DNA of 64,000 nt from Achromobacter sp. UMC71 (GTDB taxonomy: Bacteria; Pseudomonadota; Gammaproteobacteria; Burkholderiales; Burkholderiaceae_B), in the NCBI RefSeq assembly GCF_014170305.1, contig NZ_LZZT01000031.1, forward strand, positions 1-64,000, given 5' to 3'. The position numbers were made by a program, and so were the translations under genes. The notes below the pieces were generated by a model that saw only the letters and a program-made list of their open reading frames with translations, had not been told where the DNA came from and searched no databases. Numbering within the stretch: position 1 is the first letter of the stretch; every line of letters begins with the position of its first letter. Below, in pieces: positions 1 to 64,000 of the stretch.

Positions 1-420
1 CCGTCGATGCCGCTGAGCACCACGCGGTCGGCCCCGTCGTAGTAGCGCGCGTCCAGCAGCAGCCCGTCGCGCCGCAGCGTGGTCAGGCGGTTGATCGCGT
101 CGTACGTGTACCGCTCCGTGGTGAAGCCGGCCGCCGTGCCGCCGTCGGCATAGAGGACCTTGTCCCAATACGTGTCCGAGAGGCGGTTGCCGTTGGCGTC
201 GTACGTCAGCTTGTGGCCCTGGGCCGCGTTGATCTCCAGGTTGGCGTTGACCGCCTCGACCGTGGTCTGGCGGTTCATCGCGTCGTAGCCGTACCAGTAT
301 TCCCGGTTGCGCCAGGTGTCCGACGCATCGGTGTACTGCGTCCGCACCCGCTTGCGGTTGCCGTTGGCGTCGTAGTCGATGTTCTGGCGCAGGTAGCCGT
401 CGGACACTTCTTGCAGGCGG
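1..420 (-). pseudogene. Displaced fragment of the RHS core (runs off the left edge)
   Basis: On the minus strand this stretch encodes YD-repeat protein nearly identical to the end of the core in the large RHS gene (matching about 7329-7748). It includes both YDANGNR units and the segment reading DTYWDKVLYADGG. There is no start codon of its own: homology stops abruptly at 420, at exactly the codon where the second displaced core fragment (ending at 3836) also stops. It continues past the left edge, so more cassettes probably lie outside the window. I read it as a non-expressed, recombination-competent remnant of a duplicated RHS 3' end. Confidence 0.75.
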
Positions 421-580
421 AATCGTGCAGTGGCCGCGCAAGAAAAAAATCATGACCAGATTAAATAACTGGCATGACCCAATCGAACCTCAGCAAATAA
501 CAAAAACCCCGACCGCATTTTTTTGCGGCCGGGGATTTCCTAATTTCTATCAAATCAAATGCATTCTGACACGTTAAATT
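421..580. repeat. Inter-cassette spacer repeat, copy A1
   Basis: The stretch following the core remnant is closely similar to 3837-3988: both begin with AATCG(C/T)GCA(A/G)TGG, share TCATGACCAGATTAAATAAC and CCTCAGCAAATAACAAAA, carry a CCCCGACCGCA hairpin, and end in CTGACACGTTAA. No coding potential is seen. It appears to be a module that recurs between displaced RHS cassettes. The rest of the gap to 724 is AT-rich and shows nothing recognisable. Confidence 0.6.
502..534 (-). terminator. Rho-independent terminator in spacer A1
   Basis: Read on the minus strand, CCCCGGCCGC and GCGGTCGGGG form a stem around an A-rich loop and are followed by TTTTTG. It lies about 190 bases downstream of the probable immunity gene and would end the toxin-cassette transcript. 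Confidence 0.7.
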
Positions 581-724
581 AATTCTTCGGTGCACTCAAA
601 GCACGCTCACCATACCGTCTTGATTATTTCTAAATGCTTGGCGCGGGAAATACAGCATCTTAAATTTCGTTAATTTTCTGTCGCGTCAAAATAAGCCTGA
701 AACTTTAATTTCGCAACTGACTAC

Positions 725-946
725 CTAATCGTGGATTACCACTTTAACGCCAAGCTCCCTCAATCTCCCCTTCACAGCACCAGCCAAAACAGGATCGCTA
801 ATCGGCAGATCAAAATGCCTACCTTTATCATTTATAAAACAAAGAACCTCGCTGACAGGAGTTTTTTCGATATAAAAATTGGATAACACTAGGCCACTCC
901 CAAACAAATATTCATCAGCCATAGCTTCAAGCCTTTTGTCGTCCAT
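725..946 (-). CDS. Probable immunity protein for the second RHS tip
   Basis: A 73-residue acidic protein starting MDDKRLEAMADEYLFG, directly downstream of the displaced toxin tip (stop at 952). I recognise no family. Position and size are those of an immunity gene paired with an RHS C-terminal toxin. The ATG at 946 has AAGGTGA six bases upstream. An in-frame GTG at 955 overlaps the toxin stop codon and has AGGA upstream, so a 76-residue form coupled to toxin translation is equally possible. Base composition is more AT-rich than the neighbouring core, typical of exchangeable tip/immunity modules. Function is inferred from context only. Confidence 0.6.
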   Translation of the reverse strand: MDDKRLEAMADEYLFGSGLVLSNFYIEKTPVSEVLCFINDKGRHFDLPISDPVLAGAVKGRLRELGVKVVIHD

Positions 947-951
947 ATCAA

Positions 952-3174
952 TCACCTTTTTCCTAGCAGAGGATCTTTACCAAATCCGGGATAAAAAACA
1001 GTATTATCCGCATCTCCCGCGCCCCAGAAAATACGAGAGGGCAGAGCGACAGCATTCGGGTTGCTTTCCAGCGCTCTAAAGTAGCGAGCATTCACCACCT
1101 CCATATCTTCGCCGGATGCCCAACGCTGGAAAGAATTTTCATTTGGATGAACATGCCCGATAAGCCGGGAATCACGCGGAACCGGGCTTGCCCAGGCATC
1201 ACCGCTATAAAGTTTCTTAACAAGTTGACCATCAATCCGCTCGACAACCAACGAAAACTCCACCGTCCTGCCGCCAAGCGTTCCTAGCTCAAATACGTCG
1301 CCGAATCTAACAGTTCTATCAGTAATGATTACGCCGTCCAAACCAGGCAATGCGCCTGAAGCGCGCAACTCAGCCATGCTTGCATGTGTGCCGAGGCCCT
1401 CAGTACGAGGAAAACGTATGCCGCCAAGTCCTCCAGCCTGAGCAGTCAGGTCTACCGATGGTGGAACTTTATCACCGCCATGAACGAACTTCGAATCACT
1501 AGGCAACAAATTCGGTGCCCCCCCCTGCCGACTAAGAGTGCCCTCGACGCGATTCGCAAACGCATCGCCCACCCAGCACCCGCCTCCCACAATCGCATCC
1601 CCGGCCATACCAGCGCCGCCCTTCACAAGCTTTCCTGCCACGCCGCCCAAAGCCAATTCCGCAGCGATTTCGCCCATCTGCTCTGGGTTTCTATTCACAA
1701 TGGCCCGCAGCGGACGTGCAACCATACCGTCTACCATCTCGAGACCGTACTTTGCAGCGGTCAGGCCCAGGCCCTCCTCTTGCACCTGCATGAAAAAGTT
1801 GCTCTGGGGCCTGACTCGATAGCTGGAGTCACCGGCCCACTCGTGCAACTGGCCCACAGCGTAGCCCGTGACGTCTGCCGACGCATAGCCGACTTGTTGC
1901 GCCGAGTGTAAGAACGCGCCGGGAAGGGCCTTGGCGGTCGTACCTGCGCTGGAGAGGAAGCGTCCAAACTGGTTGAATGTGAAGAACCCTTCCCCCGGAC
2001 CAATCTCTCGTATGCTGTCTGCCGGCCTTTCGGGCAACAGAGCGGCCAGTGGCACTGCGGAGATCATCCTCCTATCCGCGACGGGATAAGACGTAACGTC
2101 ATTGTTCCAGTAGATCTCTCCCCTCGGTCCACGCCCAAGCTCCCTCAAAGATCCGATGTCATTGAACGCCGTCTCGTCCAGAGAAACTGGACTCTGCCCC
2201 CATCCTCGCCCACCTTCCTGGGCGGCCAGCCGCTGAATGTCTCCCATGGTCTGTTGGCGGAAGATGTCCCGCGTGCGCTCATCTGAAACAGAGTTCGTGG
2301 AAGAAGACTGAGATTGGCTTGATCCGGACAAGCTCATCTCATCAACCACTGAATTCCCCAACGCATTCCCAAACGCGTCAACTGCAATCTGCACGTAGTT
2401 CGCCTTGCCCCCTGACAGCACCGAAGCTGCCACCCCGCCCACAGCGCCGGACACGAATCCGCGAGCCAGGCGCTCACCAAAATTCGTCGCATTGGGGAAT
2501 AGTTGGGAGCCAACCGCAGAGCCCACACCAGCGCCAATGCCAGCCGCCGCGACGTTCGTCCAACTGAACTTCGATTGCAGCCCTGTCGCCATTGCCAGAC
2601 CTTGGCTAACAGTCGAACTCACCGTCGCACGCAAAGCCAGATCCATTGCGGCCGAGCCAGTACTAAGGCCTGTCGCTGTGCCGCCTCCCGCAGCAGTCAG
2701 GATATTGGCTCCATTGACTGCTGACCCCACCCCCGCCGTAACTCCGGCGCCCAGCGCGCTCGTTGCGACTCCCTTCCACGAGAACTTGGATTGCGCGCCA
2801 ATCGCCATGCCGACACCTTGGCTCACAATACTGCCCACGGCCCCAGCTGCAAGGCCTATGCCAACAGCACTGATTCCTGTAATGGTGCCAGCGCCAACCA
2901 GCGTGGTCGCGCCGACGGACATCATTGTGCCCAGCGTCGCACCGGCAGGTGCCGCCAACGCCCCCGCCGTCAACACCGTTGCCACCACCGCCACCACCGC
3001 AACGATGATCATCCCGATCCCGCCGCAGCCACCACCGCCACCGCTATCCGGCTTCGGCACCGGCATCGTCGGCTGCGTATCTCCAATCAACTTGCCCGGG
3101 TCATACGGCTTGAACGACTTGTAGTCGTTATGGTTCCCCGACACCCGGTTCGGTATCGTGACCGTGGCCCCCAC
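952..3174 (-). CDS. Displaced RHS C-terminal toxin cassette with JAB-like tip
   Basis: The 740-codon frame begins inside the LysM segment (VGATVTIPNRVSG) at a GTG that is really an internal valine, so it is a displaced 3' module rather than a complete gene. It runs through a Gly-rich linker, a hydrophobic Gly/Ala region (about residues 50-290) and the boundary VDAFGNALGNSV, then a tip unrelated to that of the main gene. Near the C-terminus GHVHP and, nine residues on, SGED fit the HxHP...SxxD zinc-site pattern of JAB/MPN metalloproteases, including JAB-like toxin domains. DNA 3010-3184 is almost identical to 6500-6671 of the main gene, offering a recombination track. Whether it is expressed alone is doubtful; it may become active after recombination onto the full-length gene. 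Confidence 0.65.
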   Translation of the reverse strand: MGATVTIPNRVSGNHNDYKSFKPYDPGKLIGDTQPTMPVPKPDSGGGGGCGGIGMIIVAVVAVVATVLTAGALAAPAGATLGTMMSVGATTLVGAGTITGISAVGIGLAAGAVGSIVSQGVGMAIGAQSKFSWKGVATSALGAGVTAGVGSAVNGANILTAAGGGTATGLSTGSAAMDLALRATVSSTVSQGLAMATGLQSKFSWTNVAAAGIGAGVGSAVGSQLFPNATNFGERLARGFVSGAVGGVAASVLSGGKANYVQIAVDAFGNALGNSVVDEMSLSGSSQSQSSSTNSVSDERTRDIFRQQTMGDIQRLAAQEGGRGWGQSPVSLDETAFNDIGSLRELGRGPRGEIYWNNDVTSYPVADRRMISAVPLAALLPERPADSIREIGPGEGFFTFNQFGRFLSSAGTTAKALPGAFLHSAQQVGYASADVTGYAVGQLHEWAGDSSYRVRPQSNFFMQVQEEGLGLTAAKYGLEMVDGMVARPLRAIVNRNPEQMGEIAAELALGGVAGKLVKGGAGMAGDAIVGGGCWVGDAFANRVEGTLSRQGGAPNLLPSDSKFVHGGDKVPPSVDLTAQAGGLGGIRFPRTEGLGTHASMAELRASGALPGLDGVIITDRTVRFGDVFELGTLGGRTVEFSLVVERIDGQLVKKLYSGDAWASPVPRDSRLIGHVHPNENSFQRWASGEDMEVVNARYFRALESNPNAVALPSRIFWGAGDADNTVFYPGFGKDPLLGKR

Positions 3175-3192
3175 CCGCAGATCGCGGTGAAT

Positions 3193-3214
3193 TTAATGTG
3201 TCAGACTACGTTTA
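3193..3214 (-). repeat. 22-bp inverted repeat, left copy
   Basis: TTAATGTGTCAGACTACGTT and two further bases are, in reverse complement, the sequence at 3967-3988 with two mismatches. The pair bounds the 796-bp segment holding a spacer, a core remnant and another spacer. A further CTGACACGTTAA in the right-hand orientation lies at about 3311-3322, and another at 566-577. Confidence 0.6.
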
Positions 3215-3328
3215 GAAGCCGGGTGGCTAAAGCCATTCGTTTCCCACAAGAAAACAAAAGCCCCAGCAGCAATATGCGACCGAGGCTTCTTCTTTTTACA
3301 TTAAAGGCAGTCTGACACGTTAAATATC
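3215..3328. repeat. Inter-cassette spacer repeat, copy B2
   Basis: Resembles 4012-4120: both share GCTAAxGCCAT, CACAAG, AAGCCCCAGCAGCAATATGC and a T-rich run, and end near CTGACA. It contains an imperfect AAGCC...GGCTT hairpin followed by TCTTCTTTTT. No reading frame is seen. It replaces the DNA that in the main gene encodes the end of the core and the start of LysM. Confidence 0.5.
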
Positions 3329-3836
3329 CTCCCGGTAGCCCTCGTAGCGCTCATGGGTGTAGGTGTACGTGTTCGTGTAGGGCGAGCCGTCATACACCGC
3401 CGTCGAGTACTGCGTGACGTTGCCCGCCTGGTCATAGCCGGAATACGTCGTGGCGTAGCCGCCCGACAGGCCCGCATCGGTCATCTTGACCACCCGCGCC
3501 GAATACAGCCGTCCGGCGCCGTCGTAGACGTTGCGCCGCTGCTCACCCGCCAGCCCCGACCGGTCAAAGAACGCCTTGCCCAATGAACCGTCGATGCCGC
3601 TGAGCACCACGCGGTCGGCCCCGTCGTAGTAGCGCGCGTCCAGCAGCAGCCCGTCGCGCCGCAGCGTGGTCAGGCGGTTGATCGCGTCGTACGTGTACCG
3701 CTCCGTGGTGAAGCCGGCCGCCGTGCCGCCGTCGGCATAGAGGACCTTGTCCCAATACGTGTCCGAGAGGCGGTTGCCGTTGGCGTCGTAGTCGATGCTC
3801 TGGAGCAGGTAGCCGTCGGACACTTCTCGCAGGCGG
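3329..3836 (-). pseudogene. Second displaced RHS core fragment, internally deleted
   Basis: Minus-strand YD-repeat sequence nearly identical to about 7075-7748 of the main gene, from REVSDGY to HERYEGYRE, but lacking the segment between two copies of YDANGNR. In the main gene the corresponding DNA repeats start at 7511 and 7682, 171 bp apart, so the loss is 57 codons and in frame, as expected from recombination between them. The frame closes soon after the break at 3329 and no LysM or tip follows, so it cannot yield a functional toxin alone. Confidence 0.7.
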
Positions 3837-3917
3837 AATCGCGCAATGGACACGCAAGGAAAAAATCATGACCAGATTAAATAACAGGCTTGACTCGACC
3901 GAACCTCAGCAAATAAC

Positions 3918-3946
3918 AAAACCCCGACCGCATTTTTTGGCCGGGG
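3918..3946 (-). terminator. Rho-independent terminator in spacer A2
   Basis: On the minus strand CCCCGGCC pairs with GGTCGGGG across an A-rich loop, with TTTTG following. It is the counterpart of the hairpin at 502-534. Confidence 0.6.
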
Positions 3947-3966
3947 ATTACCACATGCTGTCAAAC

Positions 3967-3988
3967 TAAACGTAGCCTGACACGTTAA
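3967..3988 (+). repeat. 22-bp inverted repeat, right copy
   Basis: TAAACGTAGCCTGACACGTT plus AA is the inverted counterpart of 3193-3214 (two mismatches). It could mark the edge of a small mobile or recombining unit. No transposase is present and no clear target duplication is seen. Confidence 0.6.
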
Positions 3989-4053
3989 TTACGCGTTGAA
4001 TTAAAAATCGCGTGAGTAAAGCTAAGGCCATCCATCTCTCACAAGCAAAGAAG

Positions 4054-4100
4054 AAGCCCCAGCAGCAATATGCAATACGCGGCCGGGGCTTTTCTTTTTT
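4054..4100. terminator. Hairpin terminator after the main RHS immunity gene
   Basis: AAGCCCC at 4054 pairs with GGGGCTT at 4085, and the hairpin is followed by TTTCTTTTTT on the plus strand. The minus-strand tail (CTTCTTCTTTG) is also T-rich, so it may work both ways. It lies about 50 bases past the immunity stop and belongs to the spacer-B repeat type. Confidence 0.6.
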
Positions 4101-4149
4101 CACATCAAACATACTCTGACAAACAAAATCATGAAAAATAAAAAAAATA

Positions 4150-4455
4150 CTATGCCATCTTGTTAAACTTATCCCAGAAATAGCCGAGCAGAGCTCCCGC
4201 CGCCCCTTCAGCATTAAAGGGAATAAGTATCCCCTGATTGGCATAGTCCTCAATCGCTTTCCATTTTTCGACCCCATCAGCATCTCTTAGCCCTAACGTA
4301 CTCAAAAATACGTGACCAGCACGCCAAGAAAGCTGTGCCAATGCATCATGCTTTTCACTCGTTCTCAAAATTACCTTCTCAGCTGGTGTCAGCAATTCCT
4401 CAGCCTCCAGCACCATTTTTTCAAACAACACTTCCAGAACATTAGCATCAGTCAT
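4150..4455 (-). CDS. Probable immunity protein for the main RHS toxin tip
   Basis: A 101-residue protein (MTDANVLEVLFEKMVLEAEE...) nine bases downstream of the RHS stop. It is mostly predicted helical, rather acidic in its first third, and ends with GALLGYFWDKFNKMA. I recognise no family. A tiny gene immediately after a polymorphic-toxin tip, AT-richer than the core, is the standard position for the cognate immunity protein, which would bind and block the tip in the producing cell. No convincing ribosome-binding site precedes the ATG, suggesting translational coupling to the toxin gene. Confidence 0.6.
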   Translation of the reverse strand: MTDANVLEVLFEKMVLEAEELLTPAEKVILRTSEKHDALAQLSWRAGHVFLSTLGLRDADGVEKWKAIEDYANQGILIPFNAEGAAGALLGYFWDKFNKMA

Positions 4456-4464
4456 TTTAATAAT

Positions 4465-7400
4465 CTATTTTTTAACGGTAGGAACATTAAAAAATCTAAC
4501 TTGATCTGGAAATTTTCCAGAGAATTGTTTAAATATACTATCAAGAACCTTTTCAGATAGCGATGTCCTATAATCCAATGCGTACGATTTATAGTCCGGA
4601 TGAGCGATTTTAAAAGCATCAGAGTGCTCTTTTGCAATATTACTTAATACATTACCAGCATTATTTCTAGCATCTAGAGACAGTCGGGACAAATCGGCAA
4701 CGTGAGTCATTTCTGGAGACACCGCACGAACTTCTGCCGCCCCAAATCTAATTGCCGTAGTAAGGTCGTCGTATCCCAACGGACCGCCTGACGGATGATT
4801 ATGCGTCATGGTATTACCCTTCAGCAATTGCAAAACATCGTCGGACAACCTACCTCCAGTTTCCCCCAGCTTTTGCTGGATCACCAAATTCCCGCTTTCG
4901 CGCGATATCACCGACACCAATTCGTTCGATGGGTTGTGCTGTAAACTCGCCCGTTCCGCAGCAGCCAAAGTCGCACCATAGCGTTCTGTAGCCTTCACCC
5001 CAAATACCAAACCGCTACGCAGAACTGCAGAGCCTCCGGCTGATCGCGTCGGAGTCATACCAACGGCGGCAATATCTAGAGCAACCTCTTCTTCCCTAAC
5101 GTATTGATGTGAATTTCCATTCACAAAATACTTCGTCCCATCAGCACCGATTGCTTCGGCTCCCTGATTAAGTAGTGCGCTCCAGCCACCCCACACTTTA
5201 CTTGGGAAGCCCAGGAGGTTTAGGTCTCGCGCCCACAACACCGGCATCCTTCCAATACTGACTTGACCATCTATTTGATAGCCAGGATTCGAGGTTTGGG
5301 CAATATTGGTCAGCGCATGGAGTCGAACAATATCATCATCCAACGCCCCCAATGCCTTGGAGAAAGCTGTCAAATCACGACGATAGTCTTCGCTTCCCCA
5401 CCTCACTTTTGAGTACTGCTGCTCAACCGAAGCTACGCTGGCGGCTTGATCTCGGGTCAAGATGTACTCTTCACGCAGCACATTTGCGAATCTCGGGTCC
5501 GCCAAATCACGCATTGAGCCATCCAGCTGATCTCGAACACTACTTGCCGTATCCCTGGGATAGCGCAGAGAAGCTCCCTTCTGCACGCTAGACAGCACCC
5601 CACGGGGATCGATGATATTCCAATCCATCGTTGCCACGCCATCTGAAATCATCCCCACGCCGTCCGTTGCAATTCCGGCGCCTAGCAATTCGCGACGCCA
5701 ACGTACATCTGCGGCAAAATCTTCCCCCCCGGTGTAACCGCTATCCCAGTTTTTCCCAGTGCCAGCAACCGTAAACCCATCGGTAGTGCCAATGACCTTG
5801 CCAACAGATGAAGGCCCGTCATTCCACGCTCGCACTGCCGCGTCGCCAACCGAGTTCCCCAACGCGTTCCCAAATGCGTCAACAGCGACCTGCAAATAGT
5901 TCGCCTTCCCTCCCGATAAGACGTTCGTCGTAATGCCACCAGCCGCGCCCGCCGCAAAACCCCGAGCGACTCGACCGCTCATTCCTTCCCAATCCTGGAA
6001 CACGGTCTGGCCTACCGCGGAGCCCACGCCAGCCCCCACGCCAGCCAGCGCCACCCCGCTCCAACTGAACTTGGATTGCAAGCCAGTCGCAACAGCAATG
6101 CCTTGCGTGATTGTGGAACTGACTACGGCTCTACCAGCGGCTGCGACCATGGCGGACGTGGAGTAGCCAGACTGCACCGCTGCCCCCGTAGTGGCCGAGC
6201 CCGCACTTCCCATACCCGCCGCGGAACTAATCGCGCTCGGGTTGAGGAAGCCGGTCACGCCACCTGAGACAGCACCCGCAACACCAGCCATGGCGACAGC
6301 GCCCCAGTTGAATTTGCTCTGGACACCCAGTGCCATGCCAACGCCTTGACTGACAACGCTGCCGACAATGCCGCCTATCGCTGTGGCCGCCATGGCACCA
6401 CCGACAACGCCAAGTGCCCCCACGGCCAGAGGCATCAACGCCCCTGCCGTAAACACTGTCGCCACCACTGCCACCACCGCAACAAAGATCTTCCCGATCC
6501 CGCCGCAGCCACCACCTCCTCCGCCACTATCCGCCTGCGGCACCGGCATCGTCGGCTGCGTATCCCCAATCAACTTGCCCGGGTCATACGGCTTGAACGA
6601 CTTGTAGTCGTTATGGTTCCCCGACACCCGGTTCGGTATCGTGACCGTGGCCCCCACCCGCAGATCGCGGTCACTGGCCAGGCCATTGGCTTCGGCCACC
6701 AGATACCACAACCGGCTATCCCCATACGCCTGCTGCGCGATGCTTTGCAGCGTATCGCCCGCCTGTATCCGATACGACCCCGGACTGGCCGAAGGATTGC
6801 CCCCGTCAATCGGTCGGAAGCTCGGCGAGAAATCATCCGCCCCCGCCGCCGGTCCGGTCGTCCCCATCAACTCCCCGTTCACCACCAGCGACCGGATCGT
6901 CTGCCCGTTCTGCACGCGCTGCAAAATCTTGCCGTTGGCATCATTGACCAGCGTCTGGTTCTTGCTGCTGTCCTTGCTATCGACCACGCCGATCAGGTTG
7001 CCGTTGACGTCGTACTGGTACGTCGTCTGGCCCGGGTCCAGCGCGGTGCTGGTGCCCGACAGCGTCTTCTCCCGGTAGCCCTCGTAGCGCTCGTGGGTGT
7101 AGGTGTACGTGTTGGTGTAGGGCGAGCCGTCATACACCGCCGTCGAGTACTGCGTGACGTTGCCCGCCTGGTCGTAGCCGGAATACGTCGTGGCGTAGCC
7201 GCCCGACAGGCCCGCATCGGTCATCTTGACCACCCGCGCCGAATACAGCCGCCCGGCGCCGTCGTAGACGTTGCGCCGCTGCTCGCCCGCCAGCCCCGAC
7301 CGGTCAAAGAACGCCTTGCCCAGCGACCCGTCGATGCCGCTGAGCACCACGCGGTCGGCCCCGTCGTAGTAGCGCGCGTCCAGCAGCAGCCCGTCGCGCC

Positions 7401-10400
7401 GCAGCGTGGTCAGGCGGTTGATCGCGTCGTACGTGTACCGCTCCGTGGTGAAGCCGGCCGCCGTGCCGCCGTCGGCATAGAGGACCTTGTCCCAATACGT
7501 GTCCGAGAGGCGGTTGCCGTTGGCGTCGTACGTCAGCTTGTGGCCCTGGGCCGCGTTGATCTCCAGGTTGGCGTTGACCGCCTCGACCGTGGTCTGGCGG
7601 TTCATCGCGTCGTAGCCGTACCAATAGTCCCGGTTGCGCCACGTGTCGGATGCGTCCGTGTACTGCGTCTGCACCCGCTTGCGGTTGCCGTTGGCGTCGT
7701 AGTCGATGCTCTGGCGCAGGTAGCCGTCGGACACCTCTCGCAGGCGGCCCAGCGCATCGTAGGCCATGATGTTGCTCTGGTACACCACCCCGCCCTGGCT
7801 CGTGCGCTCGCGCACCTTGTTGCCCGCGTGGTCGTACGAGAAGTCGGTGATCTTGCCCAGGCTGGCGTCATAGATGCGCGTGACCTGGCCCGTGGCGTCG
7901 TAGGTGTAGTTCAGGTTCTGGCCGCGCGTGTTGGTCTGCTGCAGCAGCTGGCGCGCGTTGTCGTAGCTGTAGAAGTACTTGGCGCCGCCGATGTCGGTGT
8001 GCGCGACCAGGCGGCCGAAGTAGTCGTACGCCCAGGTCGAGGCGTTGCCGTTGCCGTCGGCCTCGAAGGTCTTGTTGCCGCGCGCGTCGTAGGCGGTGCG
8101 CAGCTCCGTGGACATGCCCGGTTTGCGCACGCCGGTGACATTGCCGCGCAGGTCGTAGCGGAAGTACACCGTGTCGCCCGCGCCGTTGGTCGAGCTGAGC
8201 TTGTTGCCCAGTTCGTCGTAGCGCACGCTCTCGGTGACGGTCTTGGTGCCGGTAACCGCCAGCGTCGTGCCGTTGCTCATGACGTAGCTGGTGACGGCCG
8301 CGTTGGACGTCAGCACCAGCCGGCTGAGCTTGTCGTAGGTGTAGCTGGTGGTGTTGCCCAGCGCATCGACCCAGGTGGTCTTTTCTCCGAAGGCGTTGTA
8401 GCCGTAGCGGTAGACGCCGCCGTCGGCATGCAGTTCAGCGATACGGTTGCCGCCAGCATCGTACTGGATGCCGTTGACGTTGCCGTTGCCGTCACGCGTG
8501 GCGACGTTGTTGCCCAGGGCGTCGTAGTACAGCGTCGTGGCGGGACCAGCGCCGGCCACGCCATCGGCCGAAGGACGCACTTCGGACGTGATCTGGTTGT
8601 TGGCGTTGTAGGTGTAGCGCGTGATCCAATATGGCGAACGCGGGTCTGTGACCGTGGCGACGTTGCCCCATCGGTCGTAGGTGCGTTCGACGGTGGGACG
8701 GCTGGACTGCACACCGCCGTTGGCGCCCACGGGCGTCCACGATGCCGCGACGCCCAGGTAGCCCGACACGGTAGTACTGATCGGGTTGGGGTTGGATGCG
8801 GTGGTGCTGGACAGTGAATACGCGGGGGGACGCCCCGGCACCGTATAGCCGGGCACGTAGGTGGCGGTGGTCTGCGACATGCCGGGGCGGGGGGTGACCG
8901 CCGCGACCCAGACCTGCTCGGAACGGGTTTCGGTGCGGTATTCAGTTTTCCAGTAGCCGGGGGTGCCGCCGCTTTCGCCGCCCTCGCCACCTTCCCCCGT
9001 GCCGGGCACGGGCGGGACCCATACCTGATAGGGAACGGTGACGTTGTAATAGCGGGTGTAGTAGTAGCCCGGCGTGGTCGCGCCCTGCGCAATGACGCCG
9101 ATGCGGTGCTTGTAGGGTTCGCCGGAGCCCGGCCGGGTGTAGACCAGGTCGAACTCGTAGGTGCCGGCGGGCAGCGTGCCCAGCTTGACCCAGTAGGTCA
9201 TGAAGCCGGTGCCATTCTCGCCGCCTTCCCCGCCCTCGCTGACGCCTCCGCCGGTGCCCACAGGGGCGAACGGCACGGTGCTCGGAACTTTGTTCATCAC
9301 GACCGACGACCAGCCGCCGTTGCTGCCTTGAATGCGGTATTTCAGCGTGGCGGTGCCTTCCAGTTCGCGCCAGTCGCCGATGGTGGTCCACGAGATGCCG
9401 GTGTTGCTGGAATCCAGCGTCAGGGCCTGGGTGATGGGCGGATAGCCCACTTGCGGCACCCAGCGGTCGGGCACCGCGGCCGATTTGTCGATGAAGCCCG
9501 TGGCGTGGGCATAGGCCGCGCCCGAGCTGCGGTCGATCAGCAGCAGTTCGTATTCGAAGCGGCCGGCGCCCATGTTGACCCAGTCCACGCCATCGTGGCC
9601 CGATGCGCGCGCCGAGACCGGCAGTTGCACCCAGCCGCCGCCCGGCACGCGGTAGCGGAACTGCGCATCCACGCCCGCCCCAAACGACGGCCAGCTGAAA
9701 ACGTCGTTGCCGACGGCCCCGAAGCCCATGGCGCTGCCGATGGACGCCAGGCTGGGCGCGGTCAGCGACAGGGTGCCGTTGCCGGTCACCTTGACGACGC
9801 CGTCGCGGCCAATCTGCGACACGCGGTATTCATAGTTGCCGACGGCCAGGCCTTCGGCGTCGTACCGCAGCGAATTGCCGTAGTTGACCAGGCCGACTTC
9901 GCTCCAGCCGCCGTTGGGCACGCGGATCTCCAACCTGACCTTCAGGCCCGGATCGACGGGTGCGGCGATGTCGATGAAGTTGCCGGTATTGCCAAAGGTG
10001 CCCTGCTGGTTGATCACCGCCTGCCAGGTGCCGTTGGTGTCTTTCTTGTAGACCACCATGGCCACCACGCGGCTGACGCCGCCGTCGGTGGTGTTGCTGG
10101 CGGTGCCGTCCCAGCTCATCAGGACGCCCGATGTGGCCGAGGCCGCGGCGAAGCTCTGGGTGATGCTGCGGCGCGTGCCGCCGGCGCTCTGGTAGGTCAT
10201 CACCACGCGCACGTCACCGTCGCCCAGGTTAGCCAGGCTCGTCCAGCTCAGTTGCACGCTGTTGGTGCCGCGCCAGGCCGGCGTGCCTGGGTCCACCGGG
10301 CCATTGCCGCCTTCATTGCCGCCCTCGCCGATTTCCGAGCCGCCGCCGGTCTCGGGCTTGGGGATGTAATACAGGGTGGCGGACGAGGTGATCGCCGCAC

Positions 10401-13400
10401 CCGTGAAGTCGCGGCTGACGGAAACGCCGCCTTCGTACACCGAGCGCTCGGGCGCCAGTGTCTTGACCGCGTTGCCCAGCAGGTTGTAGACGGTATCTTC
10501 GCGCCGCAGGTTGCCCATGTTGGCCGCCTGCTGGATCGAGCCGATCGCAGCGACGTTGACGTTGCCGCCGCCCGCGCCGCCGCTGGTCAGGTTGGCGGTA
10601 GCGTTGCCCTGCAGGTTGTACAGGGTAATCTGGTCCTTGCCATCCTTGCCGTTGCTGCGAACCACGTTGCCGGCGTTGTCGTATTGGTAGTATTCCTGGC
10701 GGCCGCCGTTGACGCCGCGGCGCACCATCTCGCCGAACGCGTTGTATTCCGTGACGGTATCGGACCAGCCGGCTTCCTGTTGCGACACGTCAAAAATGCC
10801 CGAGCCGTTGGCCTGGGCATTGCTGCCTTCCCACTTGCTGATCCAGTTGCCCGCGGCGTCCTGCTGCCAGATGCGGATGTAGCTCAGCTCGGCAATGCCG
10901 CCCTGACGGGCACGGTAGTCGTTCCAGCGGATGGACACGCCCGATGCCGCCGAGGCAGCACCGAAGTCGACCGTGCGGCTGGTGGCCACACTGGCCGACC
11001 CATAGGTGACGGTGGTGCCGCCGGTGGACACCCCGCCCTCGCCGCCTTCGCCGCCCCCGCCGCTTTCGGTAGGGGTAGTTTCGCTGTACAGCGTGCTCAC
11101 GGTGCTGTAGTACACCTGCACGCGCACCAGGCCGCCGCCGGCGTCAATCAACGATGACCAGTTCAGGTTGATCGCGCTGTCGCCGGTCACGACGTATTTC
11201 TCGCGCTGACGGAATTCCTTGGACGCCGACGAGAAGCTGGTCTGGATGCCGTTTTTCAGGACGGCGGTGGACGCCGGGTCGATGACCCGGGTCTGGTGGC
11301 CGAGCTTGTCGTATTCGTAGGCCTGGAACCACGTTTTGACGCTGCCGTCGTTGCCCGTCACCCCGCGCCACTGCTTGGCCATCAGGCCAGCGGCGTTGTA
11401 GGAATAGTTGGTACGCGCGCCATTGGCATCAATGGTCTGGATCTTGTTGCCGCGGCTGTCGTAGCCGACGTAGTTGTAGCGGTCCTGGCTGCTGGCGGCG
11501 CCAGCCGTGTAGCCGGATTCCAATACCGTGGATGCGCCATTGGCGTGCTGGATCGTCAGCACGGTGTTGCCCAGCGCGTCGCGATAGAAGGTGGTCAACG
11601 GCGCGTAGGTCTTGCCGGACGCATCGGTGCGCATCGGCTCCGCGGTGGCCGTGACGCGGCCCAGGGCATCGTAGTAGCTGTAGGTGCGGCCGCCATTGGG
11701 GTTGGCGACGTAGGTCTGGTTGCCCAGGGCGTCATAGCCGAAGGTAGTCTTCAGGTCGCCGCGCTGCACAGTGCCATTGGACTGGTTGCTGTATTCCACA
11801 TTGACGCGGGTTTCCGCGATCTTGCGGCCCAGCGCGTCAAAGGCGTAAGTGGTCAGGCGGTCGTTGGCATGGGTCACGGGCAGGCCGTAGCCCGTGGCGC
11901 TCCAGACATTGGTAGCGGTGGCGTATTCGCGCACCGACGTCTTGTTGCCCAGGCCGTCGTACGACATGGTGGTGACATAGCCCAGGGCATCGACGCGGGC
12001 CGTCATGTTGCCGACGCGGTCGTAGTACTGGGTGGTGGTGGCCCACACCTGGGACACCGGGTTGACCAGCTCGCGCACCGCCGCCACCTGGCCAAAGGCG
12101 TCGTATTCCGTGCGGGTGAGCTTGTTGCTGGTGAAGTACTGCGCGCCTGCCGCGGCCGACGAATCGTAGGCGTAGATCTGCGACTGGCTGGTCTCGACCG
12201 CGCGGCCCAGACGGTCGAACTGCGTCACCACGCCGCGGTCGCCACTGTGGTCGATGCCGGCGGCGTTGACGGCGGCGGACACGGCTTCGGCAGTGAGGCC
12301 GGCATAACCGTGGCTGGTCAGCGTCGTCTTGGTGGCGTAACGCAGGCGCAGGGTCACGTCGCCCTGGGCGTTGCGTTCGTACTCGGTCACAAAGCCTTCG
12401 GCGTCGACTTCATACTTCAGGGCGCCGGTCTTGTCGTAGACCTTGTAGCTGATGGCCCCGGCCACGTCGCGGCCGGCCACGGCGTTGCCGAAGGCGTCGT
12501 AAAGCACGTCCGACGTCAGCGAGATCGGTGCGCCTTCCTTGCGCGCGGCCACGCCTGAGGCGCCGTTCGTCAAGAGGTTGTCGGCTGCCGCGTCATAGAC
12601 ATTGACAGGCGCGAAGATCGTCCGGATCTGCCGGCCGGCGGCGTCGTAGACGTAGCGGGTAGTCTTGGCTTGGGGCTGGCCATCGGCCTCGGTCCGCGAC
12701 ACCAGATTGCCCAGGCCGTCATAGACGTTGCGCGTCACCATGGAAATCGACTTGGTGGCCCCCACCACCAGGTCGCCGCCGCCAGACCAACTGGTATCCA
12801 CCACGCTGGTCTGCGGCGTGCGCTCGACCAGCAGGCGGCCGGCGGCATCGTACTCGTAGGTCCACTCATTGCCGGCCTTGTTGACGAAGCGTACCTTGTT
12901 GCCCACCCCGTCGTAGCCATAGGATTCGGATTTGCCCAGCGAATCCGTTGACCCCAGCAGGCGCCCGGCTGCGTCGAAGACGAAGGTATCCACCCGGTCG
13001 CGCGCGTTATCCGCGCTGAGCACGGCGGCCACGTCCGAGGCGGACGGCGTGCTGCCCAGCAGCACGCCATTGGCATAGCGCCGGCTGCTGGTGACATTGC
13101 CCCGAGTGTCGTAGGTCAATTGCGTCACAAAGCCGGCCGCATCGATCTTGTAGACCGGCAGGCCATTGGCTCCGTATACGCTGCGGGTGCTGCGGCCCTG
13201 GCTGTCGGCGGCCGGCAGGCGCGCGCTCAGCGCGGCCAGCGTCAGGCTGGCCGGCGCCACGCCCGCCAGATCGGCGCCGGTCAACGGCGTGGAATAGCGG
13301 TAGGACTCCAGCAGGTTGCCCGCGGCGTCATAGGTATTGCGCTGGACGCCCCTTTCGGCATCGATGACCAGCACGGCGCGGCCAGCGGCATCGAACGCGG

Positions 13401-16400
13401 TGGTGGTGGCGCGGTCCAGCGCGCCGGGCTGCAATGACGCCAGAATGGCCTCACCGGTGCGTGGCACACCGGCGCCCAGGCGGACGGCATAGCTGATGAC
13501 CTGAATCGCGTTGCCCTGGGCGTCGAGCACCCTGCGCGTGACCGCGCCGGTGGGGTCGACGCTGGCAATCTGGCGGCCCATGCCGTCATAGACCCAGTCG
13601 CTGGCGCGGTCCTTCATGCTGCCCTGCACACTGCGCGGATCGCCACCTGCCGCCACCGGGGTCGCGTACTGAATCTGGCGCACCCGGTTGCCGGCGGCGT
13701 CGTAGATGTTTTCCGTGACGGCGCCCAGGCCGTCCATCACATGCGTCAGGCGGCCAATCCCGTCGTAGGCATTGACCGTAAGCAAGTCACGCGCGGCATC
13801 CGCCGCCGTGGCCAGGGCGGCCTCGATGGCAGCCGATGTCAGGGCGACGTTGGCGGGTACCCGCGTCGCGTAGGCGATGCGTTCGATGACATTGCCATTG
13901 GCATCGTAGCGCTGGCGCACCGCGGCACCAGTGCCATCCACCTGCAGCACGGCGCGGCCCAGCGCGTCGTACACGGTGCGCTGGCGCTGGTCGTAGGCCA
14001 TGTCCACGGCCGGGGCCGCGGGCATGGCCGCGGTCCCCATGCTGGCGGCGGGCAGCCGGTTGGCATAGGCCGTGCGTTCCGCCAGGTTGCCGCTGGCGTC
14101 GTAGCGGTAACTCACCACCGCGCCCACTGCAGACACCGTCATCGCCAGGCGGGCATCCGCGCCGTAATAGCGGTATTCGGCCTGATCGCCGGCTTGCGGC
14201 TTGAGCAGCGCGCGGACCTGGGCGTCGGACGCCTGCTGACCCAGGTCCTGCATGACGATCGGGGTGGCATAGCCCAGTGTGGCCACCACGCGGCCCGCGG
14301 CGTCGTAACGGCTTTCGACCACGGCGCCCGCCGGGTCGATCTGGAATACGGTGCGGCCAGCGGCGTCCAACACATAGCGGGTGGTGTTGCCATTGGCATC
14401 CACCGACGCCACCAGGCGATTGGCAGTGTCGTAGATTCGCGACACGGTGATGTCACCAGCCGCGGCCGGCACGGAAGCGGGGTCACTGCCCGGTGCCAGA
14501 CGCGTGGCGAAGACGGTCTTGCGCAGCAGGTTGCCCGAGGCGTCGTAGACGTTGTGCGTCACGGTGCCCAGGCCGTTCATCGAGTAGGTCAGGCGGCCGA
14601 CGCTGTCGTACACGTTGACGGCGCGTTGGTCGCTCGCGGTGTCGGCCACGGCCGCCAACGCGGTGTTGATGGCAGACTCGGTCATTGCCGTGTCCACGGG
14701 AATGCGCCCGGCATAGGCCACGCGTTCCACCACGTTGCCATTGGCGTCGTAACGCTGGCGCACCACGCCGCCCAGGCCGTCGATCTGGAATACGGCGCGA
14801 TTCAGTGCATCGTAGACCGTGCGCTGGCGCTGATCGTAGGTCGGACTGGCCGTCGGCGCCGCGGGCATCTCGGCCGCGCCGATGCCCGCCGTTGACAGCC
14901 GGCTGGCGTAGGCGGTGCGCTCGACCAGGTTACCGTTGCCGTCGTAACGCATGGCCACCACGTTGCCGGTGCCGCTGACGGTCATCGCCAAGCGGCCGGC
15001 GCTGTCGTAGTAGCGGTACTCGGCGATGTCGGCGGGGTTAGGCTTGAGCAGGCCGCGCAGTTCAAAGGCGCTGAACCAGCCCGTGGGCTTTTTGTCCACC
15101 GGCGTCGCGTAGGCGATGGTGCCAACGACCTGGTTGGCGGCGTCATAGCGGGTTTCCAGCACATAGCCGGCCGGATCGACCTGAAACACCACGCGCCCAC
15201 GGTCGTCGCGCACGTATTGCGTCTTGGCGCCGCCTGGATCCACTTTGGTGGTCAGGTTGTCGCTCATGTCGTACGTATAGACCGTCTTGAGCGCCAAGCC
15301 GGATGGGTCCACTGTCTCGCTGTCGCGGCGACCGAGCTTGTCATACGTATAGACGGTGACAATGCCATTGGGCGCCGTGACCGTCAGTTGCTGACCCGCC
15401 TCGTTGTAGGTATAGCGCGTGACCAGTTTCAGGCCACTCGCGTCCACCGTGGAAGACAGGACACGACCCGCCTTGTCGAACGTCACAACCGTCTGATTGC
15501 CGCCCGGCTCCGTGATCTGGTATTGGCGACCAAAGGCATCGTAACGATATTGCGTCTGCAGATTCAGCCCGGCCGGGTCGACCGTGCGGCTCAGGCGCTG
15601 CCCGACGGCGTCATAGGCATAGACGGTCTTGACGCCGCGGCCATCGACCGTTTCGATCAAGCGATTGAGGCTATCGTAGCCCTGGGTGATGATGGTGCCA
15701 CCCTGTTCGCTGCGCACCAGGCTGCCATCCGTGTTGTAAGTATGCTTGGTAACGTTGCCGTTACCGTCGCGAACCTCTACCGTCTGGCCAAAGGCATTAT
15801 GAACAGTCGTGACCGACACGCCATCGGGCGTGGTCACCGTGACGCTGCGGTTCTGCGCGTCATAGGCATAGCTGGTCCGACGGCCCAGTTCGTCGATACG
15901 CCACAGCACATTGCCGAATGCATCGTAGGCGGTGGCCTTACGGCCGACAGTGTCGTAGGTCAGCACCTCGCGGCCGAGCTTGTCGTACTGATAGTTGACG
16001 GACACGCCATTGCCGTCGCGCGTCGTCGTGACCCGACCAAACGCGTCGTACTCCCGGAACGTCTTGCGACCGTACTGCAGATCGTCGATCGTCTGTGTCA
16101 ACCGACCCATCCGGTCGTACACCCTTTTGTCGGTACGGCTGATCGCTCCGGCGATCTTGGTCAGGCGCATGACCTCGTTGCCGAACGCGTCGTAGCTGCG
16201 CTCGATCACCCCTCCCGCACCGTCCGTTTCCTTGGCCACACGGCCGTCCGCCGTGTAGGTGTAGGTCGCGCGGATATCCACGTCGGCATTGCTGGTAGCG
16301 GCAATGGCCAGGCGCAGCGCGTCGTTGACCAGTCCGCCATTCAAGCCTTGCAGGGCAATCGGTACGCCATAGCGGATGGTTTCGACCAACTGGCCGATGT

Positions 16401-19400
16401 TGTCGTAGACCCGTTCCTGCACATAGCCCAGTGCATTGATCGTGTGCGTAACCCGGCCGCTGGCGTCGAAGTAATACAGCGTGCGCTGGCCCGCGCCATC
16501 CATCATGGACGTGCGGCGGCCCACGGCGTCATAGGTGTAGGTGGTGCCGTAGGTCTTCCAGATGGCGTCGATCTCGGCCTGGGTCTGGTTGCCATTGAGC
16601 TTGGCCGCGCCTTCGCCGGACAACTCGCCGATCAGGCGCCCTTGCACGTCGTAACGCGACAGCACACTGCGCGATGTGGACGTGCCAGCCGCCTTTACCG
16701 TGGACGTCAGGCGGCCCATCTCGTCATAGACATACAGGGTCAGCGTGCCTTCGGCATTACGCTCGGACGAGACCTTGTCCAGCCGGGTGTACGAGTAGGT
16801 CCAGACCTGGTCCTGCGGCGTGGAAGCCGGCCGCAGCTTGGCCAGGTCCGGCGTGAAATTCAACGTATTGCGGCTGGCGCTGTTAGCCCCGGTCAGCGAC
16901 GTGGCGTAGCGGATCTTGGTGGTGAGGTTGCCGCTGGCGTCGTAGACCAGCTCGGTCAGGTAGCCTTCTGCGTCGATGGTGCCAACCAGGCGGCCGAGAT
17001 TGTTGTAGATCTTGTAGTCGAAGATGTCGTTGGGAGACGAAGCGGGCTTGACGCTTTCGAACTGTGCGTTGGTGCCAGATCTCGATGACTTGGTCGCATA
17101 CGAGATTCTTTGCACTTCCCGGCCCGCAGCATCATAGATATATTCAATGACGCCACCCTCGCCATCCATCACGCCCCGCAGCGTGCTGTCCGCGTTGTAG
17201 TAACGCATAAGGTGGACATCACCCGAATCGACGGACACCACAGCGTGCTCTGGCCGGCTGGGTTGGGCCACCTTCCACGTGGTCATGCGCTGGGCGTACT
17301 TGATCTCCTCGGTCATCCGACCCAGGCCGTCGTAGACGTACTCAGTGATGGCGTTGGTCTCGTCAATCGTCTTGGCCAAACGCCCCGACGTATCGTAGAG
17401 ATTCCACTTTGTGGCAAAACCACCGGTATTAGGGGGGATGTTGTCGATGGAGGGGTTGAGCGCGTTGCCCTGCGCGTCCACCAGCAACGCCATATTCACC
17501 TTGCCAAAATACCGTGTAGTTCGCCAAAGCTTGCCAGCGTCGTTGTAGATGTATTGGATCAATGCGCCACTGGCATCGACCTCGCCAGCCTTGCGACCCG
17601 CGGCATCATAGATGTTGAACTGCCGTCCGCCAGACGGATCCGTCGTCATGATCAGTCGGTCATTGGCATCGTACGCGTATCGCGTCTCGCCCAGGTTCGC
17701 GCCAGCCTGGTCTCGATTCATCCGACTGACCAGTCGACCTGCCTTGTCGTAGGTCGAGACGATGCTCAGGCCATTCGCCTGTTTCACGACAACTTGACCG
17801 CCGGCATCGTCGTATTGCGTCAAGGTCAGGTTGCCCTGGGCGTCCTGCACCGAAATCTGACGGCCCAGGCCATCATAGACATAACTCGTCGCGCCATTGG
17901 TCGGCGAGATCGATGTCAGGAGACGACCAGCTTGGTCGTACACATAACGGGTGAGAACCTGATCGCCGTCCAGAATGCCGTCGCCGGTGCTCGACACGCG
18001 CTGATAGGCGATCGTTTGCTGCAGCAACCCGCGATAATCATAGACCGAGTCGACTCGCGAGACGCGGCTGAAATTGACCGTGGCCGCCCAGCTCTCCATC
18101 TGCGCCAACGTAGCGGATTCGTTGACATACAACGTACGGATGGGGAAAACGTCGCCGGCATAGGTCAGCGTCGACACACGCTCACCGTATGCGTTGTAGC
18201 GGTATTCCGTGACGTTGCCCACCGGATTGATATGGAAGCGCAGCCGTCCCGCGGCATCGTAGACATAACGCGTGGTCAGTTCGCCGCGTGCCGCACCTCC
18301 CGTTGGTGTCATCGGAACGACATACGAGATTTCGGTCAGCACCCGGTTCCCACTGTCGTAGGTTCGGGTAATGACGTTCTTTCCCGAATCCGACCAGGAC
18401 AACTGGTTACCCCGGGCGTCGTACGTCATGCTGACAGAATAGCCACCCGTCTGATCGATACGCGTGACGTTGCCCTTGCCATCCATCGTGAACGTCGTAA
18501 CCTGGCTGACGCCGTTCACCGGCGGCGTGGTCACGGTACGCAGTTCACCAGTCCAGTAATTGTGCTGGAAGAGCGTGGCCTCGCCTTTGGGATTGACAAC
18601 CGTCGTCAGTCCGTAGCTGTATGTGTAGCGGGTGACCTGTCCCAACGCATCGGTGACGCTGGCGACCCTGAAATCCGCACCATCCTGCACGTAGGTGAAC
18701 GACAACTGCGTGCCATCCGTCTGCGATACCGAGGCAAGCCGATCGCTATCGCCATCGTAGGTGTAGAACGTCTGGAAGACCTTGCCATCGGCGATTGAGC
18801 CGTCTTCCGGAGTCAGGTCGATGGATACGGCGGACAGACGCCCCAGTCCGTCGTAGCCGTAGCGGACCCGGGTCTGCATTACCTGCACGCCATTCTCGAC
18901 GGTGACGGTGCGTATCTGGGTCAGATTCTGGCCGACGTAGTCGTAATAGGTGACACCCCCACTGGCATCGGTAACACTGCTGAGCTTGCCGTTCGGACCA
19001 TAGGCATAGGTGCGCGTATTCCCGCTGGCATCCGTCGAACTCAATAACCGGCCGGCACCACTACCCTCGTAGCGTTCGATCAGTCCGGTTGCGCCATCCT
19101 GCCAGACGAACTGCCCTTTGACCGAGTCGTATGTGATCCTGTCATAGGCTCCCGCGCCGCCGGACGAAACGTAGGTTGCCGCCATGGACGAGTCCGTCAG
19201 GAACGATTGCTCGGATCCATCGTCGTCGACTCGGGTCATCGAGCTCATCGAGTTGAACAACTGCCCATTCAGCCGTACCTTTTTCAAGGCCGCGCCAATC
19301 GACCAAGCGTCGGTATGTCCAAGCTTTCCCTGGCTGTTATAGGTGCGCACCGAGCCGAACAACGAGCCATGCCCCGATAACTGGTCGTCGGGCGTCCGGA

Positions 19401-19545
19401 ACACCAGATTCCCGGACCATGCATTGACGTAGACCTGGTCGTTGCTGCGGCCAAGATTGGCATTGCCAAATACACCTTGGTCTCCCAGCTTGGCAAGAGA
19501 ACTTAGGTTAATTCCCAGGCTGTTCCCGCTTACGATTGCGACCAT
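4465..19545 (-). CDS. Giant RHS/YD-repeat polymorphic toxin (5026 residues)
   Basis: An unbroken 15-kb gene. The N-terminus (MVAIVSGNSLG...) has no evident signal peptide. YD repeats of the YDAxGR/YDxxGN type fill about residues 160-2800. A region of about residues 2830-3540 has Gly/Glu linkers (GGEGGEGG) and beta-sandwich-like segments; YD repeats then resume to about 4200. A LysM domain (about 4255-4302) is followed by a Gly-rich linker, a hydrophobic stretch (about 4342-4402), VDAFGNALGNSV at about 4550, and a unique tip. The tip carries HNHPSGGPLGYDD near 4915, resembling a JAB/MPN-type site although the usual serine is replaced. I do not see the canonical DPxG end of RHS cores. RHS shells encapsulate a released C-terminal toxin used against competitors. 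No EagR, VgrG or transporter partner is in the window, so the export route is unknown. Confidence 0.85.
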   Translation of the reverse strand: MVAIVSGNSLGINLSSLAKLGDQGVFGNANLGRSNDQVYVNAWSGNLVFRTPDDQLSGHGSLFGSVRTYNSQGKLGHTDAWSIGAALKKVRLNGQLFNSMSSMTRVDDDGSEQSFLTDSSMAATYVSSGGAGAYDRITYDSVKGQFVWQDGATGLIERYEGSGAGRLLSSTDASGNTRTYAYGPNGKLSSVTDASGGVTYYDYVGQNLTQIRTVTVENGVQVMQTRVRYGYDGLGRLSAVSIDLTPEDGSIADGKVFQTFYTYDGDSDRLASVSQTDGTQLSFTYVQDGADFRVASVTDALGQVTRYTYSYGLTTVVNPKGEATLFQHNYWTGELRTVTTPPVNGVSQVTTFTMDGKGNVTRIDQTGGYSVSMTYDARGNQLSWSDSGKNVITRTYDSGNRVLTEISYVVPMTPTGGAARGELTTRYVYDAAGRLRFHINPVGNVTEYRYNAYGERVSTLTYAGDVFPIRTLYVNESATLAQMESWAATVNFSRVSRVDSVYDYRGLLQQTIAYQRVSSTGDGILDGDQVLTRYVYDQAGRLLTSISPTNGATSYVYDGLGRQISVQDAQGNLTLTQYDDAGGQVVVKQANGLSIVSTYDKAGRLVSRMNRDQAGANLGETRYAYDANDRLIMTTDPSGGRQFNIYDAAGRKAGEVDASGALIQYIYNDAGKLWRTTRYFGKVNMALLVDAQGNALNPSIDNIPPNTGGFATKWNLYDTSGRLAKTIDETNAITEYVYDGLGRMTEEIKYAQRMTTWKVAQPSRPEHAVVSVDSGDVHLMRYYNADSTLRGVMDGEGGVIEYIYDAAGREVQRISYATKSSRSGTNAQFESVKPASSPNDIFDYKIYNNLGRLVGTIDAEGYLTELVYDASGNLTTKIRYATSLTGANSASRNTLNFTPDLAKLRPASTPQDQVWTYSYTRLDKVSSERNAEGTLTLYVYDEMGRLTSTVKAAGTSTSRSVLSRYDVQGRLIGELSGEGAAKLNGNQTQAEIDAIWKTYGTTYTYDAVGRRTSMMDGAGQRTLYYFDASGRVTHTINALGYVQERVYDNIGQLVETIRYGVPIALQGLNGGLVNDALRLAIAATSNADVDIRATYTYTADGRVAKETDGAGGVIERSYDAFGNEVMRLTKIAGAISRTDKRVYDRMGRLTQTIDDLQYGRKTFREYDAFGRVTTTRDGNGVSVNYQYDKLGREVLTYDTVGRKATAYDAFGNVLWRIDELGRRTSYAYDAQNRSVTVTTPDGVSVTTVHNAFGQTVEVRDGNGNVTKHTYNTDGSLVRSEQGGTIITQGYDSLNRLIETVDGRGVKTVYAYDAVGQRLSRTVDPAGLNLQTQYRYDAFGRQYQITEPGGNQTVVTFDKAGRVLSSTVDASGLKLVTRYTYNEAGQQLTVTAPNGIVTVYTYDKLGRRDSETVDPSGLALKTVYTYDMSDNLTTKVDPGGAKTQYVRDDRGRVVFQVDPAGYVLETRYDAANQVVGTIAYATPVDKKPTGWFSAFELRGLLKPNPADIAEYRYYDSAGRLAMTVSGTGNVVAMRYDGNGNLVERTAYASRLSTAGIGAAEMPAAPTASPTYDQRQRTVYDALNRAVFQIDGLGGVVRQRYDANGNVVERVAYAGRIPVDTAMTESAINTALAAVADTASDQRAVNVYDSVGRLTYSMNGLGTVTHNVYDASGNLLRKTVFATRLAPGSDPASVPAAAGDITVSRIYDTANRLVASVDANGNTTRYVLDAAGRTVFQIDPAGAVVESRYDAAGRVVATLGYATPIVMQDLGQQASDAQVRALLKPQAGDQAEYRYYGADARLAMTVSAVGAVVSYRYDASGNLAERTAYANRLPAASMGTAAMPAAPAVDMAYDQRQRTVYDALGRAVLQVDGTGAAVRQRYDANGNVIERIAYATRVPANVALTSAAIEAALATAADAARDLLTVNAYDGIGRLTHVMDGLGAVTENIYDAAGNRVRQIQYATPVAAGGDPRSVQGSMKDRASDWVYDGMGRQIASVDPTGAVTRRVLDAQGNAIQVISYAVRLGAGVPRTGEAILASLQPGALDRATTTAFDAAGRAVLVIDAERGVQRNTYDAAGNLLESYRYSTPLTGADLAGVAPASLTLAALSARLPAADSQGRSTRSVYGANGLPVYKIDAAGFVTQLTYDTRGNVTSSRRYANGVLLGSTPSASDVAAVLSADNARDRVDTFVFDAAGRLLGSTDSLGKSESYGYDGVGNKVRFVNKAGNEWTYEYDAAGRLLVERTPQTSVVDTSWSGGGDLVVGATKSISMVTRNVYDGLGNLVSRTEADGQPQAKTTRYVYDAAGRQIRTIFAPVNVYDAAADNLLTNGASGVAARKEGAPISLTSDVLYDAFGNAVAGRDVAGAISYKVYDKTGALKYEVDAEGFVTEYERNAQGDVTLRLRYATKTTLTSHGYAGLTAEAVSAAVNAAGIDHSGDRGVVTQFDRLGRAVETSQSQIYAYDSSAAAGAQYFTSNKLTRTEYDAFGQVAAVRELVNPVSQVWATTTQYYDRVGNMTARVDALGYVTTMSYDGLGNKTSVREYATATNVWSATGYGLPVTHANDRLTTYAFDALGRKIAETRVNVEYSNQSNGTVQRGDLKTTFGYDALGNQTYVANPNGGRTYSYYDALGRVTATAEPMRTDASGKTYAPLTTFYRDALGNTVLTIQHANGASTVLESGYTAGAASSQDRYNYVGYDSRGNKIQTIDANGARTNYSYNAAGLMAKQWRGVTGNDGSVKTWFQAYEYDKLGHQTRVIDPASTAVLKNGIQTSFSSASKEFRQREKYVVTGDSAINLNWSSLIDAGGGLVRVQVYYSTVSTLYSETTPTESGGGGEGGEGGVSTGGTTVTYGSASVATSRTVDFGAASAASGVSIRWNDYRARQGGIAELSYIRIWQQDAAGNWISKWEGSNAQANGSGIFDVSQQEAGWSDTVTEYNAFGEMVRRGVNGGRQEYYQYDNAGNVVRSNGKDGKDQITLYNLQGNATANLTSGGAGGGNVNVAAIGSIQQAANMGNLRREDTVYNLLGNAVKTLAPERSVYEGGVSVSRDFTGAAITSSATLYYIPKPETGGGSEIGEGGNEGGNGPVDPGTPAWRGTNSVQLSWTSLANLGDGDVRVVMTYQSAGGTRRSITQSFAAASATSGVLMSWDGTASNTTDGGVSRVVAMVVYKKDTNGTWQAVINQQGTFGNTGNFIDIAAPVDPGLKVRLEIRVPNGGWSEVGLVNYGNSLRYDAEGLAVGNYEYRVSQIGRDGVVKVTGNGTLSLTAPSLASIGSAMGFGAVGNDVFSWPSFGAGVDAQFRYRVPGGGWVQLPVSARASGHDGVDWVNMGAGRFEYELLLIDRSSGAAYAHATGFIDKSAAVPDRWVPQVGYPPITQALTLDSSNTGISWTTIGDWRELEGTATLKYRIQGSNGGWSSVVMNKVPSTVPFAPVGTGGGVSEGGEGGENGTGFMTYWVKLGTLPAGTYEFDLVYTRPGSGEPYKHRIGVIAQGATTPGYYYTRYYNVTVPYQVWVPPVPGTGEGGEGGESGGTPGYWKTEYRTETRSEQVWVAAVTPRPGMSQTTATYVPGYTVPGRPPAYSLSSTTASNPNPISTTVSGYLGVAASWTPVGANGGVQSSRPTVERTYDRWGNVATVTDPRSPYWITRYTYNANNQITSEVRPSADGVAGAGPATTLYYDALGNNVATRDGNGNVNGIQYDAGGNRIAELHADGGVYRYGYNAFGEKTTWVDALGNTTSYTYDKLSRLVLTSNAAVTSYVMSNGTTLAVTGTKTVTESVRYDELGNKLSSTNGAGDTVYFRYDLRGNVTGVRKPGMSTELRTAYDARGNKTFEADGNGNASTWAYDYFGRLVAHTDIGGAKYFYSYDNARQLLQQTNTRGQNLNYTYDATGQVTRIYDASLGKITDFSYDHAGNKVRERTSQGGVVYQSNIMAYDALGRLREVSDGYLRQSIDYDANGNRKRVQTQYTDASDTWRNRDYWYGYDAMNRQTTVEAVNANLEINAAQGHKLTYDANGNRLSDTYWDKVLYADGGTAAGFTTERYTYDAINRLTTLRRDGLLLDARYYDGADRVVLSGIDGSLGKAFFDRSGLAGEQRRNVYDGAGRLYSARVVKMTDAGLSGGYATTYSGYDQAGNVTQYSTAVYDGSPYTNTYTYTHERYEGYREKTLSGTSTALDPGQTTYQYDVNGNLIGVVDSKDSSKNQTLVNDANGKILQRVQNGQTIRSLVVNGELMGTTGPAAGADDFSPSFRPIDGGNPSASPGSYRIQAGDTLQSIAQQAYGDSRLWYLVAEANGLASDRDLRVGATVTIPNRVSGNHNDYKSFKPYDPGKLIGDTQPTMPVPQADSGGGGGGCGGIGKIFVAVVAVVATVFTAGALMPLAVGALGVVGGAMAATAIGGIVGSVVSQGVGMALGVQSKFNWGAVAMAGVAGAVSGGVTGFLNPSAISSAAGMGSAGSATTGAAVQSGYSTSAMVAAAGRAVVSSTITQGIAVATGLQSKFSWSGVALAGVGAGVGSAVGQTVFQDWEGMSGRVARGFAAGAAGGITTNVLSGGKANYLQVAVDAFGNALGNSVGDAAVRAWNDGPSSVGKVIGTTDGFTVAGTGKNWDSGYTGGEDFAADVRWRRELLGAGIATDGVGMISDGVATMDWNIIDPRGVLSSVQKGASLRYPRDTASSVRDQLDGSMRDLADPRFANVLREEYILTRDQAASVASVEQQYSKVRWGSEDYRRDLTAFSKALGALDDDIVRLHALTNIAQTSNPGYQIDGQVSIGRMPVLWARDLNLLGFPSKVWGGWSALLNQGAEAIGADGTKYFVNGNSHQYVREEEVALDIAAVGMTPTRSAGGSAVLRSGLVFGVKATERYGATLAAAERASLQHNPSNELVSVISRESGNLVIQQKLGETGGRLSDDVLQLLKGNTMTHNHPSGGPLGYDDLTTAIRFGAAEVRAVSPEMTHVADLSRLSLDARNNAGNVLSNIAKEHSDAFKIAHPDYKSYALDYRTSLSEKVLDSIFKQFSGKFPDQVRFFNVPTVKK
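13560..15220 (-). repeat. Tandem super-repeat inside the RHS gene
   Basis: Two consecutive blocks of about 840 bp (about 280 residues) encode the same order of motifs: FQ(V/I)DPAG, EYRYY, AERTAYA or VERTAYA, YDQRQRTVYDAL, VRQRYDANGNV, a helical linker, a VNVYD or VNAYD unit, and NVYDASGN or NIYDAAGN. A third, more diverged copy follows to the left. This indicates growth of the shell by duplication of a multi-repeat unit. Confidence 0.6.
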
Positions 19546-19679
19546 TTTTCTACGTAGTCCTTGAAGTCGTTGTTAGCCGTCCCTCACTTCGAGGGCGCAC
19601 TATCCGCACTCAACTTCTCCGACCGGCGCGCCGCGGGTTTAGCGTCGCCCCTTGCCTTTCGTCAATTCCCTCACCGCCC

Positions 19680-19706
19680 TAAACCACCCCGTCTTCGCGC
19701 GGACAA
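19680..19706 (+). promoter_or_regulatory. Sigma-28 (FliA)-like promoter for the peptide operon
   Basis: TAAA at 19680-19683, exactly 15 bases, then GCGGACAA at 19699-19706. The flagellar class-3 consensus is TAAA-N15-GCCGATAA, so the -35 and spacing are perfect and the -10 matches at six of eight positions. Transcription would start near 19713, giving a leader of about 75 bases to the peptide ATG. A fliA gene is in the adjacent operon. Confidence 0.6.
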
Positions 19707-19777
19707 GTTATGCGAGCCGGCTGATACCCGGACTCTCCATCCAACGCATGCCGCGAGGCGTGCCGATGTCCTGAAAC

Positions 19778-19782
19778 AGGAG
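19778..19782 (+). promoter_or_regulatory. Ribosome-binding site of the 44-residue peptide
   Basis: AGGAG five bases before the ATG at 19788. This strong, well-spaced site is the best evidence that this very short frame is translated. Confidence 0.7.
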
Positions 19783-19787
19783 CAACC

Positions 19788-19922
19788 ATGAGCCAGCCCC
19801 CCGTTACCACTCCCCAGCCCGTCGCCGGCCAGAACGATCCCAAGCGCTTCACCTGGACCGCGTCCAACCAGCAGCGTCGTGGTCAATCCGTGCCCGTTCC
19901 CGCAGGCAGCAGCGGCAAGTAA
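19788..19922 (+). CDS. 44-residue peptide, putative substrate of the SagB-YcaO system
   Basis: A short gene with a strong AGGAG site, first in the operon and 42 bases before the SagB-YcaO gene. The product starts MSQPPVTTPQPVAGQNDPKR, continues FTWTASNQQRRGQSVPVP and ends AGSSGK. It is rich in Pro, Gln, Ser and Thr, has no Cys, is basic in its second half and has no signal peptide. YcaO enzymes act on ribosomal peptides, and precursors are usually small genes next to them, so this is the obvious candidate. Possible modification sites include T22, T24, S26, S34, S41, S42 (azoline-type), D17 or N16/N27 (hydroxylation), or Lys and the C-terminus for ATP-grasp ligation. An intrinsically disordered export substrate or chaperone-like peptide is an alternative. 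The modification role is inference. Confidence 0.6.
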   Translation: MSQPPVTTPQPVAGQNDPKRFTWTASNQQRRGQSVPVPAGSSGK

Positions 19923-19964
19923 GCGAACGAGGCCTGCGGCGGCAGCCCCGCGCAGGCGCCGCCG

Positions 19965-22145
19965 ATGCAACTGGATCTTCCTTATGTGTTGATGCCCGGA
20001 AGCCTGCTGCATGGCGAACGCCTGCAATGCCGGCTGCCGACGAGCACGCTGTCGCTGAATGCGCCGGCCCGCGTCTTGCGCGCCTTGCATGAATTCGACG
20101 GTAGCCTGACTCCACGCCAATGGCTGCAACGCCGGCAACGCGAAAACTGGCATGCCGAATCCGTCAACGGCCTGCTGCACACCTTGATCGAAGAAGGTGC
20201 GCTGGTCTGCGTTCACGACGCGCCGCAACACTTGTGGGCCTACGCCAAAAATCCTCGCACGTTGGGCCAACAACCCGATGCCAAGGCGCTGCGAGTGTTG
20301 ATGGATGTCGCCCAACAGCGTTTGAACGCACCGCCAGGCGATGGTGCAATAGCGCTCGATAGCGGTGGCCCGGCCGCCGCATTGCATGCGCTGCTGGCCA
20401 GGCGGCGGTCTCGGCGCAGCTTCGGCCTGGCCGCCGTGGACACACCGACGTTGACGTCTATCCTTTGGGCCGCCGCCGGCATCATCACCGAAGCCGACGC
20501 GACGCGGACCACCAGTCCATCGGCGGGCGCCCTTTATCCCCTGCACTATTTCTACGTCAACCTGCGGGTCGGCAATGCTGCGGGCGACGATGTACCGCGG
20601 GTACTGCCTACCGGGGTATACCGTCTTGCCGCGGGTCCTGTCGGCCGCTTGCATTACGTACCGATCGATACGGATCTGTCGCGCGCTTGCGCCGCGTTTT
20701 CCTCGCCGCAACTGCTGGACCAGGCACAGGGCGTACTGGTGATCGCGGCCGACTTCTCGGCCAGCGCGATGAAATACGGCCTGCGGGCGTTGTCCTACGT
20801 ACCGCTTGAGGCGGGCCATGCCGCCCAGAACGCCATGCTGGCGGCGGCATCAGGCGGTTGCCATGCGGTTGAGATCGGCGGCTTCATTGAAGACGAGCTG
20901 GGCCGTCTGCTGCGCTTGCCGACCGGCATCGTACCGATCACGACCGTGTTAATCGGCTCGGCAGGCTCCGAGTCCGACGCACCCTCTGATGACGAATTCG
21001 ACTGGGTCGACCTACACGCAGGCGGGGACGCTGGCTTTTATTTGTGCCGCGCCCGCTGCGACCCCTCGCATCCGTGGTCATGGGGACGCGATGCACAACC
21101 CGCCCGGGCCCGGCTGAAAGCCGTGATGGAAAGCCGCGAGCGCGCAGCGTTGCTGCAACCGCGGGACCTGGTGGCGGCGCGACGGCAAGATCTGCCCGGT
21201 GCCGTGCATCCGGCCCACGTGCTGCGCTATCGCGATGCCCAATACCGTCGACAGGCCTTTCCCTACCAACGCTTTGACGAGGGGGCCACCTACTGGTGGA
21301 AGGAAGCCCATGACGTATTCGCCGACCAGCCGTGCTTCATGCTGGCGGACCTGGTGTATCTGGAAGAAGCACTGACCGATCTGCGTCGCCCCACTGCCTA
21401 CACCAGCGGCAATACCTCCGGCGTCGCCTGTCATGCCTCAACAGAGGCGGCGCTGGAAAATGCGGCACTGGAATTGATTGAACGCGACGCCGTCGTGTGC
21501 GTGTGGCTGGGGCAGGCCGCCCACGCCGTGGATGAAGCCGCGCTGCCTGGGTTTGTGCAAGCCCGTGTGCAGCGCTTGCGGACGGCTGGCCTGCAGGTCG
21601 AACTGCGCAGCCTGCCATCGCCATACTGCCAGGTCGCCTTCTGTTTTGGGCAGTCGGTCTCGCACGCCTTCACGCGGGTCGCCAGCAGCGCTGGCTACAC
21701 GCTTGACTTGGCCATGGACCATGCGCTGATGGAACTGGAAGCGCAGGTGTACGTGACGATGCATCAACCCCAGCCGGCCGTCTGGCGCCCGGCGCAAGTG
21801 CAAGAAGCCGCCTGCCATGCCCAGCTATACCGGCAGAGAGCATATTTCCGCCGCGCCGACCACTTGGTGTCTTCACCGTTGCCGCCGCTGCGTCCCGCCA
21901 ACGGCGCGCAGGACTGGAACGGCCTGGTCGAGCACCTGCGTCGCGATGGTCAGCGGCTGATTGCCGTCGACCTGAGCGAGGGTGCGCCGCTGCGTACGCC
22001 TACCGTGCGCGCATTCATACCTGGCTTGATCCCACTGAAATTCGGTGTCGGGAACGCGGCTGAAGGGCACCCCGCCTATCAACGCACGTTGCAGGCCACT
22101 GGCGCACCTCGTCGCCAGCATGCCTTCCCCCACCCCTTCAATTGA
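19965..22145 (+). CDS. SagB-type dehydrogenase / YcaO fusion protein
   Basis: A 726-residue protein in three parts. Residues about 10-80 look like a small winged helix (LNAPARVLRALHEFDG...), perhaps a peptide-recognition element. Residues about 140-350 are nitroreductase-like, of the FMN-dependent SagB type (RRSRRSFG, TSPSAGALYPLHYF). Residues about 430-726 form a YcaO domain (AYTSGNTSGVACH, ENAALELIERDA) ending in a Pro/His/Phe tail (AFPHPFN). In thiazole/oxazole-modified peptides YcaO cyclodehydrates Ser/Thr/Cys using ATP and SagB oxidises the rings to azoles. A ThiF/E1-like partner, common in such systems, is not encoded here; the N-terminal region may replace it. The gene follows the 44-residue peptide and probably modifies it. 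Domain calls are firm; substrate and chemistry are inferred. Confidence 0.8.
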   Translation: MQLDLPYVLMPGSLLHGERLQCRLPTSTLSLNAPARVLRALHEFDGSLTPRQWLQRRQRENWHAESVNGLLHTLIEEGALVCVHDAPQHLWAYAKNPRTLGQQPDAKALRVLMDVAQQRLNAPPGDGAIALDSGGPAAALHALLARRRSRRSFGLAAVDTPTLTSILWAAAGIITEADATRTTSPSAGALYPLHYFYVNLRVGNAAGDDVPRVLPTGVYRLAAGPVGRLHYVPIDTDLSRACAAFSSPQLLDQAQGVLVIAADFSASAMKYGLRALSYVPLEAGHAAQNAMLAAASGGCHAVEIGGFIEDELGRLLRLPTGIVPITTVLIGSAGSESDAPSDDEFDWVDLHAGGDAGFYLCRARCDPSHPWSWGRDAQPARARLKAVMESRERAALLQPRDLVAARRQDLPGAVHPAHVLRYRDAQYRRQAFPYQRFDEGATYWWKEAHDVFADQPCFMLADLVYLEEALTDLRRPTAYTSGNTSGVACHASTEAALENAALELIERDAVVCVWLGQAAHAVDEAALPGFVQARVQRLRTAGLQVELRSLPSPYCQVAFCFGQSVSHAFTRVASSAGYTLDLAMDHALMELEAQVYVTMHQPQPAVWRPAQVQEAACHAQLYRQRAYFRRADHLVSSPLPPLRPANGAQDWNGLVEHLRRDGQRLIAVDLSEGAPLRTPTVRAFIPGLIPLKFGVGNAAEGHPAYQRTLQATGAPRRQHAFPHPFN

Positions 22146-22156
22146 AAGGCCCCGCC

Positions 22157-23059
22157 ATGACCCCGTTTCCGGTTCACGATGCGCCCGAGGCGCTGACGAT
22201 CGTCCAGCACCTGAAGGCGCAAACCCCGTTTGCCGACGCCTGCTCAGCGATGCAAGGCCAGACATCATCGCAATTGCTGGCGATTGCGTTGCCGCCCGGC
22301 CTTTACCAGGGATTGCAGGACGCCGCAATCCAGGCGATCGAGGCGCACGGCCTGCACGGCTGGCTGTCGGCCGAAGGCCGCTACGACGATCACAACTACC
22401 AGTCGCTATCGCTGGTGCACAACCCCGACATGCACGACCCCGGCGTGCACGACGTGCACCAGGCCACGCTGGGCACCTCAATGAATCCGATCAGCGAGTT
22501 CTACTACAACTCGGTGGAGCGCCATCGCACCCTGAAGAACACCTACTTCGATTCGTATGGCTTTCGGGTCCGCACGCCCGCGGCCCGGCTGGGCGCGTTG
22601 GGATCGTTCCTGGATCAGTGCGGCCTGACGCTGATCCGTTCCCGGCTATCGGTGCTGATCGGCAAACGCGGCATCACAGCGGATTTCATGGACGGCTGGC
22701 ACCGCGACGAGCCGGTGTTCGAGAACCTGCGACTGAACATCCCGCTGACGTCCGACCCGGCGTACCGCCTGCAGATCGAGCACGCCAAGGACACTCCCCA
22801 GGCCGATTCCGACACCATGACCGAGCACTTCCTGGCGCCCGGCCATGCCTACACCTTCAATACCAACATCCCCCACCGGGTGTATGTGAAAGAACCCAGC
22901 AATACGCCCCGCATCCACCTGGTGCTGGGGTTTGCGCCCTGGTTCGATCATGACGCCCAACGTGACAGCTGGCAGGCCAACCGGCACTTCGGCACGACGC
23001 ATCCCTTCGACCTGCTGCGTGGCGGCATGTTGCATCCCGACCTGAAGGCATCCACATGA
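22157..23059 (+). CDS. Putative 2-oxoglutarate/Fe(II) dioxygenase (aspartyl-hydroxylase-like)
   Basis: A 300-residue protein with jelly-roll dioxygenase features: GWHRDEPVFENLRLNIPL supplies an HxD-like pair around residue 181, NIPHRVYV supplies the distal His near 239, and the following IHLVLGF strand carries an Arg near 251 for 2-oxoglutarate. This arrangement resembles the aspartyl/asparaginyl beta-hydroxylase fold. The start is the ATG at 22157 with AAAGG seven bases upstream; the upstream stop of SagB-YcaO is 12 bases away. Between a YcaO enzyme and an ATP-grasp enzyme it is a likely tailoring hydroxylase for the peptide. Family assignment is moderate and the substrate is unknown. Confidence 0.65.
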   Translation: MTPFPVHDAPEALTIVQHLKAQTPFADACSAMQGQTSSQLLAIALPPGLYQGLQDAAIQAIEAHGLHGWLSAEGRYDDHNYQSLSLVHNPDMHDPGVHDVHQATLGTSMNPISEFYYNSVERHRTLKNTYFDSYGFRVRTPAARLGALGSFLDQCGLTLIRSRLSVLIGKRGITADFMDGWHRDEPVFENLRLNIPLTSDPAYRLQIEHAKDTPQADSDTMTEHFLAPGHAYTFNTNIPHRVYVKEPSNTPRIHLVLGFAPWFDHDAQRDSWQANRHFGTTHPFDLLRGGMLHPDLKAST

Positions 23060-24174
23060 AACACAATATCGTTCTGCTCGCCTCGCACAGCCGCGAAAGC
23101 GCCGCCAAGGAAAAGCAGTACCACGCCGCGGCCCACGCGTTGGACCTGGACGTCGTTCCCTACCCCGACGCCCATACCCTGGGTGTGTTCGCCTGCAGCG
23201 ACTTTCGTAGCGTGGATGCAGCCAATCTCGCCGCGCTGCACCGTGTAGCCGGACCCGATGTCCTGGCCACCACTATTGCCACGCAAAAATCCCTGGCCTA
23301 TCGCCATTTCGCGCGCTGTGGTTTCAGCACGCTTTGGACGCATGCTCCCATGCGCGCCGAAGACCTGCTGCTGGACCTGTCCTACGCCATCATCGTCAAG
23401 CCGGACAAGGGCAGCGGCTCGTTCGCCGAGCACCCCTGGGCCTACCAGCGCTATGACAGCCTGCGCCACTTTCATGACTGGCTGGTGGCCCAGGATCTGC
23501 TGGAAGCCTTCCTGGCCTATCAGAACGACCCCAACTCCTGGTACGGCCGGTATCTGACGATGGAGTACATCGGCGACAGCGACGTGTATACCGCGGCGGC
23601 CGTGTCCGGTCCGGAAAAGATCGTGGTCCACGAAGGCAGCCGCCTGCGATTCCCGCGCGATTCGATGCAGTGTGAATGGATGCTGTTGGGCCAACACCAC
23701 CCCCGCCACGAGCAGATCGGACGCATGATCCAGTCGCTGCACGATATCGGCCTGCGGCAGTCCATCATCTATATACAGTGCGTGGAAAAGGACGGCGAGC
23801 TGTGTCCCATCGACATCAACCTGCGTCCCGGCACCATGCCGGATCGGGCTTTCCACGGACTGGGCCTGCCGTTCTACCCCGCCGCGCTGGCCTACATGCT
23901 AGGCCTGGCACAAACCCTGGAATTCTCCTGGCCAACTCCCTATGTGGGCATCAGGCGGCTGGTGTTACCCTTGCAGCATGGCCGACGCCAGGCGGCATTC
24001 GGTGCGGGATGCGTACCGTTGATTCGAGAGCTGGCGTACGATTCAAGCCGCCCCTACGACCTTGGCCACGCATGGCCCATGTTTGCGGTCACCGGGCACG
24101 ATGCGACGCACTGCGCCCAGCTTGCCGAATCCCTGGCAGGCGATCTGCAACTGTCCGCCGTCGCCCCTCTCTGA
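23056..24174 (+). CDS. ATP-grasp enzyme, first of two in the island
   Basis: A 372-residue protein whose ATG overlaps the preceding stop (ATGA). IIVKPDKGSGSF near residue 112 is a nucleotide-binding Lys and glycine loop, and CPIDINLRPGTMPD near 251 provides the metal-binding D-x-N strand typical of ATP-grasp ligases. These enzymes join a carboxylate to an amine or hydroxyl via an acyl phosphate. In peptide clusters they install macrolactam or macrolactone links or add amino acids. It is probably the third modifying enzyme of this operon. The substrate is not known. Confidence 0.7.
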   Translation: MKHNIVLLASHSRESAAKEKQYHAAAHALDLDVVPYPDAHTLGVFACSDFRSVDAANLAALHRVAGPDVLATTIATQKSLAYRHFARCGFSTLWTHAPMRAEDLLLDLSYAIIVKPDKGSGSFAEHPWAYQRYDSLRHFHDWLVAQDLLEAFLAYQNDPNSWYGRYLTMEYIGDSDVYTAAAVSGPEKIVVHEGSRLRFPRDSMQCEWMLLGQHHPRHEQIGRMIQSLHDIGLRQSIIYIQCVEKDGELCPIDINLRPGTMPDRAFHGLGLPFYPAALAYMLGLAQTLEFSWPTPYVGIRRLVLPLQHGRRQAAFGAGCVPLIRELAYDSSRPYDLGHAWPMFAVTGHDATHCAQLAESLAGDLQLSAVAPL

Positions 24175-24197
24175 TCTTCCTCTGCCGCGCCATTGCC

Positions 24198-24761
24198 ATG
24201 ACCCAAGCCCCCGTTCCCCCACCCTTTCTAGAACACTACGCCCAAGCGCTGGAGCGCGGCGACAACGACGCCGCACTGGCCGTGCTGCAGCACGCCCGAC
24301 AGGCGCAGCCTCGCTCCGGTGAAGTCCTGGCGGTATTGGCCGCGCACCACATGCAACGCGGCGAACCCGATGCGGCCGAGGCCGCCTTCATTGGCGCCTT
24401 GCAGCTTGAACCCGTGCTGGCCACCGCACGCTTTCAGCTGGGCCTGCTGCAGTTCACCAGCGCGCGGCCCTTGGCCGCGTTCCAGACCTGGCAACCGCTC
24501 GAAGACCTCGGTGAAGTCCACTTCCTGGTGCTGTTCAAGCGCGCCTTCGCGGCGCTGGCGATCGACGCCTTCGACGATGCGCTGCTGCTGCTTGAAAAAG
24601 GCATCGCCAACAATCAAGAGAATGCGCCGCTGAACCACGACATGCGCATGGTCGCCGCGCATATCCAGACCCTGCAAGGCCGCGCCGACGACCCCGCGCC
24701 TGGCGAACAAAACGAAGCCGCAACCCAGTTTGTGCTGGCATCCTACAAGCAGAACCTGTAG
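24198..24761 (+). CDS. TPR-repeat protein of the peptide operon
   Basis: 187 residues beginning MTQAPVPPPFLEHYAQALER, with three to four tetratricopeptide-like helical pairs (ALERGDNDAALAVLQHARQAQP, RGEPDAAEAAFIGALQLEP and a later AIDAFDDALLLLEKGI). There is no signal peptide. TPR proteins act as scaffolds or as chaperones for secretion substrates. Located between the ATP-grasp gene (23 bases before) and the 128-residue gene (8 bases after), it may hold the peptide or its enzymes, or guide the peptide to the export apparatus encoded opposite. That role is speculative. Confidence 0.6.
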   Translation: MTQAPVPPPFLEHYAQALERGDNDAALAVLQHARQAQPRSGEVLAVLAAHHMQRGEPDAAEAAFIGALQLEPVLATARFQLGLLQFTSARPLAAFQTWQPLEDLGEVHFLVLFKRAFAALAIDAFDDALLLLEKGIANNQENAPLNHDMRMVAAHIQTLQGRADDPAPGEQNEAATQFVLASYKQNL

Positions 24762-24769
24762 GCCCTACG

Positions 24770-25156
24770 ATGATTGACGGCATTGGGCGCCTGGCCCAGC
24801 TTATTCAGCAGCGGACCGCGGCCGGCGGACGCGCGGGCAATACCAATAAGGCCGACAAGGCCATCCGCGCCAAGGGCTCGGCCAAGACAGAGGAACCCCC
24901 GGCGTTCACCGAACTCGTGATCCGTGTCGGGGCCCTGAACCCCGATGACCCCGGCAGGGAGCGCAAAGCCTTTCGGTACTTTCTGGAAGCTGCCCTGCTC
25001 TCGGACCTGGGCACGAACCTGATCAATGACCCTAAATTCCATCAGCTGGTGGACATCGTTCAGCAGCGCATGGAAGCGCAGCCTGAACTGTTGGCGGCCA
25101 GCCGGCGCGCCGCGCGCTTGCTGCTGGCCATGCCCAAAGAAACGACCGAAAAATAA
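24770..25156 (+). CDS. Uncharacterised 128-residue protein closing the peptide operon
   Basis: Starts MIDGIGRLAQLIQQRT; has a flexible basic, Gly/Ala-rich segment to about residue 42, then a compact helical part (AFTELVIRVGALNPDD, RKAFRYFLEAALLSDLG, NDPKFHQLVDIVQQRMEA). I do not recognise a family. It follows the TPR gene by 8 bases and ends just before a shared terminator. The floppy N-terminus plus helical body is compatible with an exported protein or a secretion chaperone, but nothing in the sequence proves it. Confidence 0.5.
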   Translation: MIDGIGRLAQLIQQRTAAGGRAGNTNKADKAIRAKGSAKTEEPPAFTELVIRVGALNPDDPGRERKAFRYFLEAALLSDLGTNLINDPKFHQLVDIVQQRMEAQPELLAASRRAARLLLAMPKETTEK

Positions 25157-25180
25157 AACGGCGCCCGAGGGCGCCGCTTG
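25147..25180. terminator. Bidirectional terminator between the convergent operons
   Basis: CGGCGCC and GGCGCCG form a stem with a CGA loop. On the minus strand the hairpin is followed by TTTTATTTTT, an excellent terminator for the flagellar operon. The plus-strand tail is weak, but the same hairpin directly follows the last gene of the peptide operon. Confidence 0.7.
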
Positions 25181-26299
25181 TCACGTGCGAATCCAGTCCG
25201 CCAGCGACCGGCCGTCCGGCGCCTCGACGCCGCGTAGTGCCCGCAAAGCCAGCGCCTGGAGCTCGTCTGGATTCTGCAATGCGCCGCTCAACACCGCCTG
25301 GGCGAAACGCGCCGACAGCGACGCCGGGTCCAGGCGCAGGGCCAGCGCTATGTGGTGTTCGGCCTCATCGTGCTGGCCGGCCAGGGCCAGGCCAATGGCC
25401 ACCGCGCCATGGCTTTCGCCGAAGTTTCGGTCCAGTTCAAGGGCTTGTTGGAACGCCATGGCGGCGCCCGCCACATCGCGGCCCAGCAGCCGTGCCCAAC
25501 CCAACCCGTGCCAACTGCCGATATGCTCGGGCATCAGGGCCGTGGCCCGCAGAAATGCGGCCTGGGCCGCACCGGCATCCTGCAGCAGCAAATGCGCGAT
25601 GCCCATCGACGACCAGGCCCGCCCTTCGTTTGGCCGCGCCTGCACCACCGGCGCCAGCGCCGCCAGGGCGCCAGGCGCATCCTTGATCGCCAAGGCCAAA
25701 GCGCCCCGCGCGGTCAACGCCTCCAGCGACGGCGGCTCGCCAGCCAGCGCCAGATCAGACCACAGCCGGGCCGCGGCGAAATCGCCGACATCCACGGCCA
25801 TCAGGCTTAGCACGCCGGCAGCCTCGGGTTGGGTACGCAACAGGTCGGCACGCATGCCGGCCAGCGCCAGGCTTTCTTTCAGCCGCCCAAGGAAATGCAG
25901 CGTACGCAAGCGGTTGGCCCAGGCGTGGTCGGGCAGTTGCCCGGATGCCTGCAGTGCCGACCAGTCGGCCTCGGCTTCGTCATGCCGGCCCGCATAATGC
26001 AGCAAGCTGGCTTTTGCGGCTGCCAGATCCGCATCGTCCGGATAGCGCTGGCAAAGCGCCTGCTGCAATGCCAGCGCCTCGTCCCAGCGACCCTGCGCGG
26101 CCAGCCAGGCGCCGCGTCGGTACGCCAGGTACGGAGCATCGCCCGCGCTGGCCTGCGCCGCGTCCAGATAGGCCCCGGCTCGTTCGTGCAGGCCCAGGCT
26201 CAGGGCCAGTTCGAACGCGTCCACCGCCAAGGCGGTGTTGTCCGGATCTTGCCGCAGGTAGCCGTCAAAACGGTCCAGGCGGTCTATGGGGTTCGACAT
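25181..26299 (-). CDS. TPR-repeat protein at the end of the flagellar operon
   Basis: 372 residues of consecutive tetratricopeptide-like repeats (YLRQDPDNTALAVDAFELA, AAQGRWDEALALQQALCQRYP, GAAMAFQQALELDRNFGE and others), no signal peptide. I start it at the ATG at 26299 (MSNPIDRLDRF), which has AGGA upstream; an in-frame start 11 codons earlier is possible. It follows fliA by 61 bases and ends at the terminator. Its partner TPR protein lies across that terminator in the peptide operon. A cytosolic scaffold or export chaperone role is plausible but not shown. Confidence 0.6.
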   Translation of the reverse strand: MSNPIDRLDRFDGYLRQDPDNTALAVDAFELALSLGLHERAGAYLDAAQASAGDAPYLAYRRGAWLAAQGRWDEALALQQALCQRYPDDADLAAAKASLLHYAGRHDEAEADWSALQASGQLPDHAWANRLRTLHFLGRLKESLALAGMRADLLRTQPEAAGVLSLMAVDVGDFAAARLWSDLALAGEPPSLEALTARGALALAIKDAPGALAALAPVVQARPNEGRAWSSMGIAHLLLQDAGAAQAAFLRATALMPEHIGSWHGLGWARLLGRDVAGAAMAFQQALELDRNFGESHGAVAIGLALAGQHDEAEHHIALALRLDPASLSARFAQAVLSGALQNPDELQALALRALRGVEAPDGRSLADWIRT

Positions 26300-26360
26300 G
26301 GCAAGGATTCCTGTAATACGAAATCGGTTCAAGGGATTAGCGTAGCGCGATCCGCGGCAG

Positions 26361-27137
26361 TCAGAAATCGGCCGACGATTGCCGGTACTTCGCCAGTTCG
26401 TTGCGCAGCATTTCCAATGCCCGCTTGTGCAACTGCGAAATCCGGCCTTTGGTCAGCCCCAGTTCGGCCGCGATGTCCTGAAAAGGGACGTCCTGCATAT
26501 AGTGGGCCCGCACGATATGACGCTCTCGCTCGGGCAAGGCCGTGACCAGCGCCAGCACGCGGTCGCGCAACTGCTTGAGTTCGACCTGTTCGTAGGCGCC
26601 CAGGCCGTTGGCCGCCTGGCCCGCCTGCCACTCGATCAGGCCGGAGCCTTCCAGCAGCACGCCCAGCGCTACGCCCACCCCCACGGCAGCCAGCCGGCGG
26701 AACAAAGCTTCGGTCGATTCCATGCCGTCGTCCTCGCCGTCATCTTCGGCCCACGACGCCATGCGGTCTTCGTTGGCGGTCAGGCGGCGCTGGATCGACA
26801 GCTGCTGCTGGCGCTCGGTCAGCTTTTCCAGGCCATTCAGGATGGAGCCGGCCATGCGGGTCGTGGCATACGTCTTGAACGACGCTCCCAGCCCGGGCTG
26901 GTAACGGTCCACGCATTCCATCAGGCCCAGCGACGCATATTGCAGATAGTCGTCGAACTCGAAGTCCTGCCCGCCCCGCCGCGAATACATGCGGGCCGCG
27001 ATCGCGCGGGCATAGGGCAGATACCGGGTCACCAGCCGGTCGCGCAGCGTCTGAGTGGGCGCCTCGCGGTAGGCGAGCCACAGCCGGTCCTCTTCGGGTA
27101 GAAGCGGCCAGTCCGATTCGTAGGAGCTTTTGCTCAT
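26361..27137 (-). CDS. fliA: Flagellar sigma factor sigma-28 (FliA)
   Basis: A 258-residue sigma-70-family protein. The sigma-2 region includes DFEFDDYLQYASLGLMECVDRY and FKTYATTRMAGSILNGL; sigma-4 ends with PFQDIAAELGLTKGRISQLHKRAL, a helix-turn-helix reading the -35 element. The middle part is acidic and unusual (EDDGEDDG), then loosely conserved before sigma-4. ATG at 27137 is preferred; a TTG at 27152 overlapping the fliP stop would add five residues. FliA normally transcribes late genes such as flagellin. Here two sigma-28-like promoters precede the peptide operon and the 2OG-oxygenase gene. No FlgM anti-sigma gene is visible in the window. Confidence 0.9.
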   Translation of the reverse strand: MSKSSYESDWPLLPEEDRLWLAYREAPTQTLRDRLVTRYLPYARAIAARMYSRRGGQDFEFDDYLQYASLGLMECVDRYQPGLGASFKTYATTRMAGSILNGLEKLTERQQQLSIQRRLTANEDRMASWAEDDGEDDGMESTEALFRRLAAVGVGVALGVLLEGSGLIEWQAGQAANGLGAYEQVELKQLRDRVLALVTALPERERHIVRAHYMQDVPFQDIAAELGLTKGRISQLHKRALEMLRNELAKYRQSSADF

Positions 27138-27148
27138 AGCCAGGGCGC

Positions 27149-27898
27149 TCAATGGAATGACCCGATCGTTGAACGCAAGACCAGCCCCCAGCCGTCGATC
27201 AGCACGAACAGCAGGATCTTGATCGGCAGGGAAACTGTGACCGGCGGCATCATCATCATGCCCAGCCCCATCAGGACGCTGGAGACGATCAGGTCGATCA
27301 ATAGGAACGGCAGGAAAATCACAAAGCCAATCTGGAACGCCACACGCAGTTCAGACAGCATGAAAGCGGGAATCAGCTGCACATTGCTGACCTCTTCCAG
27401 CATGTTCGGCTTGGGCGCGCCCGACAGTTCCAGCATCAACGCCAGGTCTTCCTCGCGGGTCTGCTTGACCATGAAGACACGCAGTGGCTGGGCGCCGCGA
27501 GCATAGGCATCTTCGATCGACAATGTGCCCTGCATGAACGGCTGCAGCGCGTGCTGGTTCACGTCCTGCGCCACGGGCGCCATCACGAAAAGCGTCAGGA
27601 ACAGCGACAGACCCAGTAGTGCAGCGTTGGGCGGAGTCTCCTGCATGCCAAAGGCGTGGCGCAACATCGACAGCACGATGATGATGCGCAGAAACCCCGT
27701 CATGCACACCAGCATGGCGGGCAAGAGGCTCAACACCGTCAGGCCGATAGCCACTCGCAGCGCCATGGCGGTTTCGGGTGCGGCGCCGGCGGGCACGAGG
27801 GATCCTGCGGAAGGGGCCTGACCGGCGGCCAGGGCGCTTGCCGCATAGGCGAACGGAAGCAGCACCGCCATGACGGCGGCGAGATGGCGCGTCTTCAT
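27149..27898 (-). CDS. fliP: Flagellar export gate protein FliP
   Basis: 249 residues with an N-terminal signal peptide (MKTRHLAAVMAVLLPFAYAASALAA in shape) and the family signature region around MTGFLRIIIVLSMLRHAFGM and PPNAALLGLSLFLTLFVM. Four membrane segments end with FVLIDGWGLVLRSTIGSFH. FliP forms the core of the type III export gate with FliQ and FliR. Unusually, fliP sits far from fliQ/fliR: fliQR are near the operon start while fliNOP are near its end. It overlaps fliO by four bases. Confidence 0.95.
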   Translation of the reverse strand: MKTRHLAAVMAVLLPFAYAASALAAGQAPSAGSLVPAGAAPETAMALRVAIGLTVLSLLPAMLVCMTGFLRIIIVLSMLRHAFGMQETPPNAALLGLSLFLTLFVMAPVAQDVNQHALQPFMQGTLSIEDAYARGAQPLRVFMVKQTREEDLALMLELSGAPKPNMLEEVSNVQLIPAFMLSELRVAFQIGFVIFLPFLLIDLIVSSVLMGLGMMMMPPVTVSLPIKILLFVLIDGWGLVLRSTIGSFH

Positions 27899-28221
27899 GG
27901 TTCGCTCCGCGCGTCTGCACCGGACACGGGTTCACGGGCCACTTCGCGGGCGCCCGCATCGCTGACGGACAACAGCAGCCGTTGACCGCCAAACTCGATG
28001 ACCTCCAGAGTCACCTTAGGACTCAAACGCGTGCCGCCCAGGCGCCGCAATGCCGGACCCGAAATCCGGCGGCCCGCCGGCGTCCCGGTACGTGCGCGCC
28101 ACCACAGCACGAGGCCGCACGCGGCCAGCGCCAACACGATCGCCAGCGCCCACGACCAGGACTGCAACCCCGTCGTTGGAGCAGTTTCTCGCGCCCACTC
28201 CAAGGGCGTACCGGCGCTCAT
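27895..28221 (-). CDS. fliO: FliO-like flagellar export protein
   Basis: A 108-residue protein with one membrane segment (SWALAIVLALAACGLVLWW, about residues 23-41) and a small basic cytoplasmic domain (RLSPKVTLEVIEFGGQRLLL). This is the size and layout of FliO, which assists assembly of the FliP ring. The position between fliN and fliP, with four-base overlaps on both sides, supports the call; sequence conservation in the family is low. Confidence 0.8.
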   Translation of the reverse strand: MSAGTPLEWARETAPTTGLQSWSWALAIVLALAACGLVLWWRARTGTPAGRRISGPALRRLGGTRLSPKVTLEVIEFGGQRLLLSVSDAGAREVAREPVSGADARSEP

Positions 28222-28565
28222 GCGAGCGAACGCAGATCCAGGGGTAGCTCAATGACGCGGATGCCGAAGTGGTCGCCAACCGCGACCAGTTCGCCTCGCG
28301 CCACCACACTGCCTTCCAGCAGCAGGTCCACCGGCTGATCGACCCGTCTATTCAACGCAAAGACTTGCGCGCTCCTGGCGTTGATCAGGTCTCCCACCGT
28401 CAGTTCCACTTCGCCAACCCGCACGGACAACGTTGCCTTGACGCTGTGGATGGGGTTGAGATTGCGGATTGCCAACGCCTGTTGCTCAGCCTGGGCGTCC
28501 ACGCCTTCCGGGAACTCGATGGGTTGAGCCATTGCGCCGGCAATGTCTCCGTGTTGCGTAGTCAA
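28218..28565 (-). CDS. fliN: FliN-like switch/C-ring protein with a TTG start
   Basis: 115 residues ending in a SPOA (surface presentation of antigens) domain, about residues 43-112: VKATLSVRVGEVELTVGDL and FGIRVIELPLDL. FliN dimers build the base of the C-ring and dock the FliH-FliI ATPase. The TTG at 28565 has a perfect AGGAG eight bases upstream; the first ATG, 11 codons in (28532), is poorly spaced from any such site, so the TTG start is preferred. It lies 43 bases after fliM and overlaps fliO. Confidence 0.85.
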   Translation of the reverse strand: MTTQHGDIAGAMAQPIEFPEGVDAQAEQQALAIRNLNPIHSVKATLSVRVGEVELTVGDLINARSAQVFALNRRVDQPVDLLLEGSVVARGELVAVGDHFGIRVIELPLDLRSLA

Positions 28566-28608
28566 AATTCGTACTCCTGCAGAGTTTTTCTAATATTGCG
28601 AACGTCGC

Positions 28609-29379
28609 CTAGGGCGCCGCCCGTCCAAACCTGATGGCCTTTTGCGGGCCGATTCTGGCCAGATGCGCGTCAGCGACCGGCGACGCGTCACCGGCCAGCA
28701 GCGCCACCGGTTCATCCAGCTTGTGGTCCAGGGCGATCACATCGCCCGTCGTCAACGAACACAGACTGCCGATGTCCAGGCGCACCGAACGCAAGGCGAC
28801 GGACAGGGTGACCGGACGCAGGCCAATTACCTGCGGTAACGACACCAGCGGCACCTCCAGCGCATCAGGCAGACGCGCCGTGACATTGCGCGCCACCCCA
28901 GCGCTGCACACCAGTACGAGCGGCGCACCCGCCACCGACAACGACAGCGCCAGCCCCCCGCGCAACAACCCCGTCGGCAAGACGCACGCTGCGTCGTCAT
29001 TGACCGCGGTCCAGTCGAAACGCGTGCAAAGCGACGCGGCCAAGGCGCGCACGGCCTGACGCGCCACGGCCTGTGAGACAGGTCCGCCGTGGCGGGTCAC
29101 CGCGTCCGGCTCCCGCCGGTCGTCGCACAGGGCACCGCCCAGTCCCTGCGCCGCGGCATCCGGGTGGGTCAACCAAACGCCATCCCAGTCGCCGCTACCC
29201 GTCAGGCACAACCAGCCCGCTACGGCCGCCTCGGCTGGCGCTACGGCGCCACCGGCGACCGCCACGATGGATTCGTCGGTACCCCACTGCCCAGCCCAGT
29301 CGCGCAACGCCAGTCGCACCCTGTCTGCAGCCCGCTCGCGTTCCGCCTGCGTCCACCAAGCTATCGTCCAGGTCGTCAT
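28609..29379 (-). CDS. fliM: Short FliM-like protein with SPOA domain, no CheY-binding motif
   Basis: Only 256 residues, where FliM is usually about 330. The C-terminal SPOA region is recognisable (about residues 185-250, LSVALRSVRLDIGSLCSLTTGDVIALDH). The N-terminal EIDALL-type motif that binds phosphorylated CheY is absent, and the middle CheC-like domain is hard to see. In size and layout it resembles the C-ring proteins of injectisomes (SctQ/YscQ). With FliN it could form a sorting platform for export but would not be expected to take chemotaxis input. The stop of flgE overlaps its ATG by one base. Confidence 0.75.
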   Translation of the reverse strand: MTTWTIAWWTQAERERAADRVRLALRDWAGQWGTDESIVAVAGGAVAPAEAAVAGWLCLTGSGDWDGVWLTHPDAAAQGLGGALCDDRREPDAVTRHGGPVSQAVARQAVRALAASLCTRFDWTAVNDDAACVLPTGLLRGGLALSLSVAGAPLVLVCSAGVARNVTARLPDALEVPLVSLPQVIGLRPVTLSVALRSVRLDIGSLCSLTTGDVIALDHKLDEPVALLAGDASPVADAHLARIGPQKAIRFGRAAP

Positions 29380-30578
29380 CAGCGTCTGCCTTTCAGGTCG
29401 AATAGCGACTGGATCAGGTCGTTAGCGGTGGAAATCGTCTGCGACGCCGCCTGGTAGCCGCGCTGCATCACGACGAGGTCGCTGAATTCCTGCGACAGGT
29501 CGACGTTGGACCCTTCGATCCGGCCGGTCTGCAGGCGCCCGAAGCCCGCCTCGCGGGGGTTGCCCAGCGTGCGACCCCGCTCGTCCAACAGGACGAACTG
29601 GCTGGCGCCGAGCGGCGACAGCACGTCGTCCGAGGCAAAGCGGGCCAGTGCAATGCGTGCCCCCTGGACCGACCGGCCGTTGGAATATGCCACCGACAGC
29701 ACGCCGGCAGCATCAAAGGTCACACCAGTGGCGGTCCCGGCGGCGTAGCCGTCCTGGCCCGACACGGTGAGCGTAGAGGTGGTGCCCGACGCGAACGAGG
29801 TCACGCCCTCGCTGAAGTCCAGCGTGATCGACTGCGTCGCCAGCGACGGCAGCGCGTAGGTCACGCCGATTTTGGCGGAGGCAGGATCCAACCGGCCGTC
29901 CTTGAACACCAGCGTGCCTTCGCCGATCTTGTTCGGCCCGTCTTCCACGGTGACCTTCCAGGCACCCGGCTGGGTTGCCCCCACGTTGGCGAAGGACACC
30001 TTGAGCAAATGTTCCGTGCCGCTGCGGTCGTAGATCTTGACCGCCGCCAACTGGTGGTCGGTGCCCGTCGAGGACAGGTATCCGGTAAAGCGGATGGACG
30101 AGGTGGAATTGGCGGGCGACGTGGTCAGACCTGCCAGCGAGATTTGCCCGAGCGGCCCTTCGCCTTTTCGATTGGTGCCCAGCACGACTGCCCCGTCGCT
30201 TTTGTTGCGCAGGATACCGTCATCGCCGAAGTCGAACTGGCCGGCTCGCGTGTAACGTACCTCGCCGTCCGGCGCGCGCAGCATGAAATAGCCGGCGCCG
30301 TCCAACGCCATATCGAGGCCGGCGCCCGTCTGGCGGGCCTCGCCCGGCGAGAAATCGATGCGGCTGGCATAGGCATTGACGCCGCCGCCGCTGCCTTCCC
30401 CGCCCAACCCTTGCCGATCATGCTTGTACGGCACGCTGGCATTGAACTGCTCTTCGAACAGCAGTTGGGATTTCTTGAAACCCGGCGTGTTCATGTTGGC
30501 GACGTTGTTGCTTATGGTGCGCAGCCCCTTGGAAAATCCGTTCATTCCTGCCAGGCTGAGCCAGATGCTGTCGAGCAT
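29379..30578 (-). CDS. flgE: Flagellar hook protein FlgE
   Basis: 399 residues with the family N-terminus (SIWLSLAGMNGFSKGLRTIS and NNVANMNTPGFKKSQLLFEE) and C-terminus (FSDLVVMQRGYQAASQTIST, ending NDLIQSLFDLKGRR); the middle carries the FlgE-type beta domains (FGDDGILRNKSDGAVVLG). Hook monomers polymerise outside the cell on the rod after export. It is the most distal structural component encoded here: no hook-filament junction or flagellin gene follows. Confidence 0.95.
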   Translation of the reverse strand: MLDSIWLSLAGMNGFSKGLRTISNNVANMNTPGFKKSQLLFEEQFNASVPYKHDRQGLGGEGSGGGVNAYASRIDFSPGEARQTGAGLDMALDGAGYFMLRAPDGEVRYTRAGQFDFGDDGILRNKSDGAVVLGTNRKGEGPLGQISLAGLTTSPANSTSSIRFTGYLSSTGTDHQLAAVKIYDRSGTEHLLKVSFANVGATQPGAWKVTVEDGPNKIGEGTLVFKDGRLDPASAKIGVTYALPSLATQSITLDFSEGVTSFASGTTSTLTVSGQDGYAAGTATGVTFDAAGVLSVAYSNGRSVQGARIALARFASDDVLSPLGASQFVLLDERGRTLGNPREAGFGRLQTGRIEGSNVDLSQEFSDLVVMQRGYQAASQTISTANDLIQSLFDLKGRR

Positions 30579-30589
30579 ATCCGTCCCCT

Positions 30590-30979
30590 TCAGCGGATGG
30601 CCGACACCGAGCCCAAGCTCAGGTCATTGACGATGGACCCGCTGGAGGTCCGCACGCTGAGCATGGGGCTGCCGGACGCGAGACTCAGCGCCGTCACCAC
30701 GCCTGTGATGCTGCCCGTAGCGGACTGCACATCCACTGTCTTGCCGATCAGCCCCACAGATTGCAGGGAGGATTGCAGGCCCACCAACTGGTCGAGCTTG
30801 GCGTAGGTCTGGCGGCTTTGCTCCAGGGAAGAGAACTGCGCGATCTGACCGATGAAATCCTGATTCTCCATCGGCTTCAGCGGGTTCTGGTTGGTCAGCT
30901 GCGCCAGCAGCACCTTGAGCAGGTCCTGCATGCCCAGTTGGGTCGAGGCGGATGCTGCCGCGGTCGAATCGATTGCCAT
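30590..30979 (-). CDS. flgD: Short hook-cap protein FlgD
   Basis: 129 residues from ATG 30979. The conserved N-terminal half is clear: LGMQDLLKVLLAQLTNQNPL, then KPMENQDFIGQIAQFSSLEQ. The C-terminal Tudor/Ig-like domains of typical (about 220-residue) FlgD are missing, leaving only a short beta-rich tail. Short forms occur in some flagellar systems. FlgD caps the growing hook and is discarded at maturity. It lies between the fliK-position gene (5 bases) and flgE (11 bases). Confidence 0.85.
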   Translation of the reverse strand: MAIDSTAAASASTQLGMQDLLKVLLAQLTNQNPLKPMENQDFIGQIAQFSSLEQSRQTYAKLDQLVGLQSSLQSVGLIGKTVDVQSATGSITGVVTALSLASGSPMLSVRTSSGSIVNDLSLGSVSAIR

Positions 30980-30984
30980 GATGC

Positions 30985-31656
30985 TTACTCCGACGGTTTG
31001 GGTGAGGACAATTGCGAACCGTCCACCACCGGACGGCCGTTGAGATATAGCGATGCCACGTCTTGCCGCCCGGACAACAGGCTCGACGCAATGGCAGCAG
31101 CCAAATGACTGGCCTCGCGGCTGTTCAGCGAGGCATCCCGAATCCAGACGGATACGCCCTGCTCGCCGCATTCGGCATGAATGGACTGTTTGCGGGTGCG
31201 AGCACTGCGCAAGACTTCCCCTTGGCCCGCCATGGCAGCAGGCAACGCGGCGACACCTCGCGGATTGGTCGACGCGGCGGCAAGCGGCGGCATGCAGGCC
31301 AGCGGTATCGGCAACACCGCCTGTGCCGCAGCGCCTGCGCCCGACGTCAGGCGCGCGGCTGCTATCGGCGCCCCGTGCGCACCCGGGGCGCTGAGCGGTG
31401 CGGGCGCCTCGTCTAGCGGACCGGTGAATGGCGTACCTGTCTGCTCCGCGCGGCCCGCTGCTGGTCGGGCGGGCGTCGCAGACTCGCCCGGTCCGGGCGG
31501 GACCCGCTCCTGCCTCGCCCCCAAGGACCGGTCGCGCAGCCACGATTGAGCCTGCGCCTGTTCCACAGCCTGACGCCAATCGCCCGAACCACCGCCTGAG
31601 CGCGTGCTGCCAGCCGAGGTGGTGCCGCTCGGCATCAATGCGTCAAAGGTGCTCAT
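30985..31656 (-). CDS. Ala/Pro/Gly-rich protein in the fliK position
   Basis: 223 residues (MSTFDALMPSGTTSAGS...) with GGAGG five bases before the ATG. The first 150 residues are low-complexity Ser, Gly, Ala and Pro; the last about 70 look folded (SIHAECGEQGVSVWIRDASL, SHLAAAIASSLLSGRQDVAS). Placement between fliJ and flgD and the disordered-then-folded layout fit FliK, the exported hook-length ruler and substrate-specificity switch. It is much shorter than usual FliK (about 400) and the standard C-terminal motif is not evident, so the ruler would be short. A type III needle-length-like regulator is an alternative. Confidence 0.55.
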   Translation of the reverse strand: MSTFDALMPSGTTSAGSTRSGGGSGDWRQAVEQAQAQSWLRDRSLGARQERVPPGPGESATPARPAAGRAEQTGTPFTGPLDEAPAPLSAPGAHGAPIAAARLTSGAGAAAQAVLPIPLACMPPLAAASTNPRGVAALPAAMAGQGEVLRSARTRKQSIHAECGEQGVSVWIRDASLNSREASHLAAAIASSLLSGRQDVASLYLNGRPVVDGSQLSSPKPSE

Positions 31657-32101
31657 GGTTGCCTCCCCACAGCGGCCAGGCGTCATCGGCCAGTCGTTGA
31701 TCGCTGCGCGCGGACTCCAACTGGAAATCGCGTGCAGCGTCTTGCTTGTGGCGGTCCAAGGTGTCGCTGCGCCGATGCGCGCGCAGCACCTGGTCGCGGC
31801 ATGCCTGGACGGCCTCGATCAAGGCCGTCTCGTGGCCGCAGGCGGCATCCAAGCGCGCCTGCATCAGGCTCAGGGCCGCGCGCACGACCTCGTGGCGCGC
31901 CGGGTCGAAGCCGCCTGCCGTGGTCGATACCCAATCCGCGTGATGCTGCCTCAACGCCTGGCGCAGCCCTTGCAGTACGTCCTGATGGGCATCCAGCCGC
32001 TGCTGCGCCTGGGCCATGGCCAAACGCGCCTGTTCCAGCCGATGCGTGTACAAGGATTCCAACGCGGCGAGCGAATACTTGAAGCGGGTCTGCGCCGTCA
32101 T
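31643..32101 (-). CDS. fliJ: FliJ-like export chaperone
   Basis: 152 residues, almost entirely helical coiled coil (ALESLYTHRLEQARLAMAQA, then QQRLDAHQDVLQGLRQAL), as in FliJ, the stalk protein that sits in the FliI hexamer and couples it to FlhA. It follows fliI with a four-base overlap and overlaps the fliK-position gene by 14 bases. Sequence identity in this family is low; position and coiled-coil character support the assignment. Confidence 0.8.
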   Translation of the reverse strand: MTAQTRFKYSLAALESLYTHRLEQARLAMAQAQQRLDAHQDVLQGLRQALRQHHADWVSTTAGGFDPARHEVVRAALSLMQARLDAACGHETALIEAVQACRDQVLRAHRRSDTLDRHKQDAARDFQLESARSDQRLADDAWPLWGGNHEHL

Positions 32102-33435
32102 GACGCCTCCCCCCGCCCGTCGGCAATGATCGCCGCGAGCGCCTCGAACGCACCGCGGCGGGTATCCGGCGCGTCGGTCTCCTGGCGTAGCCAGCCCTCC
32201 AACGCGGGAGCCAGTGCCAGTGCCGCATCCAGCGCCGGATTGGTGCCCGCTTGATAGGCGCCGATGTCCACCATCTGGCGGTTGCGCTCAAGCAGCGCCA
32301 GTCTGGCAGACGCCTCTGCGATCAATGTCCGTTCGGACTTACTGGCCAGTTCGCCAGCCAGACGGCTGACGCTGCGCAGCACGTCGATGGCCGGATAATG
32401 CCCACGGTGGGCCAAGTCACGGGTGAGCACGATATGACCGTCCAAAGTTGCCCGCAAACTATCCGCGATCGGTTCGTTGAAATCATCGCCCTCCACCAAC
32501 ACCGTGAAGATGGCGCTGATCGAACCACCGTTTTCCAAACGGCCGCAGCGTTCGCACAGCTCGGGAATATCGGCGAACACCGAGGGTGTGTAACCGCGGG
32601 CAGTCGGCGGCTCGCCTGCTGCCAGCCCGATCTCGCGCCGCGCCATGGCGTAGCGCGTCACCGAATCCATGGTCAGGAATACGCTCTGCCCCTGGTCGCG
32701 GAAATATTCTGCCACCGCCATCGCGGCGTAGGTGGCGCGGGCGCGCATCAATGCGGGTTCGTCCGATGTCGCCACCACCACCACCGAGCGCGCCAGCGCG
32801 TCGGGTCCCAGTTGCCGCTCGATGAAGTCGCGCACTTCGCGGCCGCGCTCGCCGATCAGGGCAATCACGTTGACGTCCGCTTGCACGCCGCGCGCCAGCA
32901 TGCCCAGCAGCGTGCTCTTGCCGACGCCGCTGCCAGCGAAGATACCAATGCGCTGCCCCTGACCCAGCGGCAACATGGCATCGATGACCCGCACCCCCGT
33001 TTCCAACGGAGCATCGATCGGTTTGCGGTGCAGCGGATTGACAGGCGCCGCTTTCAGCGGTGCCAACACCTCGGCTGCCACCGGCGCACCGCCATCCAGC
33101 GGCTCGCAGAATGCGTTCACCACCCGGCCCAGCAGCGCCTGGCCCACCGGCACGCCGGCCAGGCTGCCCGCGACCGTCACCCGGCAGCCCGCGGCCACGC
33201 CATCCAGGCGGCCGTAGGGCATGAGCACGACACCGTCCGGCCGGACGCCGACCACCTCGGCCAGGATGTCGGCGCCGCCGCCCTGGGGCGTTATCCGGCA
33301 CAGTTCGCCCAGGCTTGCGTCCGGTCCGGCGCAGGTCACGACCAGGCCAGTGACATGCCGCACCGCCCCGTCGCGCGCATACAGCGCCGCGGTATTGATC
33401 GCCTTCAGATAGGGCGCCAGGGCCGGCATACTCAT
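32098..33435 (-). CDS. fliI: Flagellar export ATPase FliI
   Basis: 445 residues, with Walker A GSGVGKST (about residue 170), the following GERGREVRDFIE, Walker B region SVFLTMDSVTRYAMARREI, and the family stretch ERCGRLENGGSISAIFTVLV. It matches the F1-beta-like ATPase of flagellar and type III export systems, which unloads chaperones and delivers substrates to the gate. GAGGAG lies seven bases before the ATG. All catalytic motifs are intact, so energised export is expected. Confidence 0.97.
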   Translation of the reverse strand: MSMPALAPYLKAINTAALYARDGAVRHVTGLVVTCAGPDASLGELCRITPQGGGADILAEVVGVRPDGVVLMPYGRLDGVAAGCRVTVAGSLAGVPVGQALLGRVVNAFCEPLDGGAPVAAEVLAPLKAAPVNPLHRKPIDAPLETGVRVIDAMLPLGQGQRIGIFAGSGVGKSTLLGMLARGVQADVNVIALIGERGREVRDFIERQLGPDALARSVVVVATSDEPALMRARATYAAMAVAEYFRDQGQSVFLTMDSVTRYAMARREIGLAAGEPPTARGYTPSVFADIPELCERCGRLENGGSISAIFTVLVEGDDFNEPIADSLRATLDGHIVLTRDLAHRGHYPAIDVLRSVSRLAGELASKSERTLIAEASARLALLERNRQMVDIGAYQAGTNPALDAALALAPALEGWLRQETDAPDTRRGAFEALAAIIADGRGEAS

Positions 33436-34211
33436 GCTTGCTCTCCTCGCGCGCGATAGACCTGCGATAGGGCGTCAGCCAGCGCGGCGACCTGTTTATG
33501 CAGACGCGCGTCCAGATTGCCGGTCGCCGTCTGCAATACACAACCACCCTGCACCGCGGGGTCGGCCACCCACTGCACATCGGCAGCCTGCGGCGCCAGG
33601 GAGGCCGGATCGACGCCGGCTTCCTTCAGGAGTTCAATGTCGGCCGGAGCCATGCGCACCCGCCACTGGCCGGGGTCGCGCAGTTGTGCCGCGGCCTGTC
33701 TCACGACCGCCGCAACCCGCGTTGCATCGGGCGCCTCGCCCAGCATGCGGGCCAGAACGGCCAGGGCCAGTTCCAACGCGGCGTCCTCGGTGGCCCGGCC
33801 ATCTCGTGCCAGCGCCTGCACCAGCGCATCCACCACTTCCTGGAAGCGCGCCTGTTGCGCCGTCAGTTGTTCGGCCACCTGGGTCTGCGCCTGGCGCAGA
33901 CCCTCTTCCCTACCAGCTCGCAGGCCTTCCTCACGGGCGATCTTGCGCACCTGATCCGACTCTGTCTGCATCATCCGCTGTGCCAGAACCAGGCTACGTT
34001 GCTCGATTTCTGCCTCGGTCAGGGCGGGGTCCACGGGCGCCATCGAAGGCGGCGCTGCGGCTGGCGCAGGTGAGACGACGGCATCCGGCGCCGGTCGCAA
34101 GGCAGGGGGATGGGCGGGAGTCAGCGTACGCGGCGCCAACGCCGGACGCTGTCCCAGCAGGCGGGAAGACGGCGCCACCGGCATCTGGCGCAGAATGGCA
34201 GCGGTTTTCAT
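33432..34211 (-). CDS. fliH: FliH-like export ATPase regulator
   Basis: 259 residues. A Pro/Ala-rich N-terminus (about 1-65) is followed by a long Gln/Glu/Ala helix (EIEQRSLVLAQRMMQTESDQ, KIAREEGLRAGREEGLRQAQ with small-residue spacing typical of FliH) and a folded C-terminal domain (VRMAPADIELLKEAGVDP). FliH dimers hold FliI and tether it to the C-ring. The gene overlaps its neighbours by four bases each. Confidence 0.85.
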   Translation of the reverse strand: MKTAAILRQMPVAPSSRLLGQRPALAPRTLTPAHPPALRPAPDAVVSPAPAAAPPSMAPVDPALTEAEIEQRSLVLAQRMMQTESDQVRKIAREEGLRAGREEGLRQAQTQVAEQLTAQQARFQEVVDALVQALARDGRATEDAALELALAVLARMLGEAPDATRVAAVVRQAAAQLRDPGQWRVRMAPADIELLKEAGVDPASLAPQAADVQWVADPAVQGGCVLQTATGNLDARLHKQVAALADALSQVYRARGEQA

Positions 34212-34729
34212 GCGGGTCTCCCCTCGCGCCGCAGGAACTGCCAGCGTGCCGGACGTGGCCGGCCGGCCACCGACTGACGCGCGCCAAGACGCAGCTCCAG
34301 CTCATCCACGATGGCCTGCTCAAGCGCCACGGCGGGCGCCAGTTGCGCCGCCAATGCTTCAATCCGCTTGGCTCGCGCCAGACCGCACAGGTCCAGCAGT
34401 TCGGCCTTCCAGGGCCACTCGTGGCGCCGAATCACACGGCAGACCAAGGCATCCGACTCACCGCGTAGCAACATCCAGACATCCTGCGCGCTAGCGCGCA
34501 ATAGCCGCGCACCGGTCGGATGCTGTGCAGGATCGCGCGCCAGAAGCTCGCGTTCGCGCACCAACTGGCGCACCAGCTCGGGATCGGCGGGTATGCCGGT
34601 GCCGCGCAGCTCGTCCACCAGCGCCGTCAGTTGGCGACGCGGGCCATCCGGCAGGCGCGACAGCAACCAGGCCCGATCGCGACTGGCGACGGCATGCAAG
34701 GCCAGGGCGCAAAGACGCAGGCCGTCCAT
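34208..34729 (-). CDS. Reduced protein in the fliG position
   Basis: 173 residues starting MDGLRLCALALHAVASRDRA; helical, Leu/Arg-rich. It occupies the fliG slot between fliF and fliH (one-base overlap with the fliF stop, four with fliH) but is about half the length of FliG, and I cannot find the FliG middle-domain EHPQ motif or the charged torque helix of the C-terminal domain. It may be a heavily reduced FliG or a SctK-like adaptor joining the MS ring to FliM/FliN. A protein lacking the torque helix could not work with stators, in line with the absence of motA/motB here. Assignment rests on position. Confidence 0.5.
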   Translation of the reverse strand: MDGLRLCALALHAVASRDRAWLLSRLPDGPRRQLTALVDELRGTGIPADPELVRQLVRERELLARDPAQHPTGARLLRASAQDVWMLLRGESDALVCRVIRRHEWPWKAELLDLCGLARAKRIEALAAQLAPAVALEQAIVDELELRLGARQSVAGRPRPARWQFLRREGRPA

Positions 34730-36156
34730 TACGGCTTCTCCGCGTCGGCGGGCGTCTTGCCGGGTTCGAGCCAGCCACGTAGTTGATGCAGCAGCACTTC
34801 GCGCTGTTCGGCCGACAACCTGGGCACCGGAGCCCGGCGGCGACCCAGCAGCAGCAATAGGATCAATCCCACCCCGCCTACCGCCAATAGCAGCGCGATC
34901 GCCAGGCGCGGCGTCCATTCGAATTCCGTGCGCAATCGCTGCGGCTCGATCGCCTTGGCCACCGTCATGCCCGCGTCTTGCACCACCACGCCGCTGCGCG
35001 CAGCCATCTGCTCGGTGCTGTAGACAATGACCGTATCGCCGCGCTCGACCTGAGCGCCCGCGGCGTTGCCCACCAGCGTCTTCAGGCGTTCCAGCGCCAC
35101 GCCGTCCATGGGCCCGCGCACCACGGCGGTAACGCCCATCTTCATGATGACGCCAGGCGTCGATACGATCTCTTCGACCTTGCGGCCTGCCTGGTAGTCG
35201 GTTTCGTTGTCCGTGCCAGAGCCGGCTTTGCGGCCATTGTTGACGCCGGTGCCCGGCTCGCCGTCGCGGTTCGAACGCCGTTCTCGCACCACCACACCGG
35301 TGGGTTGTCCCTTGCCGGCGGGGGAGTATGGCAACACGTCTTCGGTCGTGATTCGAATGCGGTCCATGTTCAACAGCACGTCCACCGTCGCCACCACCGT
35401 GCCGCTGCCAAAGGTCTGGTCCAGCATGCCGGTGACCTTGCGGGTCAGGTATTCCTCGGTCGAACGCTTGAGCGCCAGACGCGTGTCGGCTGACGCCGCG
35501 CCATCCGGTTCGCCCGCGCCTGCCGTCAAGGCCACACCGTTCTGGTTGACGATCGTGACGTTGCGAGATTCGATATCCGGGATCGACGCCGATACCAACC
35601 GCTGGATGCCCAGCACCTGCTCGGGCGACAGGCTGCGGCCGTCGCGCAGCGCCACCGCGATGGACGCCGTTGGTACACCCGCGCCCCGATGGAACAGCCC
35701 CTGCTCCGGCATCGCGATCAGCACCCGCGCCGATTCCACATTCGTCAGCGAAAGGATCGTGCGCGTGATTTCACCTTGCAGCGCGCGCTGGTAGTTGATG
35801 CGCTGAGCAAATTCCGTCATGCCGAAGTCGGCATTGTTGAATAGCTCGAACCCCACCGCGCCATGCAGCGGCAGATCCTGGCCCAACAGGCGGATGCGGG
35901 TTTTGTGCACCACCTCCTGCGGCACCAGGATGGCGGTGCCATCCGCTTCCAGCCGATAAGGAATCTTCTGCTTATCCAGCTCGCTCAGCATCACCGAGGC
36001 GTCCTGCGGCTTCATGCCTGAGAACAGTACCTGGTAATTGGCGCGAGTCAGCATCCACCCCGCAATCGCCACCGTCGCCACGATGACCACGGCCCCTGCG
36101 ATCAAGGTGTAGCGGTTACGCCGATCCAGGCGCGTCCAAAACTCCGATAAAGACAT
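34729..36156 (-). CDS. fliF: MS-ring protein FliF
   Basis: 475 residues (typically about 550). N-terminal membrane segment (TLIAGAVVIVATVAIAGWML), ring-building domains (YQVLFSGMKPQDASVMLSEL; ARVLIAMPEQGLFHR), a long beta-collar insertion, and a second membrane segment near 423-442 (LAIALLLAVGGVGLILLLLL). The short cytoplasmic tail (RLSAEQREVLLHQLRGW...) differs from the usual FliG-binding end and may fit the reduced protein encoded next. FliF is the base on which the export gate, C-ring and rod assemble. Confidence 0.95.
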   Translation of the reverse strand: MSLSEFWTRLDRRNRYTLIAGAVVIVATVAIAGWMLTRANYQVLFSGMKPQDASVMLSELDKQKIPYRLEADGTAILVPQEVVHKTRIRLLGQDLPLHGAVGFELFNNADFGMTEFAQRINYQRALQGEITRTILSLTNVESARVLIAMPEQGLFHRGAGVPTASIAVALRDGRSLSPEQVLGIQRLVSASIPDIESRNVTIVNQNGVALTAGAGEPDGAASADTRLALKRSTEEYLTRKVTGMLDQTFGSGTVVATVDVLLNMDRIRITTEDVLPYSPAGKGQPTGVVVRERRSNRDGEPGTGVNNGRKAGSGTDNETDYQAGRKVEEIVSTPGVIMKMGVTAVVRGPMDGVALERLKTLVGNAAGAQVERGDTVIVYSTEQMAARSGVVVQDAGMTVAKAIEPQRLRTEFEWTPRLAIALLLAVGGVGLILLLLLGRRRAPVPRLSAEQREVLLHQLRGWLEPGKTPADAEKP

Positions 36157-36173
36157 TTCAGGTCAACCCCGGT

Positions 36174-36476
36174 TCAAATCTGCATACGCATGACTTCTTG
36201 ATATGCGTCCAACAGACGGTTGCGCACTTGCAGGAACAACTGGAAGCTGGCCTTGGCCTCTTCCATATGGATCATGACTTGGTGCAGGTTCTGTACATCG
36301 CCGACGGCCAGCCGCTGGGCGTCGGTCTCCGTTTGCAGCAGTGTGCGGTTCACGCCCGTCAGGCCTGAATGCACCAAGGCATCGAACTGCGCCGCCGCAG
36401 GGACTGCTGCGGTTGACGCCTGGGCCTGAACCTGAACGGCGGCGGACTGCAACGCATCGATCGCGGCAATGGTCAT
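36174..36476 (-). CDS. fliE: FliE, MS-ring/rod adaptor
   Basis: 100 residues with the FliE pattern: Ala/Gln-rich start, then TLLQTETDAQRLAVGDVQNL, HQVMIHMEEAKASFQLFLQV and a C-terminus RLLDAYQEVMRMQI. FliE is the first exported subunit and links FliF to the proximal rod. It overlaps flgC by four bases and precedes fliF by 17 bases. Confidence 0.92.
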   Translation of the reverse strand: MTIAAIDALQSAAVQVQAQASTAAVPAAAQFDALVHSGLTGVNRTLLQTETDAQRLAVGDVQNLHQVMIHMEEAKASFQLFLQVRNRLLDAYQEVMRMQI

Positions 36477-36910
36477 TGACGGCCTCCGATCTCCAGAGCC
36501 TTCATCGCCATGGATTTAGCCGCATTGAAGGCCGCCACGTCGGCCTCGTAGGCGCGGCTGGCCACCATCAGCGTCATCATCTCGGTCAGCGTGTCCACGC
36601 CCGGATAGGAGACATAGCCGTCCTTGTCCGCCTGTGGATGCCCGGGCTCGTAGACCCGTCGAGCCGGCGCCCGATACGGCGCCACGCTCAGGCTTTGACC
36701 CACCGACAAGCCCTGTTCGACCATTGCACCGAAATTGCGGGCGGCGGGCGTCGCTCGTGCCGACGACATCACTCGCAGCGGCTGGAAGCCCGCGCCCTTG
36801 GCTGTCAGTGGCGTATTGGCGTTGGCCAGGTTCAGCGCGGCAACGTCCGCGCGCAGCTTCTCGGCGCTCATGCCGGCGGCGCTGATGGCGAATGCGCTCT
36901 GGTAGTCCAT
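36473..36910 (-). CDS. flgC: Proximal rod protein FlgC
   Basis: 145 residues with the rod/hook N-terminal helix (FAISAAGMSAEKLRADVAAL, NLANANTPLTAKG) and the C-terminal helix (YPGVDTLTEMMTLMVASRAY, EADVAAFNAAKSMAMKALEI). GGGAGG eight bases before the ATG at 36910 fixes the start; a TTG two codons earlier is too close to that site. Two bases after flgB. Confidence 0.93.
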   Translation of the reverse strand: MDYQSAFAISAAGMSAEKLRADVAALNLANANTPLTAKGAGFQPLRVMSSARATPAARNFGAMVEQGLSVGQSLSVAPYRAPARRVYEPGHPQADKDGYVSYPGVDTLTEMMTLMVASRAYEADVAAFNAAKSMAMKALEIGGRQ

Positions 36911-36912
36911 GC

Positions 36913-37290
36913 TCAACGCCTCCCGTCATTCAGGGCCGACTCGACCAGCGCGTACTGCCCATTGAGCGACTTGACCAGCGCCTGGTAGTGCAAGGCATTG
37001 CGGGCCAGGCCCGCGACTTCCTGGTCGATGGCCACGCCATTGGCGCCGTAGGGCACATTCGACGTCGGGCTTTCGAGCACCAGGCGCGGCGCGGGCAAGT
37101 CCTGCAAGGCGATGCGTCCGTTGCGGTCCAGCGCGGCGGCCGCCGATGGCATCAGTTCCTCGAACTGCACCCGCATCGGCGTATAGCCTGCGGTATTGAC
37201 GTTGGCGATATTGGCCGCGCCGGCCTGTTGGCGCAGGCTGGCGGCATCCAGGGCAGCGCCCAGGGCGGCTAGCGTAACGGGATCAATCAT
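36913..37290 (-). CDS. flgB: Proximal rod protein FlgB
   Basis: 125 residues (MIDPVTLAALGAALDAASLR, then QQAGAANIANVNTAGYTPMR), ending in the conserved helix VDQ-like segment GVAIDQEVAGLARNALHYQA. FlgB sits at the base of the rod with FlgC and FliE. Length and motifs are normal. Confidence 0.92.
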   Translation of the reverse strand: MIDPVTLAALGAALDAASLRQQAGAANIANVNTAGYTPMRVQFEELMPSAAAALDRNGRIALQDLPAPRLVLESPTSNVPYGANGVAIDQEVAGLARNALHYQALVKSLNGQYALVESALNDGRR

Positions 37291-37311
37291 GGCGTGATGG
37301 GCTCATTGGGT

Positions 37312-38451
37312 TTACTGGATGATGAGATCGGCATGCAGTGCGCCGGCCGTCTTGATGGCACGCAGGATGGAAATGATGTCGCGCGTGCTGGTGCGAATCT
37401 TGGTCAGCGCCTGGACCAAATCGGCCACCGTGCTGCCTTCGGACATGACGAAGGCGCTGGCCTCGCCGTCGCGTACGTCAATACTGGAGTTGGACACGAC
37501 TTCGGTGCGAATACCGGCGCCATCGCCCTGGCGCACGAAGATAGGTTGCGACACCTGGTTGTCGGTCACGATGGAAATGCGCAGATCGCCGTGCGAAATC
37601 GCTACCTTGGACAGCCGCACGTTGCCGCCGGACACCACCGTGCCAGTACGCTCATCCAGGATCACCTTGGCGCGCTGGTCGGGCGTGATCGACAGCGCTT
37701 CGATGCGCGACACGAATGTCACCAGATCGTCGCGTTCGAATTCCGGCACTCGGATATCCACACCCGCGGCGTCGCGCGCCTTGGCCAGCGGCCGGCCCAG
37801 CGCCCGGTTGATCTCGGCCGCAACGCGGCCGGCCGTGGTGTAGTCGGGGTTGGCCAACAGGAAGGTCATCGTGCCCTCCTCCGTCAGCATCTGTGCGTTC
37901 ACGCCCACTTCCACCGTCGCCCCACCGGGAATGGAGCCCGCGGTCGGGTGGTTCTTCTGCACCACGTTGCCGTTCATGTCGTAGCGGTAGCCGCCCACCG
38001 ACAGCGAGCCCTGCGCCAGCGCGTATATCTTGCCGTTAGGCGCCTTCAGCGCCGTCACCAGCAGGTTGCCGCCCACCAGGCTCCGAGCGTCGCCGGCCGA
38101 CGTCACCACCACATCGATGGCGTCTCCCGGACGCGCGAAAGGCGGCAGCATGGCACTGACCATCACCACTGCCACGTTGCGGCTTTGCACCTGATCCGGC
38201 GCCACGGTCAGGTCGAACTGCGAATACACGTTCGCCATCGCTTGACGCGTGGTTTTATTGGACGGCGAGTCACCCGTGCCAGCCAGGCCGGCCACGATGC
38301 CGTAGCCCACGAGCGAGTTCTCGCGCCAGCCCTTGAGCTTGCCAAGGTCCTTGATGCGCACAACCTCGCTATCGGCCGCCCGCACCGCCAAGGCGGATTG
38401 CGACGTCACCAGAGCCCCCACCATCACCAGTACTGCGATCCTCGCGCGCAT
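37312..38451 (-). CDS. flgI: P-ring protein FlgI
   Basis: 379 residues from ATG 38451, which shares a base with the flgH stop (TGATG). N-terminal signal peptide (MRARIAVLVMVGALVTSQSA), then RIKDLGKLKGWRENSLVGYG, GIVAGLAGTGDSPSNKTTRQ and NVYSQFDLTVAPDQVQSRNV, all typical of FlgI. The mature protein forms the bushing in the peptidoglycan layer. Its presence with FlgH and FlgA shows that the structure is meant to cross the outer membrane. Confidence 0.96.
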   Translation of the reverse strand: MRARIAVLVMVGALVTSQSALAVRAADSEVVRIKDLGKLKGWRENSLVGYGIVAGLAGTGDSPSNKTTRQAMANVYSQFDLTVAPDQVQSRNVAVVMVSAMLPPFARPGDAIDVVVTSAGDARSLVGGNLLVTALKAPNGKIYALAQGSLSVGGYRYDMNGNVVQKNHPTAGSIPGGATVEVGVNAQMLTEEGTMTFLLANPDYTTAGRVAAEINRALGRPLAKARDAAGVDIRVPEFERDDLVTFVSRIEALSITPDQRAKVILDERTGTVVSGGNVRLSKVAISHGDLRISIVTDNQVSQPIFVRQGDGAGIRTEVVSNSSIDVRDGEASAFVMSEGSTVADLVQALTKIRTSTRDIISILRAIKTAGALHADLIIQ

Positions 38452-39050
38452 CAGAAGCCCAACCAATTGAGAAAACGGTTCCACCAGGCAGGGCGCTGTC
38501 GCCCTGCCAATTCGCCTTCGCCCATGTATATGATTTCGGCTTCCGCCAGGCGGGTGGACAGCACCACGTTGCCCGGCGAAATGTCCTGCGGCCGCACCCT
38601 GCCCTTGACGTGAATTTTTTGTTGCTCGTCGTTCACGGTCAGCAACTGATCGCCCTTGACATACAGATCGCCGTTGGGCGCGATGTCCACCACGTTCACG
38701 GACATCTGCGCCAACAACCGACCCGATCGCTGGGTCTTGCCGCCCCCCTCGAAATCGCTGTCCACCTCCAGTCCACCGGCCGTCGTCGGCCGGCGCGAGA
38801 GACGGAATTCCGCATCGATGCTGGATTTGCGGCCCGTCGAGGTGTCGGCCGAACTGGTCGCCGACGACGTTTCGACCACCTGGATGGTCAGCACGTCGCC
38901 AATCCGGGCGGCCTTGCGGTCCGTGCCCAGGGAGCGGTACAGCGCCGGGTCATACAGGCTTTCGGCCTGTGCGGCTACCGCCGCCAACGCCAGCACCAGG
39001 CCCATTGCCCGTGCGGCAGCCGCGCGTGCCAAGACAGCATTCAACTTCAT
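38451..39050 (-). CDS. flgH: L-ring protein FlgH without a lipobox cysteine
   Basis: 199 residues starting MKLNAVLARAAAARAMGLVL, with a signal peptide cleaved near AAQAES. FlgH motifs are present: RKAARIGDVLTIQVVETSSA, SVNVVDIAPNGDLYVKGDQL, GRVRPQDISPGNVVLSTRLA, ending WWNRFLNWLGF. FlgH is usually a lipoprotein, but there is no Cys at the end of this signal peptide, so the mature protein would be non-lipidated. It overlaps flgA by four bases. Confidence 0.93.
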   Translation of the reverse strand: MKLNAVLARAAAARAMGLVLALAAVAAQAESLYDPALYRSLGTDRKAARIGDVLTIQVVETSSATSSADTSTGRKSSIDAEFRLSRRPTTAGGLEVDSDFEGGGKTQRSGRLLAQMSVNVVDIAPNGDLYVKGDQLLTVNDEQQKIHVKGRVRPQDISPGNVVLSTRLAEAEIIYMGEGELAGRQRPAWWNRFLNWLGF

Positions 39051-40009
39051 TGCACTACCTCCACCAGCCCGCCGCGTATCACGCGCGCCTGTATCGTGTC
39101 CGTGGCATTGGCTGGCAGCACCCGTAACGTGCGGTTGGCCCAACCGTCCTGCATGGCTTGCGCCGTGGTCTCGATGGTGACCGTGCCCGCGCGTACACGC
39201 AGCGCCACCTGGTCACCGCGTTCCACATCCGGCAGCGCGTCCAGCTGCGAACGCAGCAGCACGGCCCCCGAGGCCACGGCCAGGCGTGTGCGCACCGCGC
39301 CCAGCGGTTCATCCGCTGGCCAATACGCGCCGGCCAGGGCCGCCACGTCACGTTGTTCGACGGTCACGTCCGCCATCGACACCGATGCGCCCGCCGGCAA
39401 CGAGGCATTCACCCGCAGCACCGGCGCCATGGCCCGTACCTTCAGCGCCACCGGCACGGCCCGATACAACTGGCCTTTCTGCCACAGCTCGACCCATACC
39501 ACCAGGCGCGATGCCAGGGTGTCGCTTGCTGCCACTGGACGCGCCCGGAGTTCGAAGGCGCCTGCCGAGACGACGTCCGGCAAAGGATTGCCCGCCGCTT
39601 CCACCGAGAATTCTTTGAAGCGCGCCTGCAATGCCTGGCGCGCCGCGTCCTGAGCCACCTTCAGGACGGCGTCGGTATCCAGCGCGGCCGTCTTGCGCGC
39701 CACCCGCACCGAGGCGTTGCCGCGCCACTGCACCTGCCCCAGATCTTGCCCAGCGGTATCGATCCAGCGCTGCAATTCCTCGCGGCCGATCTCACGCGTT
39801 GCGCCGGCGGGCGGCACAGCGCCGATGGCCAGGCCCGCCAACGCAGGCAGCTGCTCAGCGGGCGCCTCGATGCGTGCTACATCGCCCAGCGTCAGCACCG
39901 CCGTCGGCACCCGCACCTGTGCGCGCAGGAACAGCACCGCATCGCCCTCTTGCGGCACCGCCCCGGCCACGCATGGCCACAGCATCAACAGGAAGAACAG
40001 CTTGCGCAC
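39047..40009 (-). CDS. flgA: FlgA, P-ring assembly chaperone (GTG start)
   Basis: I choose the GTG at 40009, seven bases after the flgG stop with AGGCG upstream, because it begins a good signal peptide (VRKLFFLLMLWPCVAGAVPQ); this gives 320 residues. The C-terminal SAF domain is clear: LPAGASVSMADVTVEQRDVA, LAVASGAVLLRSQLDALPDV, GDQVALRVRAGTVTIETTAQ and RTLRVLPANATDTIQARVIR. FlgA is the periplasmic chaperone for FlgI. Confidence 0.88.
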   Translation of the reverse strand: MRKLFFLLMLWPCVAGAVPQEGDAVLFLRAQVRVPTAVLTLGDVARIEAPAEQLPALAGLAIGAVPPAGATREIGREELQRWIDTAGQDLGQVQWRGNASVRVARKTAALDTDAVLKVAQDAARQALQARFKEFSVEAAGNPLPDVVSAGAFELRARPVAASDTLASRLVVWVELWQKGQLYRAVPVALKVRAMAPVLRVNASLPAGASVSMADVTVEQRDVAALAGAYWPADEPLGAVRTRLAVASGAVLLRSQLDALPDVERGDQVALRVRAGTVTIETTAQAMQDGWANRTLRVLPANATDTIQARVIRGGLVEVVQ

Positions 40010-40016
40010 GTTTCGC

Positions 40017-40799
40017 CTAGCGTCGCAGGTTATTGACAAGGCCGAGCATGTCGTCCGACGCCTGCACGACCTTGGCGTTGGCCTCATAGGCGCGTTGCGC
40101 CACCATCAGATTGACGATTTCCTCATTGAGCTGCACATTGGAAGATTCCAAAAAACCTTGCGCGTACAGCCCCAGACCGTCCTCGCCCGGGCGTCCCAAC
40201 ACGGGCTCGCCCGATCGTTCCGTCGCTTGGTACAACCCCTCGCCCAGTGAATTCAGGTCTTCCGGTGCGTTAAAACGCACCAGTTCCAGCTTGCCCAGTT
40301 CGTCGGCATCCCGACCGCCATTGCGCCAGGCCGTGACACGCCCGTCGGGCGCGATGGCCAGCTTTTCGGTATCGGCCGGCACTGAAATCGACGCCTTCAA
40401 CGGTAGGCCCGCAAGCGTCGACAACATGCCGTCTTGATCGATCTTCAAGGTGCCGCCACGGGTATAGGCCACGCCGCCGTCGGGCATGCTGACTTCCAGC
40501 AGCCCGTCACCATGAATGGCCAGATCCAGGGGCTTGCCGGTCTGCTTGATCTCGCCGGTGGTGAACGACTTGGCATTGCGCGCAATCGCCACGCCCAGCC
40601 CCATGTTGGAAGCGGGGTCCGCGCCCAGCACGCCGGCAGGCTGCCCGCCGCTGGCGGCCCGCGTCATCAGATCTTCGAACACAACATACGATTTCTTGTA
40701 GCCAGTGGTATTCATATTGGCCAGGTTCTGGGCCACGACATCCACGCCGGTCTGCTGCGCATGCATGCCGGTGGCGCCGATATACAGGGAATCGATCAT
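40017..40799 (-). CDS. flgG: Distal rod protein FlgG
   Basis: 260 residues, the normal length. MIDSLYIGATGMHAQQTGVD, VVAQNLANMNTTGYKKSYVV, FALDIAIHGDGLLEV-type centre (LDLAIHGDGLLEVSMPDG) and FLESSNVQLNEEIVNLMVAQ, RAYEANAKVVQASDDMLGLV at the C-terminus. It forms the distal rod through the P and L rings. Confidence 0.95.
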   Translation of the reverse strand: MIDSLYIGATGMHAQQTGVDVVAQNLANMNTTGYKKSYVVFEDLMTRAASGGQPAGVLGADPASNMGLGVAIARNAKSFTTGEIKQTGKPLDLAIHGDGLLEVSMPDGGVAYTRGGTLKIDQDGMLSTLAGLPLKASISVPADTEKLAIAPDGRVTAWRNGGRDADELGKLELVRFNAPEDLNSLGEGLYQATERSGEPVLGRPGEDGLGLYAQGFLESSNVQLNEEIVNLMVAQRAYEANAKVVQASDDMLGLVNNLRR

Positions 40800-40810
40800 T
40801 CGGGTTTTCC

Positions 40811-41539
40811 TTAGAATTCGCCCAGTTTCTGGACGGCACGACCGGTCATTTCGTCGATGAACTGGGCGCTCTTTTGCAGACTTTCAAAGTGGCGCATCAC
40901 GTCGATCATGCCGACCATCTCGCGCGCCGGATCCACGTTCGATCCTTCCTGATAGCCTTGCAGCACCGACGACTCGCCTTCCCGCGCCAGTTGGGCGCGG
41001 CCTTGCGCTGCCGCGTAGACGCCGCCGCCCAGTCGCGTCAGGCCTTGCGGATCCGTGAATGACGCCAGGCTCAGCTTGTCGACAAAGCGGCCCTGGTCGT
41101 AGACGTTGCCCATCGGATCAATCCGCGGTGCGGTCGACGTCAGGCGAATCTCGCCGCCCTGCCCCATGACCAGATCGCCGCTCGCCGTCGCCAGGCGACC
41201 CTGGCTATCCACATGCAATGACCCCTGCCGCCCATATAGCGTCTTGCCGTCACGGGACAGTTCAAGAAAGACGGCCTCGCCCGTGAGCGACAGGTCCAGC
41301 GGGCGGCCGGTGTAACGCACCGCGCCGGGCCGCATGTCGGAATACGTGGCCGATGGCGACGGCGCGTCAGCGCCCTGAGTGCGCCGTTCCAGCACGTCCA
41401 TCTGCGTCTCGAATGCCACGCCGTTCACGAGTTCGCGTTTGTAGGCAGGCGTGCGCACATTGGCCAGATTCACGGCGATCGCCGTCAGGCGGTCCTGATC
41501 CACGCTCATGCCCTGCCCGATCAGATTCATTATTTCCAT
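40811..41539 (-). CDS. flgF: Rod protein FlgF
   Basis: 242 residues. LTAIAVNLANVRTPAYKREL near the N-terminus, GRPLDLSLTGEAVFLELSRD in the centre, and GYQEGSNVDPAREMVGMIDV, MRHFESLQKSAQFIDEMTGR at the end follow the FlgF pattern. AGGAG is six bases before the ATG. A 36-base gap to flhA upstream is one of the larger gaps in the operon and shows no obvious promoter. Confidence 0.9.
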   Translation of the reverse strand: MEIMNLIGQGMSVDQDRLTAIAVNLANVRTPAYKRELVNGVAFETQMDVLERRTQGADAPSPSATYSDMRPGAVRYTGRPLDLSLTGEAVFLELSRDGKTLYGRQGSLHVDSQGRLATASGDLVMGQGGEIRLTSTAPRIDPMGNVYDQGRFVDKLSLASFTDPQGLTRLGGGVYAAAQGRAQLAREGESSVLQGYQEGSNVDPAREMVGMIDVMRHFESLQKSAQFIDEMTGRAVQKLGEF

Positions 41540-41575
41540 GGTTCACTCCTTGTGATTCAGTCGCGCCGACGCCTT

Positions 41576-43654
41576 TCAGGCGCGGTTCGCGGCTTCCTGC
41601 AAGGCGGCAACGGAAACCGCCGAAAATGCTTTCAGATCGATGCTGCCGGGGATCTCTGCCATGGACAGCACCCGCAGATGCGGCAACACGCGTTCGGTCA
41701 ACATGCGCAGATGGCGCCGCAGGTCCGGCGAACACAGGAGTACCGGCAGCAGATTGGCCTTCATCATGGCTTCGGCCTGCTGCACGAGACTGCCGATCAA
41801 CTGGTCCGCTACGCGCGGCTCGATCGCCAAGCGACCGCCGTTCTCAGCCGTATGGCGCAGGGAATGGCCGATATGCGCTTCGGTCAACGGGTCTAGCGTG
41901 ATGACGTGCAACGTACTGGCGTCGCCCGACAGCGAGCGGCAGATCGCCTGCCCCAGGCGCTGGCGCACCTGTTCGGCCAGAAAGCCCGGATCCCGCTGGT
42001 TGCGACCCGCATCCGCCAACACTTCCAGGATCGCCTCCAGATTGCGAATGCTGACCTTCTCGCGTACCAGCGCCTGCAGCACCTTCTGCACTTCGGTCAT
42101 GGACAGGATTCCCGGCGTCAGTTCTTCCACCAGGCCGGGCTGTGCCAAGCGCACACGCTCGAGAAGCCGGTCGGTCTCGGCGCGGGTCAATAGATTGGCG
42201 GACTCGCGCCGCAGCACCTCGGTCAGGTGCGTCATCAACACGGTAAGGCCGTCGATCAGCGTGTAGCGGCCCTGCTGCGCATTAGCCTTCTCGGATTCCT
42301 CGACCCACACCGCCGGCAAGCCGTAGGTCGGATCCCGCGTTTCGATGCCACGCACGGTCTTGGTCACGCCTGCCGGGTGGATCGCCAGCCAGCGTTCCGC
42401 CATAGCCTGGCCCTTGCCCGCCGGCACGCCATACACCACGATCTCGTAGTCGTCCGGCCCCAACCGGGTGCTGGCGCGCACCTTGACCGAGGGAATGACC
42501 ATGCCCATTTCCTGCACGTACTGGTTGCGGAATGCGGCGATACGGTCGGCGAAGCCACTGAGTTCCATCACCGACGGCAGCAAGTGCGCGCCCGCCAGGA
42601 TCTCGATGGCTTCGACCTTCAAGGCATCATAGGGGTCACCTGCCGACACAGAAGCTGGCAACGCGTCCTCTGCGGGACTGTCCGCGGCGCGCTTGGCCCG
42701 CGCCGCCCGATGCGCCGCCCAGCCCAGCGCCAGCACGGTCACCGCCAGCAGGAATGCCGGCAACGCCGGAATGCCCGGCAGCGCCATCAGCGCGAACAGA
42801 GCCGCGCACACCAGGAACAGCGTCTTGGGAAACAGCGTGATCTGGCGCGCCACTTCCTGGCTGAAATTGCCGTCCGACGCCGAACGCGTCACGATGATGC
42901 CGGTGGCCACCGCGATCACCAGCGCCGGCACCTGCGTCACAATGCCATCTCCGATCGTCAGCAAGGTATAAACGCGGATCGCCTCGCTCCAGGGAATACC
43001 CAGTTGCATCACGCCGATCACCAGGCCGCCGATGATGTTGATGGCCATGATCAGAATGCCGGCAATCGCATCGCCCTTGACGAACTTGGACGCCCCGTCC
43101 ATCGCACCATAGAAGGCGGCTTCCTTTTCCAGCGTCTTGCGGCGCACCTGTGCCTGTTCCTGGGTGATGAAACCCATGTTCAGGTCGGCGTCGATACTCA
43201 TCTGTTGGCCGGGCATGCTGTCCAGCGTGAAACGCGCCGCCACCTCGGACACGCGCTGCGCGCCGTTGGTCACCACGACGAACTGCACCACGATCAGGAT
43301 CAGGAACACGATCAGCCCGATCACATAGTTGCCACCCACCACGTAGCCGCCAATGGCCGAAATCACACTACCGGCATTCGCCTCCGACAGGATCAGCCGC
43401 GTGGCGGCAACATTCAATGACAGGCGGAACAGCGTGGCGATCAGCAGCAGCGACGGAAACGTCGAAAACTCCACCGGCCGTGTCATGTAGAACGTCAGCA
43501 GCAGGATCAGAAAGGCGAAACTGAAATTTGCCAGGATCAGGAAATCCAGCGCCCCTGGCGGAATCGGCATGAACAGGACAATCAGCACGCCCATTACCAC
43601 CAGGACCATCACGATGTCCCGGTTGCTCGCCAGCCATTGCGACAGCCGGTTCAT
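41576..43654 (-). CDS. flhA: Flagellar export gate protein FlhA
   Basis: 692 residues from ATG 43654, overlapping the flhB stop (ATGA). The N-terminal half has about eight membrane segments and the FHIPEP-family stretch with ARFTLDSMPGQQMSIDADLN, GFITQEQAQVRRKTLEKEAA. The C-terminal half (from about residue 330) is the cytoplasmic nonamer ring that receives chaperone-substrate complexes. All conserved parts are present and full length. Confidence 0.97.
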   Translation of the reverse strand: MNRLSQWLASNRDIVMVLVVMGVLIVLFMPIPPGALDFLILANFSFAFLILLLTFYMTRPVEFSTFPSLLLIATLFRLSLNVAATRLILSEANAGSVISAIGGYVVGGNYVIGLIVFLILIVVQFVVVTNGAQRVSEVAARFTLDSMPGQQMSIDADLNMGFITQEQAQVRRKTLEKEAAFYGAMDGASKFVKGDAIAGILIMAINIIGGLVIGVMQLGIPWSEAIRVYTLLTIGDGIVTQVPALVIAVATGIIVTRSASDGNFSQEVARQITLFPKTLFLVCAALFALMALPGIPALPAFLLAVTVLALGWAAHRAARAKRAADSPAEDALPASVSAGDPYDALKVEAIEILAGAHLLPSVMELSGFADRIAAFRNQYVQEMGMVIPSVKVRASTRLGPDDYEIVVYGVPAGKGQAMAERWLAIHPAGVTKTVRGIETRDPTYGLPAVWVEESEKANAQQGRYTLIDGLTVLMTHLTEVLRRESANLLTRAETDRLLERVRLAQPGLVEELTPGILSMTEVQKVLQALVREKVSIRNLEAILEVLADAGRNQRDPGFLAEQVRQRLGQAICRSLSGDASTLHVITLDPLTEAHIGHSLRHTAENGGRLAIEPRVADQLIGSLVQQAEAMMKANLLPVLLCSPDLRRHLRMLTERVLPHLRVLSMAEIPGSIDLKAFSAVSVAALQEAANRA

Positions 43655-44730
43655 ACCGCCCCCCCCGGCGCGCTGCGCGCATTGCGTTGGGCGATCAGCC
43701 AGACCATGATGCGCGCCACATCGGCGTACAGCGCGGTCGGAATCGCCTGACCCATGTCGCCTTGGAAGAACAGCGCGCGTGCCAGTGTGGGACTGCGTAC
43801 CACCGTCACGCCGCAACGAGAAGCCTCGGCCCGCATGCGTGCGGCCAGCGTGCCGGCCCCTTTGGCCAGCATCACGGGAGCGGCCATCTCGCCCCGCTTG
43901 TATTGCAGCGCTACGGCAATATGGGTGGGATTGACGATCAGCACATCGGCCTGACCTACCTGGCGCACGGACGCCGCTTTTTGGAGCATCTCGATGCGCA
44001 GCCCGCGCAGGCGCGAGCGCACGCGTGGATCGCCTTCGCGGTTCTTGACCTCGTCTTTCACGTCGCGCTTGCTCATACGCATCTTGCGCTTGAACTCGAA
44101 GCGGGTGTAGCCCAGGTCCATCAACGCCAGCAACAAGGCCGCGAACGCCAGTTTCAGCGCCATGGAGGTCAACATTTCCAGCAACTGTTTCAACGCCAGG
44201 AAAGGCGTGCGCTCGCCCAGTAGATAAAACAACGACCTCAGGTCCTTGATCACCAGGTACAGCACCCACGCCAGCACGGTTACCTTGAGTACGCTCTTGA
44301 CCGCGTCATACACCGTGCGCAGCGAAAATAGCCGTTTCAGGCCACTGGCCGGATTGATGCGGTTCAGATCTGGTTTGAGCGGAAATCCGCTCCACACCGG
44401 CCCTGTCTGCGCAACATTGGCGATCAGGGCAGCGGCGCCCACCGTCAGCGCGAACGGCGCAACGATATGCAAGGCATCGGCTCCCACGCGACCGATCAAC
44501 GACACCACCGACGCCGCGGAGACATGCATGCCCAGGCCATGAACGAGGGCCGCACGCGCCAGCGCCGCCAGCGCCTGCACGGCCTCCCAACCCCATGCAT
44601 ACATCACCGCGGCGGCCGTCAGCATGGCAACCGCGCCCGTCAGGTCGGGGCTGCGCGCCACCGAACCGCGGTTACGCGCCTGCTGCAGCTTGAACGGGGT
44701 GGCGGCTTCGCTCTTATCGAATTCCTGCAT
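43651..44730 (-). CDS. flhB: Export switch protein FlhB
   Basis: 359 residues from ATG 44730 (MQEFDKSEAATPFKLQQARN), sharing one base with the fliR stop. Four membrane segments, then MSKRDVKDEVKNREGDPRVR and the autocleavage site in VNPTHIAVALQYKRG. The intact NPTH motif means the gate can switch from rod/hook to late substrates. That matters here because no filament gene is seen; the late substrate should be something else. Confidence 0.96.
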   Translation of the reverse strand: MQEFDKSEAATPFKLQQARNRGSVARSPDLTGAVAMLTAAAVMYAWGWEAVQALAALARAALVHGLGMHVSAASVVSLIGRVGADALHIVAPFALTVGAAALIANVAQTGPVWSGFPLKPDLNRINPASGLKRLFSLRTVYDAVKSVLKVTVLAWVLYLVIKDLRSLFYLLGERTPFLALKQLLEMLTSMALKLAFAALLLALMDLGYTRFEFKRKMRMSKRDVKDEVKNREGDPRVRSRLRGLRIEMLQKAASVRQVGQADVLIVNPTHIAVALQYKRGEMAAPVMLAKGAGTLAARMRAEASRCGVTVVRSPTLARALFFQGDMGQAIPTALYADVARIMVWLIAQRNARSAPGGAV

Positions 44731-45494
44731 CAGCGCACCGCCCCGTTCCAGACATCCGACGTCAGGCCGAAGATGCGCGACAGGCCCGACGGCATGAAGC
44801 GTGCCCAAGCGGCCAGCGCCGCCAGGCCCACCATGATTTTGATCGGCAGCGCGATCACGAATACGTTCATCTGCGGCAGTCCACGGGCCAGGATGCCCAA
44901 CCCCAGCTCGACCAGCAGCAACAATGCAGCGACGGGCGCGATCAGCATGAACCCCAGCCCGTACACGTTGCCCCAGGCTGCAATCACCGCGCGCACGTTC
45001 ACGTCCTGCGGAGAAAACCCGCCCACCGGCACGACCGTCAATGTGTAGGCAAGCCCCCGCAGCAAGGCATGGTGGCCGTCGAGCAGAAAGAACACCACGA
45101 CGCCGGTATACAAAAGCACCGACGTCATGATCGGCACCTGCGCGCGACTGATCGGATCGAACACCTGGCCGATGCCGAAGCCGATCTGGATATCCAGCGC
45201 GCGCCCGGCAAAGGCAATCGCCGAGAAGGCGCAGAAGATGCCGCAAGCCAGCAGCAAGCCGAACGAGAATTCCAGGGCGGCGGCCTGGATGAAGCCGCCC
45301 AGGTCGGTCGGCACCGGTTGGCCGGTCCGTGGCAAGGCCATGGCTAGCGTCATGGACAGCATGGCCACCAACAGCACGCGGGCGGTCGCCGGGATGGGAA
45401 ACTGCGTAAAGACAGGTGTGAAAGCCAGCATCACCGCGATGCGGATCGACACGAGGGCGGCCGTCGCCAGGAGAGGAATATCAATGGCAAACAT
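44730..45494 (-). CDS. fliR: Flagellar export gate protein FliR
   Basis: 254 residues from ATG 45494, seven bases after the fliQ stop; an ATG nine codons earlier overlaps fliQ and is less likely. Six or so membrane segments; ALDIQIGFGIGQVFDPISRA and ALEFSFGLLLACGIFCAFSA match the family. FliR forms the gate with FliP and FliQ. Confidence 0.93.
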   Translation of the reverse strand: MFAIDIPLLATAALVSIRIAVMLAFTPVFTQFPIPATARVLLVAMLSMTLAMALPRTGQPVPTDLGGFIQAAALEFSFGLLLACGIFCAFSAIAFAGRALDIQIGFGIGQVFDPISRAQVPIMTSVLLYTGVVVFFLLDGHHALLRGLAYTLTVVPVGGFSPQDVNVRAVIAAWGNVYGLGFMLIAPVAALLLLVELGLGILARGLPQMNVFVIALPIKIMVGLAALAAWARFMPSGLSRIFGLTSDVWNGAVR

Positions 45495-45501
45495 AGCGCT
45501 C

Positions 45502-45768
45502 TCAGCGAAGTCCCGGCACATCCCGCAGCAGCGTGCTCGCGTATTGCATCAGAGTGCGCAGCATCCAGGGACCGAAGATCACCATGGCGACCACCGCCGC
45601 CACAATCTTGGGAATGAAAGTCAGGGACATTTCCTGCACCTGGGTCACCACCTGCAGGATGCTGATGGCCACTCCCACCGCCAGCGTCAGCAGCAGCACG
45701 GGTGCGCAGATCATCAAACCGGTCCAGAACAGGTCACTCATCAACTGGATGGCGAGATCAGGCCTCAT
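45502..45768 (-). CDS. fliQ: Flagellar export gate protein FliQ
   Basis: 88 residues, two membrane helices separated by VVTQVQEMSLTFIPKIVAAV, a classic FliQ pattern. AGGAG lies five bases before the ATG. The start overlaps the end of the upstream ATP-grasp gene by 11 bases, so the two are co-transcribed and probably translationally coupled. Confidence 0.95.
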   Translation of the reverse strand: MRPDLAIQLMSDLFWTGLMICAPVLLLTLAVGVAISILQVVTQVQEMSLTFIPKIVAAVVAMVIFGPWMLRTLMQYASTLLRDVPGLR

Positions 45769-46765
45769 GCGTGCTCCTGATTTCCAGCGTCGGCTCAGCC
45801 TCCGGCGGTTCGTCCGCAAAGACCGACGCCAGCATCAATGGGTACACGTTGGGGTGGATCATGGGGTGGCTGTTCATTTCAAGCAGCCACACGCGATCGT
45901 CGGCGTCGATCACGGCGTCCAGCGTGAACACCGAATTGCGCCGCAGCGGCTCATCAATGCCTCGGTAGAGCAGCGGGCCGGCATAACAGAACTGTGTGGC
46001 GATCTCCGTGGACACCGCGTTCCAGACGTCGCGATTCTTGAGCGTGACCCGGTCGTGCGGAGTCAGGTAGCGGAAATCCAACATCACTTCCACGCCCTCT
46101 GGCACCACGGAATCCAGGTGATAGCCTTGCCACGCCAGAATCTGCAAGGACGCGTCCAGGTCCATCACGAGGTCGAAATTTCCGCGCGGCTGTGTCGCGA
46201 TCTCGCGCAGTGTGCGCCGGCCATCGCCGATGATCTGCGGCGGCGTCAGCACTTCCAGCGCCGCCGGCTCACCATTCCAGAACCAGGCCTTGGCGCTGCG
46301 GCCACGAATGAATTGTTCGCAGAACTCGCCCGGCCCCAGCGCCAGCCCGCCTACCGGTGGCGCCAGCGGACCGAACGGACCCCGTATGCCCACGCCGAAC
46401 GAACTGATGGCAGGTTTGACGATATAGTCGGACACCAGTCCGGGGCCGTCCGTCCAGCTGGCCGTGACACGCAGGCCATTCGCCAGGGCATAGTCCTTGA
46501 ACAAGGTCTTGTCCGTGGACAACCCCCATGACTTCACCGGATAGGGCATCCAGCCGATGAAATCACCATCCCCGGCGAAAGGTCGCTGATACATCGTGCG
46601 CCCCTCGTGCTGGCGCACGAAGCGCGGATACAGCACGACCGTGCGGCCGTCGCAACGCAGCGTCATCTCGAACGTCAACGGGTCCAACGAGGCGTCCGCG
46701 CCATGTGCAAGCGCCCATTCACGAATGGGATGCAGATGCTTGATGGGACGAAACAGGAAGTACAT
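45758..46765 (-). CDS. ATP-grasp enzyme leading the flagellar operon
   Basis: 335 residues. SDYIVKPAISSFGVGIRGPF gives the ATP-binding Lys and glycine loop, PPQIIGDGRRTLREI resembles the loop of cyanophycin-synthetase-type ATP-grasp enzymes, and TLDAVIDADDRVWLLEMNSH supplies the metal-binding D and E-x-N. It is distinct from the other ATP-grasp protein of the island. Such enzymes form amide bonds on peptides or proteins. It is not a known flagellar gene, yet it is the first gene of the operon and its stop lies inside fliQ. It probably modifies the peptide or a structural subunit. No strong ribosome-binding site precedes the ATG. Confidence 0.75.
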   Translation of the reverse strand: MYFLFRPIKHLHPIREWALAHGADASLDPLTFEMTLRCDGRTVVLYPRFVRQHEGRTMYQRPFAGDGDFIGWMPYPVKSWGLSTDKTLFKDYALANGLRVTASWTDGPGLVSDYIVKPAISSFGVGIRGPFGPLAPPVGGLALGPGEFCEQFIRGRSAKAWFWNGEPAALEVLTPPQIIGDGRRTLREIATQPRGNFDLVMDLDASLQILAWQGYHLDSVVPEGVEVMLDFRYLTPHDRVTLKNRDVWNAVSTEIATQFCYAGPLLYRGIDEPLRRNSVFTLDAVIDADDRVWLLEMNSHPMIHPNVYPLMLASVFADEPPEAEPTLEIRSTHEA

Positions 46766-46865
46766 GAAAAACCCGGAGCAAACGGCGACTGCGGTGTATC
46801 AGCGCGAATTCGTGGAGGCTTGAAGGCGCTGGGCACCCATCTCAAGACGAAACTTATATTTGCAG

Positions 46866-46888
46866 AACATGTATGTTGTAACTGTCAA
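46866..46888 (-). promoter_or_regulatory. Possible promoter/operator region of the flagellar operon
   Basis: A perfect TTGACA (minus strand, 46888-46883) lies about 120 bases before the operon's first ATG, next to a palindrome AACATGTATGTT at 46866-46877. No good -10 hexamer occurs at 17 bases, so the promoter is tentative. The palindrome could bind a regulator. I see no flhDC-type or clear sigma-54 site. Confidence 0.3.
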
Positions 46889-46929
46889 CGAATGCAAAAA
46901 TCCTGGCAGAACATTGCGTTCAGCCTTAT

Positions 46930-47562
46930 CTAATGCGGTCTTTCGTACTTGACGCTACCTGCAATCACCCGCCTTGTTACATTGTCGGTATTGGGCGTTG
47001 TGTAGTGCATGAGGTAGCGCGGGAACAGGATCAGGTCGCCTTCACGGGGCTGGATGATGTTCACCAGGGCATGGCGCGGCACGACGAAACCGCCTCTGCC
47101 AACCGTGCCGCGGGGGTCCATCAGCACTAATTGGCCGCTGCCGTCCTTGGGCATGGTCAGGTAATAGACAAAGGCCAGGTCCGAGCCTTCGTGATAATGC
47201 GCGTGCACTGCGTCCTTGGCCTGACCCGACCGCTGCACCACGAACCACATGGTATGGTCGCGCCTGGCTTGGCGCACCTGGTCACCGTAGGCCTGCGCCG
47301 CGAAGTCGTCGCACTCTGACAAGATCAGTTCGCGGATGGCTTTCAGTTGAGGATTTCGGGTGCGCTTGAATATGCCCGTGTCGTAACGGGTATAGAGCGT
47401 TTCCCGAGTGGACGAGCGCTTCTCGTCGTTCAGCAAGCGGCTCTGGTTACGTTCCGAGAACGCCTGCAATGCGTCATGCAGACCGGCATCCACCTGGCCG
47501 CTTTCGCGCAGGTTGCAATGCATGATCGGAGTGGGCCACAACCATTGGATTTCGCGGGACAT
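46930..47562 (-). CDS. 2OG-Fe(II) oxygenase (PKHD/TIGR02466-like)
   Basis: 210 residues from ATG 47562 (MSREIQWLWPTPIMHCNLRE). VHAHYHEGSDLAFVYYLTMP gives the iron-binding HxH/E-type motif, followed by LVLMDPRG, LFPRYLMHYTTPN with the distal His, and RRVIAGS with the 2OG-binding Arg. This is the layout of a family of small putative dioxygenases acting on free or peptidyl amino acids. The gene has its own sigma-28-like promoter and points the same way as the flagellar operon, 164 bases ahead. It is a good candidate for another peptide or protein hydroxylase of the same system. An in-frame GTG seven codons earlier is an alternative start. Confidence 0.75.
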   Translation of the reverse strand: MSREIQWLWPTPIMHCNLRESGQVDAGLHDALQAFSERNQSRLLNDEKRSSTRETLYTRYDTGIFKRTRNPQLKAIRELILSECDDFAAQAYGDQVRQARRDHTMWFVVQRSGQAKDAVHAHYHEGSDLAFVYYLTMPKDGSGQLVLMDPRGTVGRGGFVVPRHALVNIIQPREGDLILFPRYLMHYTTPNTDNVTRRVIAGSVKYERPH

Positions 47563-47616
47563 GGATAAACCAGGCAAGCACACGCGGCGCGCCTTTCGCG
47601 CCGCTACATTCCTAAG

Positions 47617-47643
47617 TTATCCCCCTGGTCCGAAATCAGTTTA
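47617..47643 (-). promoter_or_regulatory. Sigma-28 (FliA)-like promoter for the 2OG-oxygenase gene
   Basis: On the minus strand TAAA (47643-47640) is followed by exactly 15 bases and GGGGATAA (47624-47617). Against TAAA-N15-GCCGATAA this is a perfect -35 and spacing and six of eight -10 positions, including GATAA. The start would fall near 47610, leaving about 50 bases of leader. Confidence 0.6.
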
Positions 47644-47674
47644 GGGGTGTAAATTAAATATTTTTCTGGCCATG

Positions 47675-47695
47675 AAAAAAGGCGCCTGAGCGCCT
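47675..47695 (-). terminator. Terminator of the tetR-type gene
   Basis: AGGCGC-CTGA-GCGCCT hairpin followed on the minus strand by TTTTTT. It lies about 70 bases after the TetR stop and just upstream of the sigma-28-like promoter, insulating that promoter. The 19 bases GGCCATGAAAAAAGGCGCC recur at 63409-63427. Confidence 0.75.
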
Positions 47696-47761
47696 GATTG
47701 CAGTGTCCGGGTCAAACCATAGTCAAGTCATCGGCAGAGGCCCAATCGGCACCTCCCCCTT

Positions 47762-48415
47762 TCAGGCCTTGCCGTCAGCCCGCTGGCGCGCATAACACCC
47801 CAAAAACATCGCCACCGCCGAATCCGCCACCCGCCGCCGTTCGGCCTTCGCCAGCGGCGGCTGGCCCAGCGTCACCTGCGGCCAGAACGCAAAGCTCTTC
47901 ACCAGGCCCTGCAATTGATGCCCGGCGAAATCCACATCGACCTCGATCAATCGACCGTCGGCGATGGCCGCGCGGATCCAGGCCGTCACCCCTGTCTCTT
48001 TTTCCCCCATGCGGCAGACGATGGCTTGCGCGCGCTCTGGGGAGTGAATGATCTCGGCCATCGCCACGCGCGCCAGATCGATAAAGCTCGGGTCACCCAG
48101 CAGCTCCAGCTTTTGCATCAACAACTGCCGCAATTGCCGATCCAGCGGCAGGTCCGGGCGATAGGCCAGATCTTCGCTGCCCGCGCTGCTTTCCCACAGG
48201 TGTTCAAGCGTCAGTCCGAACAGTTCGTCCTTGCTGGGAAAGTGGTTGTAGACCGTGCGCTTGGACACCCCTGCCGCCGCGGCGATGCGGTCCATGCTGG
48301 TGGCCTCGTATCCCGCACTGCGAAACTCGTCGACCGCCGCGCGCACGATGGCTTCACGTTTGCGGTCGGTCAGGCGCTGCGGGGCGGCGGGTTTGGCGGA
48401 ACGGGAAGATGACAT
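47762..48415 (-). CDS. TetR-family repressor
   Basis: 217 residues. N-terminal helix-turn-helix (EAIVRAAVDEFRSAGYEATS, MDRIAAAAGVSKRTVYNHFP, SKDELF) and a helical ligand-binding domain. It is divergent from the metallo-beta-lactamase-fold gene with a 78-base gap holding two clear palindromic operators, so it most likely represses both itself and that gene. The inducer is unknown. Confidence 0.9.
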   Translation of the reverse strand: MSSSRSAKPAAPQRLTDRKREAIVRAAVDEFRSAGYEATSMDRIAAAAGVSKRTVYNHFPSKDELFGLTLEHLWESSAGSEDLAYRPDLPLDRQLRQLLMQKLELLGDPSFIDLARVAMAEIIHSPERAQAIVCRMGEKETGVTAWIRAAIADGRLIEVDVDFAGHQLQGLVKSFAFWPQVTLGQPPLAKAERRRVADSAVAMFLGCYARQRADGKA

Positions 48416-48426
48416 GTGAACGATTT

Positions 48427-48442
48427 TACACCGGCCAGTGTA
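48427..48442. promoter_or_regulatory. TetR operator, site 1
   Basis: TACACCGGCCAGTGTA, an inverted repeat with TACAC/GTGTA arms, 12 bases before the tetR ATG on its strand. Confidence 0.7.
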
Positions 48443-48461
48443 CTTTTTTAGAAAACGAAAC

Positions 48462-48477
48462 TACACTCATCAGTGTA
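48462..48477. promoter_or_regulatory. TetR operator, site 2
   Basis: TACACTCATCAGTGTA, same arms and inner CAGTGTA as site 1, centred 35 bases from it and 16 bases before the ATG of the divergent hydrolase gene. Confidence 0.7.
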
Positions 48478-48493
48478 ATTTTGGACGCTACCG

Positions 48494-49618
48494 ATGAAGC
48501 GCTCTTCCGCCGCTCTCCTGCCAGGAATTCTTGCCGTGACCGCCCTGACCAGCCTTGCCTTGTGCCGCAGCAACCCCAGCTATCCCGATTCCCCCCAGCA
48601 CCGCGAGGGCCGCTTCACCAATCCGTCGCCCCGCCCGCCCATGGGCTTTTGGAACGGGCTGAAACTGACCTGGGCCTTCCTTTTTGACAAGCCCACCGGC
48701 ACGGTGCCCGACCAGCCGGTGCCCGTACGCACGCTCACCCGCGCCGATCTCGATGCCGCGCCGGACCGCAGCCTGTACCGCCTGGGGCACTCCACCATTC
48801 TCTTGAAGCTGCGAGGACGCTACTGGATCACCGACCCGGTGTTTTCCAAGCGCGCCTCGCCCGTGCAGTGGGCGGGCCCGGCGCGTTTCCATGCGCCGCC
48901 CATCCGCATCGACGACCTGCCCCCGCTGGCCGGCGTGATCCTGTCGCACAACCACTACGACCATCTCGACCACGCTGCGGTCATGCAACTGGCCAGCAAG
49001 ACGGGCCGCTTCATCGCGCCCCTGGGCGTGGGCGATCAACTGATCGCCTGGGGCATCGACCCCAAGCAGGTCGACCAACTGGACTGGTGGCAATCGACCG
49101 TGGTCGACGAGCTGCGCCTGACCGCCACGCCCGCCCAGCATTTCTCGGGACGAGGCCTGACCGACAGCGACCGCAGCCTGTGGGCGTCCTGGGTCATCCA
49201 GGACGACGATGTGAAGATATTCTTCAGCGGTGATTCGGGCTACTTCGACGGTTTCAAGGCCATCGGCGACGCCCACGGCCCGTTCGATCTGACGCTGATG
49301 GAAACCGGCGCCTACGACAAGCGCTGGGCCTTCGTGCACATGCAGCCCGAAGAGACGCTGCAGGCCCACCTGGACCTGCGCGGCCGCGTGCTGCTGCCCA
49401 TCCATAACGGCACTTTCGACCTGGCGATGCATGCCTGGCAGGAGCCCTTTGAACGCATCAGCGCCCTGGCTGCAGCGCAAGGCGTTGCGCTGACCACGCC
49501 GGAAATGGGTGAACGCCTGGACATCACCGCGCCGCACGCCGGATCGCCGTGGTGGCGCAAGCTGGTGGCGCAACCCTCGCCCGATAAACGGATGGCAGCA
49601 GCGCCCAAAACGGAATAG
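48494..49618 (+). CDS. Metallo-beta-lactamase-fold hydrolase (RomA/NAPE-PLD-like)
   Basis: 374 residues with a hydrophobic N-terminal export or anchor segment (ALLPGILAVTALTSLALC; the Cys does not form a standard lipobox). Motifs: RLGHSTILLKLRGRYWITDP, ILSHNHYDHLDHAAV (HxHxDH), IFFSGDSGYFDGF and the distal His in LLPIHNGTFDL. This is the family of NAPE-hydrolysing phospholipase D and RomA-type proteins, which use a two-metal site to cleave phosphodiesters or lactones. It is under the divergent TetR repressor; the substrate is not known. Confidence 0.85.
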   Translation: MKRSSAALLPGILAVTALTSLALCRSNPSYPDSPQHREGRFTNPSPRPPMGFWNGLKLTWAFLFDKPTGTVPDQPVPVRTLTRADLDAAPDRSLYRLGHSTILLKLRGRYWITDPVFSKRASPVQWAGPARFHAPPIRIDDLPPLAGVILSHNHYDHLDHAAVMQLASKTGRFIAPLGVGDQLIAWGIDPKQVDQLDWWQSTVVDELRLTATPAQHFSGRGLTDSDRSLWASWVIQDDDVKIFFSGDSGYFDGFKAIGDAHGPFDLTLMETGAYDKRWAFVHMQPEETLQAHLDLRGRVLLPIHNGTFDLAMHAWQEPFERISALAAAQGVALTTPEMGERLDITAPHAGSPWWRKLVAQPSPDKRMAAAPKTE

Positions 49619-49811
49619 CCGACCCGCCGTCTGACGGTAAATCCATCCTTGCCCTATCCATCTGGCCGGACGGCTTCGTGACCGCCTGACGCCAAAGACG
49701 GACTGCGGCAACGCCGCGATCCGCCTTTGCGCGCCGACTCGGATTCGACGCGTTGCCCGGCAAGCGGACCCGCCCCCGCCTCGATGGCTCGCCGCCGCCC
49801 CGGCCTATGCG

Positions 49812-50663
49812 TCAGTCAGCGAAATCCGTCGCCTCGGACGCGCCTCGCCACGCATCGATATCCCGGCGCGCCGCTGCCAGCTTCTCGTCGGCAAAGCCGT
49901 TCGCAATCTTGCCCGCGAACAGATGCACCGGCGGCTCGGCCACCGCGGCAGCCTGCTGGATCATCAAGGCCAGCTTGTCCGGATCCCCGTCTTGCTTGCC
50001 ATCCAGTCCCTGATGCAGGTCCAGCGACGCTTGCGCCGCGGTGTAGTCGGCGATCGAACGCTTGGCAATCACCAGGCTGTTGTTCGTCAGGAACTCCGTG
50101 CGCACCGGCCCGGGATACACCACCGTGGCCTTGATGCCCAGTTCCGCCCCTTCGGCCGCCAGGGTTTCGGTCAGCCCCGCCAGCGCGAACTTGGTCGCCA
50201 CGTAGCTGCCCCAGCCCGCATAACCGCCCATGAAGCCGGCGATGGACGCCACGTTGAAGATATGCCCGCTACGCTGCTGGCGCAGGTGAGGCAACGCGTG
50301 GCGCAGCACGTGCAGCGGCGCGAACACATTGACTTCGAAATTGCGGCGCACCTCGTCGTCGGTCAGCGCTTCCACCGCGCCTTGCTGGCCGTAACCCGCG
50401 TTGTTGACGATCACGTCGATCCGGCCAAAGGCCGCGATAGTCTTTTCAATGGCGGCCTGGACGCTGGCTTCCGACACCAGATCGACTTCCAGCGCCAGCA
50501 GATTCGCGTTGTCGCTTCCCAGCGCCTTGTGCAGGCTGGCCAGCGTGCGCGACGTGGCAGCGACCTTGTCACCGCGCGCCAGCAATTGACGCGCCAGCGA
50601 CAGCCCGATGCCGCGTGCGGCGCCGGTGATGAACCAGACTTTGTTGCCTTGGCTTTTTTGCAT
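49812..50663 (-). CDS. Short-chain dehydrogenase/reductase
   Basis: 283 residues from ATG 50663 (MQKSQGNKVWFITGAARGIG). Rossmann glycine motif TGAARGIG, NNAGYGQQGAVEAL, catalytic S and YVATK (NVASIAGFMGGYAGWGSYVA then TKFALAGLTE). NADP-type oxidoreductase of the large SDR family, substrate unknown. Divergent from an AraC regulator, which probably controls it, as is common for this pair. The 193-base gap to its left shows nothing. Confidence 0.85.
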   Translation of the reverse strand: MQKSQGNKVWFITGAARGIGLSLARQLLARGDKVAATSRTLASLHKALGSDNANLLALEVDLVSEASVQAAIEKTIAAFGRIDVIVNNAGYGQQGAVEALTDDEVRRNFEVNVFAPLHVLRHALPHLRQQRSGHIFNVASIAGFMGGYAGWGSYVATKFALAGLTETLAAEGAELGIKATVVYPGPVRTEFLTNNSLVIAKRSIADYTAAQASLDLHQGLDGKQDGDPDKLALMIQQAAAVAEPPVHLFAGKIANGFADEKLAAARRDIDAWRGASEATDFAD

Positions 50664-50750
50664 TTTCCTGTGCTCCAGTGATGAGGGGATTGCAGGATCA
50701 AATGCTAGGCGCGCAGGCAACGGTCCGATAGGCACACAGCTATTGGATCA

Positions 50751-50789
50751 TTGCCTATTCCTAAGAACTTATCTCCATTCTTGCCTATT
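50751..50789. promoter_or_regulatory. Direct repeats TTGCCTATT, probable AraC-type operator
   Basis: TTGCCTATT occurs at 50751-50759 and 50781-50789, exactly 30 bases (about three helical turns) apart, between the SDR gene and the AraC gene. AraC-family proteins bind such direct repeats. Confidence 0.5.
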
Positions 50790-50799
50790 TCCAGGCAAA

Positions 50800-51819
50800 A
50801 TGATGCCTAAGACTCTTACCCCCGAGCTCACCATGCCCTCTTCCGTATCGGTCCAGCAGCAGATGACCGCCCTGCTCGGCCAGTTGGCCCCGCAAGAGGG
50901 CTACACCCGGTCGCGCCTGGACGGCGTGCGTTTCATGCGCGCCAACCGGCCCGTGGGGCGTACCCCGGTGCTGTACGAACCCAGCATCGTCATCGTCTGC
51001 CAGGGCTCCAAGCGCGGCTACGTGGCGGACAGGGTCTACCGCTACGACGCGCAGCATTACCTGGTGCTGTCCGTGCCGCTGCCGTTCGCCACCGAAACCG
51101 ACGCCACCGAAGCCGAACCGTTGCTGGCGGTATCCGTGCGCCTGGACATGACGACGGTGGCGGACCTGGCGATCGAAGTCGATGGCCAGGAAACGCCGGG
51201 GGACGCGCATGACGGTCAGCAGCCTGCCCCCAACGCAAGATCAGACGGCAACGCCGCGCCCGAGGGCATCGTCTCCACGCCGCTGGACGACGCCTTGGCC
51301 GACACCACCTTGCGTCTGCTGCGCGCGCTGTCCACATCGATCGAGGCCAAAGTGCTGGCCCCCGGCATCGTGCGCGAACTGTGCTTTCGCGTGTTGCAAA
51401 GCGAGCAGGGCGGCGCGATCCGGGCCGCCCTGGCCAGCCAAGGCAACTTCGGCCGCATCTCGCGCGTCTTGCAGAGCATCCACGACGACTACGCGCGCCC
51501 CCTGGACGTCGGTTCGCTGGCCCGTGAAGCCGGCCTGAGCGTGCCCGCCTTCCACGCGCACTTCAAGGCCATCGCCCGCACGTCCCCGATTCAATACATC
51601 AAGTCCGTCCGGCTGCACCAGGCCCGCTTGCTGATGATCCGCGACAACCTCACCGCCGCGGCCGCCTCCGCGCGCGTCGGCTACGAAAGCGCATCGCAGT
51701 TCAACCGGGAATTCAAGCGGCAGTTCGGCCGCAGCCCGGGGGAGGAAACACGGGAAATGAAATTCGCATTTTCGCTACTGCCCGCGGCGCAGCTGGAAGG
51801 GATCGCCACGCCGCACTGA
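50800..51819 (+). CDS. AraC-family transcriptional regulator
   Basis: 339 residues from ATG 50800. An N-terminal AraC_N sensor domain (VLYEPSIVIVCQGSKRGYVA, DAQHYLVLSVPLPFATETDA) and two C-terminal helix-turn-helix motifs (LDVGSLAREAGLSVPAFHAH and AAASARVGYESASQFNREFK RQFG). Divergently arranged with the SDR gene and likely its activator. An ATG at 50833 is an alternative start. Confidence 0.9.
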   Translation: MMPKTLTPELTMPSSVSVQQQMTALLGQLAPQEGYTRSRLDGVRFMRANRPVGRTPVLYEPSIVIVCQGSKRGYVADRVYRYDAQHYLVLSVPLPFATETDATEAEPLLAVSVRLDMTTVADLAIEVDGQETPGDAHDGQQPAPNARSDGNAAPEGIVSTPLDDALADTTLRLLRALSTSIEAKVLAPGIVRELCFRVLQSEQGGAIRAALASQGNFGRISRVLQSIHDDYARPLDVGSLAREAGLSVPAFHAHFKAIARTSPIQYIKSVRLHQARLLMIRDNLTAAAASARVGYESASQFNREFKRQFGRSPGEETREMKFAFSLLPAAQLEGIATPH

Positions 51820-51824
51820 CGGCG

Positions 51825-52175
51825 CTATTCGTGCTGAAGCACATTCACGAGCGTGCCAAGCGGATCCCTGACAAAAAACCGACGCACGCCCCACGGCTCG
51901 CTGACCGGACCGTACTCCAGGGCGATGCCTGCGGCCTCGACCCGGCGCAGTGCCTCGGCAAGGTCGTCCACTTCGATGGACAACGCGGGCACCGGCGTAT
52001 CCGCCCCCCCCTGGCTGGCGAAACTGACCTGCACCGTCATCTTGGCGGCATCCCCGTAGGTGCGGATCCAGCCATGGTCCATGACCAGATCAAGGCCGAA
52101 GAGGCCTCGATAGAACGGGTCCACCGCGCAAGGGTCGGCTGCCGGGATGTTTGCGACAATGCGATTGACTTTCAT
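51825..52175 (-). CDS. VOC/glyoxalase-fold protein
   Basis: 116 residues, one vicinal-oxygen-chelate unit pair (MKVNRIVANIPAADPCAVDP, FYRGLFGLDLVMDHGWIRTY, VSEPWGVRRFFVRDPLGTLV). Similar small proteins include bleomycin-resistance-like and glyoxalase-like members. It converges with the AraC gene five bases away. AGGA five bases before the ATG supports the start. Function unknown. Confidence 0.8.
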   Translation of the reverse strand: MKVNRIVANIPAADPCAVDPFYRGLFGLDLVMDHGWIRTYGDAAKMTVQVSFASQGGADTPVPALSIEVDDLAEALRRVEAAGIALEYGPVSEPWGVRRFFVRDPLGTLVNVLQHE

Positions 52176-52335
52176 CGAGGTCCTAGGTGGCGGTCGGGGA
52201 GTCCAGCACATTCAAATCGGCTGCGACGCGATCGCAAGCATAAACTCGAACACGGCCACATGGCCTTGATTGTCCATTCGTACTAGCTGGCAAACCGGCA
52301 AATGTACCCGCGAGGATGCAAGACGGAATCCAAAC

Positions 52336-53130
52336 GTGCCTGACAACACAGACTTCAATCCATCTGCCCCCACCGCCTGGCGCAATACCCTGGCGAGCTA
52401 CGACTGGACGCGGCAAACCGCCGGCTGTTCCGATGCCGCCGTGTTCCAGCTGCAAGCCCCGAACCGCCCCACCTTGTTCCTCAAAACCGAACCCGCCAGC
52501 CCCCTGAGCGAATTGCAGAATGAAGCGGCCCGGCTCAGGTGGCTGGGCCAGACCGGCATTCCGTGCGCGCAAGTCCTTGATCTGGCCCATGAAGCCGGCC
52601 GCGATTGGATGCTGCTCAATGCCGTGCCTGGCACGGATCTGCACTCGGCACCTCTGCCGCCCGCGGACAAGGTGGCGATCCTTGCCGAGGTCCTGCGTCG
52701 ATTGCACAGCGTGGATCCCAAGACCTGCCCGTTTGATCAGCGGGCCGCGCGCCGTATCGAGCATGCCCGCGCCCGCCTCGCCGCCGGGCGTGTCGATACG
52801 GACGATTTTGATGAGGACCACCGCGCGCTCACGCCCACGGCGCTGTTTGCCAATCTCGAACAAACCCGACCGCGGGACGAAGCCCCCGTGGTCACGCACG
52901 GCGATGCGTGCCTGCCCAACATCATGGTCGATCAGGGCCGCGTATCAGGACTGATCGATTGCGGTCGCTTGGGCTTGGCCGACCGCTATCAGGACCTGGC
53001 GCTGGCCGCGCGGGATATTGGCGACACGCTGGGACCGGAATGGGTCAACCCCTTTCTGGACCGCTACGGGATCGACCGTCCTGACCGAGAGCGGCTCAAG
53101 TTCTATCGCCTGCTCGACGAATTTTTCTGA
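52336..53130 (+). CDS. aph(3'): Aminoglycoside 3'-phosphotransferase, APH(3')-II-like (GTG start)
   Basis: 264 residues from the GTG at 52336, the same length as the neomycin kinase NptII, with the invariant Trp of the N-terminus at the same position (15). Shared segments include [32 protein letters not shown] (catalytic HGDxxxxN), [18 protein letters not shown] and the terminal FYRLLDEFF. It should phosphorylate kanamycin-type drugs at the 3'-hydroxyl using ATP. No insertion sequence or integron is next to it and base composition matches the surroundings, so it looks chromosomal and native, like the APH(3')-IIb/IIc genes of Pseudomonas and Stenotrophomonas. The resistance phenotype is not shown by sequence alone. 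Confidence 0.88.
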
Positions 53131-53200
53131 CAGGCGAGCCCTAGGGCGACATCGGGCACGAACCGGCGCGACGGCCGAAAGATCCGACCGCGGCAATAGA

Positions 53201-53599
53201 TCAATCGAGCGCAGCGCGCGCAATCGCCGCATCCTGCTCGGGCGTGCCGCCCGACACGCCCAAGGCCCCGATCAGCGCCCCTTGACCGTCAAACAGCGGC
53301 ACCCCGCCGCCCATCAGCAACAGGCCGCCCGCATGAACGTGGTCAAAGTGCGGCAGCGGCACACCCACCTGCACCGGCGCGCTCAACGCTTCGCTCGGCA
53401 TCCGGAACATCACCGCTGCCCGCGCCTTGGCCACGGCTAACTCGTTCGACGCCAGCCACGCATCGTCCATGCGCGCAAAGGCGACCAGGTTCGCGCCGCG
53501 ATCCAGCACCGCGAACACCGCGTTCACCCCGGCCTGCCCGGCCGCCTGCCGGCCCCGCGCCACCAGGCGCTGCGCGTGATCGAGGGCGATATCAGGCAT
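53201..53599 (-). CDS. GlcG/HbpS-like heme-degrading-domain protein
   Basis: 132 residues of the GlcG/HbpS family: AVFAVLDRGANLVAFARMDD, ASNELAVAKARAAVMFRMPS and the Gly-rich LLLMGGGVPLFDGQGALIGA, LGVSGGTPEQDAAIARAALD. Family members bind heme or small molecules; most have no known role. Its ATG overlaps the stop of the SDR gene upstream, so they form one operon. Confidence 0.8.
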   Translation of the reverse strand: MPDIALDHAQRLVARGRQAAGQAGVNAVFAVLDRGANLVAFARMDDAWLASNELAVAKARAAVMFRMPSEALSAPVQVGVPLPHFDHVHAGGLLLMGGGVPLFDGQGALIGALGVSGGTPEQDAAIARAALD

Positions 53600-54368
53600 T
53601 TTGCGACCACTCCGTTGCCTGCCACTGCTTGGCGACATCAATCGTCGCCTGCGGACGCATCGTGCGGTACAGATGCTCGTCGGCGGGAATGATCTCGACC
53701 ATCGCATCGATCATTTCCTGCGGATCGGCCTGGTTCAGCAGGCTGTCCCCAAAGTCCGGCATCGGCACCACCGCCTTGTCGGCGTCATACCACTGGACAT
53801 AGCTTTCCGCCCCGGTGTCGTTGAATCCCGTGCCAAAGACCCCGGGGTTGACGGTCGCGACCTTGACGCCAAAGGGCGCCAACTCGGCCTTCATCGACCC
53901 CGCAATCGCCTCGATCGCATGCTTGGTCGCGCAGTAGACGCCCAGGAAAGGCACCACCAGAATGCCGCCCATCGACGACGTCCACACCACCTTGCCCGAC
54001 CGCCGCGCCACCATCTTGGGCACGATGGCCTGGACCAGTTGCAGATGCCCGAACACGTTGATGTCGAACGACTCGCGCACCCGCTGCATCGGGATATCCG
54101 CGATCGAGCCACCTTCCATCACGCCCGCATTGAGCACCAGCACGTCGGGGTCGAACTTGCCCGCGTGTGCGATATCGATGCTGTCGAGCAGGTTCAGCTT
54201 GATCACCTCCATCTTGACGCCCGCGTCGGCGGCGTCAGCCCGCAGGCTGCGGACCTGCGGCCAGGTTTCGGCGGTGGCCACGACCTGGTGCCCCTGCCGG
54301 GCCAATTCAATAGCCGCGCCCCGGCCAAAACCCGAACTGGCGCCTGTGATCAAAATCTTTTGAGCCAT
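53592..54368 (-). CDS. Short-chain dehydrogenase/reductase, second in the window
   Basis: 258 residues: ILITGASSGFGRGAAIELAR (TGASSGFG cofactor motif), LVLNAGVMEGGSIAD, catalytic Ser in VWTSSMGGILVVPF and YCATKHAIEAI. Typical classical SDR using NAD(P). Divergent from the LysR gene at 54463 and co-transcribed with the GlcG-like gene. Confidence 0.85.
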   Translation of the reverse strand: MAQKILITGASSGFGRGAAIELARQGHQVVATAETWPQVRSLRADAADAGVKMEVIKLNLLDSIDIAHAGKFDPDVLVLNAGVMEGGSIADIPMQRVRESFDINVFGHLQLVQAIVPKMVARRSGKVVWTSSMGGILVVPFLGVYCATKHAIEAIAGSMKAELAPFGVKVATVNPGVFGTGFNDTGAESYVQWYDADKAVVPMPDFGDSLLNQADPQEMIDAMVEIIPADEHLYRTMRPQATIDVAKQWQATEWSQNA

Positions 54369-54462
54369 GGTGTGATCCCTCCCGTGCTGGTGTGTGAATT
54401 CCTGTCAGCCAGTGTAGGGAGACGCTAATATCAAAACAATCACATCAATATTTTTCGCCTCG

Positions 54463-55398
54463 ATGAATCCTATTCACCAATTCAAAGGTTGCGATCTGCT
54501 GGCCCTGAACGTGTTCCTGGCTGTCGCGGCCCGCCGGAGCTTTCGCGCCGCGGCCAGGGAATTCGACATCACGGCCTCGGCGGTCAGCCATTCCATCAAG
54601 ACGCTCGAGCAACGCCTGGGCGTGCGGCTGCTGAACCGGACCACGCGCAGCATGTCGCTGACCGATGCCGGAGAACGGCTGGCGGCCCAGCTGCGCCCGA
54701 CCTTGTCATCGTTAAGCCAGACCCTGCAGGAAATCGACGACTTTCGGGACACGCCCAGCGGCACCGTGCGCATCAATTCCAGCGAGGGCGCGGTCCGCTT
54801 GGTGCTATGGCCGATTCTGGCGCGCTTCCTGCGCACCTATCCCCAGGTGCATCTGGACATCGTTTGCGACGGCAAGCTGAGCGACGTCGTCGGCGAAGGC
54901 TTTGACGCCGGCATCCGGCTGGCCGAAGCCGTGCCGCAGGACATGATCTCGGTGCGCCTGGGCGGCCCCGTGCGCTTTGCCGCCGTAGCGGCGCCAAGCT
55001 ATTTCGACACGCGGGGCCGGCCCGCCGTGCCGCAGGATTTGCTGCGGCACGATTGCATCCGCTTCCGCTTCGACAGCGGCAGCCTCTACCGGTGGGAGTT
55101 CGCCCGCCATGGCGTGCAAGAGACCATCAATGTGGATGGGCCGCTGACGCTCACCGATCAGCCGTTGATGGTGGAGGCGGCGATTGATGGAATCGGGATT
55201 GCCTTTGTGCCGGAGCATCTTGCCGCCGATGCCCTGCGGGACGGCAGATTGGAGCGCGTGCTGGACGAGTGGTGCCCGGCGTACCCGGGGCTGAGTCTGT
55301 ACTACTCGGGGCATCGCCACGTGTCGAGCGCGCTGCGTGCCTTGATCGACATGCTGCGCGAGCCGTCAGTCCGGCCGTCGCCAGCCCCGCCCGCCTAG
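54463..55398 (+). CDS. LysR-family transcriptional regulator
   Basis: 311 residues. N-terminal winged helix (LNVFLAVAARRSFRAAAREF, DITASAVSHSIKTLEQRLGV, RLLNRTTRSMSLTDAGERLA) and a periplasmic-binding-like effector domain. Divergent from the SDR/GlcG pair with a 94-base gap, so it probably regulates them. Confidence 0.9.
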   Translation: MNPIHQFKGCDLLALNVFLAVAARRSFRAAAREFDITASAVSHSIKTLEQRLGVRLLNRTTRSMSLTDAGERLAAQLRPTLSSLSQTLQEIDDFRDTPSGTVRINSSEGAVRLVLWPILARFLRTYPQVHLDIVCDGKLSDVVGEGFDAGIRLAEAVPQDMISVRLGGPVRFAAVAAPSYFDTRGRPAVPQDLLRHDCIRFRFDSGSLYRWEFARHGVQETINVDGPLTLTDQPLMVEAAIDGIGIAFVPEHLAADALRDGRLERVLDEWCPAYPGLSLYYSGHRHVSSALRALIDMLREPSVRPSPAPPA

Positions 55399-55441
55399 GC
55401 GCCCATATGTGCCAGGCGGCCGGTGCGCAGCCAAGCGCTCT

Positions 55442-56350
55442 TCACCCCTGCCCTTCGTACGCCCGCACGATCACGGGCTTCGCCTGCTCGGCGCGAGCGC
55501 GGTACTGGTCGATCCATTTCACGGACTGCGCGATGCCGCCGAATGGAAAGAAATGCAGACTCACCGCACCGTGGGCCTCCCTCAGCCCCGCGGCCAGCCT
55601 ATCCACGAAAACATCCGGCCCCGCCGTGCCAAACAGCTTACCCAGAGAGATGCCGTACTTGGACCACATCGACGCGCAGGCGCTGACACCGCACAACGCG
55701 GCATAGCGAGCCAGAACCGCGATCCCCGCAGGCCCCGGCACGCCCACACGCACAGGGTGTTCAATGCCGCGCTCGCGCAGCGTTTTCAACCACGCCAACA
55801 CGATGTCGGCGTCGAATCCAAACTGCGTGACGATCAAGGGCGTCATGCCGCGCATGCCGATGCTGCGGCACTTGCGCTCCAGCACCTCCCACCGCTCGGC
55901 CGCATTCATGACCGGATGGCCTTCCGGGTGCCCGCCCACGCCGACAACCTGGATGCCCGCGCGCTCGAACACGCCGGTTTCGATCAACGAGGCACTGTCA
56001 GGAAACGGCCCCAGCGGGGTCGACGGGTCGCCTGCGATCACGAAGCAGCGCTCGACGCCAGCGTCGGCGACCGCGCGCGTGACGAAGGATTCAAGCTCGG
56101 CAAGCGAGGCGATACGGCGTGCCGACAGGTGCGGCATGGGTTCCAAGCCCAGTCCGCGCACGGCCCTCGCGGCAGCGAGCCGCGCCTCGTCATCCTGGCC
56201 TGACAGGTAGGGGATGGAAATGGTCGACCCCGGCAATAATCGCGACGCCGTCGCGGTCAGCGCAGGAATGTCCTTTACGCTGACTTCCAGCGAATAGGCG
56301 TCGGTGAGGGTGCCGGAGGACTTGAGCGTATGGGAAGGAATCAAGGACAT
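55442..56350 (-). CDS. Methylenetetrahydrofolate reductase-like protein
   Basis: 302 residues from ATG 56350 (MSLIPSHTLKSSGTLTDAYS). The MTHFR-type TIM barrel is suggested by ERCFVIAGDPSTPLGPFPDS, VVGVGGHPEGHP and IVTQFGFDADIVLAWL. MTHFR makes 5-methyl-THF from methylene-THF using a flavin. It lies downstream of the LysR gene and beside mesX/mesD. Since MesD is reported not to need 5-methyl-THF, a different one-carbon substrate or a parallel role is possible. The assignment to the family is good; the reaction is uncertain. Confidence 0.75.
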   Translation of the reverse strand: MSLIPSHTLKSSGTLTDAYSLEVSVKDIPALTATASRLLPGSTISIPYLSGQDDEARLAAARAVRGLGLEPMPHLSARRIASLAELESFVTRAVADAGVERCFVIAGDPSTPLGPFPDSASLIETGVFERAGIQVVGVGGHPEGHPVMNAAERWEVLERKCRSIGMRGMTPLIVTQFGFDADIVLAWLKTLRERGIEHPVRVGVPGPAGIAVLARYAALCGVSACASMWSKYGISLGKLFGTAGPDVFVDRLAAGLREAHGAVSLHFFPFGGIAQSVKWIDQYRARAEQAKPVIVRAYEGQG

Positions 56351-56403
56351 GAATGAAGCGCTCGCCGAAGGGCTCGGCAAGCGGTTTGCGTTCAACAGTG
56401 GGG

Positions 56404-57327
56404 TCAGGCGATGGCTTCGGGCGCGATGGCGGCGACGGGAACGGCGGCGGGATGGCGCGCCAGTTCGATGAAGGCCCGCACATAGTCGATGGCGGTGTCC
56501 GCCTCGCGCGCCCCCAGGAAGATCTGCTTGGCGATGCCGCGCGCGCCCAGCCGCACGGGTACCACGTCCATCCTGGCCGCGTATTCCTCGACCAGCCAAC
56601 GGGGCAAGGCGGCCACACCGCGGCCGCTGGCCACCATCTGCACCATGATGTCGGTGGTCTCGATGGCCTTGTGGCGCCTGGGCGTAACCCCCGCCGGCAA
56701 CAGGAACTGGTTGTAGATGTCCAGGCGCTCGATGTCCACGGGGTAGCTGATCAGCACTTCCTGGGTCAGCTGCTGGGGCTTCACATAGGCCGCGCCCGCC
56801 AGGGGGTGGCCCTTGGCCACGACCAGCACCTGCTCGTAATCGAACACGGGCTCGAACTTCAGGCCCGGCTTGAACAGCGGATCGGGGGTGACCAGCAGGT
56901 CGATCTCGTAACCGAAGAGCGCGCCGATTCCGCCAAACTGGAACTTCTGCTTGACGTCCACGTCCACGTCCGGCCAGGCCGCTAGGTAGGGCGACACCAC
57001 CTTGAGCAGCCACTGGTAGCACGGGTGGCATTCCATGCCGATACGCAGCGCGCCGCGCTCGCCCTGCGCGAACTGGCCCAGGCGCTCTTCGGCCAGATCC
57101 AGCTGCGGCAGCACGCGGTTGGCCACCGCCAACAGATACTGGCCGGCCTGTGTCAGGCGCAGGCTTCGGCCTTCGCGCAGCCAGACATCGGTGCCCAGCT
57201 GCTGCTCCAGCTTCTTCATGCTGTGGCTCAGGGCCGACTGGGTCAGGTTCAACACGCCCGCGGCCGCCGTCAAGGACCCTTGCTTTTCGACCTGCTGGAC
57301 GATGCTGAGATGGATGCGCTCAAGCAT
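56404..57327 (-). CDS. MetR-like LysR-family regulator
   Basis: 307 residues. LTAAAGVLNLTQSALSHSMK is the recognition helix region, followed by RSLRLTQAGQYLLAVANRVL and an effector domain with ALRIGMECHPCYQWL, close to MetR, which senses homocysteine. It sits between the MTHFR-like gene and the divergent flavin reductase/mesX/mesD genes and very likely controls both arms through the palindrome at 57354-57376. Confidence 0.88.
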   Translation of the reverse strand: MLERIHLSIVQQVEKQGSLTAAAGVLNLTQSALSHSMKKLEQQLGTDVWLREGRSLRLTQAGQYLLAVANRVLPQLDLAEERLGQFAQGERGALRIGMECHPCYQWLLKVVSPYLAAWPDVDVDVKQKFQFGGIGALFGYEIDLLVTPDPLFKPGLKFEPVFDYEQVLVVAKGHPLAGAAYVKPQQLTQEVLISYPVDIERLDIYNQFLLPAGVTPRRHKAIETTDIMVQMVASGRGVAALPRWLVEEYAARMDVVPVRLGARGIAKQIFLGAREADTAIDYVRAFIELARHPAAVPVAAIAPEAIA

Positions 57328-57353
57328 TCAGATGATTTCCGCTCATGGATTCG

Positions 57354-57376
57354 TGAAATAAAACCATTTTACTTCA
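57354..57376. promoter_or_regulatory. LysR/MetR operator palindrome
   Basis: TGAAATAAAA-CCA-TTTTACTTCA: ten-base arms with a single mismatch pair and the TGAA...TTCA ends typical of MetR boxes. It lies between the divergent metR-like and flavin-reductase genes. Confidence 0.65.
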
Positions 57377-57470
57377 TCACTCCCCTCCTCTAGCATGCGC
57401 TTCCGGCTTGATGCTGCAACTGCACAAAAGCAGATGCGGCGCCGCGTAGAACCATTCATGTGAAGCAAAA

Positions 57471-58052
57471 ATGACACGCCCACTCCGTCTCGTAGCCGTT
57501 TCCGGCGGACTGCAACGCCCCTCCAAGTCCGCGGCCCTGGCCGAGCACCTGCTCGACCTGATCGCCGGCGAATTCCCCTGCGAGCAGCACCTGGTCGAAC
57601 TGGGTCAGCTCGCCCCGCAACTGGCGGGCGCGGTCTGGCGTTCGCAACTGCCCGACACGGTCGAGCGCGAGCTGAGCATCGTCGAGCAAGCGGACATCCT
57701 GGTCGTGACCACCCCGGTCTACCGCGGCTCTTACACGGGCTTGTTCAAGCATTTCTTCGATTTCATCGACCAGGACGCCTTGGTCGATACGCCCGTCCTG
57801 CTCGCGGCCACCGGCGGCAGCGAACGCCACGCCCTGATCATCGATCACCAACTGCGGCCGCTGTTCAGCTTCTTTCAGGCGCGCACCCTGCCGCTGGGCG
57901 TCTACGCCACGGACAGGGATTTCGTGGACTACCGCCTGCGGGACCCGGCGCTGATCGAGCGGACCCGACTGGCCGTCGAACGGGCATTGCCCTTCATCGA
58001 ACTGGCGCGTGATCCCCGCGCCGCCACCGCAATAGAAGCGGTCGCGGCCTGA
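57471..58052 (+). CDS. NADPH-dependent FMN reductase (MsuE-like)
   Basis: 193 residues with a flavodoxin-like fold: LRLVAVSGGLQRPSKSAALA at the N-terminus, DILVVTTPVYRGSYTGLFKH and VLLAATGGSERHALIIDHQL. Close to MsuE, which supplies reduced FMN to two-component monooxygenases. Here it probably feeds the oxygen-requiring MesX/MesD pair. It starts the rightward methionine operon. Confidence 0.85.
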   Translation: MTRPLRLVAVSGGLQRPSKSAALAEHLLDLIAGEFPCEQHLVELGQLAPQLAGAVWRSQLPDTVERELSIVEQADILVVTTPVYRGSYTGLFKHFFDFIDQDALVDTPVLLAATGGSERHALIIDHQLRPLFSFFQARTLPLGVYATDRDFVDYRLRDPALIERTRLAVERALPFIELARDPRAATAIEAVAA

Positions 58053-58069
58053 AACGCGGCCAATCAAAC

Positions 58070-58088
58070 AGCCGGACCCGGCTTTTTC
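58070..58088 (+). terminator. Hairpin with T-run between the FMN reductase and mesX
   Basis: AGCCGG-AC-CCGGCT followed by TTTTT. The stem is short and perfect. It may partly end the reductase transcript, so mesX could have its own promoter or depend on read-through. Confidence 0.6.
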
Positions 58089-58129
58089 ACCCTGCAGACT
58101 TTTTATAAAAACTGGCACACCCAATCAAA

Positions 58130-59113
58130 ATGAGCAACGCGTTCACCTTCAGCATCAAAAGCATTATTTTTGATGAAAACTATCAGCCGTCTGACAGCAC
58201 GCGCATTACGACCAACTTCGCCAATCTGGCCCGGGGTGCGAGTCGCCAGGAAAATCTGCGCAACACCCTGAAGATGATCGACAAGCGCTTCAATAACCTC
58301 GCGCATTGGGACAATCCCAAAGGCGACCGCTACTCGGTCGAACTCGAGATCATCTCCGTTGAAATGAACCTTGGCGCCGAAGGCGGCAATGCGGCCTTTC
58401 CGCTGATCGAGATTCTGAAGACCAACATCCTCGACAAGAAGAACAACGAGCGTATCGAAGGCATCGTCGGGAACAACTTCTCGTCGTACGTGCGCGACTA
58501 CGACTTCAGCGTGCTGCTGCCCGAGCACAACAACAATAAGCCTACCTTCAGCACGCCGGACAATTTCGGCGAACTGCACGGCAAGCTGTTCAAGCACTTC
58601 GTCAATTCCGACACCTACAAAGCGCACTTCAGCAAGCCGCCCGTCATCTGCATCAGCGCGTCGAGCAGCAAGACCTATGTCCGGACTGAAAATCAGCACC
58701 CCATCCTGGGCGTTGAATATCAGCAGAACGAGTTCTCGTCGACCGACCAGTACTTCGAAAAAATGGGCTTGCAGGTCCGCTACTTCATGCCCCCGGGCAG
58801 CGCCGCGCCGCTGGCCTTCTATTTCCAGGGCGATCTGCTGGGTCACTACACCACGCTCGAGCTGATCAGCATCATCAGCACGATGGAAACGTTCCAGAAG
58901 ATCTATCGCCCCGAGATCTACAACGCCAATTCCGCGGCAGGAAAACTCTATCAACCGAGCCTGAAGAACCAGGACTACTCGTTGACGCAGATCGTCTACG
59001 ACCGCGAAGAACGCAGCCAGCTGGCCGTCAAGCAGGGGAAGTTCACGGAAGAGCACTTCATCAAGCCTTACGCCAAGACGCTCGAAAGCTGGGCGGCCAA
59101 CTGCTCCCTCTAA
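58130..59113 (+). CDS. mesX: MesX (DUF1852), partner of core methionine synthase
   Basis: 327 residues (MSNAFTFSIKSIIFDENYQP) with the DUF1852 pattern: STRITTNFANLARGASRQEN at the N-terminus, IEGIVGNNFSSYVRDYDFSV, then GDLLGHYTTLELISIISTME. In published work DUF1852 (MesX) and oxygen are required for MesD to make methionine. No signal peptide. It is 28 bases upstream of mesD. Its chemical role, probably generating the methyl donor with reduced flavin, is not established. Confidence 0.88.
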   Translation: MSNAFTFSIKSIIFDENYQPSDSTRITTNFANLARGASRQENLRNTLKMIDKRFNNLAHWDNPKGDRYSVELEIISVEMNLGAEGGNAAFPLIEILKTNILDKKNNERIEGIVGNNFSSYVRDYDFSVLLPEHNNNKPTFSTPDNFGELHGKLFKHFVNSDTYKAHFSKPPVICISASSSKTYVRTENQHPILGVEYQQNEFSSTDQYFEKMGLQVRYFMPPGSAAPLAFYFQGDLLGHYTTLELISIISTMETFQKIYRPEIYNANSAAGKLYQPSLKNQDYSLTQIVYDREERSQLAVKQGKFTEEHFIKPYAKTLESWAANCSL

Positions 59114-59141
59114 TCACTCGCTACACACAAGACCACAGATC

Positions 59142-60170
59142 ATGAAAAAACTCCTGCCCACCGCGACCGCCGGCAGCCTGCCCAAGCCTTCCTGGCTCGC
59201 CCAGCCCGAAAAACTCTGGTCGCCCTGGAAGCTGCAAGACGAAGAACTGGCCGAAGGCAAGCAAGACGCCCTGCGCCTGGCGCTGCAAGAACAACAGCAC
59301 GCCGGCATCGATATCGTCAGCGACGGCGAGCAAACCCGCCAGCACTTTGTCACCACGTTCATCGAGCACCTCAGCGGCGTCGATTTCGAAAAACGCGAAA
59401 CCGTCCGCATTCGTGACCGCTACGACGCCAGCGTGCCCACCGTCGTGGGCGACGTCAGCCGCCAGAAGCCGGTTTTCGTGGAAGACGCCAAGTTCCTGCG
59501 CCAGCAAACCAAGCAGCCCATCAAATGGGCCCTGCCTGGCCCCATGACCATGATCGACACGCTGTACGACGGCCACTACAAGAGCCGCGAAAAGCTGGCC
59601 TGGGAATTCGCCAAGATCCTCAACCAGGAAGCCCGCGAACTGGAAGCCGCCGGCGTCGACATCATCCAGTTCGACGAGCCGGCCTTCAACGTCTTCTTCG
59701 ACGAAGTCAATGACTGGGGCATCGCCACCCTGGAACGCGCCATCGAAGGCCTGAAATGCGAAACCGCCGTGCATATCTGCTACGGCTACGGCATCAAGGC
59801 CAACACCGACTGGAAGAAAACCCTGGGTTCGGAATGGCGCCAGTACGAGGAATCGTTCCCCAAGCTGCAGCAATCCAACATCGACATCATCTCGCTGGAA
59901 TGCCACAACTCGCACGTGCCGATCGACCTGCTCGAACTGATTCGCGGCAAGAAGGTCATGGTCGGCGCCATCGACGTGGCCAGCGACAAGGTTGAAACGC
60001 CGGAAGAAGTGGCCAATACGCTGCGCAAGGCGCTGAAGTTTGTCGATGCCGACAAGCTATATCCGTGCACGAACTGCGGCATGGCGCCCCTGTCGCGGGC
60101 TATTGCCAAGGGCAAGCTGCTGGCGCTGAGTGAAGGCGCCGAGATTGTCCGCAAGGAACTGCTAGCCTGA
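59142..60170 (+). CDS. mesD: Core methionine synthase MesD
   Basis: 342 residues, corresponding only to the C-terminal barrel of MetE without the folate-binding N-terminal domain. GIDIVSDGEQTRQHFVTTFI, PGPMTMIDTLYDG and VDIIQFDEPAFN mark the barrel; zinc ligands are visible in AVHICYGYGIK (H and C), a Glu in ISLECHNSHVP and a Cys in YPCTNCGMAPLSR. It methylates homocysteine to methionine. Pairing with DUF1852 identifies the MesD family. Confidence 0.9.
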   Translation: MKKLLPTATAGSLPKPSWLAQPEKLWSPWKLQDEELAEGKQDALRLALQEQQHAGIDIVSDGEQTRQHFVTTFIEHLSGVDFEKRETVRIRDRYDASVPTVVGDVSRQKPVFVEDAKFLRQQTKQPIKWALPGPMTMIDTLYDGHYKSREKLAWEFAKILNQEARELEAAGVDIIQFDEPAFNVFFDEVNDWGIATLERAIEGLKCETAVHICYGYGIKANTDWKKTLGSEWRQYEESFPKLQQSNIDIISLECHNSHVPIDLLELIRGKKVMVGAIDVASDKVETPEEVANTLRKALKFVDADKLYPCTNCGMAPLSRAIAKGKLLALSEGAEIVRKELLA

Positions 60171-60333
60171 TCGCAGGCCGAAGCGGGATGGGTGTGGCGG
60201 GATTGAAGCGGCAGCTTGGTCCTCCAGACCCATCCATGACCCGTCCTCCTGCAACAGGTTGACGCCCAAGACGACTTTCAGAGCTGCACGGCGCCGCACA
60301 TGACGGCGGAAGAGGCCCTGGATACCCGGTTGC

Positions 60334-60954
60334 TCAATCGCAGTACGCGCGCAGTAGGTGCTCTCTGACGATGGGTGCCAGTTCACCTGCATACTCGTGG
60401 GCAAGATCGTGATGCCCGCCGTTGATGACCCGCAATTCAGCATTTGGCAACAGCGCTAAAAGCTTCTTGCCAACGGCCACGGGACTAAACGGGTCGGCAT
60501 CCCCCCATAGCAATAGCACGGGCTGAGAGATACGACCGATCTCGCTCGATAAATCCGATTCGAACGACAGAAACCACGGCGGGAGACAGGGGTTCGCCTT
60601 CACGAATTCGGGGCGCCAGTCTGTAGCCCCCAACGCTCGCGTATCCAATCCGCCGGAGGTCGCACTCAGTACCAGATGGGTAATAAGATTCGGCAGCTCA
60701 AGCGCAAGGCGCACTGCAAGAATGCCCCCCATTGACTGAGCGATCAACGCCGTCGGCTGATCGATATCTTTGACGATGCGTTGAACCAGATCGTCGATGC
60801 TGTCGACGCAGGGGTCGGCAGGTGTGGTGCCAAATCCCGGATAAGAAACGATCTGTTTCTCTGCGCGATATTCAAGCAGATTCGCAAGCGGTTGCCAGAA
60901 CGCGGTGCTGCCGGATGCTCCGGGAAGAAAAAGTAATTTTGTGGGCCGCTGCAT
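60334..60954 (-). CDS. Alpha/beta-fold hydrolase
   Basis: 206 residues. LLFLPGASGSTAFWQPLANL holds the oxyanion loop, AQSMGG the nucleophile elbow (Ser near 94), LLLWGDADPFSP the acid Asp and GGHHDLAHEY the His. A small esterase or lipase-like enzyme of unknown substrate. The gaps on both sides (60171-60333 and 60955-61164) show nothing recognisable. Confidence 0.82.
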   Translation of the reverse strand: MQRPTKLLFLPGASGSTAFWQPLANLLEYRAEKQIVSYPGFGTTPADPCVDSIDDLVQRIVKDIDQPTALIAQSMGGILAVRLALELPNLITHLVLSATSGGLDTRALGATDWRPEFVKANPCLPPWFLSFESDLSSEIGRISQPVLLLWGDADPFSPVAVGKKLLALLPNAELRVINGGHHDLAHEYAGELAPIVREHLLRAYCD

Positions 60955-61164
60955 TACGGTTGCCCGCCTGCTGCTGAGATTGATGGCTTCGAGTGCAGAG
61001 TGTCAGGCATCCGTGTCGTCTCGTTAATTGTCCGTTAAGGGCCGAACTCAGGCAGGCATGTCAGTGATCTTCCTGGATGTGAAAGACCACTTCAGTTATC
61101 CACGGAATATCTTTTGATTTGCGCGTACCTAAGCGGCAGTATGGCAAACAGCCTTCACGCAGTT

Positions 61165-61683
61165 TTAGTTCACTCTGCGCCACACAGAAATCGGTACATC
61201 GCCATTGGGCCGCGGCACGACGCGATAACTCAGCTCGCCGTTTTTAAGCTCATAGGTCCGCTTTTGTTGCTGTCCTTCCCAGTTGGGGAAGGATGCGCTT
61301 TCGATGCGGAAAGTCAGCGTGGCGGTGGCCGGATCGACGCTGATCGTGCCGAAGTGCGTGCTGGAACCCATGACAGCCGTTTTGTACTCATCGGGTGTTG
61401 CAGCGCTCTTGTCGGCTGACGCAAACCTGGGACGTTCAGCCTTGAAAATCTGCAGTGAGTAATGTCCTTGCGCGTCGATCATCAACATGCCCTTGGGTGC
61501 AGCGCCATAGTCGCGTGCCCGCGAGCCATCCGAGTGCTGCACATCCGCAGCGACCAGTGTCCATGTTCCCACCATCGAGGGGACGACCGTCGTTGCGTCA
61601 GCACGTGCAACCGCCGTCAATAGCGGGCTGGTGAAAAAAATGGCACTGATGAAACCGTACTTGAGAATTTTCTGCCCATTCAT
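61165..61683 (-). CDS. Secreted lipocalin-like domain protein
   Basis: 172 residues with a signal peptide (KYGFISAIFFTSPLLTAVAR, cut near ARA). The rest fits the small lipocalin-like domain: SMVGTWTLVAADVQHSDGSR, KGMLMIDAQGHYSLQIFKAE, SVDPATATLTFRIESASFPN, ending VPISVWRRVN. Members bind small hydrophobic molecules; no specific role known. Same strand as the methyltransferase gene 90 bases upstream. Confidence 0.8.
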   Translation of the reverse strand: MNGQKILKYGFISAIFFTSPLLTAVARADATTVVPSMVGTWTLVAADVQHSDGSRARDYGAAPKGMLMIDAQGHYSLQIFKAERPRFASADKSAATPDEYKTAVMGSSTHFGTISVDPATATLTFRIESASFPNWEGQQQKRTYELKNGELSYRVVPRPNGDVPISVWRRVN

Positions 61684-61773
61684 GATCTTCTTTGCTCCGT
61701 TACTCAGGTTGTTGGCAAGGCTTTATCGAGACTGTTGTTGCAGTCGGCATCGCGACCACATGTCTTTGGTTGG

Positions 61774-62490
61774 CTATATCGCCGTTGACGCGCGTCGAGC
61801 CAACCACGCCCCCCAAAACAGGCTGGCAAAGAAGCGAAGCGGCTGCACGAAACCCGCTTTCTCCAGCAGAGAAAACACGGCTTCTTCCGACTGGGGCGGC
61901 TCTGCCCCATGCAGGATCTTGTTCATCTTGGATTGAACTTCTTCCGGATTCGCACCGTTCATCCGCCAACGGGCAGCCCAGGCATCCATAAGCAAGGGTT
62001 GCGAAGCATAAGGCCGATAATTTCCGGCAATGACCACGGGGGCAGCCGGTAGTAAGCGCGCCGCAATCTGCGTCAAAATTTCCTGCTTCGCCTCATTCCC
62101 GGAAAGGTGATGCAGCACGCCGATCATGATGGCTGCATCGAAGGAGAGAGTTGGATCAATGTCTTCGGCAGTACCGAGAACAGTCTTCACGCGATCAGAA
62201 ATACCTGCAGCGTCCAGGTGCGCGCGCGCCAGCTCCAACATGGGCGGTGATGGATCAACAGCAACAAAAGACCATGCGGGCTCCAACCGCGCGGCAGCGA
62301 TGATTTCACCTGCGGTTCCACCGGCGCCGACCACCAAGACCCGTGCAGGCTTTCCATCGCCCAGGGCGGCCGACAGCATGCAGGCGGAAAGCTCATGGCA
62401 GGCGTCATAGCCCGCGAGTGCGATCCGACTCTGGGATGCATATTCTCCTGCGCGATCAGCATCGAATTTTCGGGCGGAATTCTGCGTCAT
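61774..62490 (-). CDS. Class I SAM-dependent methyltransferase
   Basis: 238 residues: VLVVGAGGTAGEIIAAARLE (SAM glycine motif I), FVAVDPSPPMLELARAHLDA, DAAIMIGVLHHLSGNEAKQE. Substrate not evident. Divergent from the AraC gene at 62582 with a 91-base gap, so the two may be linked in regulation. Confidence 0.85.
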   Translation of the reverse strand: MTQNSARKFDADRAGEYASQSRIALAGYDACHELSACMLSAALGDGKPARVLVVGAGGTAGEIIAAARLEPAWSFVAVDPSPPMLELARAHLDAAGISDRVKTVLGTAEDIDPTLSFDAAIMIGVLHHLSGNEAKQEILTQIAARLLPAAPVVIAGNYRPYASQPLLMDAWAARWRMNGANPEEVQSKMNKILHGAEPPQSEEAVFSLLEKAGFVQPLRFFASLFWGAWLARRASTAI

Positions 62491-62581
62491 ACAGCCTCTT
62501 GCGTGTCGTGTTTGAGTAGTGGGCTAGCGCACCACTGCACATCATGATAAAAGACTTAGGATCAATTTATCTTTAAAAATC

Positions 62582-63346
62582 ATGATCGAAAGTTCCAAAA
62601 GAGACCGAAAGCATGATCGGTTGGTCGCCTTTCTGAAAGCCTTTTCGCTAAGCGCCGCGCATTGCGAATCAATAGAGCACGCCAATCTCCTCATCGTCGA
62701 TGTTGAAGATTCGGGTGAGCCCACCCATCTGCTCTACCGCGCACGATCCAAGGCAACGCTGCCGGAAGGAGTCGTTGTGTGCGCTGCTACGACAATAGAT
62801 TTTGGTGGCAATGCAAATCCGCTTGTCGGTGCTTTGCCTGATGAGTTGTGTTTCTCATTGGCTGACGATCCGCAATTGCTCGAATTGTCGAAGCTGATCG
62901 TGGCCGAGGTGAAAGTTGCGCGTTGCGGTGGAGGTTCCATCCGAGCGCGATTGTGCGAGGTCATTGTGGTTCTGGCGATCCGTAAAGCAATAGCCATTGG
63001 TACTGTCAATGCGGGATTGCTGGCGGGGCTTGCCCATCCCAAGCTGCACGTAAGCCTCATTGCAATGCACGATGATCCTGCGCGGAATTGGAAAATTGCT
63101 GATTTGATGGCCCTGGCGGAAATGTCGCGCGGGCCGTTTATCGCAGCCTTCAAACAGACCGTTGGCCAGTCGCCCGGCGCATATTTGAATGGGTGGCGTC
63201 TAGCGCTAGGGCGCGCGCACTTGCTCTCCGGACGAAGCGTCAAGGTCGTGGCTGCAATGGTCGGCTTCGGTAGTGCCGCCGCATTTTCTCGCGCGTTTTC
63301 ACGTAAGTTTGGTCATCCACCGACGCAGAGCAAGTTGCCACATTGA
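62582..63346 (+). CDS. AraC-family transcriptional regulator
   Basis: 254 residues. An N-terminal sensor part of the cupin type (residues about 20-140) and the C-terminal double helix-turn-helix (WKIADLMALAEMSRGPFIAA, FKQTVGQSPGAYLNGWRLAL, VVAAMVGFGSAAAFSRAFSR KFG). Likely controls the divergent methyltransferase/lipocalin pair. Confidence 0.88.
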   Translation: MIESSKRDRKHDRLVAFLKAFSLSAAHCESIEHANLLIVDVEDSGEPTHLLYRARSKATLPEGVVVCAATTIDFGGNANPLVGALPDELCFSLADDPQLLELSKLIVAEVKVARCGGGSIRARLCEVIVVLAIRKAIAIGTVNAGLLAGLAHPKLHVSLIAMHDDPARNWKIADLMALAEMSRGPFIAAFKQTVGQSPGAYLNGWRLALGRAHLLSGRSVKVVAAMVGFGSAAAFSRAFSRKFGHPPTQSKLPH

Positions 63347-63415
63347 GAGCTACGAGACAGCTTTTGCCGCCGAGGACCCCGCACGGGCGCGAAGACGTAC
63401 TTATCTGCGGCCATG

Positions 63416-63441
63416 AAAAAAGGCGCCGAAGCGCCCTTTTT
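63416..63441. terminator. Bidirectional terminator between araC-type gene and guaA
   Basis: GGCGC-CGAA-GCGCC with TTTTT on the plus strand and a T-run on the minus strand. It serves the convergent AraC and guaA genes and shares its left half with the terminator at 47668-47686. Confidence 0.8.
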
Positions 63442-63466
63442 CATTTACCGCAAAACGACCGCGGCT

Positions 63467-64000
63467 TTATTCCCACTCAATCGTCGCCGGCGGCTTGCTC
63501 GACACGTCGTACACCACCCGATTGATCCCACGCACCTCGTTAATGATGCGCGACGACACCCGAGCCAGCAGCGGATGCGGCAGCGGGGCCCAGTCGGCCG
63601 TCATGAAGTCAAACGTCTGCACCGCACGCAGGGCCACGACGTATTCATACGTACGGCCATCGCCCATCACGCCCACCGACTTCACTGGCAGGAACACGGC
63701 AAACGCCTGCGAGGTCAGCTCGTACCAGGTCAGGCCGCTGGCTTCGTCCTTGGTGTTGCGCAGTTCTTCGATGAAGATGGCATCGGCGCGGCGCAGCAGT
63801 TCGGCGTATTCGTGCTTCACTTCGCCGAGGATGCGCACGCCCAGGCCGGGGCCGGGGAACGGATGACGGTAGACCATCTGCGGCGGCAGGCCCAGGGCGA
63901 CGCCCAGTTCGCGGACTTCGTCCTTGAACAGTTCGCGCAGGGGTTCCAGCAGCTGCAGGTTCAGCGTGTCCGGCAGGCCGCCCACGTTGTGGTGCGACTT
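63467..64000 (-). CDS. guaA: GMP synthase (glutamine-hydrolysing), C-terminal part
   Basis: The 3' 177 codons of guaA; the gene runs off the right edge (first visible residues [10 protein letters not shown]). LVEP-type region [18 protein letters not shown] (here [18 protein letters not shown]), [18 protein letters not shown] and the terminal [15 protein letters not shown] are the dimerisation domain of GuaA, which aminates XMP to GMP. Normal housekeeping gene. Confidence 0.97.

What the first reader, a model, noticed from the sequence alone, without database searches (positions are those of the whole stretch)
19680..47643. A flagellar-type export machine interlocked with a peptide-modification system
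A 44-residue peptide, a SagB-YcaO fusion, two different ATP-grasp enzymes and two 2OG-dioxygenase-like proteins flank a near-complete set of flagellar rod, ring, hook, export and sigma-28 genes. One ATP-grasp gene overlaps fliQ, and sigma-28-like promoters precede the two modification transcripts outside the operon. No flagellin, cap, junction, stator or chemotaxis gene is visible. The simplest model is a filamentless secretion machine whose late product is a ribosomally made, heavily modified peptide. Modification of hook or rod subunits is the main alternative. I know of no described system like this.
Basis: partly seen in the sequence, partly recalled or inferred. Interest (0 to 1): 0.95.

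Follow-up and report, generated by a model that had tools for sequence, protein, structure and literature searches.

The report
Flagellar-type exporter for giant Rhs proteins
A flagellum-like machine with no filament and no recognisable motor is linked to giant, toxin-like repeat proteins and, in two of the genomes looked at, also to a small family of probably modified peptides, so it looks like an undescribed kind of protein export system.

Summary
In detail: an export, rod, ring and hook operon with a sigma-28-like gene, flanked by a 44-residue peptide, a SagB-YcaO fusion and other modification-type genes. A complete flagellum and an injectisome lie elsewhere in the genome.

The window's FlhA belongs to a distinct clade (52-65% identity): 14 of 398 other order genomes, 3 of 344 in a class sample, 3 plasmids. 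No flagellin, stator or canonical FliG/FliM was found in the window or beside 17 relatives. Its N-terminus recurs in 18 of 21 machine-bearing genomes or plasmids, against 2 of 384 order genomes without the machine. C-termini show no similarity, as in polymorphic toxins.

But the set is no accident. It recurs beside machine and giant in G574 (another family) and on a second contig here, and three of its transcripts in this genome carry a promoter motif learnt from relatives' giants. Best model: a non-motile flagellum-derived exporter of giant Rhs proteins, with accessory modified peptides.

The parts
4465..19545 (-). giant YD/Rhs-repeat protein, 5026 aa, conserved N-terminus MVAIVSGNSLG..., LysM in its last third, own C-terminal tip
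   Evidence: Pfam RHS_repeat 2.8e-163 and 9e-54, LysM 1.1e-5; N-terminus profile; N-termini of 7 full-length giants alike in 21 of 21 pairs, C-termini in 0 of 21
3320..3853 (-). displaced Rhs-type fragment
   Evidence: 98% identical to part of the giant gene
952..3174 (-). displaced Rhs-type fragment
   Evidence: 2956-3188 is 93% identical to part of the giant gene; start of its frame repeats the stretch behind the giant's LysM by eye; no Pfam match
19615..19641 (-). weaker sigma-28-like site before the giant gene
   Evidence: 13.1 and 12.7 bits with matrices trained on relatives' giants only
19680..19706 (+). sigma-28-like promoter of the modification transcript
19788..19922 (+). 44-residue precursor-like peptide
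   Evidence: aligned with the C45 66-residue peptide: score 45, shuffles 22.9 s.d. 4.7, fraction 0.001 of 2000 as high
19965..22145 (+). SagB-YcaO fusion
   Evidence: Pfam/NCBIfam; 3 copies in the genome
22157..23059 (+). 2OG-dioxygenase-like protein A (name by eye)
   Evidence: no database match
23056..24174 (+). ATP-grasp-like protein A (name by eye)
   Evidence: no significant match
24198..24761 (+). TPR protein a, chaperone-like
   Evidence: homologue in 14 of 20 relatives
24770..25156 (+). p128, small protein specific to this machine
   Evidence: homologue in 10 of 20 relatives; no known family
25181..26299 (-). TPR protein b
   Evidence: homologue in 15 of 20 relatives
26361..27137 (-). 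sigma-28-like factor
   Evidence: Pfam Sigma70_r2/r4; 18 of 20 relatives
27149..27898 (-). FliP
27895..28221 (-). FliO-like
   Evidence: just below cut-off
28218..28532 (-). FliN
28609..29379 (-). FliM-position protein with SpoA domain only
   Evidence: canonical FliM of C10 does not match it
29379..30578 (-). FlgE hook protein
30590..30979 (-). FlgD hook cap
30985..31656 (-). FliK-position protein
   Evidence: no Pfam match; tblastn hits in 6 relatives
31643..32101 (-). FliJ-like
   Evidence: just below cut-off
32098..33435 (-). FliI ATPase
   Evidence: 48% to C10 FliI
33432..34211 (-). FliH
34208..34729 (-). protein in the FliG position, not FliG-like; homologue in 13 of 20 relatives
34729..36156 (-). 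FliF
36174..36476 (-). FliE
36473..36910 (-). FlgC
36913..37290 (-). FlgB
37312..38427 (-). FlgI P-ring
   Evidence: 41% to C10 FlgI
38451..39050 (-). FlgH L-ring
   Evidence: 29% to C10 FlgH
39047..40009 (-). FlgA
40017..40799 (-). FlgG distal rod
   Evidence: 40% to C10 FlgG
40811..41539 (-). FlgF
41576..43654 (-). FlhA
   Evidence: PF00771 793 bits; tree
43651..44730 (-). FlhB
44730..45494 (-). FliR
45502..45768 (-). FliQ
45758..46765 (-). ATP-grasp-like protein B, overlaps fliQ by 11 bases
   Evidence: YheCD 2.6e-4, below cut-off; 73% to the C45 copy, 33% to G574
46930..47583 (-). 2OG-Fe(II) oxygenase B
   Evidence: PF13759 1.4e-14
47617..47643 (-). sigma-28-like promoter at the head of the 2OG-B/ATP-grasp-B/fliQ operon

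Best explanation
The locus encodes a flagellum-derived, non-motile export machine: inner-membrane export gate, ATPase, MS-ring, rod, P- and L-rings and a hook, with no filament, no stator and no recognisable FliG (shown from sequence). Its conserved partner, and most likely its main late substrate, is the giant YD-repeat (Rhs) protein beside it, recognised by the conserved N-terminus MVAIVxGNGLG and aided by the two TPR proteins and p128 (association shown; export and chaperoning inferred). A sigma-28-like factor in the operon is taken to switch on the late genes through a TAAAC-N14/15-(C/G)GGAYAW-like promoter found before many giants and some TPR-a genes (motif shown; binding inferred). In this genome and in G574 an accessory set (precursor peptide, SagB-YcaO, 2OG oxygenase, ATP-grasp) has joined the system. 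The peptides share a core (PHKVGxPLGSGG in two of three), are probably azol(in)e-modified, and may leave by the same channel (inferred).
For: FlhA clade 52-65% identical, next best in the order sample at most 45%; 18 rows in one 100/100 branch. 13 machine genes found in 20 of 20 relatives, in the same order in 19. Giant N-terminus: 12 of 15 machine genomes against 2 of 384 others, p=1.4e-18; without the partial G428 match p=1.2e-16; in the 8 machine genomes that gave no seed 5 (4 without G428), p=1.5e-8 (1.1e-6). 3 of 3 plasmids and 3 of 3 class-level machines found by FlhA alone. N-termini alike in 21 of 21 pairs, C-termini in 0 of 21. Motif trained on 7 relatives' giants: 10 of 19 held-out giants score 14 bits or more and 8 of 19 at least 16 within 250 bases upstream, against 1 and 0 of 400 random stretches; the C45 peptide operon scores 19.7, TPR-a of G566 16.2. 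Strict pattern: 3 matches in 6.34 Mb, each before a modification transcript. G574 set on the machine contig; peptide core 64% over 25 residues, codon-position differences 3/0/6 in 17 codons. No filament, stator or switch genes in 18 systems.
Against: No experiment. Two genomes (G441, G488) carry giants but no machine FlhA, so giants may have other routes or be remnants; three machine genomes (G223, G271, G526) show no giant by this profile, and G428 only a partial one (positions 25-72). 9 of 19 held-out giants score under 14 bits, among them the window's own (12.7) and Undibacterium (11.4), and four of the ten good sites lie outside 74-110 bases: G848 -194, G470 -212, G805 -39, G441 -129. G574's modification genes have no motif of their own, and fliQ starts mostly have none. 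The C45 ATP-grasp gene has no site of 11.5 bits or more on its strand. Four other window sites score as high as the three of interest. Modification set absent beside 19 of 20 related machines; own and G574 are not sisters in the FlhA tree. The strict pattern was written after seeing two of its three sites, and its reversed control has 2 matches. A 5000- to 12900-residue chain is far longer than flagellar substrates that I recall.
Confidence: 0.62

Rival explanations
1. One reading: the machine is primarily a secretion device for a heavily modified peptide.
For: Motif before three modification transcripts; no ABC exporter or C39-type peptidase gene recognised by eye beside either set; set recurs with the machine in G574.
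Against: 19 of 20 related machines lack the set in the flanks read; full fusion found in 2 of 399 order genomes. The giant is the constant partner.
Confidence: 0.12
2. The modification enzymes act on the giant protein or on hook/rod subunits, and the small ORFs are carriers, cofactors or decoys.
For: Enzymes share the promoter motif with giants; the ATP-grasp-B gene overlaps fliQ.
Against: Three small ORFs, two with a clearly shared core, next to SagB-YcaO genes, the usual layout of precursor peptides.
Confidence: 0.13
3. Machine and giant only travel on the same horizontally moved islands; the machine displays a hook-like structure and the giant leaves by another route.
For: Plasmid location of three relatives; giants without machine in G441 and G488.
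Against: Association holds in three further families of the class at 54-57% FlhA identity, and a promoter motif recurs before giants.
Confidence: 0.2
4. A decaying second flagellum.
For: No filament or stator; FliM and FliG positions divergent; Undibacterium flgI is annotated in two pieces; FlgB, FlgC and the sigma gene not found in G371 and the sigma gene not in G805.
Against: 13 machine genes kept in 20 of 20 relatives with system-specific new genes.
Confidence: 0.03

Closest known systems
Bacterial flagellum (hook-basal body)
   Same: Export gate, ATPase, MS-ring, rod, P/L rings, hook and hook cap, sigma-28-like factor
   Different: No flagellin, FlgL, cap, stator, FlgM, canonical FliG or FliM found near the 18 systems searched; own FlhA clade; giant Rhs protein beside it
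Non-flagellar type III secretion (injectisome), including the Myxococcales forms of PMC3459982 (passages read) and the T3SS* of PMC10433427 (passages read)
   Same: Non-motile type III-type export derived from a flagellum (inferred here)
   Different: Keeps rod genes flgB, flgC, fliE, which PMC3459982 uses as flagellum-specific, and P/L rings and hook; the genome has its own injectisome-type locus on C15 (by eye)
Rhs/YD-repeat polymorphic toxins (PMC3482391, passages read)
   Same: YD repeats, C-termini without similarity, displaced fragments
   Different: N-terminus MVAIVxGNGLG tied to a flagellar-type operon; in the passages read that survey names type III export of toxins in general and asks whether a flagellar system might deliver one RNase of firmicutes, but describes no such Rhs pairing
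Azole-type peptide systems with SagB and YcaO; graspetides (PMC8939145, passages read)
   Same: SagB and YcaO domains, short precursor-like ORF next door, ATP-grasp-like protein
   Different: SagB and YcaO fused in one chain, 2OG oxygenases, sigma-28-like promoter motif, no dedicated exporter recognised; PMC8939145 says that, to its authors' knowledge, YcaO with ATP-grasp had not been reported before

Membership tests
bacterial flagellum (motility organelle) | flagellin filament, junction and cap proteins | tested here: not met
   C10 FliC, FlgK, FlgL and a part of FliD give no hit in the window; in 17 relatives one FlgK cross-hit, on FlgE of Undibacterium
bacterial flagellum (motility organelle) | stator and switch (MotA/B, FliG, FliM) | tested here: not met
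   no hits of the C10 proteins by tblastn in 18 systems; FliG-position profile against FliG probability 1.1%
bacterial flagellum (motility organelle) | rod, rings, hook, flagellar export gate | tested here: met
non-flagellar type III secretion (injectisome) | lacks flagellar rod genes flgB, flgC, fliE | tested here: not met
   all three present
non-flagellar type III secretion (injectisome) | secretin | not tested
   no secretin search was run; FlgH/FlgI rings are present instead
Rhs/YD-repeat polymorphic toxins | YD/RHS repeats with interchangeable C-terminal tips | tested here: met
Rhs/YD-repeat polymorphic toxins | toxic activity and immunity protein | not testable with these tools
   last 399 residues of the window giant match no Pfam family
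azol(in)e-modified peptide (TOMM) pathway | YcaO cyclodehydratase plus precursor peptide | tested here: met
   YcaO domain matched, below NCBIfam's SagD subfamily cut-off; precursor-like peptides in three sets
azol(in)e-modified peptide (TOMM) pathway | modified product | not testable with these tools
   needs mass spectrometry

The most novel reading that the evidence does not exclude
A third use of the flagellar export machine: a motor-less hook-basal body that threads giant polymorphic Rhs proteins (those read in full: 4,314 to 12,948 residues) out of the cell by an N-terminal signal, and that in some lineages also exports azol(in)e-modified peptides made by a co-regulated set, so that protein toxin and peptide leave by one sigma-28-timed channel.
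Probability: 0.3. Interest if true: 0.96.

Novelty: new variant of a known kind. Interest (0 to 1): 0.88.

Why it matters
Flagella and injectisomes are, as far as I recall, the two main uses of type III export. A flagellum-derived machine that keeps rod, rings and hook but drops filament and motor, pairs with giant Rhs proteins and occurs on plasmids would be an independent conversion of a flagellum into a secretion system. It would give Rhs proteins of these bacteria an export route and would, as far as I recall, set a length record for type III substrates. It would also be the first case that my searches show of a ribosomal peptide pathway sharing promoters with a flagellar-type machine. All of it is testable with two gene removals.

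Tried and rejected
PMC2045201 is not held.

Considered and rejected: that the C15 FlhA is a second copy of this system (it lies in an injectisome-type locus, and apart in the tree); that the modification genes are a chance neighbour (motif and G574 speak against it); that the machine is a standard lateral flagellum; that the FliG-position protein is FliG or SctK; that the YcaO gene of G470 belongs to the set: its neighbourhood shows an ABC-2-like membrane protein by eye and no match to the set's peptide, 2OG or ATP-grasp.

Limits of the counts: flanks end where contigs end. In one search my gene caller picked shadow frames over giant genes and its printed output was cut, so gene presence was recounted by tblastn. 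In one search I read only the plus frames of 18 giant loci, so only 8 gave a result; one search reads both strands of 27 loci: 24 giants with a start were scored, 5 of them training sites (the other two training giants, Variovorax and B. ubonensis, were not in that list), leaving 19 held out; two more (L129, L138) showed no start; G884 was not scored. One search scored at most 2 candidates per genome, so the window copy is not in its table (it is). The genome-wide absence of the fusion was tested in the 14 order machine genomes, not in the 3 class genomes, where only flanks were read.

Full report
1. What is there. The window is G000:C31:1-64000 of a 6.34-Mb genome in 60 contigs. A minus-strand operon from 47.6 to 25.2 kb encodes 2OG oxygenase B, ATP-grasp-like B, FliQ, FliR, FlhB, FlhA, FlgF, FlgG, FlgA, FlgH, FlgI, FlgB, FlgC, FliE, FliF, a protein in the FliG place, FliH, FliI, FliJ, a protein in the FliK place, FlgD, FlgE, a short FliM, FliN, FliO, FliP, a sigma-28-like factor and a TPR protein. 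Facing it, a plus-strand run of genes holds the 44-residue peptide, SagB-YcaO, 2OG-like A, ATP-grasp-like A, a second TPR protein and p128. Back to back with that run lies a 5026-residue YD-repeat protein. The 2OG-like A and ATP-grasp-like A proteins match nothing held here.

2. The rest of the genome. FlhA occurs three times. C10 is a canonical flagellum with flagellin, MotA/MotB, FlgK, FlgL, FliM, FliG and chemotaxis genes (names read from sequence by eye and from matches to the window set; flagellin also by Pfam). C15 is an injectisome-type system (by eye). YcaO occurs three times: the window copy and two tandem SagB-YcaO fusions at the end of C45. The genome therefore does not seem to need the window operon for swimming.

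3. A separate clade of machines. FlhA of the window has 54-64% identical relatives in 14 of 398 other genomes of the order; the next best matches fall to 45% or less. Three plasmid or large-replicon copies are 65% (Variovorax sp. PDNC026), 59% (Undibacterium sp. YM2) and 52% (Burkholderia ubonensis MSMB2035) identical. A class-level sample adds 3 of 344 other genomes, in three further families, at 54-57%. A maximum-likelihood tree puts the 18 copies of window, order and plasmids into one branch with 100/100 support, apart from 13 canonical copies. By tblastn at E<=1e-3 with the window proteins, FliQ, FliR, FlhB, FlhA, FlgF, FlgG, FlgI, FliE, FliF, FliI, FlgD, FlgE and FliP are found in 20 of 20 relatives, FlgB and FlgC in 19, FlgH, FliN and the sigma factor in 18, TPR-b in 15, TPR-a and FliH in 14, the FliG-place protein in 13, p128, FliM and FlgA in 10, FliO in 4 and FliJ in 2. 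The order from FliQ to FliP is the same in 19 of 20; in G253 the FliQ-FlhA block stands at the other end. Homologues of the C10 flagellin, FlgL, FliD part, FliM, FliG, MotA, MotB, FlgM, FlgN, FliS, FliL and FlgJ were found neither in the window nor in the 17 order and plasmid neighbourhoods. The one FlgK hit, in Undibacterium, lies on FlgE, and CheA hits in G219 and G428 lie in flanks. The FliG-place protein is not related to FliG or SctK by profile.

4. The giant protein is the constant partner. The first 76 residues of ten giants next to machines were aligned, and the profile was run over the same 399 order genomes. It hits 14. With 15 machine genomes including the own one, the table is: both 12, machine only 3 (G223, G271, G526), giant only 2 (G441, G488), neither 382; Fisher p=1.4e-18, or 3.2e-17 without the own genome. 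G428 counts as a hit only by a partial match (positions 25-72, frame of 241 residues); without it p=1.2e-16. Seven of the 12 gave seeds, so part of this is by construction. In the 8 machine genomes that gave none, 5 have a hit (4 without G428), against 2 of 384: p=1.5e-8 (1.1e-6). The cleanest test is the class sample: the three machines found by FlhA alone all have the giant N-terminus beside the operon, in G884 cut by the contig end. The Undibacterium 12,948-residue protein, annotated as a tandem-95 repeat protein, also begins MVAIVNGQGLG. In all, 18 of 21 machine-bearing genomes or plasmids have such a giant (12 of 15, 3 of 3, 3 of 3), and in 13 of 21 it lies beside the operon in the stretch read. 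Seven full-length giants have N-termini alike in 21 of 21 pairs and C-termini (last 160 residues) alike in 0 of 21. That is the pattern of polymorphic toxins. The tip of the window giant matches no Pfam family.

5. A shared promoter. A scan for the sigma-28 consensus (recalled) before giants showed TAAAC-N14/15-(C/T)(C/T)GGATAA-like sites 86-134 bases upstream of seven of them, which became the training set. Of 19 giants outside that set, 10 score 14 bits or more and 8 at least 16 within 250 bases upstream: G566 20.5, G848 19.2, G219 18.6, 18.1 and 15.1, G805 17.7, G488 17.2, G470 16.4, G230 16.1, G441 14.5. Random 250-base stretches reach 14 bits in 1 and 16 bits in 0 of 400. Six of the ten lie at 74-110 bases, the others at 39, 129, 194 and 212, where the start codon may be misplaced or the hit chance. 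The other nine are G441 13.5, own 12.7, G274 12.3 (at 228 bases), G576 11.5, Undibacterium 11.4, G470 10.6 and 7.1, G371 5.8 and 4.7. TPR-a genes score 16.2 (G566), 14.5 (G274) and 12.7 (G219), seven others 11.5 or less; fliQ starts have none except G576 13.8. In the own genome the C45 site, 92 bases before the 66-residue peptide, scores 19.7 (19.1 with the matrix). The window sites 47643(-), 19680(+) and 19641(-) score 14.1, 13.6 and 13.1; chance gives about 4 hits of 12 bits and 1 of 14 in the window, and four other sites (4488, 4139, 3298, 5893) score 13.2-13.9. So their places, not their scores alone, make them notable. The strict pattern TAAACN15SGGAYAW has three matches in 6.34 Mb: 19680, 47643 and C45:343554, each before a modification transcript; the reversed control pattern has 2. 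I wrote this pattern after seeing the first two sites, so only the C45 match is independent. The ATP-grasp gene of C45 runs the other way and has no site of 11.5 bits or more.

6. The modification set. On C45 lie a 66-residue peptide, two SagB-YcaO fusions, a 2OG oxygenase and an ATP-grasp-like protein 73% identical to the window's B protein over 267 residues, next to an Rhs remnant at the contig end. The last 296 bases of C45 equal the first 296 of C31, but the same repeat also lies inside the giant gene, so adjacency is open. Of 16 machine or giant genomes searched, G574 alone has a full-length fusion (32%), on the very contig of its machine and giant; G470 has a distant YcaO on another contig, with none of the other set genes around it. 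In G574 the order is TPR-b, ATP-grasp, 2OG, 64-residue peptide, SagB-YcaO, a further gene, giant, a p128-like gene (by eye), TPR-a, sigma, machine. The 2OG is 53% and the fusion 45% and 41% identical to the C45 copies, the ATP-grasp 33% to window B, and the convergent 2OG/ATP-grasp pair is kept. The window's own 2OG proteins are not detectably related to the C45 one. The 64- and 66-residue peptides share RLPHKVG(M/L)PLGSGG(S/C)GD, with codon-position differences 3/0/6 in 17 codons. The 44-residue peptide is a more distant relative: alignment score 45 against 22.9 with s.d. 4.7 for shuffles, fraction 0.001 of 2000 as high. In the order sample, full-length fusions were found in 2 of 399 genomes, own and G574; eight others match with one half or, in G347, with both halves in separate frames. 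Own and G574 are not sisters in the FlhA tree, so the set was gained twice or lost often. The other 19 relatives lack it in the stretches read.

7. How it most likely works. Shown: the parts, their clade, the association with giants, the shared motif, the recurrence of the modification set. Inferred: the machine builds rod, rings and a short hook; the sigma-28-like factor then turns on late genes, as in flagella; giants are drawn into the FlhA/FlhB gate by their N-terminus with help from the TPR proteins and p128; their variable tips act outside or in a neighbouring cell. In this genome and G574 the modified peptide is a second late product. Without a dedicated exporter gene recognised nearby (by eye), the machine is the likeliest way out for it, but modification of the giant or hook is not excluded.

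8. What is known. Searches of the open-access library for flagellar systems with Rhs/YD-repeat proteins, filamentless flagella, YcaO with flagella, SagB/YcaO/ATP-grasp/2OG and peptide export by type III systems listed no paper whose title or opening abstract describes this pairing. Passages were read in PMC3459982, PMC3482391, PMC8939145, PMC10433427, PMC7861908 and PMC5374385; the rest were seen as listings. Subscription papers are mostly not held, so prior notice cannot be excluded. The machine is neither a flagellum nor an injectisome by the tests above. It works like a flagellar type III export system, and I call it a new variant of that kind.

9. Verdict. Observation confirmed, interpretation partly supported, and the finding grows: the broader discovery is the machine-giant pair, with the modification set as a real but rare accessory.

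Noticed in passing
G000:C10, L013-L016: Canonical flagellum with flagellin, MotAB, chemotaxis genes and its own FlhA; the genome does not seem to need the window operon for motility.
   Followed up: yes
G000:C15:335089-359100, L017-L018: Injectisome-type secretion locus (SctJ-like lipoprotein, needle-like protein; by eye).
   Followed up: partly
G000:C45:343554-351120 and window 1-296: Second modification set at the contig end; the last 296 bases of C45 equal the first 296 of C31, a repeat also found in the giant gene.
   Followed up: partly
L115 / NZ_AP018442.1:129783-168629: Undibacterium sp. YM2 plasmid pUYM01 gene of 38.8 kb, annotated tandem-95 repeat protein, begins with the same N-terminus as the Rhs giants.
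   Followed up: partly
L133, L137 (G470:C337:90922 and 92718): Two divergent giant genes with open frames of 5363 and 7112 residues back to back.
   Followed up: no
G441, G488 (L128, L135, L124): Giants with the conserved N-terminus but no machine FlhA in the genome; G441 has an open frame of 7719 residues, G488 one of 401.
   Followed up: partly
L090:6755-10255: MAG with a 40-residue Cys-rich peptide before a SagB-YcaO fusion 32% identical to the window's: another azole-type cluster, no flagellar gene recognised.
   Followed up: no
window 24770-25156: p128 is found in 10 of 20 relatives and matches no family; possibly a chaperone or an anti-sigma factor.
   Followed up: partly
window 3298 (-): A 13.2-bit copy of the promoter motif lies 124 bases before the Rhs fragment 952-3174.
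   Followed up: no
L107:14754-15983: G574 gene between giant and SagB-YcaO, lipoprotein-like by eye, no Pfam match.
   Followed up: no
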